Shown: piece by piece, positions 1 to 48,438 of the stretch
Position numbering within the stretch: position 1 is the stretch's first letter
How the letters are laid out: the number at the start of each line of letters is the position of its first letter
Origin: a virus
Direction: 5' to 3' (one strand)
Length of the DNA stretch: 48,438 bases
Virus record (IMG/VR): IMGVR_UViG_3300021440_000034
Coordinates: 1-48,438 of that record
The notes under the pieces: model-generated
Told to the model about the DNA's origin: nothing
Databases searched by the model: none
The model's input: only the letters and a program-made list of their open reading frames with translations
Translations under genes and position numbers: made by a program

Positions 1-121
1 AGCGCGAGGACTCCGCGTCGATGGTCTGCACCGAGACGTTGACGGCGTTGCCAGACGCCCGCCCGTCCACGCCGCCCGGCCCGCCCATGCTGGCCACCTC
101 GGCGCGGGACAGCACACGCTC
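1..121. repeat. 121-bp exact repeat at window start (copy 1)
   Basis: Bases 1-121 match 42561-42681 base for base; the first difference is at 122 (t against g). The repeat encodes the conserved C-terminal segment of both tape measure proteins. The match begins exactly at the window edge and is 121 bases long, as expected if the contig starts at a branching node of a k-mer assembly graph. That origin is an inference. Confidence 0.9.
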
Positions 122-1657
122 TCCCTGCTGGAGGATGGCCAGGTGCTCGTCTTGCGACATGATGCCGTCGTGGTGGCGAGGGATGCCCACCCAGCCGCCG
201 TCGTGCATGCGCCGCGTCTGGCCGCCTGCCTCAGCTGCGCTGATGCCGGCGCCGATGAGGTTGCCGAGCGGGGCGAGGAAGGCGCCCGCGCCGGGAATCA
301 TCGAGAAGATGGTGGAGAGGATGGAGCCAAACATTCGGCCCACGTCTACCTTTCCGCCCGACATCATCGACTGAATGGCCCCAGCGATGTTGGTGGTGAT
401 GGCCACGCCGATGCGCTCTGTGGCCTGCTCCCACGCCTTCTCGGCCTGGTCGGCCTCGTTCTGGAGGTCATCGCGCACCACAATCATCGAGTCGCCCAGC
501 TTCTTGGTGTCCTCCGCCGACTCCTTGACGGCCTTGTCCCAGGTGCCAACGAAGTGCTTGCCGAACTCCTCGGTGTCCTTCTCCTGCTGCTTGCGGGCCT
601 CTTGCCAGGCCTTCACGACGTCCTTGGCTGCGTTGCCCTCTGCCTTCGCCACCGCGTCGGCGTACTTGGCCGCCTCCTTGGCCCACTCCTCGGCCGCCTT
701 CTTCTTGGCATCGAGCGCCAGCTTGTCGGCGTTGTTGTTGGGGTTGGACGAGGGCAGCTTCTCGGGACCAGCCGCCTTGGCAGCGCGCTCGCGGGCTGCG
801 GCGCTGTTGGGGCCGACGTCGAAGCCCATGAACTCATCGCGCTCGGCCGCCGTCATCTCTGGCGGGAGGTCGTCATCGCTCCACCCGTAGGCGGCTTCCT
901 TCGTGGCGTCGCGCCACCACTTCAGGGCGTAGGACACCTTCTCGATGATGCCCAGCTTCTGCTCCATCTCAACAATCGTCTCTCCGAAGCTCTTCTTGAG
1001 CTGCTCCAGCTCGGCCGCTGAGCGCTTCGAGGCGCCCACCAGCGTCTTGGCCTCGGTGTCGGCTGCGCCGCCCAGCTTGGCGTTGAGGGCCTCGACGTAG
1101 GCGGCGGTGTCCTTGGCGTGGTCGCCCGTCTTCACAATCTCGATACCGAGGGTGCGGAAGGCCTGCTTGGAGGTGTCGCCGGTGGCGATCATCTTCTCCG
1201 TGGCCTCGACGGCGTCCTTCCCGGTGCGCGCCGAGTAGTCGAGGAGGGCCTTGATTGTCTCGTTGATTTTGTCCGGGGCGACGCCGAACTGGTACAGCAT
1301 CATCTGCATCTTCTCTGTCTTGATGTCGTCGGCGCCGTAGGACTTCTCCAGCGCATTCGCCTGCGCCTTGAAGGCCTCCGCCAAATCACCCGTCACCATC
1401 ACCAGCTGCGCTTCAACCTGCTGCTGCTCGGCGTAGAGCTTGATGCTCTCCCTGGCCACCTCGAAGAGTTTCTCTCCGGCCGCCTTCACGATTTCGCCGA
1501 ACTCGTGCCACTTCTCGGCGGCCTTTCCAGCCTCCTCGCCGGTGCGCTTGGCGAGTTGCTCGGACTCGTCACTCAGCTGGCGCAGGCCCTGCGCGGCCTC
1601 GCCCACGGCCTGCTGGCTCTGATTCTCCCCGGTGACTCTCAGCTTGACGTCAGCCAT
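1..1657 (-). CDS. Tape measure protein, allele A (3' end cut by window edge)
   Basis: Tape measure protein setting siphovirus tail length; 552 codons are visible and the last roughly 28 residues lie outside the window, judged from allele B at 42475-44205. The N-terminal half is a charged, Ala-rich helical region (MADVKLRVTGENQSQQ start). A Gly/Ala-rich hydrophobic stretch follows near residues 470-510, then the MHDGGW...QDEHLAILQQGERVLSRAEV type tail-end motif common in phage tape measures. The ATG at 1657 has an AGGAGG ribosome site and overlaps the end of the upstream chaperone extension by eight bases. Against allele B the body is clearly diverged (well under half identical by eye), but the last 40 visible residues are identical. 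Shortish for a tape measure, so a short tail is expected. Confidence 0.88.
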   Translation of the reverse strand, partial: MADVKLRVTGENQSQQAVGEAAQGLRQLSDESEQLAKRTGEEAGKAAEKWHEFGEIVKAAGEKLFEVARESIKLYAEQQQVEAQLVMVTGDLAEAFKAQANALEKSYGADDIKTEKMQMMLYQFGVAPDKINETIKALLDYSARTGKDAVEATEKMIATGDTSKQAFRTLGIEIVKTGDHAKDTAAYVEALNAKLGGAADTEAKTLVGASKRSAAELEQLKKSFGETIVEMEQKLGIIEKVSYALKWWRDATKEAAYGWSDDDLPPEMTAAERDEFMGFDVGPNSAAARERAAKAAGPEKLPSSNPNNNADKLALDAKKKAAEEWAKEAAKYADAVAKAEGNAAKDVVKAWQEARKQQEKDTEEFGKHFVGTWDKAVKESAEDTKKLGDSMIVVRDDLQNEADQAEKAWEQATERIGVAITTNIAGAIQSMMSGGKVDVGRMFGSILSTIFSMIPGAGAFLAPLGNLIGAGISAAEAGGQTRRMHDGGWVGIPRHHDGIMSQDEHLAILQQGERVLSRAEVASMGGPGGVDGRASGNAVNVSVQTIDAESSR

Positions 1658-2057
1658 GTCGCCTCCTCTCTGCGGCCTGCACCGCCCAGATGATGTCGCG
1701 CTCCTGTTTGCACACCGCCAGCGCCTCCGCGTCCCGCGCCGGCCACTCGTCCCATACTCCACCCGAGAAGGGCGGCGCCTCGGGGTGCGCCGAGACGTGG
1801 AAGAAGATGTCCAACTCGCGAGCCACCTTCCGCATCACCTCTGCAGGGGACGCCGTCGCTACCTCGGCCTGAATGGCGAACTCGCCGTCCAGTCGAAAGC
1901 GCGGCTGCGGCGTGGCCTTGTCGTCGGGCGGTGGCTCGAAGCCGACGAAGCCGTGGCGCCTGTCCGTCTCCCACGCTACCGGCCTTCCGTCTTCGCGCTT
2001 TCCCGCTCGGCGCTCTGCGCGCGAGTACCAGAGACACCACCAGAGCGCCACGCGGAG
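1650..2057 (-). CDS. Tail assembly chaperone, T-like frameshift extension (allele A)
   Basis: Second frame of a lambda G/GT-like tail chaperone pair. It lies between tail tube and tape measure, in the -1 frame of the chaperone at 1976-2431. The frame is conserved with allele B (44198-44590) both upstream and downstream of the overlap (RDL.AFL.VALWW, then ERRAG.R.DGRPV and DRRHGFVG.EPP). It could start alone at a GTG at 2051, but conserved codons before that GTG argue for entry by -1 frameshifting near 2057-2060. The predicted fusion is about 260 residues, and such fusions are known to bind the tape measure during tail assembly. The end overlaps the tape measure start. Frameshifting is inferred from layout and conservation, not shown. 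Confidence 0.72.
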   Translation of the reverse strand, partial: LRVALWWCLWYSRAERRAGKREDGRPVAWETDRRHGFVGFEPPPDDKATPQPRFRLDGEFAIQAEVATASPAEVMRKVARELDIFFHVSAHPEAPPFSGGVWDEWPARDAEALAVCKQERDIIWAVQAAERRRHG

Positions 2058-2431
2058 AAATGCGAGAAGGTCCCTCCGAGAGAGTTGAACTCGGCGAGGG
2101 TATTCGTCAGCTCCACCAGATTAAAGAGGCCAGGCGTCGAGAAGCACAACCCCACGTACTTCTCCAGCGTGTCGACGGGCTGGCCGTCCACCACCAGCGG
2201 CTCAGCCCCGAGGCGTACGTACGACTCCAGCGCCTTCGCAGTCGGGGCCACCGAGGCCTCCGGCGTCTCCTTCATGGCCTCACGGTGGGCCATGCCGAAG
2301 GCCTCAAGCTGCGCCTTCGACAGGCCACTGGCCAACTCCAGGTAGAAGCGTCGCCCGGCCGGAAGCTCCAGGTTGTCGCCAAGGTGGGGCTCGAATCGCT
2401 CCCACCGGTACGTCCGCGTCAGGGTCGGCAT
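1976..2431 (-). CDS. Tail assembly chaperone, G-like (allele A)
   Basis: A 151-residue protein in the position of lambda gpG, between tail tube and tape measure. It has no catalytic motif; a mostly helical core (residues about 30-120) is followed by a polar tail. The segment NSLGGTFSHFSAWRSGG near residues 115-131 carries the putative slip codon (codon 125), after which a minority of ribosomes would enter the T-like frame. The start ATG is preceded by AGGAGACGCCC. Allele B (44509-44976) aligns over its full length at moderate identity, with LGGTF.HFS.WRSGG as the best conserved block. Family assignment rests mainly on position and the overlapping-frame layout. Confidence 0.75.
   Translation of the reverse strand: MPTLTRTYRWERFEPHLGDNLELPAGRRFYLELASGLSKAQLEAFGMAHREAMKETPEASVAPTAKALESYVRLGAEPLVVDGQPVDTLEKYVGLCFSTPGLFNLVELTNTLAEFNSLGGTFSHFSAWRSGGVSGTRAQSAERESAKTEGR
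2057..2077 (-). promoter_or_regulatory. Candidate -1 programmed frameshift site (allele A)
   Basis: On the minus strand GGAGGG (2077-2072) is followed after 11 bases by TTTC (2060-2057). A tRNA-Phe on TTC could re-pair with TTT after slipping back one base. A Shine-Dalgarno-like hexamer about 10 bases upstream of a slip site stimulates -1 frameshifting in E. coli dnaX. The same hexamer, spacing and slip tetramer occur in allele B at 44590-44610. There is no classic XXXYYYZ heptamer, so the exact slip codon is uncertain. Confidence 0.5.
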
Positions 2432-2440
2432 GGGCGTCTC

Positions 2441-3646
2441 CTACGTGAGGACAATCGAGAACATGTCGTTGTTGCTGTCGCGGATGCGGAAGCTCAGGTC
2501 CACGATGGCCACGTCGTTGGGCGAGTCAGGCACCTTTGGCGCCACCACTTCGCAGTTGGGCGCGGCCAGCGTCACGATGCCGCCGACGCCAGAGCCCTGC
2601 GCGATGGACACCGCGAGATTCTTGCGCTGCACCGCCTTACCCAGCATCGACACGTCGCTGGTGGACTTCAGCAGCACCTTCGCCGACAGGCTGGCCTCGT
2701 ACCTGGACTCCTTGAAGCCCTGCACGTAGGCGCTGCCCGTCTCGGCCGCACGAAGTGCCAAGCCCGTCTTCAAGTCGAACTTCCAGCCGAGGCACGGCAC
2801 GGCCACGCCGTCGATGCTGACGGTGGCGGTGGCCTCGCTGATGGGGCTGCCGGTGTAGGCAATGCCGGTGGGAATGTACGGCTGAAGCGGCACTGCGCTG
2901 TGCGCCACGCCGGTGCTGCCGAGTTGGGCGCGCGCGATGGTGGTGGAGGTGCTGCCGTAGCCGACGTCGCTGCGGTTGGCGATGAGGATGATTTCCGACT
3001 CGATGAGGTAGTACCCCGCGTCGAGGCGGTAGGACTCTTCGGCGGTGTGCGTCAGCGTGGTGACGACGCCGGAAGCCAGAGTGACGGACAGCAGGTCGCC
3101 GCGGGTGTACTTGCCGATGCCCTGACCGGAGAACTTCGCCTCCACCTCCTTGTCGCCGCCCTCGAGTGACATCTGGCCGACGACGCACCCACGCAGCGTC
3201 TCGCTGAAGTACGTCGAGGGCGCGACGCCCAAGAGGCGCGTCAAGCTGGCCGACGCGAAGTCGCCCGACTCGATGGGCGTGGCGCTGGGCGAGATGGTGA
3301 CGTTGGTGGCCGCGTTGACGGTCTGCTTGAGGCCGGCGGCCTTGTAGAGCACCGCCTCCAGCGGCACCGCGTCGACTGCGCTGCGGCTCTTCAGGGTGGT
3401 GCCAAGGGTGAATGGGAGGGGCTGGTAGCGGCCCTGCACCCAGCCGGTCTGCATCCCGCGGCTGATGGCCCTGTCCTTCTTGGCGCGCACCACCGGATTC
3501 TCGGCGCCGCCGAGGTCCACCTTGGTGAACTCTCTGGCCTGGGCCGCGTAGGCGGCGACGTTGGCGGGGGTGGGAGTGGTGCCGAAGGTCGTCTCAGACA
3601 CAGCGAGGAGTCGGAGGTCCCAACTGTTGATGGGGTTCGTTGCCAT
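2441..3646 (-). CDS. Major tail tube protein (allele A)
   Basis: A 401-residue protein that would polymerise into the tail tube around the tape measure. It is beta-rich, with many short Thr/Val/Gly strands and two similar halves, and sits directly upstream of the chaperone pair as tail tube genes do. The N-terminal 116 codons (3299-3646) are base-for-base identical to the second copy (44986-46197). After that the two proteins diverge but stay clearly homologous throughout, so the switch from identity to divergence falls inside the gene and makes a chimeric boundary. The first residues (MATNPINSWDLRLLAVSETT) look like a normal structural N-terminus. Confident as tail tube by context; no database search was possible. 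Confidence 0.82.
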   Translation of the reverse strand: MATNPINSWDLRLLAVSETTFGTTPTPANVAAYAAQAREFTKVDLGGAENPVVRAKKDRAISRGMQTGWVQGRYQPLPFTLGTTLKSRSAVDAVPLEAVLYKAAGLKQTVNAATNVTISPSATPIESGDFASASLTRLLGVAPSTYFSETLRGCVVGQMSLEGGDKEVEAKFSGQGIGKYTRGDLLSVTLASGVVTTLTHTAEESYRLDAGYYLIESEIILIANRSDVGYGSTSTTIARAQLGSTGVAHSAVPLQPYIPTGIAYTGSPISEATATVSIDGVAVPCLGWKFDLKTGLALRAAETGSAYVQGFKESRYEASLSAKVLLKSTSDVSMLGKAVQRKNLAVSIAQGSGVGGIVTLAAPNCEVVAPKVPDSPNDVAIVDLSFRIRDSNNDMFSIVLT

Positions 3647-3649
3647 GGT

Positions 3650-5032
3650 TCAAGCTCCTGCAGGTCGCGCGAAGACTCGCGCAGTGATTGTGAGTGAGGC
3701 CGTGTCGTAGAGTACGTTCTCGCCTTTGAAACTGAAAGCCTTGCCGGGGATGAAGACGTTGGTAACCTGCACCAGCATCACGTCGCCGAAGCCCTCGTGG
3801 CCGGCGTAGCGGCCCCGCAGCGTGTGCAGCACCTCTCGCACCGCACGCACCACCATCGACACGCCCTCGCGGCTGCGGTGGGTGCCCATTCCAAGCTCAG
3901 GCTTGAAGCAGAGAATGGGGATGGTGACGAGGTACTCGTACCGGCGGAGCGGCTCAATCTGGACAGACTGCCTCTCGTCGAGGATGAGCCAGAAGGCCTG
4001 CCCAGTCTCAGGCGAGGCCATCGGCCAGCCGTCCATCACCCCGGCGTTGGTGGGCGCCACGAGGGCGCTGTAGAGCACCGTCTCGCCGCCGGGGCTCCAG
4101 CCGAGGATGAGGTTGGCTCCAGTGGTGTCGGCGAGGGCACAGACGACGCTGGGGGCGTCCTGCGCAGGCTTTGCGCTGGCCGTGAGAATCACCCGCCCAT
4201 CCCTGTCGAAGGTAGCCACGAGGCCCGGCGGACTGGCGCTGTTGATGTCGAAGGCGACCTGGGCCGCAGTGCGAGTGCCGGCTGTCATCGCGCAGGTGGT
4301 GGGCGACGATCCGTCCCTGTTGATGCCCAGCTTCAGCGAGGTGGCGGCAGGGAAGGTGAAGGGCTCGACGTAGGCAGACTTCAGCACCGCGGGCCGCAGG
4401 GTGTTCAGCTCCGCCACCTTGGCCGGCAGGAACATCAACAGGTGCTCTCTGATGGCCTGCACCGCGATGTCCTCGTAGCCGAGGCCGTCTGAGGTAGCCG
4501 CAGCACCAGCCACCGGGTAGGGCCAGCCAAAGCCGCCGCTGTACTGCAGAGGGTAGGCACCGGCCGGCGCGTCGAGGCGGTAGGCCACGCCGGTGGTGAG
4601 GTCCGACGCCGACGGCGTGAAGACGTAGAGGCCAGTTGTCGGCGAGGTGATGGCCGGCGGCGTGCGCGCGTTGAGGCTGGCGTCCTCGTAGACAGGCAGC
4701 GTTGGGGCTGCGCCACTCCACAGTGCGCCTTGGTTGTCTTCCAGCTCGATGCAGCCGAAGGGGGCGCCTGGGACAAACTGCGCCCCGTAGGTGCGCCTCG
4801 GCATGAGCTGCAGCGCACCTCCCACGTCGTTGTCGATGAGGTAGACGACTCCGCGCGCAAGGTCTGCGTCTGGAATCCAGAAGGAGAAGAGGCCGCCGCC
4901 GAGGTTGAGGATGGTGGGCTGCGCCAGCGCGGTGCCGTCCCGCAGGCCGTAGAAGAGCCACGCAGGTGTCGCCGATGGCGCGGGGGTGCCATCACCAGTC
5001 TCGACCAACCACGGTGGTAGGAGCACGGCCAT
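3650..5032 (-). CDS. Multidomain neck protein with tail-terminator-like C-terminus
   Basis: A 460-residue protein between neck genes and the tail tube, where a tail terminator is expected. Two related N-terminal beta modules (about residues 25-75 and 118-165) share a pattern of Gly-rich strand, then DLA.GV.Y or DLTTGVAY, then a Gly-Ala turn; they resemble small beta-sandwich modules inserted in virion proteins. A middle domain (about 205-290; TAGTRTAAQVAFDIN) follows. The last 120 residues (QSVQIEPLRRYEYLVTIPIL onward, with an REGVSMVVRAVREVLHTL helix) resemble the size and pattern of terminator or minor tail proteins. The ATG at 5032 overlaps the upstream stop (ATGA). It is duplicated exactly at 46201-47583. 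Function is from position and weak similarity. Confidence 0.6.
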   Translation of the reverse strand: MAVLLPPWLVETGDGTPAPSATPAWLFYGLRDGTALAQPTILNLGGGLFSFWIPDADLARGVVYLIDNDVGGALQLMPRRTYGAQFVPGAPFGCIELEDNQGALWSGAAPTLPVYEDASLNARTPPAITSPTTGLYVFTPSASDLTTGVAYRLDAPAGAYPLQYSGGFGWPYPVAGAAATSDGLGYEDIAVQAIREHLLMFLPAKVAELNTLRPAVLKSAYVEPFTFPAATSLKLGINRDGSSPTTCAMTAGTRTAAQVAFDINSASPPGLVATFDRDGRVILTASAKPAQDAPSVVCALADTTGANLILGWSPGGETVLYSALVAPTNAGVMDGWPMASPETGQAFWLILDERQSVQIEPLRRYEYLVTIPILCFKPELGMGTHRSREGVSMVVRAVREVLHTLRGRYAGHEGFGDVMLVQVTNVFIPGKAFSFKGENVLYDTASLTITARVFARPAGA

Positions 5033-5271
5033 CAGGGCACCGGGTCAGGAGCCAGAACGATGTCTGGCAGTGAGTCGAGATGGGCCTTGAACTGGGCCTG
5101 CTTGGTGGCCGCGAAGTCGGCCGGCGCCGCCGCGTCTTGCGCGTCCCGCTTGGCCAGCCACTCCTGAAGCACGTTCACGGCGTCGCCGATTTGCACGCGC
5201 ATCTGCTCGCGAGTGGTGGCCGCCTTGACTGCGGTGATGAGATCCTTTGCCGACTGTCTGCCGATGCCCAT
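5032..5271 (-). CDS. Small neck-region protein, unknown
   Basis: A 79-residue protein starting MGIGRQSAKDLITAVK. The ATG at 5271 is preferred over an upstream in-frame start at 5340 because AAGGAG lies seven bases before it and the upstream codons overlap the previous gene in another frame. It is mostly helical and charged, without motifs; it could be a small tail-completion or chaperone-like protein, but that is only position. It overlaps the next gene by ATGA, so translation is probably coupled. Confidence 0.6.
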   Translation of the reverse strand: MGIGRQSAKDLITAVKAATTREQMRVQIGDAVNVLQEWLAKRDAQDAAAPADFAATKQAQFKAHLDSLPDIVLAPDPVP

Positions 5272-5272
5272 T

Positions 5273-5602
5273 TCAGCACTCCTTCGCTTCGCCGTTGGTG
5301 ATGAAGCCGTGCCACGCACAGCCGCCGACGCGCAGCACACTGGGCGTCAGCGTCAGCGTTTCGAGCGTCTCACCCGTGCGCTGCCAGCCGTGGCGCGGGT
5401 CGTCGTCGGGCGGTGGCTTGCCGTCGAGAGGGTTACGGAAGGGCACATAGAGCTGGCCCTGGCAGTTCGGCCGGCCGCCGCATGGACAGTTGAGCGCGAG
5501 GCCCACGCCGGGGCGAAAGGCGATGGGCTCGCCCGTCTTTGAGTTGAAGACGCCCTCGCCGCCGTAGCCGAGGAAGTGCGCTTCGAGGTCGATCAGCTTC
5601 AT
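5273..5602 (-). CDS. DUF6527-like Cys-containing small protein
   Basis: A 109-residue protein starting MKLIDLEAHFLGY at an ATG at 5602, 16 bases after a GGAGG sequence; an in-frame start at 5710 would need 36 more residues that look like out-of-frame sequence. It has a CPCGG..NCQGQ element, then a conserved Trp, then LTPSVLR...GCAWHGFITNGE. This order (CPCG, central W, PS, C.WH.FI.NG) matches small phage proteins of the DUF6527 kind as I know them, probably zinc-binding. It lies among neck genes with no known function. The family call is from memory of the pattern. Confidence 0.6.
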   Translation of the reverse strand: MKLIDLEAHFLGYGGEGVFNSKTGEPIAFRPGVGLALNCPCGGRPNCQGQLYVPFRNPLDGKPPPDDDPRHGWQRTGETLETLTLTPSVLRVGGCAWHGFITNGEAKEC

Positions 5603-6750
5603 AAGAGGCCACCGACCTCCCACGCAAAGCAGGTCGCCGCCGTCGCGTTGGCGGTGCAGCTCGCGGTGAAGCTCCCCGCCGCGCGCGTGGTGACCGCGAG
5701 CTCCTTGCACGTCGTGTCGCGGCTGAGCGGGGTGATCTGAACGAAGCTCGAGGCGGTGGCCAGCGAGTTGGTGATGACCGCCGAGCTCGCACCGATGGCG
5801 ATACAGCTGATGCCGCGCGGCTTGTTCACCGTGGCGGCTCCAGGGGTTCCGCTGGTGTCGGTACCGGCGGCGCTCTGGAGGCCGTTGGTAGCAATGCGGA
5901 AGGTGTTCCCGAAGGTGCCAGATTCAGAATACGTAATCTGCGAGGTGTCGAGCGTGAGCGCGGTCGTGCTCCACTTCAACGAGGTTCCTACGGTGTTGTT
6001 GATGCCGAGAGACCCAGAGGTGCCGGCGCCCAGAAGATTAAACCCTCCGTTCGCGCCCTTTCTGATCTGAAGCGCCGGTACCTCTGTCCCACCGATTCCG
6101 GTGCTTACCTGCAGAAGTGTCGCCCCGGCGTTGACCGTGCCGTCGGCGACGCTCGTGCCCATGGTGTTGAGCACGTCGGTCGCGCCGGAGCCCAGGCCGT
6201 TCGGCCCGGTGAAGGTGTTCCCGGTGGTGGTGACGTTGATGCCGCCGGTCAGCGTGGTGAGGCTCGCCGTCGTCGTAGTGAAGCTGATCGATGGGTTGCC
6301 GGGCCCGTAGTAGCTCGTCGTGCCGCCGCCGCCGGCGTTGTAAATCAACGCCTTCAAGACTCCGGCGTTCGACCAGCCGATGCCGTTCGCGCCCCAGCGA
6401 TACCAACCCATGGTGGGGTCAGACGAGAATGAGTAGCTCGGGAGAGCCGCGGTGCCGTCTGTCGCTCTGATGCCTGCGTCGGCGATCAGAATCCCCTGCA
6501 CTGTCGCCCCGCCGTCGACCCAGAGCGGGCCAGCGATCCCAGACTGAAGCACGACCCCGCCGTCGAACACCTTGAGGCCCGCGAAAACCTGCTCCCCCGG
6601 ACCGATGCTGACGACTCCGCGGCGCACCTTCGACGCGTCGGGCGGAGGAGAAGGCATCGGGTCGGCGTGCGCCAGGAGCGCGACGAGGGCGACCATCAGG
6701 ACGACGAGGCCGCCGGCGATGGCAAGGCTGCGACGAAAAGCGGGGCTCAT
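5599..6750 (-). CDS. Fibre-like protein with N-terminal membrane or signal segment
   Basis: A 383-residue protein. Residues 9-28 form a strongly hydrophobic segment after RR (MSPAFRRSLAIAGG...), followed by AHADP, so a signal peptide or membrane anchor is predicted. The body is a low-complexity Gly/Thr/Ser beta repeat. It includes a SFSSDPTMGWYRWGANGIGW element typical of phage fibres, which often carry SFS.D...G.YR..AN.IGFS. The C-terminus (ISCIAIGASSAVITNSLATA...FTASCTANATA...F.WEV) resembles fibre heads. A virion fibre with an export signal is odd, because virion proteins normally assemble in the cytoplasm. The second, exact copy breaks off at the window end inside this gene. Confidence 0.65.
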   Translation of the reverse strand: MSPAFRRSLAIAGGLVVLMVALVALLAHADPMPSPPPDASKVRRGVVSIGPGEQVFAGLKVFDGGVVLQSGIAGPLWVDGGATVQGILIADAGIRATDGTAALPSYSFSSDPTMGWYRWGANGIGWSNAGVLKALIYNAGGGGTTSYYGPGNPSISFTTTTASLTTLTGGINVTTTGNTFTGPNGLGSGATDVLNTMGTSVADGTVNAGATLLQVSTGIGGTEVPALQIRKGANGGFNLLGAGTSGSLGINNTVGTSLKWSTTALTLDTSQITYSESGTFGNTFRIATNGLQSAAGTDTSGTPGAATVNKPRGISCIAIGASSAVITNSLATASSFVQITPLSRDTTCKELAVTTRAAGSFTASCTANATAATCFAWEVGGLL

Positions 6751-7277
6751 TCGGACTCCAAGAGGTCGGCCGCGTCGGCCGCGCGGAAGGCGTCAACCAC
6801 GCCGAGCTGCAGCGCCTTCACCATGTCGGCCTGGAACTTCTCGTCGAAATCCAGAGGCGGACGGGCCGCCATTCGCCCGGTGCCGAGCTGATGAAAGGAT
6901 GCGTAGGGCACCCCGATGGTGCCGAAGTTCATCGCCTCGTGCGTGTACTCGCGCAGTGAGTTGCCGCCGCTGCCGGTGAGGGCCTGCTTCAACACGCCCT
7001 CGCGCTCAAGGATGGGCTTGCCGGGGTAGTGCTGCTGCTTCCATGCGGCGTACTGAGGCGACAGCGCAGCCCACTTCCCAGCAACGGGACCAGCCCCCTC
7101 CGCGGAGAACTGGCGCTTCTCGGCTGCCTCAAGTGCCGGGATGAGACGCGGGAAGATGAACTCGCCAACCTGCTCCAGCTTCGCGCCTGCGCGTTCAACC
7201 GCCGCAGCGAGCGAGTGAATGGTGTGGCTCTTCCCGTTGGAGCCAATCTCCCACTCCAGCTTGAGAGCGACAGTCAC
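6747..7277 (-). CDS. Neck / tail completion protein (Mu gpG-like virion morphogenesis)
   Basis: A 176-residue protein resembling phage virion morphogenesis proteins (Mu gpG, Phage_tail_S type). It has a helical N-terminal half (SLAAAVERAGAKLEQVGEFI), then WAALSPQYAAWKQ, an LEREGVLKQALTGSGG segment, a strand region, and YASFHQLGTGRMAARPPLDF near residues 130-150. The L..SG.L...LT and YA..HQ.G.G..AARP motifs are the family signature. In such phages it completes the tail or head-tail joint. The start overlaps the upstream stop at 7274-7277. Good confidence in the family, moderate in exact role. Confidence 0.78.
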   Translation of the reverse strand: MTVALKLEWEIGSNGKSHTIHSLAAAVERAGAKLEQVGEFIFPRLIPALEAAEKRQFSAEGAGPVAGKWAALSPQYAAWKQQHYPGKPILEREGVLKQALTGSGGNSLREYTHEAMNFGTIGVPYASFHQLGTGRMAARPPLDFDEKFQADMVKALQLGVVDAFRAADAADLLESE

Positions 7278-7765
7278 AGGCCATCGCTCTTTCGGAAGGG
7301 AGGGATGACGTCCGACGCGAGGGTGGTATCGCCGGCGTCGAGGTTGAACTCATCGATGTGCGTCGAGGGGCCTACGCCGTCCTCGCCGGCCAGCGCAGTG
7401 ACGCCTGAGCCGAGGGCCGCGATGCCCTGCACCTCGATGGCCTTGAAGCGGGCCTGGGTGTCGCGCTCCAGCTTCTTGGCCCACTCCGGGTCCACGCCCG
7501 TCATCACGTTGATGAGTTCGCAGGCCGCCATCATGTGGATGGTCTTGCTGCACCACAGGTAGGCCGCCGAGGTGGCGTCCGTGATGCTGCTGCCGTTGAT
7601 GTTCTTCGACGTCAGCGCGCCGTCGAGATCCGACGCCGCCCACAAGATGCGCGTGGTGACGGTGGAGAGCGTCGGGCTGCTGTTGGTGCTGAAGCGGTTG
7701 GCCTGGGGGAAGAACTGGTCGTGTAGCGTGTCAGCGGTGACGCCGAACGTGGCCGGGGCTGGCAT
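7274..7765 (-). CDS. Head-tail connector / adaptor protein
   Basis: A 163-residue helical protein. SDLDGALTSKNINGSSITDATSAAYLWCSKTIHMMAACELINVMTGVDPEWAKKLERDTQARFKAIE describes several helices joined by a loop, as in gp6/DUF1320-type adaptors that bind the portal ring. It sits between capsid genes and the gpG-like neck gene, the usual place. No catalytic residues are expected. Called from fold pattern and synteny. Confidence 0.6.
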   Translation of the reverse strand: MPAPATFGVTADTLHDQFFPQANRFSTNSSPTLSTVTTRILWAASDLDGALTSKNINGSSITDATSAAYLWCSKTIHMMAACELINVMTGVDPEWAKKLERDTQARFKAIEVQGIAALGSGVTALAGEDGVGPSTHIDEFNLDAGDTTLASDVIPPFRKSDGL

Positions 7766-7774
7766 GGAACCCCC

Positions 7775-8197
7775 TCACTGAATCGCCCAGATTTGGCAGG
7801 TGATGGCGGCGCTGCCGCAGATGGACAGCGTGGTTGTGGTGTCCTTGATGAACATCGTCCCAGCCACGAGGTTGGTGACAGGCTGCCCGTAGGCCGCGTT
7901 GCCGATGGCCGTGGAGCAGGTGCCCCCCGGCGTGATGAAGCCCGCCGCGTTGCAGACGTAACGGATGGCCAGCACCTTCTGGGCTCCCGCGTTGATGGTG
8001 AAGGGCGCCGCGGTGCTGGCGTTGGTGGTGCTGGCGCCTGCGCCCGAGACGATGACGCCGAGGTTGGCGGGCTCACCATAGATGCCGAGGGTGGCCTGCA
8101 GGTCGCTCCCAGGCCGCGCGTGGGCGACCTGAGAGACGACCAGCGAGGCGAAGGCAACGGCCAGGGCCAGCAGGAAGGTCTGAGTGAGCCTGGACAT
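7775..8197 (-). CDS. Signal-peptide protein in the head module, unknown
   Basis: A 140-residue protein with a clear signal peptide: MSRLTQ then a hydrophobic core (residues 7-24), ending VAHA|RPG. The mature part is small, Thr/Ala/Gly-rich and beta-like, with four Cys (two in NAAGFITPGGTC, two near the end in ICGSAAITC) that could form disulfides outside the cytoplasm. The end, TLSICGSAAITCQIWAIQ, resembles fibre-type C-termini. Placed between head-tail connector and capsid genes, it could be a decoration or exported surface protein. Function unknown. Confidence 0.6.
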   Translation of the reverse strand: MSRLTQTFLLALAVAFASLVVSQVAHARPGSDLQATLGIYGEPANLGVIVSGAGASTTNASTAAPFTINAGAQKVLAIRYVCNAAGFITPGGTCSTAIGNAAYGQPVTNLVAGTMFIKDTTTTLSICGSAAITCQIWAIQ

Positions 8198-8205
8198 GGG
8201 ACCCC

Positions 8206-8637
8206 TTACTGCGTGGAGAGGACCAGCACGTTGAAGGAGGCAGCGGCAGGGTCGTCCGCGGTGCCGGCCGCGCAGTGGCGGACCTTCACGGTGTCGGCCG
8301 CCGAGACGTAGCAGGAGAAGGTCGAGTGCAGACCAGTGCCCGCGCCGCTGATGGTGGTGGGAGCGCCCACGAAGCAGGGGTCGCCAGTCTTCGCGCCAGT
8401 CACCGTCACGCCCGTCGAGTCTTCACAGGTGATGGTCACCGAGGCGAAGTTGAAGGAAGAGAGGGTGCCGTACAGCGCGTTGGTGAGCTTGTTGGTGGAC
8501 GTCTTGAGGCCAGTGGCCCCAATCCAGAGCCCGCCCTTGAAGGCGTGAGGGCTCTCGACGATGAAGACGTTGGCGGCGAGCGCGATGCCGGCGAACAGCG
8601 CCAGCGTCAGGCCGCCGATGAGTGCGAGCTTCTTCAC
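8206..8637 (-). CDS. Signal-peptide protein in the head module, unknown
   Basis: A 143-residue protein with a signal peptide (KKLALIGG, then a hydrophobic core to about residue 21, ending IALA|ANV). The GTG at 8637 overlaps the upstream stop as GTGA; a longer open frame to 8883 is antisense-like Arg-rich sequence and is not used. The mature part contains HAFKGGLWIGATGLKTSTNKLTN, a phage-fibre-like element, and five Cys in the second half, consistent with disulfides. It is a neighbour and possible functional partner of 7775-8197. No known family. Confidence 0.6.
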   Translation of the reverse strand: MKKLALIGGLTLALFAGIALAANVFIVESPHAFKGGLWIGATGLKTSTNKLTNALYGTLSSFNFASVTITCEDSTGVTVTGAKTGDPCFVGAPTTISGAGTGLHSTFSCYVSAADTVKVRHCAAGTADDPAAASFNVLVLSTQ

Positions 8638-8831
8638 TTGGACACCGCCTTGCCCTTGAGCGCAGCCTGCTTCGCGGCCTCGCCGGCCTTCTCGGCCTCG
8701 AACTCCAGCTTGCTGATGAGGCAGTCGCTGTGCTTCGCGGCTTCCTTGGGTTCCATCTCGATGGCGTCGCCGACGCCGAGCCACTTGCCGTCGACCTTGA
8801 AGCTGCCGTGAGTGATGACGAACTGAGCCAT
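8634..8831 (-). CDS. Small head-module protein, unknown
   Basis: A 65-residue protein. MAQFVITHGSFKVDGKWLGVGDAIEMEPKEAAKHSDCL has a small beta pattern (I.HG...DGK...GD.IE...EAA) seen in short proteins next to phage capsid genes, then a helical Lys/Ala-rich tail. Its ribosome site is GGAG within GGAGACACGCAC before the ATG. It overlaps the next gene by GTGA. A minor head or capsid-associated role is likely but unproven. Confidence 0.6.
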   Translation of the reverse strand: MAQFVITHGSFKVDGKWLGVGDAIEMEPKEAAKHSDCLISKLEFEAEKAGEAAKQAALKGKAVSK

Positions 8832-8849
8832 GTGCGTGTCTCCAGAAGA

Positions 8850-8871
8850 GGGGCCCCAGACGAGCGGCCCC
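8850..8871 (-). terminator. GC-rich hairpin downstream of major capsid gene
   Basis: A perfect six-base stem GGGGCC (8850-8855) with GGCCCC (8866-8871) and a ten-base loop lies between the capsid stop (8894) and the next start (8831). There is no long T tract, so it may attenuate transcription or protect the 3' end of the capsid message rather than act as a strong intrinsic terminator. Confidence 0.45.
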
Positions 8872-8893
8872 GAGGTGGTTCACCGGGTATCGC

Positions 8894-9880
8894 TTACGCG
8901 ACCACGGTGCGCAACAGGTAGCCCGCGGCGAACTTGGTGGACGAGGACGACTCCACCATGCCGGGGGCCAGGGCCCACTCAGAGCCGACCTGAACGAAGC
9001 GGGCCGGGCCGGCAGGGCCCATGCGCTTCGGGTCGGGAGTGACGGTCACCCAGAACGGCGAGTCCATCAGCGCCATCACGCCGAAAGACACATCCTCCAG
9101 CGCGACGCTGGGGTTGTACTTGAAGAGCACCACGTTGTCGGCGCCGTAGAAGCCGCCCAGCGACTCCGCGATGCCTTCCAGCTTGGCCGAGTAGCGGCCG
9201 GTGCTGATGAAGAGGTGGTCGACGCCGAGGTAGGCCTGCACCAGCTCCTGTGGCACCGGGCCCGCCTTGGTGTACATCGTGCGGGTGCGGAGGTTGGGGG
9301 ACGTCTGCAGCTTCCTGAAGCACGCGATGTCCATCACGATGGCGTTGCAGGGGGTGACGCCGCCGCCGATGTAGTTTCGCACGGCCTCCTGCGCGGTGAT
9401 GATGTCGGCTTCGGGGTCGCCACCGGCCTCGTTCCACCGGCTGCCCGAGGCGATGGCCGAGGTCAGCGCGGTGGGGTAGTTGGCGGTGTTGGTCACCAGC
9501 GCGGCGGCCTGATACTCGCGGCCGATGAGAATCTGGTTGGTGATCTGCTTGATCTTGCGCGCATCGCCGAGCAGCGACTTGATGTCCGCATCGCGCTCAT
9601 CGCGGGGGTTCACCCAGCCGCCCAGCTTCTTCTCCTTGAGGGAGACGTTGCTGGCGAAGAGCTGCTCGTCCACCGTGTCGGGCTCAGCCATCGTGCCCTT
9701 GTCGATGTTGACGAGCTTCAGCTTGCTCAGGTCGACTTGGTAGAACTTCTTGTCCGCCTTGTCGACAGGCTTCGGGGCGAAGAGCTTGTCCGCCACATAG
9801 GCGGAGGCGTCCACCATGAAGTCGAAGGCGATGTCTTCCTGCGGGGTGCGAGTGACGAATGCTGAGCGGTCGTAAGGCAT
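8894..9880 (-). CDS. Major capsid protein
   Basis: A 328-residue protein, of normal size for a HK97-fold capsid without a long delta domain. It follows the protease/scaffold and decoration genes and precedes neck genes. Features include a DIAFDFMVDASAYVADKLF start, an extended-arm-like region with PDTVDEQLF, a long helix around KSLLGDARKIKQITNQILIG, NAIVMDIACFRKLQTSPN in the peripheral domain, and GFYGADNVVLFKYNP. Size and order fit capsids of phages with Mu-like or lambda-like head genes. Assignment is by synteny and pattern, with good confidence. Confidence 0.82.
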   Translation of the reverse strand: MPYDRSAFVTRTPQEDIAFDFMVDASAYVADKLFAPKPVDKADKKFYQVDLSKLKLVNIDKGTMAEPDTVDEQLFASNVSLKEKKLGGWVNPRDERDADIKSLLGDARKIKQITNQILIGREYQAAALVTNTANYPTALTSAIASGSRWNEAGGDPEADIITAQEAVRNYIGGGVTPCNAIVMDIACFRKLQTSPNLRTRTMYTKAGPVPQELVQAYLGVDHLFISTGRYSAKLEGIAESLGGFYGADNVVLFKYNPSVALEDVSFGVMALMDSPFWVTVTPDPKRMGPAGPARFVQVGSEWALAPGMVESSSSTKFAAGYLLRTVVA

Positions 9881-9914
9881 GAGAGTGTCCTTTCAGGAGG
9901 GAGGAGAAGAGGGC

Positions 9915-10328
9915 TTAGACGTTGGCCGGGGCCTTGAGGTTGGGGACGCAGAGGCGGACCTTGATGACGTCCGACCCGGCCGCTGCCTGCTCAGTGAGGC
10001 CCACCGACACCGCGGTGGCACCAGCCGCCACGGCAATCTTGCCGCCGCCGCCGCCGTCGGGCATCACCTGGGAGCCGATGGTGGCGATGGCCACAGCGGT
10101 GGTGAGAATCTTCGCCACGCCGCTGGTCTGCACCTGCACCTGCTCGCCAGAGGCGACGGTGTTCAGCGCCACGCCGATGGCCACGTCAGTGATGGCCGCG
10201 GTGTTGATGACCTGCCCTTCCGTCGAGTCCATCTTGACGAGGGTGTTGGCTGCGATGGACGCGCCCGCGATGTACGTCGCGACGTGTCCGGTTTCGAGGT
10301 TGGGGGCTGCGAAGTAGGTGGCGACCAT
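9915..10328 (-). CDS. Capsid decoration / DUF2190-like protein
   Basis: A 137-residue beta-rich protein: MVATYFAAPNLETGHVATYIAGASIAANTLVKMD, then GVALNTVASGEQVQVQTSGVAKIL, then DVIKVRLC. The pattern of a short N-term arm, AG..I.AN.LV, and IGVAL...ASGE.V.V...GV is typical of DUF2190-type capsid decoration proteins encoded beside the major capsid gene. It would bind the outside of the expanded capsid. Confidence 0.7.
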   Translation of the reverse strand: MVATYFAAPNLETGHVATYIAGASIAANTLVKMDSTEGQVINTAAITDVAIGVALNTVASGEQVQVQTSGVAKILTTAVAIATIGSQVMPDGGGGGKIAVAAGATAVSVGLTEQAAAGSDVIKVRLCVPNLKAPANV

Positions 10329-10364
10329 TGTGGTGGGTCCTTTGCGTGAGGTGAAGGGTGGGGG

Positions 10365-10955
10365 TTACTTGCGGCCGAAGGCGATGGCAGCGAGCTGAGG
10401 GTTGAGGCGGTACGCCATCTCGTTGGCGGTGGAGAAGTCGACCTTCTCCTTCTTCACGATGTCGGCGGAGATGGCCTTCAGCTTGGCGTGCGCGCTGACC
10501 TGGGTGTCGGTGGCCTCTTCGCCAGTGATGCCGACCTCAGACAGCATGGGGGCCTTGGGCATCGCGTTCAGCACGGTGAAGAAGATGGCCGCGCCCTGCT
10601 TGCGCGCATCAGCCACCATCTCGTCGGCCTTGGTGGCCACGACGCCGCGGGACAGCGCGAGGGCGCGCAGCTCCTTGAGCTGCATCTCCACCTTCTCGGC
10701 CTCGACCTTGGCCTGGGCCATCTTGAGGGTGGCGTTCTCCTTCTCCAGCGACTCGACGCGGGAGAGAGTGGGCGCGAGCGCCATCTTCACGGCCTCATCG
10801 ACGGTGGCCGCCATCTTGGCCTTGGCCTCGTCGCCGTCGGGCTCGCCGGCAGGCTTGGGCGGGAAGGCCTTGGCGAAGGCCGCCATGGCGGTGTCCTCGT
10901 CGGTGTTCTCAGGCAGGTTCAGTGCGGCACAGACGGCGGCGAAAAGCTTGTTCAT
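10365..10955 (-). CDS. Nested scaffold protein (internal start)
   Basis: The same frame as the protease gene can restart at an ATG at 10955, giving a 196-residue scaffold starting MNKLFAAVCAALNLPEN. An AAGGAG sequence lies nine bases upstream, which is unlikely by chance inside a gene. Nested scaffolds of this kind are known (lambda C/Nu3, Mu I/Z). The product has a long coiled coil (about residues 65-105) and a helical C-terminus that would bind the capsid protein. Confidence 0.65.
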   Translation of the reverse strand: MNKLFAAVCAALNLPENTDEDTAMAAFAKAFPPKPAGEPDGDEAKAKMAATVDEAVKMALAPTLSRVESLEKENATLKMAQAKVEAEKVEMQLKELRALALSRGVVATKADEMVADARKQGAAIFFTVLNAMPKAPMLSEVGITGEEATDTQVSAHAKLKAISADIVKKEKVDFSTANEMAYRLNPQLAAIAFGRK

Positions 10956-11501
10956 GGTGTGAGTCTCCTTGGGGGTGCGAGTCGCCGCGACAGGCGGCAG
11001 GTCCATCAGGAAGGGGTCGTTGAGAAGGGCGCCGCCGTAAAGCGTGGGGCCCTGTCGGCCGCCACTCATCACGTCGAGCGCATCAGGGTGGAACTCAGGC
11101 GAGAAGAACTGCAGCTCCTTGCGACCGATGCGCCCGCGGGCTTCCTCGGTCCAGTCGAAGAGTCCTTCCAGTTGGCCGGTGGCGCCGATGCGCAGGTCGA
11201 TGATCCACCCGCTGGCAACCTTCTCTTCACGCGGCAGGTCGTCGGTGCTGTTGCCGCGGTGGAAGTAGTCCACCTTCAGCTTCGGCGCCCCCACCTTCTT
11301 CCAGTTCTCCAGCATCGCGGAGAAGAAGTCCTTGTCGAGCGTGATTTCTCCGCCCGGCATGTCGCTGCGGTAGCGCGTGGTGTCCGCAGGGAAGATGGGG
11401 TTCCACTTCGGCGCGCCGTCATCGCCCGCGGTGGCTGGCGACGTGGTGAAGCGAAAGCGGGAGGGGACCTTCACAGTCGGGAAGATGTCACCGACACGCA
11501 C
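10365..11501 (-). CDS. Head maturation protease-scaffold (Mu gpI-like)
   Basis: A 378-residue protein. The first 190 residues resemble the Mu I-type prohead protease: DYFHRGNS, GLFDWTEEARGRIGRKELQFFSPEF, then GPTLYGGALLNDPFL. The K...FFSPEF...G..L.GGALLN.P block is the family signature. From about residue 184 a second part is a helical, charged scaffold (ESLEKENATLKMAQAKVEAEKVEMQLKEL coiled coil). The GTG start at 11501 is the one giving the full frame. A nested start for the scaffold alone lies at 10955. It cleaves scaffold and capsid during head maturation in related phages. Confidence 0.78.
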   Translation of the reverse strand: MRVGDIFPTVKVPSRFRFTTSPATAGDDGAPKWNPIFPADTTRYRSDMPGGEITLDKDFFSAMLENWKKVGAPKLKVDYFHRGNSTDDLPREEKVASGWIIDLRIGATGQLEGLFDWTEEARGRIGRKELQFFSPEFHPDALDVMSGGRQGPTLYGGALLNDPFLMDLPPVAATRTPKETHTMNKLFAAVCAALNLPENTDEDTAMAAFAKAFPPKPAGEPDGDEAKAKMAATVDEAVKMALAPTLSRVESLEKENATLKMAQAKVEAEKVEMQLKELRALALSRGVVATKADEMVADARKQGAAIFFTVLNAMPKAPMLSEVGITGEEATDTQVSAHAKLKAISADIVKKEKVDFSTANEMAYRLNPQLAAIAFGRK

Positions 11502-11537
11502 AGCCAGTCAAGTGCGACAAAGACAGTCAGTGCGTGT

Positions 11538-11551
11538 CGCAAACGTTTGCG
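11538..11551. promoter_or_regulatory. Perfect 14-bp palindrome, LacI/PurR-type operator-like
   Basis: CGCAAACGTTTGCG is fully self-complementary and lies 36 bases upstream of the GTG of the protease gene, in the short gap after the tiny membrane ORF. The core equals the ideal LacI/GalR-family (PurR-type) operator. Near copies of the core occur at 24563-24574 and 29362-29373. No LacI-type regulator is encoded here, so a host regulator or chance are both possible. Confidence 0.4.
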
Positions 11552-11552
11552 C

Positions 11553-11669
11553 CTACCGCCTGAAGAGGAAGGCCAGCATCAGCCCGGCCAGCAGGCCGAT
11601 GAGGGTGAGCGTCGCGAAGAAGCTCACCGCCATCACCAGCCAAGCCTCATCACTCTTGCGGAGTCGCAC
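11553..11669 (-). CDS. Tiny membrane protein (candidate)
   Basis: A 38-codon frame from GTG at 11669: charged VRLRKSDEAW, then one hydrophobic span (LVMAVSFFATLTLIGLLAGL) and an FRR end. It overlaps the end of the upstream gene (11650) by 20 bases and fills the otherwise empty stretch 11553-11649. One transmembrane helix, positive at both ends. The ribosome site is weak. It is plausible as a small phage membrane protein but could be spurious. Confidence 0.4.
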   Translation of the reverse strand: MRLRKSDEAWLVMAVSFFATLTLIGLLAGLMLAFLFRR

Positions 11670-11955
11670 CGGCTGCCTCTGCCCTGGCCTGCTCGCCGCG
11701 GCGAGCCCACTCCGCCTCGACGCCCTCGAACAGGTCGAAGGCCTTGGTGACTGCGTCGTTGATGGAGCCGCCGGCAGCCATCAGCCGCGAGGCCATGCCG
11801 CAGATGGTCATCTTGTCCTGCTGGGCGAACATCTCCAGCTTGGCCATGTGCTGCGCGTTCATCTGGGCGAGCTGGGCCTCCTGCTCCTTGGCTGCGCGCA
11901 GCCCGTGGAGAATCTGCCCGCCACTGAGATGCTGCTGTCCGTTGCGTCCGCTCAT
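11650..11955 (-). CDS. Helical head-module protein, unknown
   Basis: A 101-residue helical protein. Residues 10-50 (GGQILHGLRAAKEQEAQLAQ, then MNAQHMAKLEMFAQQDK) look like a coiled coil; the rest is helical and acidic. The start has a GGGGACACC leader before ATG. It overlaps the next upstream gene by four bases (ATGA). No family recognised. Confidence 0.6.
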   Translation of the reverse strand: MSGRNGQQHLSGGQILHGLRAAKEQEAQLAQMNAQHMAKLEMFAQQDKMTICGMASRLMAAGGSINDAVTKAFDLFEGVEAEWARRGEQARAEAAGATPQE

Positions 11956-12248
11956 GGTGTCCCCTTCGACTTGGCGTGGCGAAGCTCCAGGCGCTTGGAG
12001 ATTTCGGCGTCGCTCGTCTTCACCCGCAGGCGCTTGGCCTGCTCGGCCACCCAGTAGACTGCGATGCGGTGCTTGTCAAAGCCCGACATGCCCTTGCCTC
12101 GCTGTTCGCCGAGGACCCAGCCCTCGTCGCACAGCTCGTCGAGGGTGACTCTGGCCTTGCGCGCCCTGGCGCCCCAGACGTCCACGAAGAGATCGAGGAG
12201 AACCACTGCGAGGATGACGAACAGCGTGATGCGGTCGATGGTGTCCAT
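11952..12248 (-). CDS. Membrane-anchored small protein, unknown
   Basis: A 98-residue protein with one N-terminal transmembrane helix (about residues 8-24; ITLFVILAVVLLDLFVDVW), then a basic soluble part (EQRGKGMSGFDKHRIAVYWVAEQAKRL and KTSDAEISKRLELRHAK). The soluble half could be a small DNA- or protein-binding helical domain. AGGAGACACC precedes the ATG. Function unknown. Confidence 0.6.
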   Translation of the reverse strand: MDTIDRITLFVILAVVLLDLFVDVWGARARKARVTLDELCDEGWVLGEQRGKGMSGFDKHRIAVYWVAEQAKRLRVKTSDAEISKRLELRHAKSKGTP

Positions 12249-12256
12249 GGTGTCTC

Positions 12257-13696
12257 CTATTCGAACCAGCCCGGACAGGCGCAGTTGATGGCAAAGATTT
12301 CTGAAGCGGTGGCCGTCTGGGCTTGTAGTGCGCGAATGCCGACCTGGAAGTGCTGGCCGCTTTCGGTGATGAAGTCGGGGTCAAAGGCCAGCGAGGCGTC
12401 GTGAATCGTTGGGCCTGCGCCGATTGCCGCCGACGCCGCGAGTGAAGAGAAGCCGAAGAAGACGGGTCGGGGTCCCCATGCCGAGGGCGCCGCAGTGCCG
12501 CCGCCGAACGTGTCTGCCGTAGCCAGCGTCGTCGCGCTTGAGTTGCTCGCCCACCACTGGAGCCCAAGGGCCGTGGCTGGCTGTGCGGCGCCCGCCACCG
12601 TGAAGCCGCACTTGATTGACGTGACGTGCAACTGAAACCCGGTCGGCACCGTGTAGTCGAAGAGGATGTAGTCGCCGTTGGCGGCCGTCGTCGGCGTGAT
12701 GTTCACGAGGCCACAGAGCGTTGTCTCGCTGGCCGTCGTGGTGGCCGTCAGCGTGCGCGTGGTGGGCGCAGTCGAGGCCGTCCAGTTGGCGGTTTTCGCA
12801 AACGTGTTGGCCGCGCCTGCGACTGCGGGGCCCTGAATATTGAGGCGGCCCTGGCTGCTGACCATCTGTCGCGAGTAGTCGCGGCTCAAGTCAATCACAT
12901 CTTGCAGCACCGTCACGTTGTAGAGTTTGAAGGTGGGCGCGGTGGCTGGCGTGGTGCCGTTCAGCACACGGGCGAAGACGGGCACCTTGTTGGCCACGAA
13001 AGGCACGCCCGTGCCGAGCTGGGCGATGGTGGCTACGATGGTGTCGTCAACGTAGAAGACGCACTCGTCGTACTTGAGCGCCACATAAAGCGTGTGCATC
13101 ACGTTGGCGCTCGGGGCCGTCAGCGCAGCCGACTGTAGTTGCGTGCCGTTTGTAAACAAATACGCGCGGAACTCTCCAGCAGTATTCCACCTGAAGAAAC
13201 ACCCGTTGCTCGCTTCCGTCGCTGCCGCCGCGTCGCTGAAGCCGAAGTCGATTTGCTCCTGCGCCTGTCCGGTGAGGTTGCGCACGAAACTCGTCATCGC
13301 CACGACTGGGCTTTCTCCCTGCCCAACGTTGAAGAGTTTGCGGCTTGCGATGTTTGCTGTGGCGGCGGCAGTGGTGATGCTGCCCGAGTTGAGCCAGAGC
13401 CCATTGGCCACCGAGACGGTCAGGGCCATTGAGCCCGCGTAGGCGCCGCTTGCGGTCCAGACCATGGTGTTGAGTGTGGTGCCCTCAAAACCATCAAAAA
13501 ACAGCTGGGTGGGCTGCCCCATCTTCAGGTAGCCCTCGGTCACGTCGATGCTGTCGCCCTCCTTGTCATTGACCCACACCTTTCCGGACTTGTTGCTGTC
13601 CACGGTCATCAGGTTGGTGTCGGCGCCCGACTTGATGGGCATGCCCTGGGCGAGGGCGGTGGTGCTCAACAACAGGGCGAGGGCGGCGAGGCGCAT
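12257..13696 (-). CDS. Secreted fibre/lectin-like protein
   Basis: A 479-residue protein with a clear signal peptide: MRLAALALLLSTTALAQ, cleavage after ALA. The chosen ATG at 13696 has GGAG seven bases upstream; the open frame continues to 14038 only as Arg/His-rich out-of-frame sequence. Residues about 17-50 (GADTNLMTVDSNKSGKVWVN) are a short linker-like element related to one in 14193-15281. Residues about 55-240 (LFFDGFEGTTLNTMVW...YVALKYDECVFYVDDTIVATI) look like a concanavalin/LamG-type beta sandwich. The C-terminal half is fibre-like. It would bind glycans. Whether it is in the virion or exported to the host surface is unclear. Confidence 0.66.
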   Translation of the reverse strand: MRLAALALLLSTTALAQGMPIKSGADTNLMTVDSNKSGKVWVNDKEGDSIDVTEGYLKMGQPTQLFFDGFEGTTLNTMVWTASGAYAGSMALTVSVANGLWLNSGSITTAAATANIASRKLFNVGQGESPVVAMTSFVRNLTGQAQEQIDFGFSDAAAATEASNGCFFRWNTAGEFRAYLFTNGTQLQSAALTAPSANVMHTLYVALKYDECVFYVDDTIVATIAQLGTGVPFVANKVPVFARVLNGTTPATAPTFKLYNVTVLQDVIDLSRDYSRQMVSSQGRLNIQGPAVAGAANTFAKTANWTASTAPTTRTLTATTTASETTLCGLVNITPTTAANGDYILFDYTVPTGFQLHVTSIKCGFTVAGAAQPATALGLQWWASNSSATTLATADTFGGGTAAPSAWGPRPVFFGFSSLAASAAIGAGPTIHDASLAFDPDFITESGQHFQVGIRALQAQTATASEIFAINCACPGWFE

Positions 13697-13698
13697 GG

Positions 13699-14184
13699 TC
13701 AGGCTCCGGTGCAGGAGAAGTGGAAGGTGCCCGACAGCCCCACGTAGTGCGGGTCGTAGGCGTAGAGGGTGAAGCCGGTGGCATTCACGAGGTCCGTCAC
13801 CATGAAGGACATGCCAGCCACCAGGTGGACCTCGGCGGTGTTGGCGGCAGAGGTACTTGAGGCCCACTGCGGCGAGCAGACGACCTTGCTGGTGGGCGTC
13901 ACCCACGTCTGCCCGGTGACGATGGTGGAGGCCACCGGGCCGTTGAACGTCACATCCACGCCGACGACGTTGGCGCTGCCCGAGCCGCCGCCCGAGATGG
14001 TGCAGTCCGTGCGCGTGGCCCCGGCGTTGTCGACGCACGCAACACCCGCGCCCGTGAAGTTGATGGTGGTGCGAGCGGTGAGTGGCGTGGCCTCATCCTG
14101 CACCGTGGCGTACCCACCACCCGACGACGAGCCTGGGCCGGGAGAGAAACCGGAGAGCAGCATCAGCAGGAGTAGGTCGAACAT
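13699..14184 (-). CDS. Fibre-like protein with short hydrophobic N-terminus
   Basis: A 161-residue protein. The N-terminus MFDLLLLMLLSGFSPG is a short, weak signal peptide or anchor. YATVQDEATPLTARTTINFTGAGVACVDNAGATRTDCTI (about 25-63) is a very common element of phage fibres (VQDEG.PL..R..INF.G.GV...D). The rest is beta-like (MSFMVTDLVNATGFTLYAYDPHYVGLSGTFHFSC). It sits in a run of three similar proteins and overlaps its neighbours closely. A fibre or decoration role is likely. Confidence 0.62.
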   Translation of the reverse strand: MFDLLLLMLLSGFSPGPGSSSGGGYATVQDEATPLTARTTINFTGAGVACVDNAGATRTDCTISGGGSGSANVVGVDVTFNGPVASTIVTGQTWVTPTSKVVCSPQWASSTSAANTAEVHLVAGMSFMVTDLVNATGFTLYAYDPHYVGLSGTFHFSCTGA

Positions 14185-14192
14185 GGTGTGCC

Positions 14193-15281
14193 TCAGTTGA
14201 ATTCGAAGACGCAGACCGTCTGCGTGCCACTTCCTGCGATGCAGTCAATGACGCCCGTGTAGACGGCGCCCGTGTCCTGACTCCACGCCGCCCCGGCTCC
14301 GAAAGGCATGTTCGAGGTGGTCGCTGTCGCGCCGAGTTTGCAGTACACGCGGTCAGTGTTGGCCTCTGACGCCTTGACGCCGTAAGCCTTGCGGCTGGCG
14401 TTGCTGGCGAGGACGGTGGTGCTCGTTGAGACGCTGGTGCAGGTGCCGGTGTTGTTGGCCGAGGACACCGTGCGCGGTGTGTCGCTGGTGCTGCTGGTGC
14501 CGGTGAGCGTCGTCGAGGTGAGGCTGACGGGCACGGCCGAGGCGCGCAACTGCGCATCGGTGAGCGGTCCGGTGACGGCAGTGGATGGCGCCGAGTCGAC
14601 GACGACGTGGAGGTTGGTGCCCGTGGCCTGCCCCACCGTCATGGTGCCGGTGCCAGCATTGGCGGTGACGGTGCCAGAGACGGTGGCCGACAGGCTGGAG
14701 TCGCTGGAGACAGTCACCCGAGGGATGCCTGCGCCACCGACGCCCGTGCCCGTGGCCACTGCGCTGCCGCCGAACTGGGCGACGTTGGTGGAGGCGTTGG
14801 CTGGTGGGCTCGTCGTCACCGTGCCGCTCACTGGCTGAGTCGCCTGCCAGAAGGTGCCTGTGACTGCGTTGCTCCAGCCGGGTCCCTGTATGACGTAGAG
14901 CGACTTGTTGGCGTCCACCTTCGCCGGCTGCATGTTGGCCCCATCAGTGAAGCCCGCCGCGGTGCCCTGTCCTGGGAATGCCGCACCGTAGGTCGATGCG
15001 GTGCCGCCGCTGCCAGCGCCGGCGACGATGTTCACCCGGAGCGCCCGGTTGGTGCTGTCGGCCGGCGCGGTGAGGGCGCCCGACGACGAGTCGAGGAAGT
15101 TGTAGATGTTGGTGTAGCCGCCGTCGAGGGTGGCCTGCCCAGAAGACGAGCCGCCCCCACCACCACCCGAGCAGTTGTCGCATGTGACGGCCCAGGCGAT
15201 GCCGCCGTCGAGGGCGCGCCCCTGCTTCACTACCGTGGGGGCACTTGGCTGCGCGAGGATGACGAGGACGAGGGAGAGCAT
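14193..15281 (-). CDS. Fibre-like Thr/Ser/Gly-rich protein with signal-like N-terminus
   Basis: A 362-residue protein. MLSLVLVILAQPSAPT gives a short hydrophobic start that could be a signal peptide or an anchor. Then come VTCDNCSGGGGGG, a VNIVAG...TASTYGAAFPGQGTAAG region with VDANKSLYV, and a long Thr/Val/Ser beta-repeat part (WQATQPVSGTV; SVSGTVTANAGTGTMTV). The element VDSAPSTAVTGPLTDAQLRASAVPVSL is widespread in phage structural proteins. The C-terminal third has paired Cys. Probably a head or neck fibre; exact place unknown. Confidence 0.62.
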   Translation of the reverse strand: MLSLVLVILAQPSAPTVVKQGRALDGGIAWAVTCDNCSGGGGGGSSSGQATLDGGYTNIYNFLDSSSGALTAPADSTNRALRVNIVAGAGSGGTASTYGAAFPGQGTAAGFTDGANMQPAKVDANKSLYVIQGPGWSNAVTGTFWQATQPVSGTVTTSPPANASTNVAQFGGSAVATGTGVGGAGIPRVTVSSDSSLSATVSGTVTANAGTGTMTVGQATGTNLHVVVDSAPSTAVTGPLTDAQLRASAVPVSLTSTTLTGTSSTSDTPRTVSSANNTGTCTSVSTSTTVLASNASRKAYGVKASEANTDRVYCKLGATATTSNMPFGAGAAWSQDTGAVYTGVIDCIAGSGTQTVCVFEFN

Positions 15282-15284
15282 GGT

Positions 15285-15662
15285 TCACCCGAGGGAGTAG
15301 GTGTGCTTGTCGGAGACGATGACGTTGCCACCTGCCCCTGAGTAGCGCGCCATGATGCGGACCTGTCGGAGCTGCGAGGCCTCGACGAAGAAGGGGCGCT
15401 CCTCACCATCGGCGAGAGGCGCGAAGAGCTGGCCCTCGTTGACGCCCACCAGCGGGAACGGACTGGAGCTGCTGCCCCACCTGCTCTCCAGCCACACCAC
15501 AAGCGTCTGCCCGTCGCCGCTGACGTTCTTGATGGTGCCGTCGTAGCCACCCGCCTTGATGATGGTGTTCCAGCCGCTGATCATCGTGTCGGTGTTGTTG
15601 CAGTGAATCGACACGCCGTCGTGGATGACGTGCTCTGAGATGAGGCCGCCTGTCATCGCCAT
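15285..15662 (-). CDS. Structural-module protein, unknown
   Basis: A 125-residue beta-rich protein: MISGWNTIIKAGGYDGTIKNVSGDGQTLVVWLES, then EERPFFVEASQLRQVRIMARYSG, ending IVSDKHTYSLG. It has no signal peptide, unlike its downstream neighbours. It lies between portal-MuF and fibre-like genes, close to where head decoration proteins are found. Family not recognised. Confidence 0.6.
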   Translation of the reverse strand: MAMTGGLISEHVIHDGVSIHCNNTDTMISGWNTIIKAGGYDGTIKNVSGDGQTLVVWLESRWGSSSSPFPLVGVNEGQLFAPLADGEERPFFVEASQLRQVRIMARYSGAGGNVIVSDKHTYSLG

Positions 15663-15665
15663 GGC

Positions 15666-18056
15666 TCAGTCCTCCGAGTCGTCGTCGGCGCCCTTGGGGA
15701 TGTAGACGAGGACGCACCTGCAGTTGCCTCCGCCGTCGCAATCCTTGTTGGGAGGCAGCATCGCATCGTGCTCCGCGGAGTCGAAGTCGGCCTCCTCTCC
15801 GTCCATGTCCTCGCACGCGCCGCAGGTGTTGCCGTCGAGGATGGCGCTGTACTGCACCCTATCCACGCCTCCCAGCATGGCCGCCGCCTCGTTGCGCCCG
15901 ATGTTGTAGACCTTGGTGAGGGCGGTGCCTGCGTCGGTGCGGAAGGAGGCCGTGTCCATCTGGTCCGTCATCACACGCGACACCACGTCCGTCTCATCGC
16001 CATCGGTGCGCAGCGCGTCGATGCCCTCCTGCTCAAGCTGCCCGTGAAGGCGGCCCACCATCTTCCGTAGCAGGGCGTCCTTGATGTTGTCCAGCACGTC
16101 CTGGGAGTCGACGTCCTCAAGGTCCTCGTTGGCGAAGCGGGCGACGGGGGCCATCGACTGATCGCCGAGGGCGCGCTTCTCGGCCACCTTCTGGGCCTTG
16201 CCCTTCTGCAGCTCCGCCCGCACGTTGCGCTGGCCCTCTGCCCGGCCCGCTTCAACGAACTGGTCGACGAGCTTCTTGATGCGCGTGGTGTCGAGCGGCA
16301 GCGAGGCGAGCGCAGCAGGGTTGCCCGACAGGATGGCCTCATGGATGAGCGGCGCAGCGCGAGTCAGCATCGCCATCACCTCTGGCCTCACTGCGCGCTC
16401 AAAGTCCTTGCGTGCGGTGTTGAGGAAGTAGTCCATCGACTGCAGGTCGAGGACCTTCTCCGCCGGGCGAAGCGGGCGGCCTGGGGCGAAGCTCATCTTG
16501 GTGGGCTTCTTCTGCGGAAAGTCCCCAGTCGGCGGCTTTGGCCCCGCCTTCTGGGTAGCCGAGCCTGGAGGGGGAGGGAGGCCCGGGTTCTCTTTGCCTG
16601 TTGCAAACGGCTGCAACTGAGGCGGCGTTTTCTTGGCGATCTCTTCGTCGCGATCTGACTGTTCGATTGGGGCGAGGCCGATGTCCTCGCGGAACTTGTT
16701 CTCGTCGTCGAGGGTGATGGTGAGGGCGCCTGCAGCCACGAGCGACTGGGCCGCCTGGGCCTTCTCCAGTGGGTTGATCTGCGACTTCTTCGGACTCACC
16801 TTGATGCGCGGGTAGCCCGGCTGTGGCCCCCAGTTTGGCTCGATGAGCTTGCGCCCGAGGCCGGTGTACGGCCTGTCGCCGGTGCCGTTGAGCGTCGACT
16901 CAACCATCGAGATGACGGCCTGGACGTAGCTCATCGCGGTGTCGCTGTGGACCTGCCCAACCGCCCGAGAGCCGCTGCCGCTGCTGCTGCCGAGCATCAA
17001 CTGTTGCGCACCGAGCTGACGGAGAATGAGGTTGCCGAGGCCGTTGTACACCTCAAGAACGTGGTTCTTGTCGGCGCCGCCGCTGAAGATCCACTTCATC
17101 TCCCAGCCACGAGGGAGCACCATCGACATGTTCTCGTGGTAGACGGCGTTGGCGAGGAGCTTCTCCAGCTTGCGGCGCGCCTTGGTTGACAGGTCTGGAG
17201 ACTTGTCGTTCTGAGCCTGCACCGTTGGGATGCCGGCAGCCTCGCGCGTCATGCTGATGCCGATGAGCTTGGCGAGCTGCTCTCGAATCTTGGCCAAGTA
17301 CCAGACGGCCCGAGTGAAGGGGACGCCGCGGTAGTTGTCGCCGGCCCGCTTCCAACTGCAGAGCAACACCTTCCACGCAGGCAGCACGATGTCGCTGCGG
17401 AAGGTGGATCCCTGTTGGCCGATTTGAATGATGGCCTCCAGCTCGCGCGACTGGTCGAGCGGGTCCACTGCTTCCTTCCAGCCGAGGGTGGGGTGGACGG
17501 ACACGGGCAGACGCTCTGCCAGCTTGCGCAGCACGAAGCCGCTGCCGCTGGGCAACGTCTCGTGCTCGCCAAGGCCCAGCACCACCTCGTGGATGGAGTG
17601 GCCGTAGGTGAGGGCGCCGCGGCTCATCTGGTCGAGCAGGTCGGGCCACCGAGGGGCCACGTTCTCCAAGATGTTCCAGCGCACGAAGTCGGCCTGGGCC
17701 TGCGCCAGCTTCTCGTCTGGGTGGTCGGCGTAGGGCTCGACCTCCACGTTGGCGTCGCGGATGGGGGAGCAGATGAAGTCGAGGACGGCCGAGATGTCTG
17801 GGTCCGTCTGGGCGATGCGCTGCCACTCGCCCCACGTCCTGCTCCCGGCGGTGCCGAAGGCTGTCTGGTGGATGAGGCCGGTGTTGGCCTCGACGAGTGG
17901 ATCTCCCCACCAGTTGGTGGTGCCGCTGATGCCGAGGGCCTTGATGGTGGTGGCCGTCTTGGGCACCTCAACCTTAGCGCCGGGTATCAGCGCCGGGGTG
18001 TAGCCTGAGCCAACGGAGAACTTCGTCGAGTTTCGCGCGCTCCGTCGCTTGGCCAT
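15666..18056 (-). CDS. Portal protein fused to MuF-like minor head protein
   Basis: A 796-residue protein, about the sum of two phage proteins. Residues about 40-480 resemble Mu gp29/DUF935 portals: EWQRIAQTDPDISAVLDFICSPI, MSRGALTYGHSIHEVVLG, WKVLLCSWKRAGDNYRGVPF, and HVLEVYNGLGNLILRQLGAQQLMLG. A Pro/Lys-rich linker (about 480-550) follows. The C-terminal part is helical and ends in a MuF/SPP1 gp7-like element (YSAILDGNTCGACEDMDGE...LPPNKDC...GNCRCVLVYIP) with Cys that may bind metal. The portal forms the DNA gate; MuF-like proteins are minor head proteins. A fusion is unusual, since they are usually adjacent genes. No stop or frameshift separates them. Confidence 0.85.
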   Translation of the reverse strand: MAKRRSARNSTKFSVGSGYTPALIPGAKVEVPKTATTIKALGISGTTNWWGDPLVEANTGLIHQTAFGTAGSRTWGEWQRIAQTDPDISAVLDFICSPIRDANVEVEPYADHPDEKLAQAQADFVRWNILENVAPRWPDLLDQMSRGALTYGHSIHEVVLGLGEHETLPSGSGFVLRKLAERLPVSVHPTLGWKEAVDPLDQSRELEAIIQIGQQGSTFRSDIVLPAWKVLLCSWKRAGDNYRGVPFTRAVWYLAKIREQLAKLIGISMTREAAGIPTVQAQNDKSPDLSTKARRKLEKLLANAVYHENMSMVLPRGWEMKWIFSGGADKNHVLEVYNGLGNLILRQLGAQQLMLGSSSGSGSRAVGQVHSDTAMSYVQAVISMVESTLNGTGDRPYTGLGRKLIEPNWGPQPGYPRIKVSPKKSQINPLEKAQAAQSLVAAGALTITLDDENKFREDIGLAPIEQSDRDEEIAKKTPPQLQPFATGKENPGLPPPPGSATQKAGPKPPTGDFPQKKPTKMSFAPGRPLRPAEKVLDLQSMDYFLNTARKDFERAVRPEVMAMLTRAAPLIHEAILSGNPAALASLPLDTTRIKKLVDQFVEAGRAEGQRNVRAELQKGKAQKVAEKRALGDQSMAPVARFANEDLEDVDSQDVLDNIKDALLRKMVGRLHGQLEQEGIDALRTDGDETDVVSRVMTDQMDTASFRTDAGTALTKVYNIGRNEAAAMLGGVDRVQYSAILDGNTCGACEDMDGEEADFDSAEHDAMLPPNKDCDGGGNCRCVLVYIPKGADDDSED

Positions 18057-18099
18057 GGCGCGAAAGTCTCACTCCAACCCACTGCTGGTCAAGTTCAGC

Positions 18100-19665
18100 T
18101 TACAGATCCAGCCCCGCAAGACCAGTGCGTCGCGTCGCTCTTCTGGGCCTACTGCGCACATCCTCGTCTCCGACGGCGCCTCCAAGCAGATCCGAGAGCG
18201 CCCAGACGAGTGCGTCGAGCCTGTCCGGAGATGCCTCACCAGTCTCTGGCGTCCATGTGCAGAGCTGGTCCTCAAGCTCCTCGAACTCAGCTCCAACGTG
18301 AGAGACTTCCTTTGCCTCGTAGGCGGTGGCCACTGGCTCGGCGCGCACACGCTTGCCGCGGCTCGCCCGCACTTCCTTGATGCTGGCGTGCTTGTCGACC
18401 TGTCGGAGGGTGGCGGCGACCATGTCTCCGCCCTGGTTCACCTCAACAATGAACTGGTCTCCCTTCCACTTCGCGAGCAACTCGACAGCCCTGGACGCCC
18501 ATTCGTGCGGCTTGCCTCGCATGGAGGCGTCCTCCAGCACGAAGCAGTGCCCGCGGTCGTCCTTGCCGGCGCAGATGATGCCAGTCTCGTCGCTGTCCTC
18601 CGTCGCGGTGACGGCAGGGTCGATGGCCACGACGATGCGCGTGAGGAGCATCAGGTTGACCGAGTTGACGCGCCGCGCCTCAAGGAGCTTGCGGCTCCAC
18701 AGGGCCCCTGGCGTGTCGTCGAGCAACTCTCCGTCGAGCTGCTCGCGGCCTTCCCTGGTGCCTTTGAGGCGGGCGAGTTCTGCGCGGGTCAGGTCGTTGA
18801 GGTTGTGCCAGTTCTCCGCCGTCTTGCCACGGGTGACGACCACCAGCGGGTCGGCGTGGAGCGCTCGGATCTGCCGGTATGGCTTCGGCGTCGTCGTCAC
18901 CAGCACGCGCCCAGCTCTCTCTGGGGCGGCTGGCCACTTCAACCGGACGACGTAGGGCACCTGTCCCCATGCCGCCAGTCGCTTCGGCCACGCCGCAAGC
19001 TCGTCAGCCCATAGCCAGTGGCCCTGCCAGCCACGCCACTTGTCGGGCTTCTCTGCAGTGAGGCACTTCCAGACGCTCGGCGGTGCACCGGGCTTGGCGT
19101 AGACCTTCCCTTCGGCCTTGCTGGGGATCCAGACGACCCGCCCATCGGCCAGCCACGACTGAGGAAAGCACGAGAGGAGCCCCGACTCTCCCTCCACGCA
19201 GACGCCGCGGGCTGCTTCGATGGTTGGGGCGCCGATGATGCCTCGGCACCCAGGCATCTCCAGTAGGTTCTCCTTCGCCCACTCGGCCCCGCTCTTCGTC
19301 TTGCCGTAGCCTCGGCCTGCCTGAATCAGCCATGTACGCCAGTCGCCGGGTGGTGCCAGCTGCTCGGGGCGGGCCCAGATGCCCCTCCAGTCGCACAGCA
19401 GGAGCTCAGCCTCCTTGGTTGGGAGGTCCTGAAGTGCGTCCTCAACTTCCTGGGGGCTTGCGTGACGCAGCAAGTCGCGCAGCGAGGTGGGATCGTGCTG
19501 CGTCGATGTTGAAGTCTGGGAGAGGGTCCTCCACTCCGCTGCCTTCTTCGCCCTGTCCAACAGGCGCTGCGACTGTGCCTCCACTGCCTGGAGCGACTGC
19601 AGGTGCTTCAGCGCCAGACTCGCCAGCGATGGCGCCGAGTGCTCTCTGTAGGACTGCTGGCTCAT
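18100..19665 (-). CDS. terL: Terminase large subunit
   Basis: A 521-residue packaging motor. Walker A GRGYGKT at 117-123, Walker B WLWADE at 217-222, a TTTPKP coupling-type segment near 256-261, and a RNase-H-like nuclease with IDPA (Asp348) and RLDALVWAL near the end. RPEQLAPPGDWRTWLIQAGRG fits the family start. The ATG at 19665 has GGGAG seven bases upstream but overlaps the small subunit gene by 224 bases. A TTG at 19473 would give only 32 bases of overlap and keep all motifs, so residues 1-64 are uncertain. It cuts and packages DNA into the prohead through the portal. Family confident, start not. Confidence 0.9.
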   Translation of the reverse strand: MSQQSYREHSAPSLASLALKHLQSLQAVEAQSQRLLDRAKKAAEWRTLSQTSTSTQHDPTSLRDLLRHASPQEVEDALQDLPTKEAELLLCDWRGIWARPEQLAPPGDWRTWLIQAGRGYGKTKSGAEWAKENLLEMPGCRGIIGAPTIEAARGVCVEGESGLLSCFPQSWLADGRVVWIPSKAEGKVYAKPGAPPSVWKCLTAEKPDKWRGWQGHWLWADELAAWPKRLAAWGQVPYVVRLKWPAAPERAGRVLVTTTPKPYRQIRALHADPLVVVTRGKTAENWHNLNDLTRAELARLKGTREGREQLDGELLDDTPGALWSRKLLEARRVNSVNLMLLTRIVVAIDPAVTATEDSDETGIICAGKDDRGHCFVLEDASMRGKPHEWASRAVELLAKWKGDQFIVEVNQGGDMVAATLRQVDKHASIKEVRASRGKRVRAEPVATAYEAKEVSHVGAEFEELEDQLCTWTPETGEASPDRLDALVWALSDLLGGAVGDEDVRSRPRRATRRTGLAGLDL

Positions 19666-20059
19666 TCGCGAACTCCCGCTTCAGCCGCTCCAGGGCGGAG
19701 ACCAGCTCTTGCTCGACAACCACATGGACCTTCTGGGCGAACTCGGCCGGCTCCGTCACCGAGGCGACATAGGCCACCCCGCGCCAGTCCTTCTTCTCCT
19801 TCGACTTCGAAAGGATGTCGGCCCGGTAGTACTTCCGGCGCTTTACCCGTGCCTCGGAGAGGGCTGTGAGAAATTCTCGATACTCACCACGGACCTGGGC
19901 CTCGCCTTTGACTCGCCATGAGTTGAAGGTGGCGACGCTGACGCCAGCCAGGACGCAGGCGTCGACGTAGGTGGCCCCCATCACCACCTCGTTGATGATG
20001 GTCTTCATCACCTCGGGGGTGAGTGAGCTGGGACGGCCTGGGCCACGCTTCGAAGCCAT
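19442..20059 (-). CDS. terS: Terminase small subunit
   Basis: A 205-residue DNA-binding protein directly upstream of the large subunit. GRPSSLTPEVMKTIINEV and YVDACVLAGVSVATFNSWRVKG form a helix-turn-helix at about residues 11-52, as in TerS proteins that recognise pac or cos. A helical middle part (YREFLTALSEARVKRRKYYRADIL) would give the ring, and the C-terminus is low complexity. It overlaps the large subunit frame. Size and order are normal. Confidence 0.82.
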   Translation of the reverse strand: MASKRGPGRPSSLTPEVMKTIINEVVMGATYVDACVLAGVSVATFNSWRVKGEAQVRGEYREFLTALSEARVKRRKYYRADILSKSKEKKDWRGVAYVASVTEPAEFAQKVHVVVEQELVSALERLKREFANEPAVLQRALGAIAGESGAEAPAVAPGSGGTVAAPVGQGEEGSGVEDPLPDFNIDAARSHLAARLAASRKPPGS

Positions 20060-20065
20060 GGGGGC

Positions 20066-20257
20066 CTACTTCACCACAGCCTTCGACCGGCGGCTCGCCC
20101 GGTAGGTGGCCTGCGTCTCGCGGAGGCAGGCACCGCATCGGAGGTAGCCGGCGGAGTCCTTCTTTCCGTGCTTTGCGTAGGAGTGGCCTCGGGAGCAGCG
20201 CTTGCGCTTCTCGATGGGGCGGTCGAGGTTGCCCAGGCCTTTGCGGCTGATCATCAC
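20066..20257 (-). CDS. Small Cys/Lys-rich protein, possible zinc ribbon
   Basis: A 63-residue basic protein with CSRGHSYAKHGKKDSAGYLRCGAC (residues about 21-44); C..GH..K...G...CR.C fits a small zinc ribbon, and proteins like this are often encoded near terminases. It starts at GTG 20257 (ATG at 20254 next to it), overlapping the upstream stop. Likely nucleic-acid binding; not proven. Confidence 0.58.
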   Translation of the reverse strand: MMISRKGLGNLDRPIEKRKRCSRGHSYAKHGKKDSAGYLRCGACLRETQATYRASRRSKAVVK

Positions 20258-20610
20258 AGCACCTCGTCAAGGTCGAGGGCGCGCACCACCTTGCCACACC
20301 GGTCACCGTTGATGTTCTGCGTGGGGAAGTAGTCCACCGCCCTCGCACACGCTTCCCTCACCCGCTCGGCTACGGCGCGGAGGCGGGCTTTGTGGTCGAA
20401 GTCGCACGCTGACTCGCGAGCACAGGCGCACCCCCTCCACTCCTCCCTCGGCAGCGCGAGGGCGTTCATACACTCAGCGTATAGTGCCGTGTCCATGTTG
20501 CAGTCGCACGGCTGGCACATCGTCACCAGCGCGCAGTCTCCAGCGTGCCCGATGTAAGGGCCGCACTTCCGCAGCGCCGCCTCAAGGGCCTCTTCTCGGG
20601 TGGTCACCAC
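20254..20610 (-). CDS. Cys-rich protein, unknown
   Basis: A 118-residue protein with a helical start (TTREEALEAALRKCGPYIGH) and a Cys-rich middle (CALVTMCQPCDCN...ECM...GCACARESACDF, residues about 26-70), then a helical KARLRAVAERVREACARAV segment. The high Cys density suggests metal or structural disulfides. Overlapped starts and stops (GTGA) tie it to the neighbours. No family recognised. Confidence 0.52.
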   Translation of the reverse strand: MVTTREEALEAALRKCGPYIGHAGDCALVTMCQPCDCNMDTALYAECMNALALPREEWRGCACARESACDFDHKARLRAVAERVREACARAVDYFPTQNINGDRCGKVVRALDLDEVL

Positions 20611-20807
20611 GCACCCCCATTCAACTGGTCCAAGTCAATGGCGCAGTTGTGCGTGCGTGAGCCATCGCCGTCGCTGACTTGTTGCTGGCCGTACTTCTCT
20701 CCCAAGCGCCACGCGGCAGCCAGCACTCGACGCAGCCGGGCTCTCTCAAGGTCGTTCGCATTCGAGAGGAGTACCTTCATGTCCTCTTTCGGTGTCGGTT
20801 CTTTCAC
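20604..20807 (-). CDS. Small helical protein, unknown
   Basis: A 67-residue protein from GTG at 20807 with a strong AGGAGG site and a GTGA overlap with the upstream gene; a longer frame reaching 20885 has no such site. The middle (NANDLERARLRRVLAAAWRLGEKYGQQQV) is helical. No motif beyond this. Probably real because of the start context. Confidence 0.5.
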   Translation of the reverse strand: MKEPTPKEDMKVLLSNANDLERARLRRVLAAAWRLGEKYGQQQVSDGDGSRTHNCAIDLDQLNGGAW

Positions 20808-21577
20808 GGCTTCTCCTCCTCGGTGGCGGCGAGGGCTTTCTCTGCTGTCGCTGCTGGACATGGCGTGTACATCCCCCGGCACCATGAGCAGGCGTGGCCG
20901 TCATCGCGCTTCGCTAGGATTGAGGCCCCCGGCGTACTGCTCCGCTCGATAGTCGTCAACGCCTCCCTCAACACCTTCACCTTGGCCTCAAGGGCGGCGT
21001 AGCACTTCACGCACGCCCCGCACGGTTGTCCGCTGCACCGCCAAACCCGATGCGAATCTCGCTCGGCGTGAAACTCAGCCAACTCCTTCTCCAGCACGGC
21101 GATGCGCTTCCCGCCCTCTGCACTATTTGCCATCAGGTGGTACGAGAGTTCCTTCTCCAGCGCGGCCACCTTGGCCTTCTCTCGGTCGGTCAAAATGCAC
21201 TGATTCTTGAACGCGCTCTGCGTTACCAAGTACGAGTGCAGCGCATCGGTCACCAGTTCGACCAGCGTCTTGCGTCTTCCGTGCAACGTCGTTGGCTTTG
21301 CACCCCGCAGAACAGCCGCATCGTAGGCGTCTTGAATCTCAGCCCGCGCCTCGTCGCGCTCGCGGATGGCGGCGTCCAATCTGCCTTGCAGTCGGTGCAT
21401 CTCGGCGGTGTCCTGCTCATGCGCAGCCTTCTCGGAGTCGAGACACGTGCACGGCCCCGGCTGGTCGTCGAATGCGGCGCAGTGCGGGTGCAGGTCGGCG
21501 AGGCGGGCGAGGTCTGCCAGTAACTTGTCGCGCTCATCTCGTGTGGCTTCTGCGTTGTCGAGTAGTTTGGAGTTCAT
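20804..21577 (-). CDS. Coiled-coil protein with Cys pairs, unknown
   Basis: A 257-residue, mostly helical protein. Coiled-coil stretches (RDERDKLLADLARLADL; AAHEQDTAEMHRLQGRLDAAIRERDEARAEIQ; KAKVAALEKEL; KRIAVLEKELAEFHAERD) surround Cys pairs (CTC; GQPCGACVKC; HACSWCRGMYTPC). It resembles unannotated phage proteins of the early region that carry zinc knuckles and long helices. Quoted blocks are separate segments of the protein. Function unknown. Confidence 0.58.
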   Translation of the reverse strand: MNSKLLDNAEATRDERDKLLADLARLADLHPHCAAFDDQPGPCTCLDSEKAAHEQDTAEMHRLQGRLDAAIRERDEARAEIQDAYDAAVLRGAKPTTLHGRRKTLVELVTDALHSYLVTQSAFKNQCILTDREKAKVAALEKELSYHLMANSAEGGKRIAVLEKELAEFHAERDSHRVWRCSGQPCGACVKCYAALEAKVKVLREALTTIERSSTPGASILAKRDDGHACSWCRGMYTPCPAATAEKALAATEEEKP

Positions 21578-21876
21578 TGTCCCTTCCTCGCTTTCTTCAG
21601 GGCGGCGACGGCGCGAGACAAGCGCGTGTGCTCTGGGAACATCTGGTTCTCAACTGGCCCATCAATATCGTCGAGAGCCTCCGCAGCCAGCGCCACCTGC
21701 TTGTAGTGGGCAGCCATGGTGTCTTCCTCGACCAGGCGCACACCATGCCTGCACTGCGGACGACAGAGATGCGTGTCGCCGCCGCAGTCCTCTTCTCGGT
21801 CGAACAGGACAACCGTAGGCGCGCCGCCTCCGGTGAAATGAACGTTCGCCCACGCCTCAATCTTCTTCCGTTTCAT
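21574..21876 (-). CDS. Unknown early protein
   Basis: A 100-residue protein starting MKRKKIEAWANVHFTGGGAP at an ATG at 21876 with GGAGG five bases upstream; an upstream in-frame ATG at 21930 lies inside the tRNA-like element and lacks a good site. CGGDTHLCRPQCRHG (residues about 32-46) is a possible metal site. The C-terminus is helical. It overlaps the next gene by ATGA. Confidence 0.56.
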   Translation of the reverse strand: MKRKKIEAWANVHFTGGGAPTVVLFDREEDCGGDTHLCRPQCRHGVRLVEEDTMAAHYKQVALAAEALDDIDGPVENQMFPEHTRLSRAVAALKKARKGQ

Positions 21877-21888
21877 GCTTCCTCCAAC

Positions 21889-21981
21889 CCCGGTCGGGCG
21901 AATCGAACGCCCTGTTCGCCGCGCAACCATGGCCCCGAAACTCGCCTCAGGGCTATGCGCGGTCTGCCACCAGGCACCGGG
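21889..21981 (-). other. tRNA-like element (T-arm plus acceptor), cloverleaf not resolved
   Basis: In a 111-base gap the minus strand has GGGCG-TTCGATT-CGCCC (21912-21896), a perfect five-base T-stem with a consensus T-loop. GACCGGG follows at once and pairs in six of seven positions with CCCGGTG 62 bases upstream of the stem (21981-21975). This is the outline of a class II tRNA of 93 bases. I could not fit a convincing anticodon arm with T33, nor a normal D-arm, so it may be a decayed tRNA, a tRNA mimic, or chance. Confidence 0.28.
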
Positions 21982-21987
21982 AGAACC

Positions 21988-22359
21988 CTACGGTCTCTCC
22001 CAGTCGCTCGGGTCTACTTCGAGATCGCCCCATGTCCTTTTCGTGGATTCGTCGAATGCGCGGCGCACGTTGAAGCCCTTGGCTGCAGCCACTACCTCGA
22101 TGGCTCGCATGGACTCGACGTCTCCTCGCTGACGGGCGCGTTGGAAGACATCGAGCAGCATTGCTGACTCGGCCGCCCGCTCGCTCCTGTCGTCTCTCTT
22201 CTCAAACCACATCAGCCAGCGAGCGAACCAGAAGGCGACGAAGACCGCAGCGAGCAGTGACAGCACCACCAAAAGAACGACCTCGCCCTGGGGGTGGGGC
22301 TCGCATGCGGGAGGGAAGAACTCATCGATGGCGACGACGCGCGCTTCGGCGGGTCCCAT
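21988..22359 (-). CDS. Membrane protein, unknown
   Basis: A 123-residue protein starting MGPAEARVVAIDEFFPPACEP, with one transmembrane helix (about residues 27-47; VVLLVVLSLLAAVFVAFWFA), then a cytoplasmic-type helical part (EKRDDRSERAAESAMLLDVF, then QRARQRGDVESMRAIEVVAA). The start at 22359 is preferred over 22458, since upstream codons belong to the methyltransferase gene in another frame. It follows the ParB-methyltransferase gene with a two-base gap. Function unknown. Confidence 0.58.
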   Translation of the reverse strand: MGPAEARVVAIDEFFPPACEPHPQGEVVLLVVLSLLAAVFVAFWFARWLMWFEKRDDRSERAAESAMLLDVFQRARQRGDVESMRAIEVVAAAKGFNVRRAFDESTKRTWGDLEVDPSDWERP

Positions 22360-22361
22360 GG

Positions 22362-23633
22362 TCAGCCCCCCACCTTCGTGGACTTCCTGCCGGTGAACTT
22401 CTCCCACCGCTGGAGGATGGTCTGGACGTACCTGGGTTCGAGTTCGATGCCGAAGCACCTGCGCCCGGTCTTCTCCGAGGCGATGAACTGCGGCCCGCTG
22501 CCGGCGAATGGCTCAAAGCAGACCTCTCCGCGCTGCAGGTGCTTCACGAGAGGAATCTCGAACAGCCGCGTCGGCTTCGGGGTCGCGTGGTTCAGCTCCT
22601 TGCGCTCGTTCTGCTGCACGCCGTCAATCTCCCACACCGTCGTCTGGGTTCGCTCGCCATTGCCTTCTCCGTAGTCGGGCGGCTGGTTGCCCTTCACCCA
22701 CCCCATGAAGCAGGGCTCGTGGCGCCAGTGGTACTGGCCGCGGCCGAGCAGGAGGGATGGCTTCACCCAGATGATCTGCCGATGGAGCACGACGTTTGCA
22801 GCAGCAGCAGCAGCAGCAAAGAACCCCTGGGTGAGATGTGCGTGCCAGAGGTACCACGCTGCGTCTGGCTTCAGCGCGTGCGCTGAAGCGGCCTTGAACG
22901 CCAGCTCCAAGAACGCCTGGAGTTGCGTGTCACGAAGTTCGTCGTTGGCGATCTTCGCCTTGGCCTTCGGCGCGTTCGCCCTTTCTGAGTTGTCGTAGCT
23001 CACCCCGTACGGAGGGTCAGTGTTCATCAGGCCGGCGCGAACGTCTCCCATCAGCCGCGCCACATCCTCGGGCTTCGTCGAGTCGCCGCAGAGCAGCCGG
23101 TGCTCTCCGAGGACGAACATGTCCCCAGGCTTCACCCACGACGTCTCCGGAACCTCGGGCTGCTCGTCGGGCTCGGGAGGCATCGAGTCGCGGAGGATCT
23201 TGTCCACGTCGTCGCCGTCGTAGCCGGTGCCCAACAACTGCTCGGGGCCAAGCTTTGCGAGGTCGACGAGGATGGACTGCAGCGCAGCGTCGTCCCAGCC
23301 ACCCAGCTCCACCAGCCTGTTGGCAGCGACGATGAAGGCCTCAGCCTCGGCGTCGTCCTTGGAGGACCAGCCGTGCTGTACCGGAACGCACCAGTGCCCT
23401 TCGTGGACCTCAACCCCAGGAGGGAGCGGCTGACCGTCCTTCTCCATCGCCATCAACGTCTCGACGCGCCCATGGCCCGAGACCAGCCGGCCAGTGCGCC
23501 CGTCGACCACCACCGCATCAGCGAAGCCGAAGCGCTTGATGCTCGCCTGGATGGCCCCGACGTCATGGTCCTTCGGGTTGCGGGGGTTGGCAGGAAGTGC
23601 CGACAGCGGGACGTATTCGATTCGGATCTTCAC
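22362..23633 (-). CDS. ParB-like domain fused to DNA methyltransferase
   Basis: A 423-residue protein. The N-terminal ParB/Srx-like part has LPANPRNPKDH (about 13-23) and SGHGRVETL (52-60, the GHR-type motif). A beta-class amino-methyltransferase follows: NTDPPYG (motif IV, DPPY at 206-209) and, near the C-terminus, FEPFAGSG (motif I, 373-380), with IELEPRYV after it. The order IV before I is typical of that class, and DPPY means N6-adenine or N4-cytosine. The GTG at 23633 overlaps the upstream stop and has GGAGG five bases before it; a longer frame to 23900 is rejected. Seven alanines (273-279) come from a GCA repeat. It could protect phage DNA from restriction or mark it. Target sequence unknown. 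Confidence 0.86.
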   Translation of the reverse strand: MKIRIEYVPLSALPANPRNPKDHDVGAIQASIKRFGFADAVVVDGRTGRLVSGHGRVETLMAMEKDGQPLPPGVEVHEGHWCVPVQHGWSSKDDAEAEAFIVAANRLVELGGWDDAALQSILVDLAKLGPEQLLGTGYDGDDVDKILRDSMPPEPDEQPEVPETSWVKPGDMFVLGEHRLLCGDSTKPEDVARLMGDVRAGLMNTDPPYGVSYDNSERANAPKAKAKIANDELRDTQLQAFLELAFKAASAHALKPDAAWYLWHAHLTQGFFAAAAAAANVVLHRQIIWVKPSLLLGRGQYHWRHEPCFMGWVKGNQPPDYGEGNGERTQTTVWEIDGVQQNERKELNHATPKPTRLFEIPLVKHLQRGEVCFEPFAGSGPQFIASEKTGRRCFGIELEPRYVQTILQRWEKFTGRKSTKVGG

Positions 23634-23872
23634 GGGAACCTCCGACGCCGCTCGTCGTACGCAGCCTGCGCGGTCTTCATCAGCGCGTCGATGTCCGGCT
23701 TGCAGTCCGGGCAGTAGCAGAGGTCGGCATCGGCGTAGTCGCCCTTGGATGTTCTCTGCACCAGCGTCACTGACCGCCAGTTCGTCGGGTAGTCCGGCCG
23801 CATCCCACCGACTGGCTCTGCCATGGCGGAGAACTTGCCGCACCCGTCGCAGGTGTATCCGATCGCTCTCAT
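23630..23872 (-). CDS. Small zinc-ribbon-like protein
   Basis: An 80-residue protein: MRAIGYTCDGCGKFSAMAE, then YADADLCYCPDCKPDIDAL and a helical end. C..C (residues 8-11) and C.C..C (about 53-58) suggest a zinc ribbon. The ATG at 23872 has AGGAGG four bases upstream. It is translationally coupled (GTGA) to the ParB-methyltransferase gene and may assist it. Family unknown. Confidence 0.6.
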   Translation of the reverse strand: MRAIGYTCDGCGKFSAMAEPVGGMRPDYPTNWRSVTLVQRTSKGDYADADLCYCPDCKPDIDALMKTAQAAYDERRRRFP

Positions 23873-23998
23873 GTTTCCTCCTGGGTTGAACTGCAGGCAA
23901 ACGACCCCTACGACTGGCTGGAGCACCGAGCCGCGGGGAGTCGGCGCGACTCGTCTCGGGAAGGAGGGAGGGCCGCGCAAGCGCAAGGTGTCACGACC
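23873..23998 (-). other. 126-bp gap with a short hairpin
   Basis: A noncoding stretch between two methyltransferase-region genes. It holds one perfect six-base stem, GAGTCG (23938-23943) with CGACTC (23947-23952), and a three-base loop. I see no clear promoter, T-tract terminator or gene here. Confidence 0.35.
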
Positions 23999-24553
23999 TC
24001 ACACATCGCGCAACATCCCCATCTGGGCAAACACCACAACCACTGAAGGGAATCGCGCAGATGACTTCGCGCCCTTCGCTTCGAACGACTGCCGGCCCCG
24101 GATGCGGACGGTCTCAAGGTCCCATCCGCCCATCATCGCGCGAGTGTGCGCGCCAAGATCAGACGTGAAGACGATGGCCGACCTCGGCCGGGTAAACCAT
24201 TCCACGTTGTCATGCCACCAGCCTTCGGCGGTGTGCCCAGGGACGAGGCAGCAGACGAGCCCGCTGGAGCCGTCAACGACCTCGCGTCTGGATGCGCGCA
24301 AGAACTTTTCAAGCATCCCGCGAGAGTAGGGCGGGTTCAGCCACACCCTCGGAGGCGCCACGCACATCTTGCCCCACCCATGCTGCGCCGACACCACGAG
24401 GGCGTTGTGCTTTTTCGTAAAGTAGAGCCCGCACTTTGCGTTGCGCTTCGTGGCCGCGGCATCGAGATCGAACGGACCATACCGCTGCAACAGCGCATCG
24501 AAGAGTGGTCGTGGCGTGGAGTACTCGTCCGACAGCGACAGGGCCGACTTCAT
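23999..24553 (-). CDS. Phage DNA N6-adenine methyltransferase (Dam-like)
   Basis: A 184-residue protein: DEYSTPRPLFDAL (residues 9-21) and FDLDAAA (28-34) in the SAM-binding part, and WLNPPYS (71-77), the NPPY catalytic motif of N6-adenine methyltransferases. This size and the W.TP..LFD...FDLD.AA...NPPY pattern match the phage Dam_N6A family. The target site cannot be read from sequence, although related phage enzymes often act on GATC. Six GATC sites cluster in this phage's initiator gene. It probably protects DNA from restriction. Confidence 0.86.
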   Translation of the reverse strand: MKSALSLSDEYSTPRPLFDALLQRYGPFDLDAAATKRNAKCGLYFTKKHNALVVSAQHGWGKMCVAPPRVWLNPPYSRGMLEKFLRASRREVVDGSSGLVCCLVPGHTAEGWWHDNVEWFTRPRSAIVFTSDLGAHTRAMMGGWDLETVRIRGRQSFEAKGAKSSARFPSVVVVFAQMGMLRDV

Positions 24554-24744
24554 CGCTCACCCGCAAGCGTTTGCATGTGGGAGGCGCCGAGGCCGCAGTA
24601 CTTCACGTTCTTGCAGGCCAGGATCGGCTGTCCGTGCTCGTCGAGCTTGTAGTCTCCGTTCACGAAGAGCGGGGCCACCTCCAGCACCCACGTCTTACAG
24701 ACGGCGCAGAGCTTCATCCCGTAGGTCTCTGGGGTGTGACTCAC
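24550..24744 (-). CDS. Small Cys-pair protein, possible zinc finger
   Basis: A 64-residue protein from GTG at 24744 (overlaps the upstream stop as GTGA). C..C at MKLCAVCKTWVLEVAPLFVN and a second pair in ILACKNVKYCGLG make a likely zinc site. A longer frame to 25053 is Arg-rich antisense sequence and is not used. A near-palindrome GCAAGCGTTTGC falls in its last codons (24563-24574). Confidence 0.54.
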   Translation of the reverse strand: MSHTPETYGMKLCAVCKTWVLEVAPLFVNGDYKLDEHGQPILACKNVKYCGLGASHMQTLAGER

Positions 24745-25022
24745 GCGTCCAACTCCTCGTCGGGGCCGGCGACCTGCTGCTCCACTGCGACGTTGTGCTT
24801 CGTCAGGATGGTCACCAGCAGCGGCGGAGAGGCGGTGAGGTCGCGGTAGATCTGCACGCCCTGTTTTTCCATCGCGGCGATGAGAGCGTCCTTGGCGACC
24901 TTCTCCTTCTCGGTGAGCTTCATGCGCTTGTCGCGCTGCTCGACGTAGTGCTCTGCGGCGGCGTCGATCTCGGGGTAACTCGGAGACTCCATGCCAGCCA
25001 GTTCGCCTTGCTTCTTTGCCAT
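24741..25022 (-). CDS. Helical early protein, unknown
   Basis: A 93-residue protein starting MAKKQGELAGMESPSYPE at an ATG at 25022. The leader CCAAGGGAAGGAACACCA is almost identical to that of the ParB gene at 34606. Charged helices (AAAEHYVEQRDKRMKLTEK, then EKVAKDALIAAMEKQGVQIYRD) dominate, a pattern seen in small phage proteins that bind nucleases or recombinases. Function unknown. Confidence 0.56.
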   Translation of the reverse strand: MAKKQGELAGMESPSYPEIDAAAEHYVEQRDKRMKLTEKEKVAKDALIAAMEKQGVQIYRDLTASPPLLVTILTKHNVAVEQQVAGPDEELDA

Positions 25023-25045
25023 GTGGTGTTCCTTCCCTTGGGTTC

Positions 25046-25066
25046 CGCGCCACCCTAGGCGGCGCG
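25046..25066 (-). terminator. Hairpin upstream of 24741-25022 (possible terminator)
   Basis: CGCGCC (25046-25051) pairs with GGCGCG (25061-25066) across a nine-base loop, between the RusA-like gene and the next start. There is no clear T run, so it may be an attenuator or processing site. Weak call. Confidence 0.3.
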
Positions 25067-25091
25067 ACTTCATGATGTCAAGTTCTGATCG

Positions 25092-25652
25092 TCACTCAGG
25101 CATGCCGAGCCAGTCGCCCAGGTTCTTCTCAAGGCCTCCGCGCTTCGCATCGGCAGCCGCAAGCTCGTAGCGGATACTCGCCAGTTCTGCGTTACGCCGC
25201 AGCTCCTCCAGTGACTGGCCAAGCACGGGGTGGAGGTACTCGGGTCGGATGTCGATGGCGACCGTCTGGTAGCGCTTCGCCTTGCGCTGCCTTCCGGTGG
25301 GCTGCACCACCACCGTCGGACGGCGGCCCTGATAGCAGAAGTACCTGACCCGGTTGGTGTCCCTGTCGTCGACGCCAAGCCATGCAGCGATGGCGTCCCG
25401 ACATCCCTTCATCGCGCTGGCAAGGTTGTCGTCGTCGAGGCCCTGGGGAGAGAGCCGCGTCATGCGGACCACCACGACTTGGTGACCAGTTCCAAGCGGG
25501 TCAGCCAGCATCGGCGGGGTGACTGGCTGTGCACAGAGTGCCTCGCGCACCCTTTCGTGAACGAGCGCGACACGCCCGGCGCGAGCCATCGGGTGCTCCT
25601 TGGTGAGGTTCGCTGCAGAGGGGAATGGGCCGACGGCTTCGACGGAGATCAT
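25092..25652 (-). CDS. RusA-like Holliday junction resolvase (candidate)
   Basis: A 186-residue protein from ATG at 25652, with GGAG five bases upstream; codons upstream of it overlap the previous gene. DDDNLASAMKGCRDAIAAWLGVDDRD (residues about 90-115) carries the DDDN..A.K...DA...LGVDD pattern of RusA-like phage proteins, where Asp residues bind the metal; QVVVVRMTRL precedes it. Beside replication genes it would resolve branched DNA before packaging. Similarity is by eye. Confidence 0.62.
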   Translation of the reverse strand: MISVEAVGPFPSAANLTKEHPMARAGRVALVHERVREALCAQPVTPPMLADPLGTGHQVVVVRMTRLSPQGLDDDNLASAMKGCRDAIAAWLGVDDRDTNRVRYFCYQGRRPTVVVQPTGRQRKAKRYQTVAIDIRPEYLHPVLGQSLEELRRNAELASIRYELAAADAKRGGLEKNLGDWLGMPE

Positions 25653-25858
25653 CGCATCTCCAAGATTCGTGGCCGCACCTCTTCGTAGGTGCTGAAGAGC
25701 ACGTCGCAGGCCGGGTAGCAGACCCTCGCCAGCCGCACGCCAGTGGATGCCTCCCGCGGAGACTCGGCGACATGGAACGCGCACAACTCCCTGCCGCAAC
25801 TCTCGCAGTGCCACGCCGGCCTGGAGTCCGCACCCTCACAGCAGCGACGACCAATCAC
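25649..25858 (-). CDS. Small Cys-rich protein
   Basis: A 69-residue protein from GTG at 25858 (GTGA overlap upstream, ATGA overlap downstream). CC, then WHCESCGRELCAFHVAES, then YPACDVLF: C..C..(x)4..C..H and a later C look like a compact zinc site. The two overlaps make it likely real. Function unknown. Confidence 0.52.
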   Translation of the reverse strand: MIGRRCCEGADSRPAWHCESCGRELCAFHVAESPREASTGVRLARVCYPACDVLFSTYEEVRPRILEMR

Positions 25859-26145
25859 GACTTGCTCCGGTGCTCTGCAGCGTTGGGGCAGGTGGAGAAG
25901 TGCGAGGTGTAGCGGTTGCGCTTCGCGTCGTGCTTCGGCGGGTAGTAGCTCTCGGAGCGCAACTCCCCGAACTCCCCTCCATGCAGTGTCAGCACGAGGT
26001 TGCCTCCGCCCTGGTCCTTCGACCTCATGTCGGGCACCGCATCGACGGGCATGTTCTTGCCGGTGCGTGTCTTCGTCCAGAGGATGTCCGCTCCGCAGCT
26101 TCGGCACTTCGACGGCGTGGTGCACTTCCTGTCTCGCTGCTCCAT
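25855..26145 (-). CDS. Small zinc-finger-like protein
   Basis: A 96-residue protein starting MEQRDRKCTTPSKCRSCGAD with a GGGAAGGAACACC leader. CRSC (residues 14-17), then a basic TKTRTGKNMPVD segment, and TSHFSTCPNAAEH at the end give a probable zinc finger (C..C and H.x3.C). The YYPPKHDAKRNRYTSHFSTC element is common in small phage proteins that may regulate or scaffold. It overlaps the next gene by GTGA. Confidence 0.58.
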   Translation of the reverse strand: MEQRDRKCTTPSKCRSCGADILWTKTRTGKNMPVDAVPDMRSKDQGGGNLVLTLHGGEFGELRSESYYPPKHDAKRNRYTSHFSTCPNAAEHRSKS

Positions 26146-26167
26146 GGTGTTCCTTCCCGCCCACGCT

Positions 26168-26482
26168 TCAGCGCAGGCCCAGCTTGAGCGCCCGCTGCAG
26201 CGCTCGTGTGAATACCGCAACCACCTCTTCGACTCTTCGGCCTGGGGCCATCTCCCAGTTGGTGAGGTCCTCGGTGCCGGCAGCCCAGACGAGCAGCCGA
26301 TCCACCTCCCACATCTCGTCGTCGTGCTGGGCGGCCAGCAGAAGTGCGTCCAGCAGACAGATGCGAGCCAACCCCTCGTAGCCGTGCCAGCAGATGGACC
26401 CGCTGGAGTCCTTGGAGAGGCCTGGGGTCCACCCCCCGGCGACGAGGCCTCTTGCCTTCTGCAGCATCGAGCGGACGGTCAC
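26168..26482 (-). CDS. DUF6197-like protein
   Basis: A 104-residue helical protein. GLVAGGWTPGLSKDSSGSIC, then ARICLLDALLLAAQ, and NWEMAPGRRVEEVVAVFTRAL near the end fit the DUF6197 pattern as I recall it (L..A..LI...GW..........C...AL..A.....WN...GRT.EEV...L..A). The GTG at 26482 overlaps the HNH gene stop. Widespread in phages; function unknown. Confidence 0.58.
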   Translation of the reverse strand: MTVRSMLQKARGLVAGGWTPGLSKDSSGSICWHGYEGLARICLLDALLLAAQHDDEMWEVDRLLVWAAGTEDLTNWEMAPGRRVEEVVAVFTRALQRALKLGLR

Positions 26483-26805
26483 TGGACACCTCTGGCCTTG
26501 GCCATCTCGAACTCCCTCACCGCCACTATGCCCTCCAGCCTCTTCGTCGCACGCTCGCGAGCTGCTTCGTAGCCATGCTTCGCGCAGTGCGCGACGAACA
26601 TCTCCAGCCAGAATCTCGCGGAGGGCTGGTTGTTCGTCTTTCGGTAGTGGCACTCCATGCAGAGGAGCCAGCAGGACTCAACGCCCTCGGCCCTGGCGCG
26701 CCCGAAGAAGTGATCTGTCTGCCCATAGTTTCCTGAGCCGCGGGAGCACGACTCGCAGCGTCCTCCGCTCCGCTCCTGCACCGCCTTCCACACGCGCTGA
26801 TTCAT
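26479..26805 (-). CDS. HNH-type endonuclease (candidate)
   Basis: A 108-residue protein. GRCESCSRG (residues 15-23), TDHFFGRARAEGVESCWLLC (about 30-49) and MECHYRKTNNQ give C..C...DH...C..C..H.....N, the usual order of small HNH proteins (metal-binding Cys pairs, catalytic DH, then N). Small HNH genes in phages assist packaging or are homing-like. Here it sits beside the helicase, not the terminase. ATGA overlap with 26802. Confidence 0.66.
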   Translation of the reverse strand: MNQRVWKAVQERSGGRCESCSRGSGNYGQTDHFFGRARAEGVESCWLLCMECHYRKTNNQPSARFWLEMFVAHCAKHGYEAARERATKRLEGIVAVREFEMAKARGVQ

Positions 26806-28307
26806 GCTCCCTCCAGGGGGAGCGCCGCCTGGGGTGGCTTGATGGCCTCCTCTGCTTCGGCCTTCGCCTTCGCCGCGAGTTGGTCAGCGGCTGCCTTCAT
26901 TTTCGCCCGACGCTCCACCACCGCAGCGTCGCGAGCCTCGGCTGCCTCCTTGCGCTCGGACGATGCCTCCTGATCAAGGTTGACCAACCTTCCGCCCCCA
27001 GGCTCGATGAGTCCCGCAGCCGGGATGCGCTCGAACTCGATGGTCTCGCCGGCCTCTGCAAGCTCGTTGCCCTTGAGCATTGTGCACCGCCACGAGGAGT
27101 TCTTCTTCCAGAGCCCGAGCATCAGCCGAGCCTTCTGGTCTCCAGCTCGACCTCCGCGCATGGAGTGCAGCGCAGGTGGCCCCGGCCTCTTCGACGCCCC
27201 TTGCTCGACGTTGGTGTGCGAAAGGAGAACCACTGCCACGCCCTCGTCGATGGCCCACTGTCGGAGGTCCTCAAGGCCTTGAGCGAGAAGCTCAAACGGC
27301 TGTTCGAACTTCGCGCCGGTGCGTAGCTCGAACTGGCTGGCGTTGTCGATGAAGATGCATCCCACACCGTGCCGGCGCTTCCATGCTGCGCAGCGACGGA
27401 CCAGCTCACTGATGCGGATCTTGTTCAGCTTGAAGGTCGTCACCCGAGCCAGCACGTCATGGGCGGCCTGTCCCGCCGCCTCGATGGTGGCCCGCTGCTC
27501 GTCGCTGCGCTTGCCCCACCCGACCTCCCGAAGAGGCACGCCCGAATCGGCCGCCAGCCACCGGCGCGTCAGCCAAGAGGTCCCGTCCTCTAGGCCGAAG
27601 ACACCCACCCGAAGGTTGGGGTCCAGCGCGAGCTGCGCGCGGATGCTGGAGGCGATGAAGCCGGTCTTGCCCGAGCCCGGTTCCCCGGCGACGATGGTGA
27701 GGCTATGAGGATACCCGCCGATCATCTCGTCGAGGATCTTGATGCCAGTAGGGACGAGCAGGGACTTGCCGGCCCTTTCATTCCGCTCCCAGGCGTCGAG
27801 GAGTTCGATGACGTCTGTGGCTGCGGTGGCGTCGGGTGCTTCCTCCTGCAGGAGGTTCCGCGCAGCGCCCAGCGTTTGCCACACCGCATCTGGTGCAATT
27901 CCGCGCGAGTCGATGGCATCGGCCGTCGACCGAAGTAGCGCCGAGAGCCCCAGGGCCCTACGAGCCGCACGGAAGTCGTCTAGCACCTGGGAGAGTTGCT
28001 CCGGTGTGACGACGTTCTCCAACTCCACCTGCGTAATGAAGGCCTCGTCCTGCGGCCCGAATGCGCGAGCCAGTCTCCCCGCGCTGATGACAGCCAGCGC
28101 GGACACGCTGCGCTCTTTCTCGACGAGGAAGCGCACGATGCGCCAGATGGCCTTCCCGCGGCTGCTCGTGAACGACTCCTCGCTGAGGCCGCTCGCCGCC
28201 AGCATCGCTTTGAGGTGTGCGCCGTTGTCGAGGAGTGCTCCGAGCACCTTCGGCTCCAGTGCTTCGGGCTGCTCGAACTTTCGAATGGGAACGATGTCTG
28301 CGCTCAT
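26802..28307 (-). CDS. dnaB: Replicative DNA helicase, DnaB-like
   Basis: A 501-residue protein. An N-terminal helical domain (residues about 12-165) is followed by a RecA-like ATPase: PTGIKILDEMIGGYPHSLTIV, Walker A GEPGSGKT (208-215), GVFGLEDGTSWLTRR, and CIFIDNASQFEL (Walker B). VVLLSHTNVEQG and a LMLGLWKKNSSWR segment lie further on. A charged C-terminal coil (EASSERKEAAEARDAAVV, then RRAKMKAAADQLAAKAKAEA) is an extension that may be an interaction tail. It overlaps the initiator gene by four bases, like lambda O/P or other initiator-helicase pairs. It unwinds phage DNA for host polymerase. Confidence 0.87.
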   Translation of the reverse strand: MSADIVPIRKFEQPEALEPKVLGALLDNGAHLKAMLAASGLSEESFTSSRGKAIWRIVRFLVEKERSVSALAVISAGRLARAFGPQDEAFITQVELENVVTPEQLSQVLDDFRAARRALGLSALLRSTADAIDSRGIAPDAVWQTLGAARNLLQEEAPDATAATDVIELLDAWERNERAGKSLLVPTGIKILDEMIGGYPHSLTIVAGEPGSGKTGFIASSIRAQLALDPNLRVGVFGLEDGTSWLTRRWLAADSGVPLREVGWGKRSDEQRATIEAAGQAAHDVLARVTTFKLNKIRISELVRRCAAWKRRHGVGCIFIDNASQFELRTGAKFEQPFELLAQGLEDLRQWAIDEGVAVVLLSHTNVEQGASKRPGPPALHSMRGGRAGDQKARLMLGLWKKNSSWRCTMLKGNELAEAGETIEFERIPAAGLIEPGGGRLVNLDQEASSERKEAAEARDAAVVERRAKMKAAADQLAAKAKAEAEEAIKPPQAALPLEGA

Positions 28308-29197
28308 GGCTGCACCAGTTCTTCGGTCGGGCTCTGCTGGTCGTTCGCCTTGCTCCAGTCGGACGCGTCTCTCAAAGCCTTCCTCCAGACACCATCAGCA
28401 GCGAAGTACCGAAACGGCCACGGAGGTGTCTTACCCGCTGGCCCCGACATCCGGAAGTAGGCTTGGCAGAGATCGGTGAAGGCAAGGCGCCTAGGAGCGC
28501 CATCGGCGACGCTGCCCACCATTCGGTCGATTGAAACGTTGATGAACGCCGGGGAGTAGTTCTCGACGCCGGCCTCCGCCGTCTCCCAGCCTGGGAGCCC
28601 AGCCTCTTGAAGTGCGAGCCGCCGGTCGACCTGAAAGATCTCGTGGAAGAACTCCTCCTGCCAGCTTTTGGTTCGCTCGGGAGGGGGGGGCTCAGGGATG
28701 CCTGGGAGGCTCGACTGGGCTTCTTTTTTAGGGCCTTTCTTCCGCGGAGGACCAACAAGTGATCCTTGATCCTCGATCCTTGATCCTCGATCCTCGATCC
28801 TGTCGGAAGATTCCGGCGAGTCTCCGGAGACACTCCGGAGGATTTCGAGTGGTTTGCTTTCAGGATCAGTGGGTTGCGGGTAGCGACTTTTACCGGGGTG
28901 CGACACCTGCTGATGCTCACTCCAACCTTCGAGCAAACCAAAACGCCCTTTAGGGTGTTCGTAGGTGCGGATGAGGTGAGCGTGAGCTAGCTCGGAGATC
29001 GCGCGTCGGGTGATGCGGAGGCGGTCCCGATCGAACGGAAAGATGGCCCCGGCGAGCCCCGCTTCGTGGGCCGGAAACAGCCCATGATCGTCGGCCTGGG
29101 TGATGAGTCCAATGAAGAGGAGCCGGGCATCTCGCGAGCACTGCCCGAGCTTCTGGTTGCCCCAAATTTCCGGCTTGATCGAACGAATGCGCGGCAA
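28304..29197 (-). CDS. Replication initiator-like protein
   Basis: A 297-residue protein starting at TTG 29197 with GGAGG five bases upstream; an open frame to 29410 without a good site is rejected. The N-terminal domain (about 2-100) has PRIRSIKPEIWGNQKLGQC, RDARLLFIGLITQADDHGLF and an RRAISELAHAHLIRTYE winged-helix-like part, common in phage initiators and DnaD/O-like proteins. A Ser/Pro-rich linker encodes a seven-residue repeat (RIEDRGS, RIEDQGS). The C-terminal part (SFYFR-like: AFTDLCQAYFRMSGPAGK) may recruit the helicase. Directly upstream of dnaB. Confidence 0.7.
   Translation of the reverse strand: MPRIRSIKPEIWGNQKLGQCSRDARLLFIGLITQADDHGLFPAHEAGLAGAIFPFDRDRLRITRRAISELAHAHLIRTYEHPKGRFGLLEGWSEHQQVSHPGKSRYPQPTDPESKPLEILRSVSGDSPESSDRIEDRGSRIEDQGSLVGPPRKKGPKKEAQSSLPGIPEPPPPERTKSWQEEFFHEIFQVDRRLALQEAGLPGWETAEAGVENYSPAFINVSIDRMVGSVADGAPRRLAFTDLCQAYFRMSGPAGKTPPWPFRYFAADGVWRKALRDASDWSKANDQQSPTEELVQP
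28720..28831. promoter_or_regulatory. Candidate origin inside the initiator gene
   Basis: Within 112 bases lie a TTTTTT run (28724-28729), six direct seven-base iterons (28761-28802) and a perfect 12-bp palindrome GTCTCCGGAGAC (28820-28831). Lambda's origin also lies in the middle of its initiator gene O and contains iterons. Iteron plus palindrome plus T-rich tract inside an initiator gene makes an origin here plausible, not shown. Confidence 0.45.
28761..28802. repeat. Six 7-bp direct repeats, GATCCT(T/C/G)
   Basis: GATCCTT, GATCCTC, GATCCTT, GATCCTC, GATCCTC and GATCCTG follow each other without a gap (42 bp). As seven is not divisible by three, the frame cycles and 21 bases encode a seven-residue repeat in the linker of the initiator. 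Each unit contains GATC. Confidence 0.93.
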
Positions 29198-29442
29198 AGG
29201 AACCTCCGAAAAAACAACCCCGCGGCGGCAGTGCAAGTGCCACCAGCGGGGCGCCCTTTCGGGCCTGAGAAGTAGAACGCCGGGCCTTGCACGCCCAACG
29301 ACGCCGCGCACCATGCCGGATCTTTTTTGTGGGCGCAAGTCCTTTCCGGCGATCAGAACTTGCAAACGCTTGCGCTGGAAGGCAGAGTGCGCGGCACCGG
29401 GAGAGTGCAAGGCCCGGCTACCAATCGGGAAGGGAACACCAC
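29198..29442. promoter_or_regulatory. Divergent control region between replication and recombination operons
   Basis: A 245-bp gap between leftward (start 29197) and rightward (start 29443) genes, so both early promoters should be here. It holds a perfect 14-bp inverted repeat, GCCGGGCCTTGCAC (29279-29292) with GTGCAAGGCCCGGC (29405-29418), around a near-palindrome GCAAACGCTTGC (29362-29373). It also has a TTTTTT run (about 29323-29328) and further GTGCAA motifs. I cannot point to sure -35/-10 boxes; the promoters may not be sigma70-like. Confidence 0.6.
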
Positions 29443-29580
29443 ATGGAAGAGCAGCGAAGACGTGAAGAGGAGCGCTTGCGCGCTGAGACGAAGGCGGCGG
29501 TGGAGAAGCTGGCGGCTGACATGGAGGCGACGAACAAGATCATCGCCATGAGCCTTCGGCTGATTCGGGTGAAGGGATGA
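29443..29580 (+). CDS. Small coiled-coil protein, first gene of the rightward operon
   Basis: A 45-residue protein, helical throughout (EQRRREEERLRAETKAAVEK, then ADMEATNKIIAMSLRLIRVKG). Its leader GGGAAGGGAACACC is like other early genes. It overlaps the exonuclease gene by ATGA, so it is probably translated and coupled. Function unknown. Confidence 0.55.
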   Translation: MEEQRRREEERLRAETKAAVEKLAADMEATNKIIAMSLRLIRVKG

Positions 29581-30770
29581 GCCTCACACGCAGACAGCTC
29601 GCGCTCCGTCGCGACAAGATTGGGGCATCGGAGGTGGCCGCACTGGCTGGGCTGTCGAAGTGGGCTAGCCCGATCCAGATCTACGAGGCCAAGGTGGAAG
29701 GTGTCGCAAAGGAGACGACGCTCCAGATGGAGCTGGGGCACCTGCTGGAGGAGCCGGTGGCGACGCTCTACGCGAGGCGCACCAGAACGTGGCTGCGGGT
29801 CGCGCACTCCCTGGCGTCGGAGGAGTTCCCGATGGCTCTGGCCACGCCGGATAGGGCGGTGTTCCAGTCGAGGGTTTCGGAATTGGCTGCTTCCAAGAAA
29901 CTCGGGCTCGCGCAGTTTCGACAGGCAGAGCGCGGCCTGGAGTGCAAGACGACCAACTGGCGAGAGCGGGGCCGCTGGGGCGAGGAAGGGAGCGATCAAG
30001 TCCCTGACGAGTACGCCATTCAATGCATCTGGGGCATGGGCGTCTCGGGAGTGCGGCGGTGGGATCTCGCGGTGCTGGTCGACCATGACGAGTTCCTCAC
30101 CTACTCCATCCCATTCGATGAGGAGCTGTTCCGTGGGCTCTACGAGATCGCGGCGCGCTTCATGGTGGACCACGTCCTTCCGCATCGTCCTCCTCCCGTC
30201 GACGCGACCGAGCACTACGCCGAGTTCCTCGGGAGGGCTTGGCCGACCAACTCACAGGACCTCGTCGCCGCAGAGTTGGAGATGGAGGTGCTGGCCGTCG
30301 AGTTGGCGAAGCTCGCCGAGGTGGAGAAGCGCGTCGAGTTGGCGAAGCGCATCAGGCAGAACGCCATCAAGGCACGCATCGGCGAGGCTGGAGGGATGTC
30401 CGGCGGCTTCGGTAAAATCTACTGGCGTCGGAACAAGCCGAAGCGAACGCTCGACGCCAAGGCGGCGCTCGGCGAGTTGACGACGCTGGCCAAGCTCATC
30501 ATCAACGTGCTGCCCGATGGTGAACTCAAGACGAAGTCGGCCGCGCAGGTGGAGCACATCATCGAAGCGCACACGAGGGAGGAGCCAGGGGCCAGAGTCT
30601 TTCGGCCCTATTGGGCTCCGCAGTTGAAGGAGCAGATCGGAAGCCTGGGGGAGACGCTCGCGCAGCTCGAACGTCAGACCGCTGTCGTAGACGAGCAGGA
30701 CCGCACCGCCGACGGCATCGGCGCAGCAGAGCAGACCGGAGAAGTTCAACCGCAAGGAGATGCACCATGA
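29577..30770 (+). CDS. YqaJ-type recombination exonuclease
   Basis: A 397-residue protein. GASE (16-19), ATPDR with Asp92 and LECKTTN with Glu122 and Lys124 are the metal-binding and catalytic residues of YqaJ/lambda-exonuclease-type nucleases (G.S...PD..ECK). PDEYAIQCIWGMGVSG is the following helix. A helical C-terminal extension (LEMEVLAVELAKLAEVEKRVE) is normal for the viral YqaJ group. It resects double-strand ends for the annealase encoded next, with an ATGA overlap. A lambda-Red-like pair. Confidence 0.84.
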   Translation: MSLTRRQLALRRDKIGASEVAALAGLSKWASPIQIYEAKVEGVAKETTLQMELGHLLEEPVATLYARRTRTWLRVAHSLASEEFPMALATPDRAVFQSRVSELAASKKLGLAQFRQAERGLECKTTNWRERGRWGEEGSDQVPDEYAIQCIWGMGVSGVRRWDLAVLVDHDEFLTYSIPFDEELFRGLYEIAARFMVDHVLPHRPPPVDATEHYAEFLGRAWPTNSQDLVAAELEMEVLAVELAKLAEVEKRVELAKRIRQNAIKARIGEAGGMSGGFGKIYWRRNKPKRTLDAKAALGELTTLAKLIINVLPDGELKTKSAAQVEHIIEAHTREEPGARVFRPYWAPQLKEQIGSLGETLAQLERQTAVVDEQDRTADGIGAAEQTGEVQPQGDAP

Positions 30771-31858
30771 GCAACGAAAACCAGCAGGGCCTCGCACGCG
30801 TCGCGCCGAGGGGAATCGTCGGGTGGGAGTCGCCAGAGTGGACCGAGGAGCGCATCGAGTTGATGCGGAAGGCCATCGCCCCGCCGACAGCGACACCAGC
30901 AGAGGTTGAGTTCTTCGTCGCGTGGTGCAAGCGCACCGGGCTCGACCCCTTCATCAAGCAGGCCTACCTCGTCGAGCGAAGCGCTCAGGACGCCCAGGGC
31001 AACTGGTCGAAGAAGCACGAGCCGCTCGCTGCCGAGACTGGCATGGCCGCGCGTGCCGACGCGCTGCCCGACTACCGCGGCATGCGGGCGGCTGCCGTCT
31101 ACGCCGGCGACGTCTTCGCGGTCGATGAGGAGACTCAGACCGTCTCTCACAAGTGGGACCTCGCCTCCCGCGCGAAGGCTGGCAACAAGGTGATCGGCGC
31201 CTGGGCGCACGTCCAGCGCGAAGGTCGCGTGGTGCCCATCACCTACCTCCCCATCGAGACTCGCATCGCGCGCAAGCGAGACGGGAGCGCCACGAAGTTC
31301 TGGGCGACGGACCCGGCCGGGATGCTGGTGAAGTGCGCTCGGGCTGATGCGCTGCGGCGGGCCTACCCCAACATCTTCGGAGGTGTCTTCATCCGAGAAG
31401 AGATGAGCGACGAGCGGGAGGTGGAAGCCGTCGAGCAGCCGCGGCGCATCGTCGACGCCGGCATCGGGAACCTCAAGGCGGTGGTGGCGAAGAAGGCCGA
31501 GGAGACCCGCGCGCCTCCGCCGGCGGAGCCCGCCCAGGTCGATCCCAACCCCGCCCCGCCCTCCCCGCCGAAGCCCGAGGAGAAGAAGGCCGAGGCCCCG
31601 CCGCCGGCGAAGGCTCCCGTCCTCCCCCTGCCCCTCGCTGAGGCCGTCTGGCGCTTCGGGGAGAAGAAGGGCCAGCCGCTGGCCCAGGCCACCGGCGTCG
31701 AACTGGCCGAGGCCAAGGCGAAGCTCCAGGGCGAGCTGAAGGCCTCCCCCAAGGCCCCCTGGCGCGACCAAGCGGTGGCCGCCCTGGCGGAGCTTGGGGC
31801 GGAGATCGAGCAGCGGGAGGCCGCCATGGCCGCCCAGGAGCCCGGTTCCGAGGGGTAA
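30767..31858 (+). CDS. bet: Bet/RecT-type single-strand annealing protein
   Basis: A 363-residue protein; the ATG at 30767 has AAGGAG six bases upstream. FFVAWCKRTGLDPFIKQAYLV (residues about 46-66; the F...CK.TGLDP...Q.Y motif), then an AETGMAARADALPDYRGMR part and MLVKCARADALRRAYPNIFGG (W..DPAGML.KCA.A.ALR.A.P) are signature blocks of the Bet family. A Pro/Ala-rich linker (about 235-290) leads to a helical C-terminal domain rich in Ala/Glu. It anneals complementary strands made by the exonuclease. The C-terminal linker could bind a host SSB. Strong family call. Confidence 0.86.
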   Translation: MSNENQQGLARVAPRGIVGWESPEWTEERIELMRKAIAPPTATPAEVEFFVAWCKRTGLDPFIKQAYLVERSAQDAQGNWSKKHEPLAAETGMAARADALPDYRGMRAAAVYAGDVFAVDEETQTVSHKWDLASRAKAGNKVIGAWAHVQREGRVVPITYLPIETRIARKRDGSATKFWATDPAGMLVKCARADALRRAYPNIFGGVFIREEMSDEREVEAVEQPRRIVDAGIGNLKAVVAKKAEETRAPPPAEPAQVDPNPAPPSPPKPEEKKAEAPPPAKAPVLPLPLAEAVWRFGEKKGQPLAQATGVELAEAKAKLQGELKASPKAPWRDQAVAALAELGAEIEQREAAMAAQEPGSEG

Positions 31859-31874
31859 CGGCTGCCCGTTTTCT

Positions 31875-31940
31875 CCCCAACTGGCCCCGAATCGGCGCCC
31901 GAAACATGGGCCTGATTCGGGGCTGTTGCGTTGGTTGGGG
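31875..31940 (+). promoter_or_regulatory. Long imperfect hairpin after the annealase gene
   Basis: Nested inverted repeats: CCCCAAC (31875-31881) with GTTGGGG (31934-31940), CCCCGAATC (31885-31893) with GATTCGGGG (31914-31922), GCCC (31897-31900) with GGGC (31908-31911). The tip loop is GAAACAT. It lies in the 195-bp gap 31859-32053 and has no T tract right after. Likely an RNA structure ending or tuning transcription into the next genes; a protein-bound site is another option. Confidence 0.5.
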
Positions 31941-32053
31941 ATTTTCTCCGCAGCTGCCCGGCTGGCCCTGGGGGCGGCCTCCCCAGACGCCGAGTTTCGA
32001 TGCCCAAACTTGGCGCGGTTACGGGTGGCACAGCACGCGCACTGAGAGCAGGC

Positions 32054-32440
32054 ATGACCAACAAGCCCACCGCCCGCCCACCCCTCACCACCCCGAAGCC
32101 GCAGCCCGGATTTGACCCAGTCTACCGGGCCGACAAGTCCCAGATCTACATCATCGGCCTCGACGCCAGCGGGGTGGTGAAGGTCAAGATCTACGGCCGC
32201 GATGTTCGGGCCGCAGGCAAGCCCCCGAGCGACTTCCGCGCCACCGCGGCCTCGGCCCACCGCCTCGCAGCGGCCTGCATCGATCGCGGACTCTGGGTGC
32301 ACACCACAAACGAGACCTGGGAGGTCGATGGCCGCAACGTCGCCCTGGTCTTCTGGGAGCCCACCGCCGCAGAGCTTGAGGACGGGACCATCGAGACCGT
32401 CGTCGAGACGATGAAGGAATCCATCCGCAGCCTCATTTAA
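32054..32440 (+). CDS. Unknown early protein
   Basis: A 128-residue protein starting MTNKPTARPPLTTPKPQPGF with a Pro-rich unstructured beginning. It then has an alpha/beta part (YRADKSQIYIIGLDASGVVKVKIYG; FRATAASAHRLAAACIDRG; ETWEVDGRNVALVFWEP; ETVVETMKESI). The ATG at 32054 is chosen over the open-frame start 31931, which lies in the hairpin region. High GC. Family not recognised. Confidence 0.6.
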   Translation: MTNKPTARPPLTTPKPQPGFDPVYRADKSQIYIIGLDASGVVKVKIYGRDVRAAGKPPSDFRATAASAHRLAAACIDRGLWVHTTNETWEVDGRNVALVFWEPTAAELEDGTIETVVETMKESIRSLI

Positions 32441-32467
32441 ACCACGCATCAACCACTGGAGCCAACC

Positions 32468-33796
32468 ATGCAGACCCCTCGCCCCACCCCCAGCAGCAAG
32501 TTTTTCGTCCAGACCGCCGAGCCCCTCCATGGCACCGTTCGCCAGACGGTGCGGCCGGTCATCCCGGAGCGCAGCCAGACCAGCCTCGGGCGCGACGCGG
32601 CCCTTCCGGTCGACACCGCGGCCCCCATGGGCGCCAGGATGCCCTGGCACGCCGTCTACAACGCCTGGGCCACCCGCATCACTGCGGAGGAGCTGGTCGA
32701 CGTCCAGATCGCCTACTACCGCACCCCCACCGCCACCGCGCCTCACGGGCTCTTCCTTCGCGAGACGGACGGGGCCTTCTGCCGGAAGGGCGGGGCCGAC
32801 GGGGCCCAGGCCTACCACCCGCGCGCCTGGGCGCAGCTGGTGAGCCTCCTCCTGCAGGAGTGCCCCTCCAAGCCACGCGGCGCGGCAGAGCCCTACCGCT
32901 GGCTCGGCCCGGCCACCCGCGCCGAGGTCTTCGCCCACCTCGTCGAGCGCAGCGAGCGCAAGGAGGGCCCCGGCCACGAGATCCTCCTCCGCAGCCACAT
33001 CGACCCCCGCTCGGGCCTTCGCGCTCTGCGCGCGGTGGTCAGCGGTCGGCACTCGGGCATCCACTTCGACGACGCCTCCCTGATGAAGGCCCTGGACGGG
33101 TGGATCGACCCCTCGGCCGGTGCGAGCTGCTGGCGCGGGGTGGACGAGACGGTCGGCCACGCCATCCTCGACACCGCTGGCGACTGCCGAGCGGTCCTCC
33201 ACTGGCGCAACAGCGAGACGGGCGCGGCCTCCCTGAGCTTCGGAGCCGGCTGCTACATCACCACCCTCGACGCGGTGGTTCGCGACGGACAGGTCCAGCG
33301 CAACGTCGACACCGAGGAGGTGCTGCAGCGCTCGGTCACCATCACCAGCGCGAACGACGCCACCCGCCGCAACCACACCCTTCCGCGCGCCAACCGCACC
33401 GAGGCCGAGCGGGCGGAGATCGCGAAGCAGCGCATGAGCGAGGACATCGCGAAGACGACCGACGCCAGCCGGAACCTCTGCCGCGCCTGGGGCAAGGCCC
33501 TGGAGACCTTCCTTCCTGGCTGGGCCACCCCGCAGCCCGAAGACCGGGCCACCTTCGCGCTCGTCCTCCTCGACGCCATCGCAGACCGCTCGGCGCGCAG
33601 CATCACCCGCGACGACCTTGAGGCCCTCAAGAAGGTGCTGACGGACGAGGACCGGCTGCGCTCGCTGCCCTTCGGCTCCGCTGCGCAGATCGCCGGCGCC
33701 TGGGCGGTGCTGGCCTCCCAGCAGGTGACGCACGAGGCCGCCGGCCACTACCAGATCGAGGCCGGCCGGTGGGTGCTGGAGGGCTTCGGCGGCTGA
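32468..33796 (+). CDS. Large early protein, weakly DUF932-like
   Basis: A 442-residue protein. LRALRAVVSGRHSGIHFDDA (residues about 180-200; L.ALRAVVS.R....DD..L...L) resembles the central block of DUF932-type phage/plasmid proteins, as do SLSFGAGCYITTLDAVV and an RRNHT segment near 295. The C-terminal third is helical. The middle has the highest GC of the window. The ATG at 32468 follows a CTGGAGCC leader. DUF932 proteins have unknown roles, sometimes linked to plasmid-like replication. Low-moderate confidence in the family. Confidence 0.6.
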   Translation: MQTPRPTPSSKFFVQTAEPLHGTVRQTVRPVIPERSQTSLGRDAALPVDTAAPMGARMPWHAVYNAWATRITAEELVDVQIAYYRTPTATAPHGLFLRETDGAFCRKGGADGAQAYHPRAWAQLVSLLLQECPSKPRGAAEPYRWLGPATRAEVFAHLVERSERKEGPGHEILLRSHIDPRSGLRALRAVVSGRHSGIHFDDASLMKALDGWIDPSAGASCWRGVDETVGHAILDTAGDCRAVLHWRNSETGAASLSFGAGCYITTLDAVVRDGQVQRNVDTEEVLQRSVTITSANDATRRNHTLPRANRTEAERAEIAKQRMSEDIAKTTDASRNLCRAWGKALETFLPGWATPQPEDRATFALVLLDAIADRSARSITRDDLEALKKVLTDEDRLRSLPFGSAAQIAGAWAVLASQQVTHEAAGHYQIEAGRWVLEGFGG

Positions 33797-33808
33797 CCTC
33801 GGCCACTC

Positions 33809-33829
33809 GCGGGAGGGCCCACCTCCCGC
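33809..33829 (+). terminator. Perfect GC-rich hairpin after 32468-33796
   Basis: GCGGGAGG (33809-33816) pairs fully with CCTCCCGC (33822-33829) around a five-base loop, 13 bases after the stop. There is no T tract, so it may be Rho-assisted or a 3' stabiliser. Confidence 0.45.
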
Positions 33830-33857
33830 TACCACCACCCGCAACAAAGAGGAGCAC

Positions 33858-34082
33858 ATGATCGACATCGCCCCGAGACTCTGTAGCCGATGCAGCCGGC
33901 CCAAAGGCCACCCAGGAGAGCACACGCCAGCCATGGCAGACCGCGTCTACGAGAACGCAGCGGAACTTTTTTGCGCGCTGGAGACGCTCGTCGACTCCAT
34001 TCGGCCGCCGCTGGACGCGCAAAGCATCGTCGCCAGGGCCATCGCGCTCCGGGTGATTCAGAAGTGCAGAGGAGGTGGGTGA
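33858..34082 (+). CDS. Small Cys-pair protein
   Basis: A 74-residue protein starting MIDIAPRLCSRCSRPKGHPG after an AGAGGAG site. CSRC..PKGH..EH (residues 9-22) is a possible zinc element; the rest is helical (YENAAELFCALETLVDSI). It overlaps the next gene (TGATG). Function unknown. Confidence 0.56.
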   Translation: MIDIAPRLCSRCSRPKGHPGEHTPAMADRVYENAAELFCALETLVDSIRPPLDAQSIVARAIALRVIQKCRGGG

Positions 34083-34306
34083 TGGGCTGCGAACGCTGCG
34101 GCACACCCCTGGGGCTGACGTCGACCGGCAAGCTCCGCAAGGACAAGCGCTTCTGCTCGCGAGGTGCCAGCAGGCGCAGATCGTCGACAACCGCCGGGTC
34201 GCGCGAAGCGCTCCCTGAGATCATCACGGAGATCGAGCAGGCGCACGGTCATCGCGCAGGCCTCGCGCTCCGCCGGGCGCTTCACGAGCTGGGGCTCCTG
34301 CCATGA
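34082..34306 (+). CDS. Small zinc-ribbon-like protein
   Basis: A 74-residue protein starting MGCERCGTPLGLTSTGKLRK, with CERC and then RFCS as a likely zinc ribbon, followed by a basic stretch (RRRSSTTAGSRE) and helices. The ATG at 34082 has AGGAGG six bases upstream. It overlaps both neighbours, suggesting coupled translation. Confidence 0.56.
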   Translation: MGCERCGTPLGLTSTGKLRKDKRFCSRGASRRRSSTTAGSREALPEIITEIEQAHGHRAGLALRRALHELGLLP

Positions 34307-34587
34307 CCCGTCCATGGCTCAGCGATGGGCCGCCCGACTCCTTCTGGGACCCGCCAGAGCCCAGCGGGCGCAGCGGCAAGGGCATGGAGTTCGTCGTCAC
34401 CCGCCCTGTCCCCTGGGTGGGCGAGCCCGACGACTTCGACAACATGGAGATGGAGGTCGAGGTCCTCTGCGAGTTCGACTGCGGTGCCCTCTGGGCTGCC
34501 CGCATGGGGAAAGTCGAAGTCGAGCTTGACCCGGCCGAGCAGGCCGAGGCAGAAGAGCAGTGGCAGGACCAGTCCAACGACTGGTAA
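34303..34587 (+). CDS. Acidic small protein, unknown
   Basis: A 94-residue acidic protein: Trp-rich start (RPWLSDGPPDSFWDPPEPSG), a middle strand part (MEMEVEVLCEFDCGALWAAR), and an acidic helical end (DPAEQAEAEEQWQDQSNDW). Strong acidity (many D/E) is a trait of DNA-mimic or regulatory proteins, but nothing more can be said. Ends 18 bases before the ParB gene. Confidence 0.55.
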   Translation: MTRPWLSDGPPDSFWDPPEPSGRSGKGMEFVVTRPVPWVGEPDDFDNMEMEVEVLCEFDCGALWAARMGKVEVELDPAEQAEAEEQWQDQSNDW

Positions 34588-34605
34588 CCCAAGGGAAGGA
34601 ACACC

Positions 34606-36336
34606 ATGGACGAGAAAGTGCGAAAGCTTCTGATCAAGGACGTGTCCGACAAGTTCGACGCCGTGCTGGCTTCGAAGGCTGGCGAGAAACCAAAGCCCTT
34701 CACCGAGACGCTGCAGGCCATCGTCACCGGAGAGACAGACGAGGCTCGCAAAGAGCGCGAGGAGAAGGTGGCCGCCCAGGTCGGCAGCGTCTTCGGGGAC
34801 CCATCTCCGGTGCGCATCATCGCCGTCGACGACCTCTCTGAGTCGCCGACCAATCCTCGCACCAGATTCGAGGGGCTCGATGAGCTCGGGGCCTCAATGC
34901 TGGCCGGCGTTCTGGTGCCCCTCATCGTTCGCCCGAAGTCGAACCAGCCGAGCGACAGCTACGAGATCATCGCTGGCCACCGGCGCTTCAGGGCCGCGAA
35001 GCTCGTCGGCATCTCGCACCTCCCGTGCGACGTCCGGAGCTTCACCGATGTGCAGGTGGTTGAAGCCCAGGCCATCGAGAACCTGCAGCGGGTAGACCTC
35101 GACGCCCTGGAGGAGGCGGCCAGCTACGAGTCGCTGCGCAAGCACGACTGGAGCGTTGAGCAGATCGCTTCCAAAACTGGACGAAGCCCCTCCCTGGTTC
35201 GCAGCCGCCTCCGCCTCCTGACGTTGGCCCCAGAGGCCATGGCGGCCCTGCGCGACGGTGTCCTGCCGCACTCGGTCGCCGTCCCGCTCTCCCGCATCCC
35301 CCATGCGAAACAGGCCGAGGCGGTGAAGGAGTTCAAGGCCGAGCAGAAGAGCCAGGGCAGCGTCAACGCCAGACAGGCCATCGACTGGCTACAGCGGGAC
35401 TTCACGCGCAACCTGAAGGGCGCCAGCTTCGACATCAAGGACGAAATGCTCGACACCGTGGCAGGCGCCTGCTCCACGTGCCCGAAGAACTCGGCCAACG
35501 GACAAGCTGGGTTCGAGGATCTCCAGGGCGCCGGGAAGGTGTGCACCGACGTCCAGTGCTTCAACGGCAAGGCCGAAGCAGCATGGGTGCAAACGTCTGC
35601 GAAGCTCAAAGAGGAGGGCTACGAGGTCCTCTCCAAGGCCGAGGGTGCCGAGTTGTTCCAGCACGGACACCTTGGCTATGACTCCAAGTTCGTCGAACTG
35701 TCTGTGGTCAACAACGAGGATCCGAAGCGGCGAAGCTGGGGCGAGTTGGTGGACAAGATGCCAGAGGACCAGCGCCCGATGGTGGTTGCTGCACCGGATC
35801 GCGACCTCAAGATTCACCACCTCGTCGAGCGCAAGAAGGTCGTCGAGAAGCTGGCAGACGGCGGAACCAAGTGGGCCCAGGAGAAGGTGGCAGAGAAGAA
35901 GAAGGCCACCAAGGAGCGGGTCAAGGAGCGAGAGCACAAGGAGGCCATCGAGTTGGAGAACGAGGTCTTGGCTGGACTCGCCTCCAGCATCGCCAGCAAG
36001 CTGATGCGGGTGGAGACGCTCAAACCAGTCTGGCACCTGCTGGCCTCGTACCTCGCCTACGACTACCTCCCAGCCGGCGTGCTCAAGGCGATGGGGCTCA
36101 AGGCCGATGACGTGCTGGAGGAGATCGACAAGGGCAAGGACTCAGAGTTCTTCGCGTCCCTGGTGCTGGCCATGTCGATGATTGAAGCGCCAGATCGCCA
36201 GGACGAAAAGCTCTTCGGACCATACATGAACAAGCTCGCCGGGCACTTCGATCTGAAGCTCAAGGACATCGAGGCTGCCAAACTGGAGGAGCGCGCCAAG
36301 GCCGCTGGCGAAGTGAAGCCCAGGAAGACCAAGTAG
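34606..36336 (+). CDS. ParB/RepB-like DNA-binding protein
   Basis: A 576-residue protein. SPTNPR (80-85), then GHRRFRA (124-130; the GxxRxxA CTP-binding motif of ParB) and ENLQRVDLDALEEAASY follow. A helix-turn-helix (WSVEQIASKTGRSPSLVRSRL, about 182-202) ends the core, as in ParB. It continues with Cys pairs (ACSTCPKN, CTDVQCFNG) and a long helical part rich in Lys/Glu. Phage ParB-like proteins of this kind exist with unknown role; a partition function needs a ParA, which I do not see here. It may clamp DNA or coat it. Leader CCAAGGGAAGGAACACCA. Confidence 0.78.
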   Translation: MDEKVRKLLIKDVSDKFDAVLASKAGEKPKPFTETLQAIVTGETDEARKEREEKVAAQVGSVFGDPSPVRIIAVDDLSESPTNPRTRFEGLDELGASMLAGVLVPLIVRPKSNQPSDSYEIIAGHRRFRAAKLVGISHLPCDVRSFTDVQVVEAQAIENLQRVDLDALEEAASYESLRKHDWSVEQIASKTGRSPSLVRSRLRLLTLAPEAMAALRDGVLPHSVAVPLSRIPHAKQAEAVKEFKAEQKSQGSVNARQAIDWLQRDFTRNLKGASFDIKDEMLDTVAGACSTCPKNSANGQAGFEDLQGAGKVCTDVQCFNGKAEAAWVQTSAKLKEEGYEVLSKAEGAELFQHGHLGYDSKFVELSVVNNEDPKRRSWGELVDKMPEDQRPMVVAAPDRDLKIHHLVERKKVVEKLADGGTKWAQEKVAEKKKATKERVKEREHKEAIELENEVLAGLASSIASKLMRVETLKPVWHLLASYLAYDYLPAGVLKAMGLKADDVLEEIDKGKDSEFFASLVLAMSMIEAPDRQDEKLFGPYMNKLAGHFDLKLKDIEAAKLEERAKAAGEVKPRKTK

Positions 36337-36732
36337 CTACTTTGGAGGTGGGAGCTTGGCCAGTCCGTAGCCGAGCCCCACCCCAGCCCCGGCAGCCAGC
36401 ACTCCCACGGTGACGATGGCCCACCACGCCACCGGAGTAATGGAGCCACGAAGGCTGGCGTTCTCCACTGCTTCGCGCTGGTGTCGCTTGGCCTCCGCGA
36501 TGGCGATGGCGGTGGGCAGCAGCAGGCCATCGACGGGCGCAGGCTCGCCGGCCCGAAGGATGATGGTTTCGCCAGCATCGGCCACCGGCGCGTCGGCATT
36601 CACCACCACGGTGTCGACCACCTCCACCAGCGGGGCGTCGGCCGCGGAGACTTCGACGGCGCCCTGGATGCCGCCGTCTTCCTGAGCGAAGGCCGGCAGC
36701 GACAGCAGCGCAACAAGGATGGCGAGCTTCAC
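36337..36732 (-). CDS. Signal-peptide and C-terminal TM protein in lysis cassette
   Basis: A 131-residue protein from GTG at 36732 (GTGA overlap with the holin-like gene). A signal peptide (LAILVALLSLPAFAQ) is followed by a Val/Asp-rich soluble part (VVDTVVVNADAPVADAGETI) and a C-terminal transmembrane helix (about 104-125; WWAIVTVGVLAAGAGVGLGYGL). In the lysis region it could be a spanin-like or holin-regulating protein, but it has no coiled coil and the membrane span is at the wrong end for a classic spanin. A longer frame to 36921 is antisense-like. Its stop abuts the ParB stop on the other strand. Confidence 0.62.
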   Translation of the reverse strand: MKLAILVALLSLPAFAQEDGGIQGAVEVSAADAPLVEVVDTVVVNADAPVADAGETIILRAGEPAPVDGLLLPTAIAIAEAKRHQREAVENASLRGSITPVAWWAIVTVGVLAAGAGVGLGYGLAKLPPPK

Positions 36733-37034
36733 GGCTTCACCTCGTCGAAGACCTTCTTGGCGTCTTCGATGGTCTTCACCTTGTCGGCCGCCGCATCGCC
36801 CGCCGCCTTGGCCGCGGCGAGCTTGGCGGTCACCGAGTTGGCCCCGCTCTGGAGGATGAAGGTGGCAAGCAGGCCCGCCACCATCGCGAGGTTCGCGTCG
36901 TCGATGGGTGGGATGTTCCACTTCGCCAGCAGGGGGTTGATGCCGAGGAGCGTCACGGCCCCAAGGATGGTGGTGAGGGCGCGCTTCAGCGAGGCCGGGT
37001 CATCGAGGTGCAGTGCTGCGAGCAGCTTCTCCAT
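36729..37034 (-). CDS. Holin-like membrane protein
   Basis: A 101-residue protein with two hydrophobic spans (about residues 19-36, ALTTILGAVTLLGINPLL, and 48-64, LAMVAGLLATFILQSGA), then a charged C-terminal tail rich in Lys/Ala. Size, two spans, a charged end and a place next to the endolysin fit a holin. It overlaps its neighbour by GTGA; leader AGGAGACACCC. Holins make the membrane lesion that releases the endolysin. Confidence 0.66.
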   Translation of the reverse strand: MEKLLAALHLDDPASLKRALTTILGAVTLLGINPLLAKWNIPPIDDANLAMVAGLLATFILQSGANSVTAKLAAAKAAGDAAADKVKTIEDAKKVFDEVKP

Positions 37035-37043
37035 GGGTGTCTC

Positions 37044-37589
37044 CTAGGCGTGGGTGAAGTAGCGGACCTGCGCGGCGCCGAATGACTGCGCCACGAGGCA
37101 GCGGCGGAAGTTATGGGCGCCGGCCGCGGCAATCCAGAGGTGGCCGTCGTCGGGCATGCCGACAGGCGCCGGGGTGCCGACGGCGACGTGCCCGATGCCG
37201 CCTGGGTTCGACCACGCCACCACCACCGGGTATCCGGCGTCGGCCGCGGCTCGCGCGGAGTGCTCGTCGCAGGACACCCAGCCGTTGCGCTGGCCGTGGT
37301 AGCCGGCGAGCCAGTCGATCATCGCGTTGGCGTCGAGTTCGACGATGCGGGGGGCGCCCTCCACCATCTTCAACTCACGCTGCGCCACCTCTGCCGCGAG
37401 GGCGCGAGTGACGTCGTTGACGAAGGTGTTGCACATGGTGTCGCCCTTGGCGTTGCGCTGGTAGCGGGCGTGTGTCTCGACGTCGAACTGGTCGATGATG
37501 CGGTCGAGGAGCTGCCGACTGCGTAGCGCTGCGCCGCTGGTGACGGGCGCGGTGACATGCCAGCAGGGGTCGGGGGAGAGCCAGTTCAT
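37044..37589 (-). CDS. Endolysin, CHAP/NlpC-P60-like cysteine peptidase
   Basis: A 181-residue protein. GDTMCNTFVNDV with Cys53 as probable nucleophile, GGIGHVAVG with His134, and GAHNF with Asn160 match a C...H...N/D triad of papain-like (CHAP) endolysins that cut peptidoglycan peptides. RIVELDANAMIDWLAGY between them is the insert. The overlap with the next gene (37586) and the holin-like gene downstream make a lysis cassette. No signal peptide, so release depends on the holin. It could equally be a structural peptidase, but the position supports lysis. Confidence 0.76.
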   Translation of the reverse strand: MNWLSPDPCWHVTAPVTSGAALRSRQLLDRIIDQFDVETHARYQRNAKGDTMCNTFVNDVTRALAAEVAQRELKMVEGAPRIVELDANAMIDWLAGYHGQRNGWVSCDEHSARAAADAGYPVVVAWSNPGGIGHVAVGTPAPVGMPDDGHLWIAAAGAHNFRRCLVAQSFGAAQVRYFTHA

Positions 37590-37978
37590 CGGCCACCGTC
37601 CAGAATGGGCACCGGCTTCGCCAGCTCCTCTGCTTTGCGCGACGGGCTGCCGGTCAAGATGGTTCTATAGAGCACATCGAATCGGTCGGCGTTGCGCTGC
37701 TCGACAGCCTCCTGCGCCCTCTTCATCGCCTGCATGTCTTCGCCGAGGGCGTCGACCTTCCGCTTGAGCGACTCCTGCTCCAGCTTGATGGGGGCGAGCC
37801 CTCCGTCCACCTTCTCGTGGACGCTATCCTCTAGCCGTGTCTGGGCGAGGACGACTGCGCCTCCACCACCCAGCAGGAGGATGAGCGCCATGACGGCCTC
37901 ACGCTTGAAGATGGTGTTGACGGCTGACCAGAGCAACCCAGTCAGCGTCGGCGCCTTCTCTTCCTTCTCGTCGCTCAT
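37586..37978 (-). CDS. Membrane coiled-coil protein (i-spanin/XhlA-like)
   Basis: A 130-residue protein with an acidic N-terminus, one transmembrane helix (about 31-45; AVMALILLLGGGGAVVLAQ), then a coiled coil (KLEQESLKRKVDALGEDMQA and MKRAQEAVEQRN) and a Pro-rich end. N-in, one TM, periplasmic coiled coil is the plan of i-spanins; XhlA-like proteins look similar. No o-spanin lipoprotein was found nearby unless 36337-36732 acts as partner. First gene of the lysis cassette. Confidence 0.6.
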   Translation of the reverse strand: MSDEKEEKAPTLTGLLWSAVNTIFKREAVMALILLLGGGGAVVLAQTRLEDSVHEKVDGGLAPIKLEQESLKRKVDALGEDMQAMKRAQEAVEQRNADRFDVLYRTILTGSPSRKAEELAKPVPILDGGR

Positions 37979-38017
37979 GGCCTCAGAGGGTACACGCCGG
38001 GGTGGGTGGCTGTCACC

Positions 38018-38509
38018 CTACCTTGTACCGTAGACCGTCAGGAAGAACGGGTAGTCCGTGGCCACGAAGTCCCCGGCCACAAGCGAGAGCGTCTTGCAGG
38101 TGATGTACGCCGGCACGCCGGAACTCGCGGGCACCGACTCGCACGCGATGAAGTTGGGGTTGGTGCCGTTGTCGCTCGGGACGGCCAGGGCGTAGAATCC
38201 GTCCGGGCCCGCGTAGCCGAACGTGAAGACTCCTGCCGAGATGCGTGACGCCGAGATGATGCGCGGACTCGAGGACCTGATGCCGATGCTCGAAAAGATG
38301 GCGCGCTGAAAGAAGACCTCCACCACCGCGCGCGGAATGGACTGTCCGGTATGGGCCCCGCCGCCACCCACGTTGCCGATGAGGTCCGCGTTGGTGTGCT
38401 CGGCAATGATGGCGGCCCGCACCGCCTCGATGTTGGCCTGAGCCTGATTCACTGACTGGTAGCCCACCGGGTAGTCCTGCACTACAAGCGGCAACTTCGC
38501 GTAGGCCAT
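38018..38509 (-). CDS. Tail tip/fibre-associated protein, unknown
   Basis: A 163-residue protein: YPVGYQSVNQAQANIEAVRAAI, then AEHTNADLIGNVGGGGAHTG, a SRISAGVFTFGYAGPDGFYA part, and YPFFLTVYG at the end. VN.AQANIE...AA..AEH...G.HN-like blocks are shared by small fibre or collar proteins. It neighbours 38513-39463, whose H.......VR pattern is related. Function by context only. Confidence 0.58.
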   Translation of the reverse strand: MAYAKLPLVVQDYPVGYQSVNQAQANIEAVRAAIIAEHTNADLIGNVGGGGAHTGQSIPRAVVEVFFQRAIFSSIGIRSSSPRIISASRISAGVFTFGYAGPDGFYALAVPSDNGTNPNFIACESVPASSGVPAYITCKTLSLVAGDFVATDYPFFLTVYGTR

Positions 38510-38512
38510 GCG

Positions 38513-39463
38513 TCAGCTCCCGTGGATGACGAAGAAGAAGTCACCGTCAGCGGCGGCCCACGTCTTCGCGGCGAAGTTGTACTTGTACAGGTAGAACGTG
38601 GTGGAGCTGACACCCGGCGTCGACGCGATGAGGTACGTGTCCCCCGTCGTCCCCCCAGACGCGGCGAACATCGGAGACGCGAAGGCCGACACTGGGGTGG
38701 TGAGTGCGGTGTAATTCACCACGACGATGCCCGCGCTGGTACGGCTGACGGCACCCAGCGCCGCACTGCCTGACACGGTGTACTTAGGGGTGACCGGGTC
38801 GTAGCTGCAGAGCCCGTAGTACCTCGCCACCTCGCGTACGTTGTGCACGCCGGCCGACGTATGGGCGGCCGTGAGTGCCTTGTACGCAGCGGCCGACTCG
38901 CGCGGAAAGTGACTCCACTCTGCCTGCGTTGCCGACGTGTCCCCGGACAGCGCCACGCCGGCATTGCGCAGGCCGCCCATCGCCGCCCACGTTCCGCGCG
39001 CGAGCGGCTCCGAATGAATGGCGACAGAGAAGGGCGCCGCGTTGGTGGCCGCCCATGCGTTGCCAGCACCCAGCGCACTGGTGAGCTTCTGGAAGCGCAG
39101 CTTGATGGACGTGGCCGAGACGATTTCGGCGTTGACGGCCCATGGCTTCAAGTCTGCGCCCGGCGCTCCCACCTGCACGCGGATGCGGCTGGCTGTGAAG
39201 CGCCCAGCGGCCAGCGTCAAGTCGTACTCGCCTGCGGCAGGGTTCGCCACCGCAGTGATGTCGGACGACGAAGGGGACACGACGGTGCCGTTGATGCTGC
39301 GGCAGACGCGCGGCACCTCCCATACGTTGTGCTCTCCGGTGACGCGGATGTGCTCGGCGTCGAAGTTGGCCCGGACGTAGCGCAGGTTGGAGACGAGAGA
39401 GTTGTACCGCTGCGGCCCGAATGGGTCCTTCCAGGCCGTGTCGACGAGAGGGAAGTAAATCAC
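38513..39463 (-). CDS. Tail fibre-like protein with two related halves
   Basis: A 316-residue protein. It contains EHNVWEVPRVCRSINGTVVS (about 43-62) and, at about 203-222, AGVHNVREVARYYGLCSYD; the shared HNV.EV.R core suggests an internal duplication. Between them is beta-rich sequence (YDLTLAAGRFTASRIRVQVG). RYNSLVSNLRYVRANFDAEHIRVTGEHN at the start is typical of phage fibre N-terminal helices before adhesin parts. It sits in the distal tail operon between hub and lysis genes. Confidence 0.62.
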   Translation of the reverse strand: MIYFPLVDTAWKDPFGPQRYNSLVSNLRYVRANFDAEHIRVTGEHNVWEVPRVCRSINGTVVSPSSSDITAVANPAAGEYDLTLAAGRFTASRIRVQVGAPGADLKPWAVNAEIVSATSIKLRFQKLTSALGAGNAWAATNAAPFSVAIHSEPLARGTWAAMGGLRNAGVALSGDTSATQAEWSHFPRESAAAYKALTAAHTSAGVHNVREVARYYGLCSYDPVTPKYTVSGSAALGAVSRTSAGIVVVNYTALTTPVSAFASPMFAASGGTTGDTYLIASTPGVSSTTFYLYKYNFAAKTWAAADGDFFFVIHGS

Positions 39464-39466
39464 GCG

Positions 39467-41650
39467 TCACCCGCTCAGGAGTTGGTTGCCGATGGTGGGC
39501 GCCGCGTCGGCGAAATTGCCGGAGGCGTCCGTCACCTTGCCGAAGAGGCGGCTGAGGGTGGGGTACGTCTGGAAGCCCTTCACAATCTTCCAGTCTACGA
39601 CGGCGGTTGGCCCAGCCGCGCCGAAGGCGGTGGAGCCATACACCGTCAGGTGCGTGGCGTCGGTGACGCCTGAAATCTGGAGTACTCGGAAGCGCGTGAA
39701 GTCGTCGGCCGCCAGCGTCGAGTCCAGCAACACGAGTAGGTCCCACTGCAGCACGCCGTCCGCGATGAGGCTCCCCGACGAGAAGGTGACGGTGGCGACG
39801 CCATTCTGGACGGTAGCTGTGCGCCCACCGCCTGACGAGACGCGGGTAACGCGGGCCTCATCGTCGAGGATGTACGGGTACACGGTGTTGGGCGGGGCGC
39901 CGTCCGCTGTGCCGTAGTCGGTGCGAATGTCGCCCATCCACGCCAGTGAGACTTCGACAGAGCACGACTCCGGGTCCAGCGAGAGGGCCTCAACCTTCCA
40001 GAGCGTGGTGACGGCGTACGGCCCGAGTGCGCCGCCGCGCGTCCAGCCGAACTTGACGTAGTCCCCGAGCTCGACGGAGAGGGCGGCTAATGGGTAGCGG
40101 AAGGTGACGATGGGCCTGATGGTGGCGAAGGAGCTGAGCAGCCCTGCGTCCACGCCACCCCACGGCACAGACACCGACTCGGAGAGGATGCGGCCCCAGG
40201 TGTTTGTAAGGTTGAGTACCTTCGTCGGAGAGAAGCCGTGCTCCACGTCGTAGTCGTGGACGTAGGCCCTGTTGAGGGGTGCCCACCTCTCCGCCGGAGA
40301 GGGAATGTGCTCGTCCATGCTGGACGCAAGCACCAGCGTCTCGTCGAGGGTGGAGTACGTGCCAGTGGTGACGAGGTAGCTATTCTCGACGAGGCGAGGC
40401 GTCACCTTGAAGCCGCCGCCCCATGCCACGAAGAGATCCAGATACGCGCTGCGGGCGATGTCGGCGAGGGCCTTCCTCAGCACGCCACCCTCTGCGGCCG
40501 ACGACACGCCAGGAGTGAGCGCTCCCGACACCATGGCGCGCGGCATCAACTGCTTTGCCGTGGCCACGCTGGCGGCGTCCATCGTCAGCGTGTTTTGGGC
40601 GTAGTACGTGACGAGGTCTGACAGCACGTCAGCGCCGTGCATCTGGTAGTAGTTGCCGGTGTACGTGTACGTCCTTGCGGAGAGGGGCTCGCCCTGCACC
40701 CAGACACCGCCGGCCTGGTCAAGGTAGCCACAGAGGACCCAGCTGTCGTCGTTGATGCCGCCGCCGTAGTTGACGTCGACGCCCAGCTTGCTCTGGATGT
40801 AGCCGTTGGTGATGGAGTTGGCGAAGAGGTTGAGCCAGATGACCTTCCAACTCTTCCCGCCCTTCGTCACCGTCGTGGCGCCTCGGCTGATGCTGTAGAT
40901 GTTTGAGCCGTTGAATGTTGGCGAGATGAGGTACTCGTGCTTCGCCCCCAGGTAGAGGATGGCCCTGTCCGTCCCCGCGAAGGCCGTGTCTGTCGTGCAG
41001 CAGATGATGTAGCAGACGGTGGAGCCGAGCCCCTTGCCCTTCGCCATCACCCGACGCACGGGGATAAAGTTGCCGCCGAAGGCAATCTGGAGCGGCTCGT
41101 CCGGCCCTATCTCCGTCTCGCACCCGTCGATGTCCGACACGGGAAGGATGCCCGCCGCGTAGAGGTCCCCTGCGATGTCGCGCAGCGTGGGTGTCTCGGC
41201 CAGCTCCGCCGCCTGCGCCGCGCTCGCGTCCACCAGCGTCAGGCCGATGCTCTTCTCTCCGCGCCGCGGCATCTCGAAGGCAGAGAACACGCCCAGCGTC
41301 TTCGTGGCGGAGTCCGACACGTTGGCCGGGTCGAAGAGGTAGCAGTTGAGGTACCACGTCGACTTGAAGAGCTGCGATGCCACAGTGTCTCGGTTGGACA
41401 CCCAGTCAAGCGCGCCGTCGACGTTGTCCAGCTCGACGTCGATGGTGCTCGACGTGAGGCCGCTAGTTCCAAGCCCTCGAGCCATTCTGCCGAGAGAGGC
41501 GATGCGTGGCTCCGTCCATCCGGCCACGCCGAGGCTGATGGAGTGCGTGCCGTAGTACGCGAGGTAGGTGGCCCCGCCGTCCAGCGACACGCCGAAGTAG
41601 TAGGCCACCCCGACCCCTGGCAACGCGGCCAACTGGTCGAACGTACTCAC
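39467..41650 (-). CDS. Large tail tip/hub protein
   Basis: A 727-residue protein downstream of the distal tail gene, in the position of a central hub or tail-associated protein. Start: ALPGVGVAYYFGVSLDGGAT, then many beta segments such as IDVELDNVDGALDWVSNRD, GVFSAFEMPRRGEKSIGLTL (a Dit/hub-like strand-turn-strand), and VRPIVTFRYPLAALSVELGD. A GGRTATVQNGVATVTF part near 610 is fibre-like. No peptidase motif was seen. Homologous hubs attach fibres and pierce the envelope. Called from size and order. Confidence 0.62.
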   Translation of the reverse strand: MSTFDQLAALPGVGVAYYFGVSLDGGATYLAYYGTHSISLGVAGWTEPRIASLGRMARGLGTSGLTSSTIDVELDNVDGALDWVSNRDTVASQLFKSTWYLNCYLFDPANVSDSATKTLGVFSAFEMPRRGEKSIGLTLVDASAAQAAELAETPTLRDIAGDLYAAGILPVSDIDGCETEIGPDEPLQIAFGGNFIPVRRVMAKGKGLGSTVCYIICCTTDTAFAGTDRAILYLGAKHEYLISPTFNGSNIYSISRGATTVTKGGKSWKVIWLNLFANSITNGYIQSKLGVDVNYGGGINDDSWVLCGYLDQAGGVWVQGEPLSARTYTYTGNYYQMHGADVLSDLVTYYAQNTLTMDAASVATAKQLMPRAMVSGALTPGVSSAAEGGVLRKALADIARSAYLDLFVAWGGGFKVTPRLVENSYLVTTGTYSTLDETLVLASSMDEHIPSPAERWAPLNRAYVHDYDVEHGFSPTKVLNLTNTWGRILSESVSVPWGGVDAGLLSSFATIRPIVTFRYPLAALSVELGDYVKFGWTRGGALGPYAVTTLWKVEALSLDPESCSVEVSLAWMGDIRTDYGTADGAPPNTVYPYILDDEARVTRVSSGGGRTATVQNGVATVTFSSGSLIADGVLQWDLLVLLDSTLAADDFTRFRVLQISGVTDATHLTVYGSTAFGAAGPTAVVDWKIVKGFQTYPTLSRLFGKVTDASGNFADAAPTIGNQLLSG

Positions 41651-42471
41651 GCCCCCACCTCACGCCCGAGGCTGCGAATCTCCAGCTCGCTCGGCTGGTA
41701 CACGCCGTAGTCATCCTGCGTCCACTGCCACGACGGATTCCAGAGGCGGCCGAAGATGCACTCCTGTGCCTCGTCCGACGAGTCCGTGAAGGCGTCGTAC
41801 TTCTCAATCCATAGCAGCGGCGTCACCCTGCCGCGCGTCGCGCCCCACAGTGCCCGATGCTCTGCCTTGTCGGTGGCCGAGAAGTCCGAGAAGCGCAGGT
41901 GCTTGCTGCGGCGAGGCCCGCCCAGCAAGTAGGCGCGCGAGTCGCCGTACATCATCTCGTTGGCGACGTCGAAGTACTCCTCAGACTCTCCGCTCCCATA
42001 GACGCTGCCGCGCGTCAGCACGGTGGGCGCGCCGTACAGGAAGAACTCCCCAACCGAGAGCGTGAAGGTGCCTGTCCACTGGAAGACGACGCGCCAGTAT
42101 CGCTTGGATACGGCCACAATCTGGATGACGTGGTCCTTGTTTCGAGGCGCCACCACGTTGACGCTGCCTCTCGAGTAGGCCGTGGTGAGTCCGGCTGTGA
42201 AGGCCGCGTCCGTTGCGCCCTGGAGCACGAAGAGTCCGGCCACAGCAGAGGCGATGTTGGAGTTGAGCACCGCGACTCCTGCCACCGTCTGCGCAGAGCC
42301 CAAGTCGAAAGCCATGGTGACGGTGCTGGCCGTCGCGTTGAAGGCGTACCGCTTGTCCATGCGCGAGTCGTTGAGGTAGCTGCGCGTCGCATCGCTTGGC
42401 CCGCCGGTGGGCGTGAAGCTCGCCGCAGCCAGGCCGGCCAGCAGGTTGGTGGTGGCGTAGGCGTAGGCCAT
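41647..42471 (-). CDS. Distal tail-like protein with discoidin-like domain
   Basis: A 274-residue protein next to the tape measure gene, where distal tail proteins are coded. Residues about 10-145 (SYLNDSRMDKRYAFNATAST, then MAFDLGSAQTVAGVAVLNSN, YWRVVFQWTGTFTLSVGEFF) look like an F5/8-type C (discoidin) beta sandwich with the typical FDLGS..TV.GV.V.N strand and a closing strand with W. The rest is a Dit-like beta part with FSATDKAEHRALWGATRGRV. It could bind glycans on the host. ATGA overlap with the hub gene. Confidence 0.65.
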   Translation of the reverse strand: MAYAYATTNLLAGLAAASFTPTGGPSDATRSYLNDSRMDKRYAFNATASTVTMAFDLGSAQTVAGVAVLNSNIASAVAGLFVLQGATDAAFTAGLTTAYSRGSVNVVAPRNKDHVIQIVAVSKRYWRVVFQWTGTFTLSVGEFFLYGAPTVLTRGSVYGSGESEEYFDVANEMMYGDSRAYLLGGPRRSKHLRFSDFSATDKAEHRALWGATRGRVTPLLWIEKYDAFTDSSDEAQECIFGRLWNPSWQWTQDDYGVYQPSELEIRSLGREVGA

Positions 42472-42474
42472 GAC

Positions 42475-44205
42475 TCACATCCCGAAGAGGGGCCGCAACT
42501 GGCCGCGCCCCGTGCGTACCGCGTTGAAGATGGCTCGGCCGCCGCGTCGCTCGAAGTACGAGCGCGAGGACTCCGCGTCGATGGTCTGCACCGAGACGTT
42601 GACGGCGTTGCCAGACGCCCGCCCGTCCACGCCGCCCGGCCCGCCCATGCTGGCCACCTCGGCGCGGGACAGCACACGCTCGCCCTGCTGGAGGATTGCG
42701 ACGTGCTCATCCTGCGCCAGCACGCCAGAGTGGTGGCGTGGAATGCCGTCGACCCATCCGCCATCGTGCATGGTATTGACTCCTGCGGATAGGAGCCCGC
42801 CAAGCGCACCACCAATCTGGCCGCCGAATCCCGGAAGCAGCACGTTGCCGACGATGGACAGGATGCTCTGGAGGATTGACCCCATCATCCGCTTCGCGTC
42901 GAACTTGCCGCCCTCCATCATTGACTGGATGGCGCCGGCGATGTTGGTGACGATGGAGGCGCCGATGGCCTCGGTGGCTGACTTCCATGTCTCCTGCATC
43001 TTGATGGCGTTGTCCTCTGACTTCTTGACGGCTTGGTCCCAGGTGGTGAACTCCTCGGCCCGCTTCGACATCAGGTCCTCTTCGTACTTCATCTCCTTCT
43101 TGACGGCGTCGCCCTGAGCCTTCACCTCGTCACCCAGGAGCTGCATCCTGCGCTTGTGGTCATCCTCCTCGATGGCCATCTGCAGCTCTTCGTCCTTCTT
43201 CCAGTCCTCGTGGGTGCGCTTGTTGGCGGCGTCGAGCGCGGTTTGGTACTTCAGCGCCTCGGCAGCCGCCCCGCTCTTGGCCTTGCTGGTCTGGCCTGCG
43301 TTGGGGTTGGTGGTGCTCCCAGGCATGTTGAGGGGAGGGGCTGGAGCACCACCAAGCTCTGGGAAGGTTGGGATGGCCCCAAGGTCTTCGCCTGTGATTG
43401 GGTCGTAGCTGTGGCCCACTGCTCCGGTGAGGAGGTTCACCTTCTGAGAGTCTGGCGCCGCGATGTTGGACAGCGCAGTCTTCAGCTTGTCGAGGACGCC
43501 GTACCGCCTGTCTACGTCGTCGATGAACGCGCCAAACTTCTTCTGCAGGTTCTCGAACTCTACGCCGACGGCATGGACGCGCCCACCGAGCCCCTTGGCG
43601 TCCTCCTCTGCCGCGCCGCCCATCTTCTCCTTGAGCTGGTCGACGTACAGCATCACGTCCTTCGACTTGTCGCCGGTCGATTCGATGGCGGTGGTGATGC
43701 CCTTAAAGGCGTTCTTGCCTGAGTCCACCGACATCGTGAGGTGCTGGGTGGCCTCCACTGCGTCGACACCCATGCGCGACGAGTAGTCGATGAGGGCCTC
43801 GACCGTCTCGTTGATCTTCCCTGGGGCGACGCCGAACTGGTAGAGCATCATCTGCATTCTCTCGGTCTTGACCGTGTCGATGCCGACGGACTTCTCCAGC
43901 TCCTCTGCCTGCTTCTTGTATGCCTCGGCGAGGGACCCAGCGACCATCTCAAGCTGCCTGTCGATGCGCTCCTGCTCTGCGTAGGCCTTCACCGACTCCT
44001 TGGTGAACTCGACCAGCATCTCAAGGCCCTTCTTGATGCCCTCCTTGAGTTCATCCCAAGCCGCAACGGAGAGGCCGATCTTGTGGGCCATCTCCTCCTG
44101 CACCTTCTCAGACATCTCGCCGAGCGACTCAAGGCCGTGCTTGGCCTCGTCGATGGCTCCCTTGGCTTCGTTCCTCCCGTTGATGTTGAGTTTGATGTCA
44201 GCCAC
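42475..44205 (-). CDS. Tape measure protein, allele B
   Basis: A complete 576-residue tape measure protein. Helical N-terminus (MADIKLNINGRNEAKGAIDE; MLYQFGVAPGKINETVEALI), two Gly-rich hydrophobic stretches near 480-505 (NVLLPGFGGQIGGALGGLLS), then VDGIPRHHSGVLAQDEHVAI and QQGERVLSRAEVASMGG close to the end. The body differs strongly from allele A (1-1657), but the C-terminal 40 residues encoded in 42561-42681 are identical. Short for a tape measure, predicting a tail of only about 80-90 nm if about 0.15 nm per residue holds. It connects to the distal tail genes downstream, unlike allele A, which is cut at the window edge. Confidence 0.88.
   Translation of the reverse strand: MADIKLNINGRNEAKGAIDEAKHGLESLGEMSEKVQEEMAHKIGLSVAAWDELKEGIKKGLEMLVEFTKESVKAYAEQERIDRQLEMVAGSLAEAYKKQAEELEKSVGIDTVKTERMQMMLYQFGVAPGKINETVEALIDYSSRMGVDAVEATQHLTMSVDSGKNAFKGITTAIESTGDKSKDVMLYVDQLKEKMGGAAEEDAKGLGGRVHAVGVEFENLQKKFGAFIDDVDRRYGVLDKLKTALSNIAAPDSQKVNLLTGAVGHSYDPITGEDLGAIPTFPELGGAPAPPLNMPGSTTNPNAGQTSKAKSGAAAEALKYQTALDAANKRTHEDWKKDEELQMAIEEDDHKRRMQLLGDEVKAQGDAVKKEMKYEEDLMSKRAEEFTTWDQAVKKSEDNAIKMQETWKSATEAIGASIVTNIAGAIQSMMEGGKFDAKRMMGSILQSILSIVGNVLLPGFGGQIGGALGGLLSAGVNTMHDGGWVDGIPRHHSGVLAQDEHVAILQQGERVLSRAEVASMGGPGGVDGRASGNAVNVSVQTIDAESSRSYFERRGGRAIFNAVRTGRGQLRPLFGM
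42561..42681. repeat. 121-bp exact repeat (copy 2)
   Basis: Matches 1-121 exactly (offset 42560). It lies near the 3' end of the tape measure gene allele B. It is the left anchor that lets allele A join the same downstream genes. Note that the offset is 42560 here and 42551 at the other anchor, so the two cassettes differ by nine bases in length. Confidence 0.9.
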
Positions 44206-44590
44206 GGCGGCGCTCCTCTGCTCTCTGAACTTCCCTGATGATAGCAGTCTCTTGCTGCATCACGGCCAGCACCTGGGTGGCTCGCGCTGGCCACGCATCC
44301 CAGACGCCTCCGCTGAAGGCCGGTGCCTCGTGGCCTGCGACGTGGAAGTAGAAGTCGAACTCCCTGCGCGTCTTCTCCATCAGCTCCGCCGGCGTGGCCA
44401 TGGCCACCTCGCGCGGCAGCTTGTCGAGGACGAAGCGCGGCTGTGGCGTGGCGTTGCCGGCCGGCGGCTCGTAGCCGACGAAGCCGTGCCGCCTATCTGC
44501 CACCCAGCTCACCGGGCGTCCGTCTGGGCGCTGTCCTGCTCGACGCTCTGGGCGCGCGTACCAAAGTCCCCACCAGAGCGCCACTTGGAG
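44198..44590 (-). CDS. Tail assembly chaperone, T-like frameshift extension (allele B)
   Basis: The counterpart of 1650-2057. The frame is conserved with allele A from before the overlap onward (WRDLRAFLQVALWW, RPERRAGQRPDGRPVSW, DRRHGFVGYEPP and FSGGVWDAWPARA), which is what a true coding frame after a -1 shift would show. The open frame extends farther upstream (to 44953), but that part is Arg/Gly-rich shadow sequence of the G-like frame. The fusion product would be about 259 residues. The end overlaps the tape measure start by eight bases. Confidence 0.72.
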   Translation of the reverse strand, partial: LQVALWWGLWYARPERRAGQRPDGRPVSWVADRRHGFVGYEPPAGNATPQPRFVLDKLPREVAMATPAELMEKTRREFDFYFHVAGHEAPAFSGGVWDAWPARATQVLAVMQQETAIIREVQRAEERRRG

Positions 44591-44976
44591 AAATGCGCGA
44601 AGGTCCCTCCAAGCTCGTTGTACTCGCGTACGGTGCGAGTCATCTCCAGCAGGTTGAAGAGTCCAGCCATCGAGAGGCACAACTCCACATACTGCTCCAG
44701 CGTGGCGACTGGCTTGCCGTCCACCAGCAGCGGCTCCGCGCCCATGCGGACGAAGGGGGCCAGCGCATCCGTCATCGGCTTCACCGAGCGCGAGAAGTCC
44801 TTGGCGTCGTTGCTGGCATTCATCGCGGCCACCTGCGCGTCCTGAAACGCGACGAGCTGGGCCTTGGTGAGGCTGGCGTTGACCTCCAAGTAGAAGCGCT
44901 TGGCCTGCGGCTGGGTGAGGTTGTTGCCCAGCCTGGGCTCCAGTCGCTCCCATCTGTCGATGCTGATGTCTGGCAT
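44509..44976 (-). CDS. Tail assembly chaperone, G-like (allele B)
   Basis: A 155-residue homologue of 1976-2431. Shared features include R.ER..P.LG.NL, a YLE..A.L.KAQL motif, VDG.PV.TLE.YV.LC, and LGGTFAHFSKWRSGG near residues 123-137. It starts at an ATG at 44976 and lies ten bases after the tail tube stop. The role is the same as for allele A. Confidence 0.75.
   Translation of the reverse strand: MPDISIDRWERLEPRLGNNLTQPQAKRFYLEVNASLTKAQLVAFQDAQVAAMNASNDAKDFSRSVKPMTDALAPFVRMGAEPLLVDGKPVATLEQYVELCLSMAGLFNLLEMTRTVREYNELGGTFAHFSKWRSGGDFGTRAQSVEQDSAQTDAR
44590..44610 (-). promoter_or_regulatory. Candidate -1 frameshift site (allele B)
   Basis: Same arrangement as at 2057-2077: GGAGGG (44610-44605), an 11-base spacer, TTTC (44593-44590). 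It is kept between two alleles whose flanks have diverged, which supports function. Codon 129 of the G-like gene is the TTC. Confidence 0.5.
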
Positions 44977-44985
44977 GGCTCCCTC

Positions 44986-46197
44986 TTAGGTCAGCGTGAT
45001 GGTGAACATGTCGTTTGAGCCCGAGTCCCTGATGCGGAAGGCGATGTCCACCAGCGCGATGTCATTGGCGGTGTCGGGCACCTTCGGCGGGATGACCTCG
45101 CAGTTGGCCGCGGCCAGCGTGACGATGCTGCCGGTGCCGACGCCCTGTACGATGGAGACGGCCACGTTCTTCCGCTGCACTGCCTTCCCCAGCATCGACA
45201 CGTCGCTGGTGCCCTTGAGCTGCACCTTCGCAGAGAGGTTGGCCTCGTAGCGCACTTCCTTGGGGCCCTGGACGTAGGCGCTTCCAGTCTCGGCCGCGCG
45301 CAGCATGAGGCCCGTCTTCACGTCGAGCTTCCAGTTGAGGGCCGGGATGGCCACGCCGTCGATGGTGACGGTGGCGGTGGCCTCGCTGATGGGGCTGCCG
45401 GTGTAGGCGATGCCGGTGGGGATGTAGGGCTGCATCGGCACCGCGCTGTGCGCCACGCCGGTGCTGCCGAGCTGGGCGCGTGCGATGGTGGTGGAGGTGC
45501 TGCCGTAGCCGATGTTGGTGCGGCTGCTGATGAGGATGATCTCCGACTCGATGAGGTAGTAGCCGGCGTCGAGCCGGTAGCTCTCTTCGGCGGTGTGCGT
45601 CAGCGTGGTGACGACACCGGACGCGAGCGTCACCGAGAGGAGGTCGCCCTGGGTGTTCTTCCCGACGCCCTGCCCAGAGAAGGTCGCCTCCACTTCCTTG
45701 TCTCCGCCCTCCAGCGTCATCTGGGAGACGACGCAGCCGCGCAGCGTCTCGGCGAAGTAGGTGGACGGGCTGGTGCCCAGCAGGCGCGTGAAGCTCGCAG
45801 AGGCGAAGTCCGCGGCCGTCTCCAGCGGGGTGGGGCTGGGCGCGATGACGACGTTGGTGGCCGCGTTGACGGTCTGCTTGAGGCCGGCGGCCTTGTAGAG
45901 CACCGCCTCCAGCGGCACCGCGTCGACTGCGCTGCGGCTCTTCAGGGTGGTGCCAAGGGTGAATGGGAGGGGCTGGTAGCGGCCCTGCACCCAGCCGGTC
46001 TGCATCCCGCGGCTGATGGCCCTGTCCTTCTTGGCGCGCACCACCGGATTCTCGGCGCCGCCGAGGTCCACCTTGGTGAACTCTCTGGCCTGGGCCGCGT
46101 AGGCGGCGACGTTGGCGGGGGTGGGAGTGGTGCCGAAGGTCGTCTCAGACACAGCGAGGAGTCGGAGGTCCCAACTGTTGATGGGGTTCGTTGCCAT
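44986..46197 (-). CDS. Major tail tube protein (allele B)
   Basis: A 403-residue copy of the tail tube protein at 2441-3646. The first 116 codons are identical in DNA; the remaining 287 residues are homologous but differ at many positions, mostly conservative, with a few changes in length (APSPTPLETAADF against SPSATPIESGDF). Because both copies begin in identical DNA, each cassette makes its own C-terminal tube part that may need to match its own chaperone and tape measure. Confidence 0.82.
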   Translation of the reverse strand: MATNPINSWDLRLLAVSETTFGTTPTPANVAAYAAQAREFTKVDLGGAENPVVRAKKDRAISRGMQTGWVQGRYQPLPFTLGTTLKSRSAVDAVPLEAVLYKAAGLKQTVNAATNVVIAPSPTPLETAADFASASFTRLLGTSPSTYFAETLRGCVVSQMTLEGGDKEVEATFSGQGVGKNTQGDLLSVTLASGVVTTLTHTAEESYRLDAGYYLIESEIILISSRTNIGYGSTSTTIARAQLGSTGVAHSAVPMQPYIPTGIAYTGSPISEATATVTIDGVAIPALNWKLDVKTGLMLRAAETGSAYVQGPKEVRYEANLSAKVQLKGTSDVSMLGKAVQRKNVAVSIVQGVGTGSIVTLAAANCEVIPPKVPDTANDIALVDIAFRIRDSGSNDMFTITLT

Positions 46198-46200
46198 GGT

Positions 46201-47583
46201 TCAAGCTCCTGCAGGTCGCGCGAAGACTCGCGCAGTGATTGTGAGTGAGGCCGTGTCGTAGAGTACGTTCTCGCCTTTGAAACTGAAAGCCTTGCCGGGG
46301 ATGAAGACGTTGGTAACCTGCACCAGCATCACGTCGCCGAAGCCCTCGTGGCCGGCGTAGCGGCCCCGCAGCGTGTGCAGCACCTCTCGCACCGCACGCA
46401 CCACCATCGACACGCCCTCGCGGCTGCGGTGGGTGCCCATTCCAAGCTCAGGCTTGAAGCAGAGAATGGGGATGGTGACGAGGTACTCGTACCGGCGGAG
46501 CGGCTCAATCTGGACAGACTGCCTCTCGTCGAGGATGAGCCAGAAGGCCTGCCCAGTCTCAGGCGAGGCCATCGGCCAGCCGTCCATCACCCCGGCGTTG
46601 GTGGGCGCCACGAGGGCGCTGTAGAGCACCGTCTCGCCGCCGGGGCTCCAGCCGAGGATGAGGTTGGCTCCAGTGGTGTCGGCGAGGGCACAGACGACGC
46701 TGGGGGCGTCCTGCGCAGGCTTTGCGCTGGCCGTGAGAATCACCCGCCCATCCCTGTCGAAGGTAGCCACGAGGCCCGGCGGACTGGCGCTGTTGATGTC
46801 GAAGGCGACCTGGGCCGCAGTGCGAGTGCCGGCTGTCATCGCGCAGGTGGTGGGCGACGATCCGTCCCTGTTGATGCCCAGCTTCAGCGAGGTGGCGGCA
46901 GGGAAGGTGAAGGGCTCGACGTAGGCAGACTTCAGCACCGCGGGCCGCAGGGTGTTCAGCTCCGCCACCTTGGCCGGCAGGAACATCAACAGGTGCTCTC
47001 TGATGGCCTGCACCGCGATGTCCTCGTAGCCGAGGCCGTCTGAGGTAGCCGCAGCACCAGCCACCGGGTAGGGCCAGCCAAAGCCGCCGCTGTACTGCAG
47101 AGGGTAGGCACCGGCCGGCGCGTCGAGGCGGTAGGCCACGCCGGTGGTGAGGTCCGACGCCGACGGCGTGAAGACGTAGAGGCCAGTTGTCGGCGAGGTG
47201 ATGGCCGGCGGCGTGCGCGCGTTGAGGCTGGCGTCCTCGTAGACAGGCAGCGTTGGGGCTGCGCCACTCCACAGTGCGCCTTGGTTGTCTTCCAGCTCGA
47301 TGCAGCCGAAGGGGGCGCCTGGGACAAACTGCGCCCCGTAGGTGCGCCTCGGCATGAGCTGCAGCGCACCTCCCACGTCGTTGTCGATGAGGTAGACGAC
47401 TCCGCGCGCAAGGTCTGCGTCTGGAATCCAGAAGGAGAAGAGGCCGCCGCCGAGGTTGAGGATGGTGGGCTGCGCCAGCGCGGTGCCGTCCCGCAGGCCG
47501 TAGAAGAGCCACGCAGGTGTCGCCGATGGCGCGGGGGTGCCATCACCAGTCTCGACCAACCACGGTGGTAGGAGCACGGCCAT
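46201..47583 (-). CDS. Multidomain neck protein (exact copy of 3650-5032)
   Basis: The same 460-residue protein as at 3650-5032; sequence and start are identical. If the window is a circular genome read past its origin, this is not a second gene but the same one. If the genome is truly duplicated, there are two copies. Confidence 0.6.
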   Translation of the reverse strand: MAVLLPPWLVETGDGTPAPSATPAWLFYGLRDGTALAQPTILNLGGGLFSFWIPDADLARGVVYLIDNDVGGALQLMPRRTYGAQFVPGAPFGCIELEDNQGALWSGAAPTLPVYEDASLNARTPPAITSPTTGLYVFTPSASDLTTGVAYRLDAPAGAYPLQYSGGFGWPYPVAGAAATSDGLGYEDIAVQAIREHLLMFLPAKVAELNTLRPAVLKSAYVEPFTFPAATSLKLGINRDGSSPTTCAMTAGTRTAAQVAFDINSASPPGLVATFDRDGRVILTASAKPAQDAPSVVCALADTTGANLILGWSPGGETVLYSALVAPTNAGVMDGWPMASPETGQAFWLILDERQSVQIEPLRRYEYLVTIPILCFKPELGMGTHRSREGVSMVVRAVREVLHTLRGRYAGHEGFGDVMLVQVTNVFIPGKAFSFKGENVLYDTASLTITARVFARPAGA

Positions 47584-47822
47584 CAGGGCACCGGGTCAGG
47601 AGCCAGAACGATGTCTGGCAGTGAGTCGAGATGGGCCTTGAACTGGGCCTGCTTGGTGGCCGCGAAGTCGGCCGGCGCCGCCGCGTCTTGCGCGTCCCGC
47701 TTGGCCAGCCACTCCTGAAGCACGTTCACGGCGTCGCCGATTTGCACGCGCATCTGCTCGCGAGTGGTGGCCGCCTTGACTGCGGTGATGAGATCCTTTG
47801 CCGACTGTCTGCCGATGCCCAT
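47583..47822 (-). CDS. Small neck-region protein (exact copy of 5032-5271)
   Basis: Exact duplicate of the 79-residue protein at 5032-5271, with the same ATG context. See the note on the repeat. Confidence 0.58.
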   Translation of the reverse strand: MGIGRQSAKDLITAVKAATTREQMRVQIGDAVNVLQEWLAKRDAQDAAAPADFAATKQAQFKAHLDSLPDIVLAPDPVP

Positions 47823-47823
47823 T

Positions 47824-48153
47824 TCAGCACTCCTTCGCTTCGCCGTTGGTGATGAAGCCGTGCCACGCACAGCCGCCGACGCGCAGCACACTGGGCGTCA
47901 GCGTCAGCGTTTCGAGCGTCTCACCCGTGCGCTGCCAGCCGTGGCGCGGGTCGTCGTCGGGCGGTGGCTTGCCGTCGAGAGGGTTACGGAAGGGCACATA
48001 GAGCTGGCCCTGGCAGTTCGGCCGGCCGCCGCATGGACAGTTGAGCGCGAGGCCCACGCCGGGGCGAAAGGCGATGGGCTCGCCCGTCTTTGAGTTGAAG
48101 ACGCCCTCGCCGCCGTAGCCGAGGAAGTGCGCTTCGAGGTCGATCAGCTTCAT
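47824..48153 (-). CDS. DUF6527-like protein (exact copy of 5273-5602)
   Basis: Exact duplicate of the 109-residue Cys-containing protein at 5273-5602. Confidence 0.58.
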   Translation of the reverse strand: MKLIDLEAHFLGYGGEGVFNSKTGEPIAFRPGVGLALNCPCGGRPNCQGQLYVPFRNPLDGKPPPDDDPRHGWQRTGETLETLTLTPSVLRVGGCAWHGFITNGEAKEC

Positions 48154-48438
48154 AAGAGGCCACCGACCTCCCACGCAAAGCAGGTCGCCGCCGTCGCGTT
48201 GGCGGTGCAGCTCGCGGTGAAGCTCCCCGCCGCGCGCGTGGTGACCGCGAGCTCCTTGCACGTCGTGTCGCGGCTGAGCGGGGTGATCTGAACGAAGCTC
48301 GAGGCGGTGGCCAGCGAGTTGGTGATGACCGCCGAGCTCGCACCGATGGCGATACAGCTGATGCCGCGCGGCTTGTTCACCGTGGCGGCTCCAGGGGTTC
48401 CGCTGGTGTCGGTACCGGCGGCGCTCTGGAGGCCGTTG
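48150..48438 (-). CDS. Fibre-like protein, partial copy (5' end cut by window edge)
   Basis: The C-terminal 95 codons of the fibre-like gene whose full form is at 5599-6750. It includes the ISCIAIGASSAVITNSLATA block and the EVGGLL end. The N-terminus lies beyond the window. Identical to copy 1 over the shared length. Confidence 0.6.
   Translation of the reverse strand, partial: NGLQSAAGTDTSGTPGAATVNKPRGISCIAIGASSAVITNSLATASSFVQITPLSRDTTCKELAVTTRAAGSFTASCTANATAATCFAWEVGGLL

Follow-up and report, generated by a model that had tools for sequence, protein, structure and literature searches.

Two diverged versions of a tail tube, chaperone and tape measure block between identical flanks in a metagenomic phage record

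Exchangeable tail genes in described phages

Near-identical phages are known to swap blocks of genes. Bellas et al. (2020) described near-identical phage cores whose interchangeable homologous gene variants coexist in one metagenome; the tape measure gene was among the variable genes, and its further variants shared 78% and 81% identity with the first (PMC7468147). In a 2026 study of honeybee phages, the tape measure gene was among those most often tied to metagenomic islands, and chaperone genes were also island-associated, in one phage (PMC13331135). Given these precedents, the locus analysed here belongs to a kind of variation that has already been described. As in the flexible homologous modules of the Bellas type, diverged homologous versions of genes, the tape measure included, lie within a near-identical core: the overlapping flanks were found to be 100% identical and the arms between them to share mostly 41-92% DNA identity. 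Unlike these modules, the island spans four adjacent tail frames, from the C-terminus of the tail tube to the tape measure; a single contig contains both of its versions, and no close relative of the phage is present in the collections searched. As a natural example it is clean: the joints are sharp, and between them the C-terminus of the tube, the chaperones and the tape measure all differ as a set, in a phage that carries its own YqaJ and RecT genes.

Isolated phages were available for comparison. The tape measure of the second version (allele B, Table 1) matched 11 Rhodobacter capsulatus phages by tblastn, and the records of nine of these were read for gene content. All nine contain a single tube gene, a single chaperone pair with an annotated joined product and a single tape measure gene. 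The genomes of the Rhodobacter phages (37.6-42.1 kb) show the tail gene order of the closed circle described below; the group has cohesive ends (PMC8601537). These phages are distant from the phage studied here, clear alignment being obtained for the tape measures only.

Among them, RcBaka was compared with RcOceanus and RcKvothe. The DNA is ~99% identical over most head and tail genes and ~65% identical in the body of the tape measure gene; the island of RcKvothe reaches further than that of RcOceanus. The tape measure frames are intact in all three (RcBaka, 631 aa; RcOceanus, 624 aa; RcKvothe, 642 aa), and, relative to that of RcBaka, the protein is 83% identical in RcOceanus and 79% identical in RcKvothe, with terminase and tube at least 99% identical. 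The isolates, each with a single copy, thereby show an event of this kind as well: a diverged tape measure block that is flanked by near-identical DNA. They resemble the present locus in this and in the order of their tail genes. They differ from it in extent: in the RcC cluster phages the island lies essentially within the tape measure gene and the tube is ~99% identical, whereas the island described here includes the C-terminus of the tube and the chaperones. Further stretches of lower identity among the Rhodobacter phages were seen at RcBaka 15605-17590 and 22075-22536; these cover minor tail, peptidase and GTA TIM-barrel genes and a downstream hypothetical gene. Strains B10 and St. Louis reportedly yield no plaques with RcOceanus, and its smaller genome was suggested as the cause (PMC8601537); the tape measure island is a candidate alternative cause of this difference in plating.

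Anchors, arms and genes of the tail block

The window, i.e. the whole stretch of DNA analysed, is the complete IMG/VR record IMGVR_UViG_3300021440_000034 (48,438 nt), which IMG/VR classes as linear. Two pairs of exact anchors enclose two diverged arms (Table 1). By sequence comparison within the window, identity stops sharply at the anchors, with no further matching base on either side. The right anchor pair (2589 bp) is 100% identical, synonymous sites included; a chance origin is ruled out, since 2589 identical bases are impossible between sequences that are ~80% alike. The left anchor may represent a single assembly k-mer, being of odd length (121 bp) and beginning at the start of the contig. 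The window holds no further repeat of anchor size, and other common 31-mers were found only in the tube arms (2818-3067).

Table 1. Positions of the anchors, the arms and the genes discussed (window coordinates unless stated otherwise).
Feature	Positions	Strand	Remarks
Left anchor, copy 1	1-121		exact match to 42561-42681; within C-terminal end of tape measure gene
Left anchor, copy 2	42561-42681		exact match to 1-121
Right anchor, copy 1	3299-5887		exact match to 45850-48438; tube N-terminus and upstream genes
Right anchor, copy 2	45850-48438		exact match to 3299-5887; stops at record end
Arm A, allele A of tail block	122-3298		3177 bp; diverged from arm B
Arm B, allele B of tail block	42682-45849		3168 bp; diverged from arm A
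Gene upstream of tube	3650-5032; second copy 46201-47583	-	460 aa
Tail tube, allele A	2441-3646	-	401 aa; Phage_tube_2, E 1.4e-4, below Pfam cut-off
Tail tube, allele B	44986-46197	-	403 aa
G-like chaperone, allele A	1976-2431	-	151 aa; named by position
G-like chaperone, allele B	44509-44976	-	155 aa; named by position
T-like chaperone frame, allele A	1650-2051	-	-1 frame relative to G; named by position
T-like chaperone frame, allele B	44198-44599	-	named by position
Tape measure, allele A	1-1657	-	cut by record end; 580 aa once continued into 42560-42475
Tape measure, allele B	42475-44205	-	576 aa; weak PHROG tape measure matches; tblastn matches to Rhodobacter phage tape measures
Major capsid protein	8894-9880	-	phrog_1005, E 5e-35
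Portal with Mu F-like C-terminal part	15666-18056	-	796 aa; Mu portal family, Mu F family at C-terminus
Terminase large subunit	18100-19665	-	best named-phage match 45% identical
YqaJ/RecE-like recombination exonuclease	29577-30770	+	PF09588, E 1.7e-19; phrog_434, E 7e-67
RecT-like single-strand annealing protein	30611-31858	+	PF03837, E 8e-35; phrog_2780
RcBaka tape measure gene	12330-14225 (RcBaka)		body diverged from RcOceanus and RcKvothe; surroundings ~99% identical

The arms align end to end. Their GC contents are 0.662 (arm A) and 0.643 (arm B), that of the shared part being 0.658. Per 100 alignment columns, DNA identity is mostly 77-92% in the tube, 54-81% in the G- and T-like frames and 41-79% in the tape measure. 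The products of the two tube genes share 87% identity, with the first ~116 residues the same, and those of the T-like frames 66%; for the tape measure, 52% identity was found overall. In comparisons between the alleles, dS is above dN in every window of G and T and in the majority of tape measure windows. In tube codons 211-300 (window 2441-3298) dS is 0.15-0.30, versus ~0.6-1.0 in most other windows of the tube arms, and this low value may, to judge from the sequence, be a trace of an older internal exchange.

The first-pass annotation had placed the anchors correctly to the base, and its claim that both arms carry the same genes in the same order (tube C-terminus, G-like, T-like, tape measure) was borne out. 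Its estimate by eye that the tape measure bodies and G-like proteins are well under half identical holds roughly for the former (45%) but not for the latter (59%). It had also proposed that chimeric tube and tape measure proteins are made: the joints between identity and divergence do fall inside these two genes, but each allele is an ordinary open frame, the genes of both being whole once the tape measure of allele A is continued past the end of the record.

All genes of the tail block lie on the minus strand. The G-like and T-like proteins gave no family match in PHROG and Pfam profile scans, and their names rest on position and on the overlapping -1 frames, an arrangement that is annotated in the Rhodobacter phages. 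The starts of the G and T frames in allele A (2431 and 2051) are 380 bases apart, which corresponds to a -1 frame; the overlaps are at 1976-2051 (A) and 44509-44599 (B), and both frames are open in both alleles. In this the block is like the G/GT chaperones of the lambda type, in which T lies in the -1 frame overlapping the end of G. It differs from them in the slippery heptamer of the overlap: no X XXY YYZ motif common to both alleles was present in the stretches scanned, and a GGGAAAG in allele A is out of register and missing from B. Translation of the T frame may depend on an unusual slip or begin at an internal GTG start.

Closure of the record and readings of the two arms

Each end of the record cuts a gene, and the missing part is supplied exactly by the opposite end. 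At base 1 the tape measure gene of allele A is interrupted 86 bp before its end, and positions 42560-42475 complete it, in frame and with an identical C-terminus; the second copy of the gene at 5599-6750 breaks off at 48438 and becomes whole when read on from 5888. The resulting circles measure 42,560 bp through arm A and 42,551 bp through arm B. Either contains one cassette, with a whole gene over the joint and a gene list that is equal apart from the arms, and closure restores the order head, neck, tube, chaperones, tape measure and distal tail. From its sequence, the record is best read as a phage genome of ~42.55 kb that closes as a circle and was read ~1.14 times round. The linear class given by IMG/VR presumably stems from the interruption of the end overlap by the diverged arms; a diverged pair of alleles can hide the circularity of a complete phage genome.

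Very probably, the two arms are alleles from one population that were exchanged by homologous recombination and threaded by the assembler into one contig. The sampled population would hold two versions of a single block reaching from the tube C-terminus to the tape measure, and the genes outside it would be common to both alleles. The assembler would have entered the contig by way of arm A, followed the shared 39.4 kb to arm B and gone on from there to cover 2589 bp of the shared part again, so that both arms came to lie in one contig. The alleles themselves would have arisen by block replacement through homologous recombination between related phages, a process that could be served by the phage's own YqaJ exonuclease and RecT annealing protein, the genes of which adjoin each other. 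Two alleles at one locus had been the simpler of the readings offered in the first-pass annotation, and this is well supported by the mutually completing ends, by the whole genes at the joints of the circles and by the single-copy isolates with the same island.

To judge from other phages, interactions among tube, chaperones and tape measure in tail assembly probably cause the block to move as a unit; its diversity probably persists because host envelope proteins are contacted by the tape measure as DNA enters and because defence systems can target this protein. In lambda, a mutation in the tape measure abolishes the requirement for ManYZ, and the defence nuclease SNIPE associates with tape measures (PMC13190303). 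In view of these observations, variation in the host membrane partner or in defence appears a reasonable source of selection on the block.

The more novel reading, namely that one genome carries two diverged tube-chaperone-tape measure blocks that are exchanged via the flanking identical repeats and used in turn, would account for the presence of both versions in a single contig with frames open where visible, but is highly improbable. Cassette A stops at the end of the record, and only sequence of the other copy makes it whole, so two complete cassettes were not found on one molecule; a linear record with two modules would leave an incomplete tape measure gene at one end and an incomplete upstream gene at the other, and would break the gene order between the head and distal tail genes. 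The two ends of the record fit each other exactly. Over its 2589 bp the right anchor is identical even at synonymous sites, whereas the chaperones and the tape measure differ strongly, and no second cassette was present in any of the nine related records read. The proposed function as a tail-length module did not hold either: with 580 and 576 aa the tape measures hardly differ in length, which makes a tail-length switch unlikely, and this idea was rejected.

Terminal heterozygotes are known in permuted phages, and the overlap of ~5.9 kb might represent a terminal redundancy. In that case, a recombining concatemer packaged by the headful mechanism would have produced real molecules of ~48 kb in which allele A occupies one end and allele B the other. 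Such molecules would still require two alleles in the population and a redundancy of ~14%, which would be large, and they are accordingly given very little probability. Misassembly of two less related phages with conserved stretches in common, to which the strong divergence of the arms could point, is the least probable of all, given 2589 bp and 121 bp of complete identity and two circles that close with whole genes; a milder form, in which two strains also differ at other sites collapsed by the assembler, is compatible with the two-allele reading preferred here.

Searches for relatives and other genes of the record

Single-protein searches of viral contigs with the product of the 460-aa gene, each tape measure, the terminase and the capsid protein yielded no relative, nor did alignment queries with the tape measure (viral and genome contigs) or the tube (genome contigs). 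An alignment of the terminase retrieved 598 relatives in IMG/VR, the best ~48% identical; among named phages the best identity was 45%. These were too distant to serve as a comparison set for the two arms; in 25 of the 598 records the tube gave no match and the tape measure two weak matches only. An exact 33-mer from the region of the right anchor occurred in no other viral record. By these sequence searches, the phage is without a close relative in the collections covered. No second record of it with one arm was found, which means little since the collections may omit near-identical records.

The remaining genes include those for head morphogenesis and recombination listed in Table 1. No match to an integrase, invertase or transposase was obtained among the proteins scanned (small genes in part). 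The 796-aa portal protein looks, from its two family matches, like a fusion, and the true start of the RecT gene probably lies downstream of 30611. On the opposite strand of the RecT gene region, a 1062-aa open frame (30746-33934, minus strand) gave no PHROG or Pfam match and is probably a spurious frame of GC-rich DNA. The protein encoded at 22362-23900 (minus strand) has matches to ParB-like as well as DNA methyltransferase families (phrog_498, E 4e-113); a Dam-type methylase is encoded at 23999-24553 (minus strand) and a second ParB-like protein at 34606-36336 (plus strand).

Follow-up and report, generated by a model that had tools for sequence, protein, structure and literature searches.

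A two-part repeat array in the linker of a phage initiator gene as a probable intragenic replication origin

Replication origins located inside initiator genes are already known. The origin of phage lambda and of Stx phages lies in the middle of gene O and combines iterons with a neighboring opening region (PMC7466680), which in lambda has almost all of its purines on one strand (PMC5043065, PMC7466680). In the RepA_N systems of pSK41 and pTZ2162, the origin boxes are central in the rep gene and bound by the N-terminal domain of the initiator, which can do without the linker that the origin DNA encodes (PMC5703833). DnaA-trios are short repeats that lie near the initiator boxes at the opening site (PMC10797057).

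GATC-bearing repeats at an origin are found in P1 oriR and in Vibrio cholerae oriII, and in this respect both resemble the locus described here. In P1 oriR, tandem 7-bp GATC repeats stand beside longer iterons; this origin lies outside repA, and P1 encodes its own Dam. The P1 origin requires methylation, and the RctB sites of oriII contain GATC and must be methylated for binding (PMC2865523), so that a coupling of a phage Dam to its own origin, which the preliminary description of our locus had regarded as new, would not be without precedent. The unwinding element of oriII contains [G/A]ATCA repeats (PMC10797057). In the open-access text that we searched, no literature was found on the origin of the initiator family treated here, and this text contains no description of the two-part layout, of the rule tied to one initiator residue, or of the GGA ladder reported below.

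The analysis covered one IMG/VR virus record, here called the window, which has 48,438 bases and a GC content of about 66%. As it carries an imperfect end repeat (1897-5887 versus 44433-48438, 92% identity, offset 42,551), we read the window as probably representing a circle of about 42.5 kb or a permuted genome, with strain variation at the assembly joint. A replication initiator gene occupies 28304-29197 on the minus strand, with the stop at 28304 and the likeliest start, a TTG codon, at 29197, 5 nt downstream of a GGAGG. Profile matches over the N domain place its product among the PHROG replication initiation proteins (phrog_2149, E 1.1e-27; phrog_1408, E 1.4e-25; phrog_16167, E 2.4e-15). 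The protein does not match the curated family of the lambda O protein; no Pfam family, phage O included, was obtained at E ≤ 0.05 and no NCBIfam at E ≤ 0.01. The initiator consists of a predicted N-terminal winged-helix domain, a disordered linker, and a variable C-terminal part. Structure prediction modeled the N domain with high confidence (block means above 90 for residues 11-120), and in this model residues about 8-100 look like a winged helix. PDB searches gave general winged-helix matches only; the initiator and Rep entries 4pt7, 4pta, and 5kbj (Z 6.5-6.9) were found among many other winged-helix folds. Residues are counted from the codon at 29200, so that residue 100 corresponds to residue 99 if translation starts at the TTG.

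The next gene, which overlaps the stop of the initiator gene, encodes a DnaB-like helicase (26802-28307, minus strand; phrog_19, E 3.1e-33; PF03796, E 8.9e-19). It is followed by genes for a Dam-family N6-adenine methyltransferase (23999-24553, minus strand) and an N6/N4 methylase (22362-23900). The Dam-like enzyme that had been noticed earlier was confirmed by matches to PF05869 (E 1.4e-20) and phrog_111 and by the NPPY motif in its translation.

Two adjacent repeat arrays, A and B, are located in the linker region of the initiator gene, with A preceding B on the sense strand of the gene. Part A (28808-28840, minus strand) comprises the 11-bp units CTCCGGAGTGT, CTCCGGAGACT, and CGCCGGAATCT, which we propose as initiator-binding iterons, and a fourth, decayed unit extends into B. 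The octamer CTCCGGAG is found at 28840-28833 and 28829-28822, with two decayed A units after it. The perfect 12-bp palindrome of the preliminary description, GTCTCCGGAGAC (28820-28831), lies within this array and corresponds to the core of the second A unit plus its flanks. Nowhere else in the window do two TCC(n)GGA sites lie at a distance of 9-12 bp, and only two strict TCCGGA cores are left in the linker. The 11-bp periodicity was reached by 15 of 5000 synonymous-codon shuffles.

Part B (28760-28801, minus strand) comprises six GGATCNN heptamers on the sense strand, which on the other strand read seamlessly as TGATCCT, TGATCCT, CGATCCT, TGATCCT, CGATCCT, and CGATCCT. None of 5000 synonymous-codon shuffles that kept the protein reached the 7-bp periodicity of this array, and none reached its six GATC (mean 1.84). 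Since 7 bp do not amount to whole codons, a protein repeat fails to explain this period. The array had the highest TRF score of the window (77; runner-up, an 18-bp repeat with 76), and it also forms the longest GGA ladder, with 6 steps compared to 4 for the next one outside the array. On its far side, B is adjoined by a 50-mer with a GC content of 0.46 (28721-28770), tied for the lowest in the window, which includes the TTTTTT run at 28724-28729 (AAAAAA when read along the sense strand). The repeats, the run, and the palindrome are thus present in the linker part of the gene as originally noted. A GATC elsewhere in the window is joined by at most one other GATC within 42 bp, and outside the array the motif is scarce (97 found versus 219 expected from a Markov estimate). 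This scarcity is strongest at 1-21 kb and 37-48 kb; CTAG is also strongly under-represented (10 versus 38 expected).

A scan of viral contigs for five GATC at 7-bp spacing returned 63 stretches. In 7 of these (L006, L019, L020, L021, L029, L032, and L058), the array occupies the linker of a same-family initiator. Other initiator-like proteins also contain GATC arrays, namely those of L016 and L046, which match phrog_2447, that of L055, with a weak match to phrog_428, and those of L013, L061, and L040, which lack a PHROG match and are termed initiator-like for their layout alone. Since such a scan selects for GATC, we collected unselected sets by alignment of the N domain, a retrieval that was chosen because single-protein scans of viral_contigs with the initiator or the helicase of the window gave no close relatives. 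The unselected sets were the best 80 of 538 viral loci and the best 80 of 348 genome loci from several phyla, and two later scans supplied the best 80 of 578 and the best 80 of 573 relatives. In total, 328 related initiators were obtained, of which 113 were dropped by dereplication and 215 remained. The retrieval patterns of the two later scans included residue 100 and not the DNA core.

Nearly all of the best 80 of 538 viral loci have short tandem repeats in the same linker, written in other letters. The layout common to the family is a part A of sites 10-11 bp apart with a palindromic core and a part B with GGA every 5-8 bp. In the relatives, the 10-11-bp units upstream of B have TCGCGA, TCGNCGA, TCANTGA, or TCCGGA as their cores, and the B units read GGAAG, GGAAA, GGAACAG, GGATCAG, GGATCAA, GGAGCAG, or GGACCTA, with GGAAG, GGAACAG, or similar letters in most of them. 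The GATC spelling is uncommon: three or more GATC spaced by 7 bp are present in 7 of the 207 unselected rows among the matches listed. Conservation in relatives, by which the preliminary description had proposed to check its iterons, hence holds for the array in the linker but not for its GATC. Judged from these letters, the GATC heptamers are this phage's spelling of the GGA-repeat element B, and GATC would occur in the array because B tolerates several units, GGATCNN among them. In P1 oriR and oriII, in contrast, it is GATC itself that matters.

In the first nonredundant set, GGA-to-GGA distances of 5, 6, and 7 bp occurred 379, 77, and 153 times in the linkers versus 21, 26, and 34 times in the C region. 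Periods of 5, 7, or 8 stood out from dinucleotide shuffles (p ≤ 0.01) in the linkers of 38/53 viral and 43/70 genome rows among the matches listed, compared to 0/54 viral and 1/71 genome rows for the N-domain region and 2/50 and 5/64, respectively, for the C region. Periods of 10 or 11 passed the same threshold in the linkers of 40/53 viral and 45/70 genome rows among the matches listed. As the N-domain region also passes this second test (26/54 viral and 16/71 genome rows), where A-type cores are indeed present and amphipathic helices may add to the signal, periodicity alone is unsafe as evidence. Under synonymous shuffling, 129 of 207 rows were significant at p ≤ 0.01 for periods 5/7/8, 124 for 10/11, and 86 for both, again among the matches listed. 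A cores were spaced by 11 bp in 209 cases and by 10 bp in 46, with multiples of 22 bp (46 times), 33 bp (21 times), and 21 bp (19 times). Among the matches listed, 169 rows have both parts by our rule; A is on the 5' side in 163 of these, on the 3' side in 2, and tied with B in 4, and the gap between A and B has a median of 13 with quartiles of 12 and 23 (n = 168); 34 of 214 scored rows had no B by our rule. The sense strand of B is 0.864 purine versus 0.504 and 0.537 elsewhere in the gene, a difference that is partly by construction because B is defined by GGA.

The letters of the A core follow a single residue of the N domain. With Asp or Glu at residue 100, the core is TCG..CGA; with Asn, it is TCA..TGA; and with Ser, it is TCC..GGA. 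The window encodes Ser at this position (28901-28903, minus strand), which predicts the TCC core present in its A array. Class labels and the rule, based on the motif HQxx[D/N/S], were derived from the first 133 rows. With the linker scored, 159 of 160 scorable rows fit among the matches listed, and 55 of the 215 had no scorable core. The 52 scorable rows fetched later are the fairer test, as they were obtained after the rule had been formed, and 51 of them fit. The only discordant row, L341, also holds TCGCGA sites. When the first 560 bases of the genes were counted, the 145 Asp rows had 722 TCG(n)CGA versus 43 TCC(n)GGA and 25 TCA(n)TGA sites, the 49 Asn rows had 228 TCA versus 38 TCG sites, the 14 Ser rows had 50 TCC versus 31 TCG sites, and the 6 Glu rows had 28 TCG sites.

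Column 100 of the alignment predicted the third base with a leave-one-out accuracy of 0.994, compared to 0.881 for the next best column and a baseline of 0.694. Column 50 predicts whether the core has 6 or 7 bp (0.962), but it is more entangled with the tree. A tree built without column 100 requires a minimum of 18 changes of the residue and 15 of the core. Where pairs on its supported branches were independent of one another, they were concordant in 4/4 cases for N and, in nearly all pairings, in 3/3 cases for S, with sign tests that were not significant singly (p 0.125 and 0.25, respectively). Of all scorable Asp/Glu rows among the matches listed, L077, which has Asp and TCGCGA, comes closest to L118, L094, and L131, which have Ser and TCCGGA; the contig of L077 is 69% identical to the N domain of L131. 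The pairings of an acid with C:G, Asn with A, and Ser with G are chemically reasonable. Because residue 100 matches the third base of the A core, the comparison strongly suggests that the initiator binds the A sites through its winged-helix domain. The heptamers, which had been taken for the initiator iterons, are not supported in this role, as it is the A sites and not the GATC units that covary with the DNA-binding domain.

The initiator and its array also occur in named phages and in plasmid records. Gene 61 of Mycobacterium phage Fishburne and gene 74 of Arthrobacter phage Persistence both have Asp, TCGCGA cores, and GGAACAGG repeats. Gene 74 of Job42 (Asn) has the GGAACAGG ladder with A sites off the strict pattern, and Mx9 has a different initiator. 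For another mycobacteriophage repA, the origin was suspected within or just upstream of the gene, and no repeats were found (PMC7157519). Circular plasmid records of 40-54 kb from Klebsiella and Enterobacter likewise contain the gene with both A and B. Their initiators combine Asn with TCA..TGA cores, and in the two Klebsiella records the next gene is annotated as replication protein P.

Taken together, the initiator gene of the window probably contains an origin of the lambda/pSK41 type, in which A would provide the true iterons and B the adjacent opening element. We infer that replication starts here because of the position in the linker, the adjacency of helicase or loader genes, the precedents of lambda and pSK41, and the occurrence in plasmid records. 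Of the lambda-like origin claimed in the preliminary description, the location inside the initiator gene is supported, since most related initiators carry arrays at this place in the linker and the low-GC 50-mer at 28721 lies next to the array, but a role of the GATC heptamers as iterons is not. The GC skew did not point to this site, since the cumulative extremes on the 42,551-base circle fell at 2501 and 17751 and not at about 28.8 kb; the sign also reverses locally near 29 kb, but this is where the genes switch direction.

The window resembles lambda in that its putative iterons and putative opening region are at mid-gene in the initiator gene, that the neighboring gene encodes a helicase or a helicase loader, and that B is GGA-rich on the sense strand beside A, reminiscent of the purine-asymmetric opening region of lambda. 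It differs from lambda in that the proposed opening element is a GGA ladder and not AT-rich, and in that the sites are about 11 bp apart. The lambda iterons are longer than these units of about 11 bp. With pSK41, the locus shares the position of the boxes in the center of the rep or initiator gene; unlike RepA_N proteins, however, the initiator has no sequence link to that family, and its fold match is a general winged-helix one (4pt7 with Z 6.9, tied with many). Like DnaA-trios, B consists of short repeats near the proposed initiator sites, but the trios are three-base repeats bound by DnaA, whereas B is made of 5-8-bp GGA repeats in phage initiator genes.

The order on the sense strand, A sites 11 bp apart followed by GGA repeats 7 bp apart and a short low-GC stretch, would permit the following sequence of events. 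The N-terminal winged-helix domain would bind the A sites, which would all be on one face of the helix, and the resulting complex would strain the DNA and open it at B and the adjoining low-GC stretch. Opening is proposed for this segment because the GGA-rich B lies beside A, as in lambda, and the low-GC 50-mer lies beyond B. In this process B might serve as double-stranded DNA, as a single strand to which initiator or helicase binds, or as a flexible spacer. The helicase from the overlapping gene (26802-28307) would then be loaded at the opened DNA. We tentatively extend this to a widespread class of phage and phage-plasmid origins in which one residue sets the third base of the core and a GGA ladder at a fixed distance programs the opening, a generalization that may well fail but deserves consideration. 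If true, the unwinding element would be coded in sequence and not simply AT-rich, and it would be read by the initiator or the helicase in a role comparable to that of DnaA-trios.

The arrays could in principle be operators for repression or fine adjustment of the initiator gene by its own product, with the replication origin located elsewhere. A-type cores also cluster in the coding DNA of the N domain (first 285 nt), and their letters switch with residue 100 as well, which makes binding along the gene plausible; these cores could therefore partly serve autoregulation, and it is possible that they reflect either such regulation or a longer origin. However, the most regular array lies in mid-gene in the linker and is nearly always followed by a GGA array at a fixed distance, which would be odd for an operator, and in lambda and pSK41 it is the origin that occupies this position (PMC7466680, PMC5703833). 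We thus consider pure operator function unlikely and an intragenic origin the better reading of the same sites.

An origin controlled by methylation, in which the Dam-like enzyme (23999-24553) would methylate the six GATC and thereby license or silence initiation, was suggested by the presence of six GATC within 42 bp of an otherwise GATC-poor genome, by the enzyme itself with its PF05869 and phrog_111 matches and NPPY motif, and by the existence of methylation-dependent origins (PMC2865523). The nearest syntenic relative among the matches listed, G006 (initiator 37%, helicase 30%, ParB 37%, and N6/N4 methylase 28% identical), has GATC heptamers and, like the window phage, a phrog_111 enzyme, without a PF05869 match at the cut-off. 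Yet G006 shows no GATC depletion (546 found versus 504 expected), and the GATC spelling is uncommon among B arrays, as shown above. Coupling between the origin and Dam was also not supported as a general rule, as PF05869 was found in 2/15 records with a GATC array versus 2/25 without, and phrog_111 in 5/15 versus 3/25 (Fisher p 0.13). Among 7 additional records with a GATC array, which include many short fragments, none had phrog_111, giving a pooled 5/22 versus 3/25. Methylation control of this origin is improbable, although a coupling may exist in the window phage and G006, and the heptamers are better understood as one spelling of B.

Slippage might also have lengthened a neutral or selfish microsatellite of heptanucleotides within a permissive linker. 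This would fit the observation that most of the 63 GATC stretches lie outside initiator genes (e.g., L027, L036, and L048), and disordered linkers tolerate repeats. Neither the strict order and spacing relative to the A sites, nor the occurrence at the same place with different letters in relatives, nor the residue-base match of the neighboring A array would be expected from slippage, and we regard this explanation as very improbable. That the repeats are a recombination joint for swapping C-terminal initiator domains between phages is scarcely credible as the sole explanation, as it leaves the residue-to-base match and the spacing unaccounted for, although it could hold in addition, given that the arrays border the conserved N domain and very different C-terminal parts such as a DnaT domain in Klebsiella.

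With the origin reading, an odd repeat in one metagenomic phage leads to a rule that locates the likely origin in hundreds of relatives, among them phages, prophages, and phage-plasmids of proteobacteria, actinobacteria, and planctomycetes. The match of residue and base is a prediction that can be tested by gel shift, and the rule could yield compatibility groups for phage-plasmids and account for the repetitive look of initiator linkers. It also advises caution, as clusters of GATC should not be taken for methylation switches unless relatives have been compared.

Some side aspects of the loci may be added. In L058 (10739-11803), an initiator of the family appears, by eye, to have an HNH-nuclease-like insert between the N domain and the GATC array. 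The initiator-like family of L013 (3013-4287) and L061 (5323-6612) has tandem GTATCCGATAC palindromes followed by GGATCCC heptamers, a two-part layout that is possibly convergent with that of the window. In the window itself, a 1062-aa open frame on the minus strand (30746-33934) has no PHROG or Pfam match and may be spurious. A ParB-like protein with ParB_N and HTH domains is encoded at 34606-36336, suggestive of a phage-plasmid life style.
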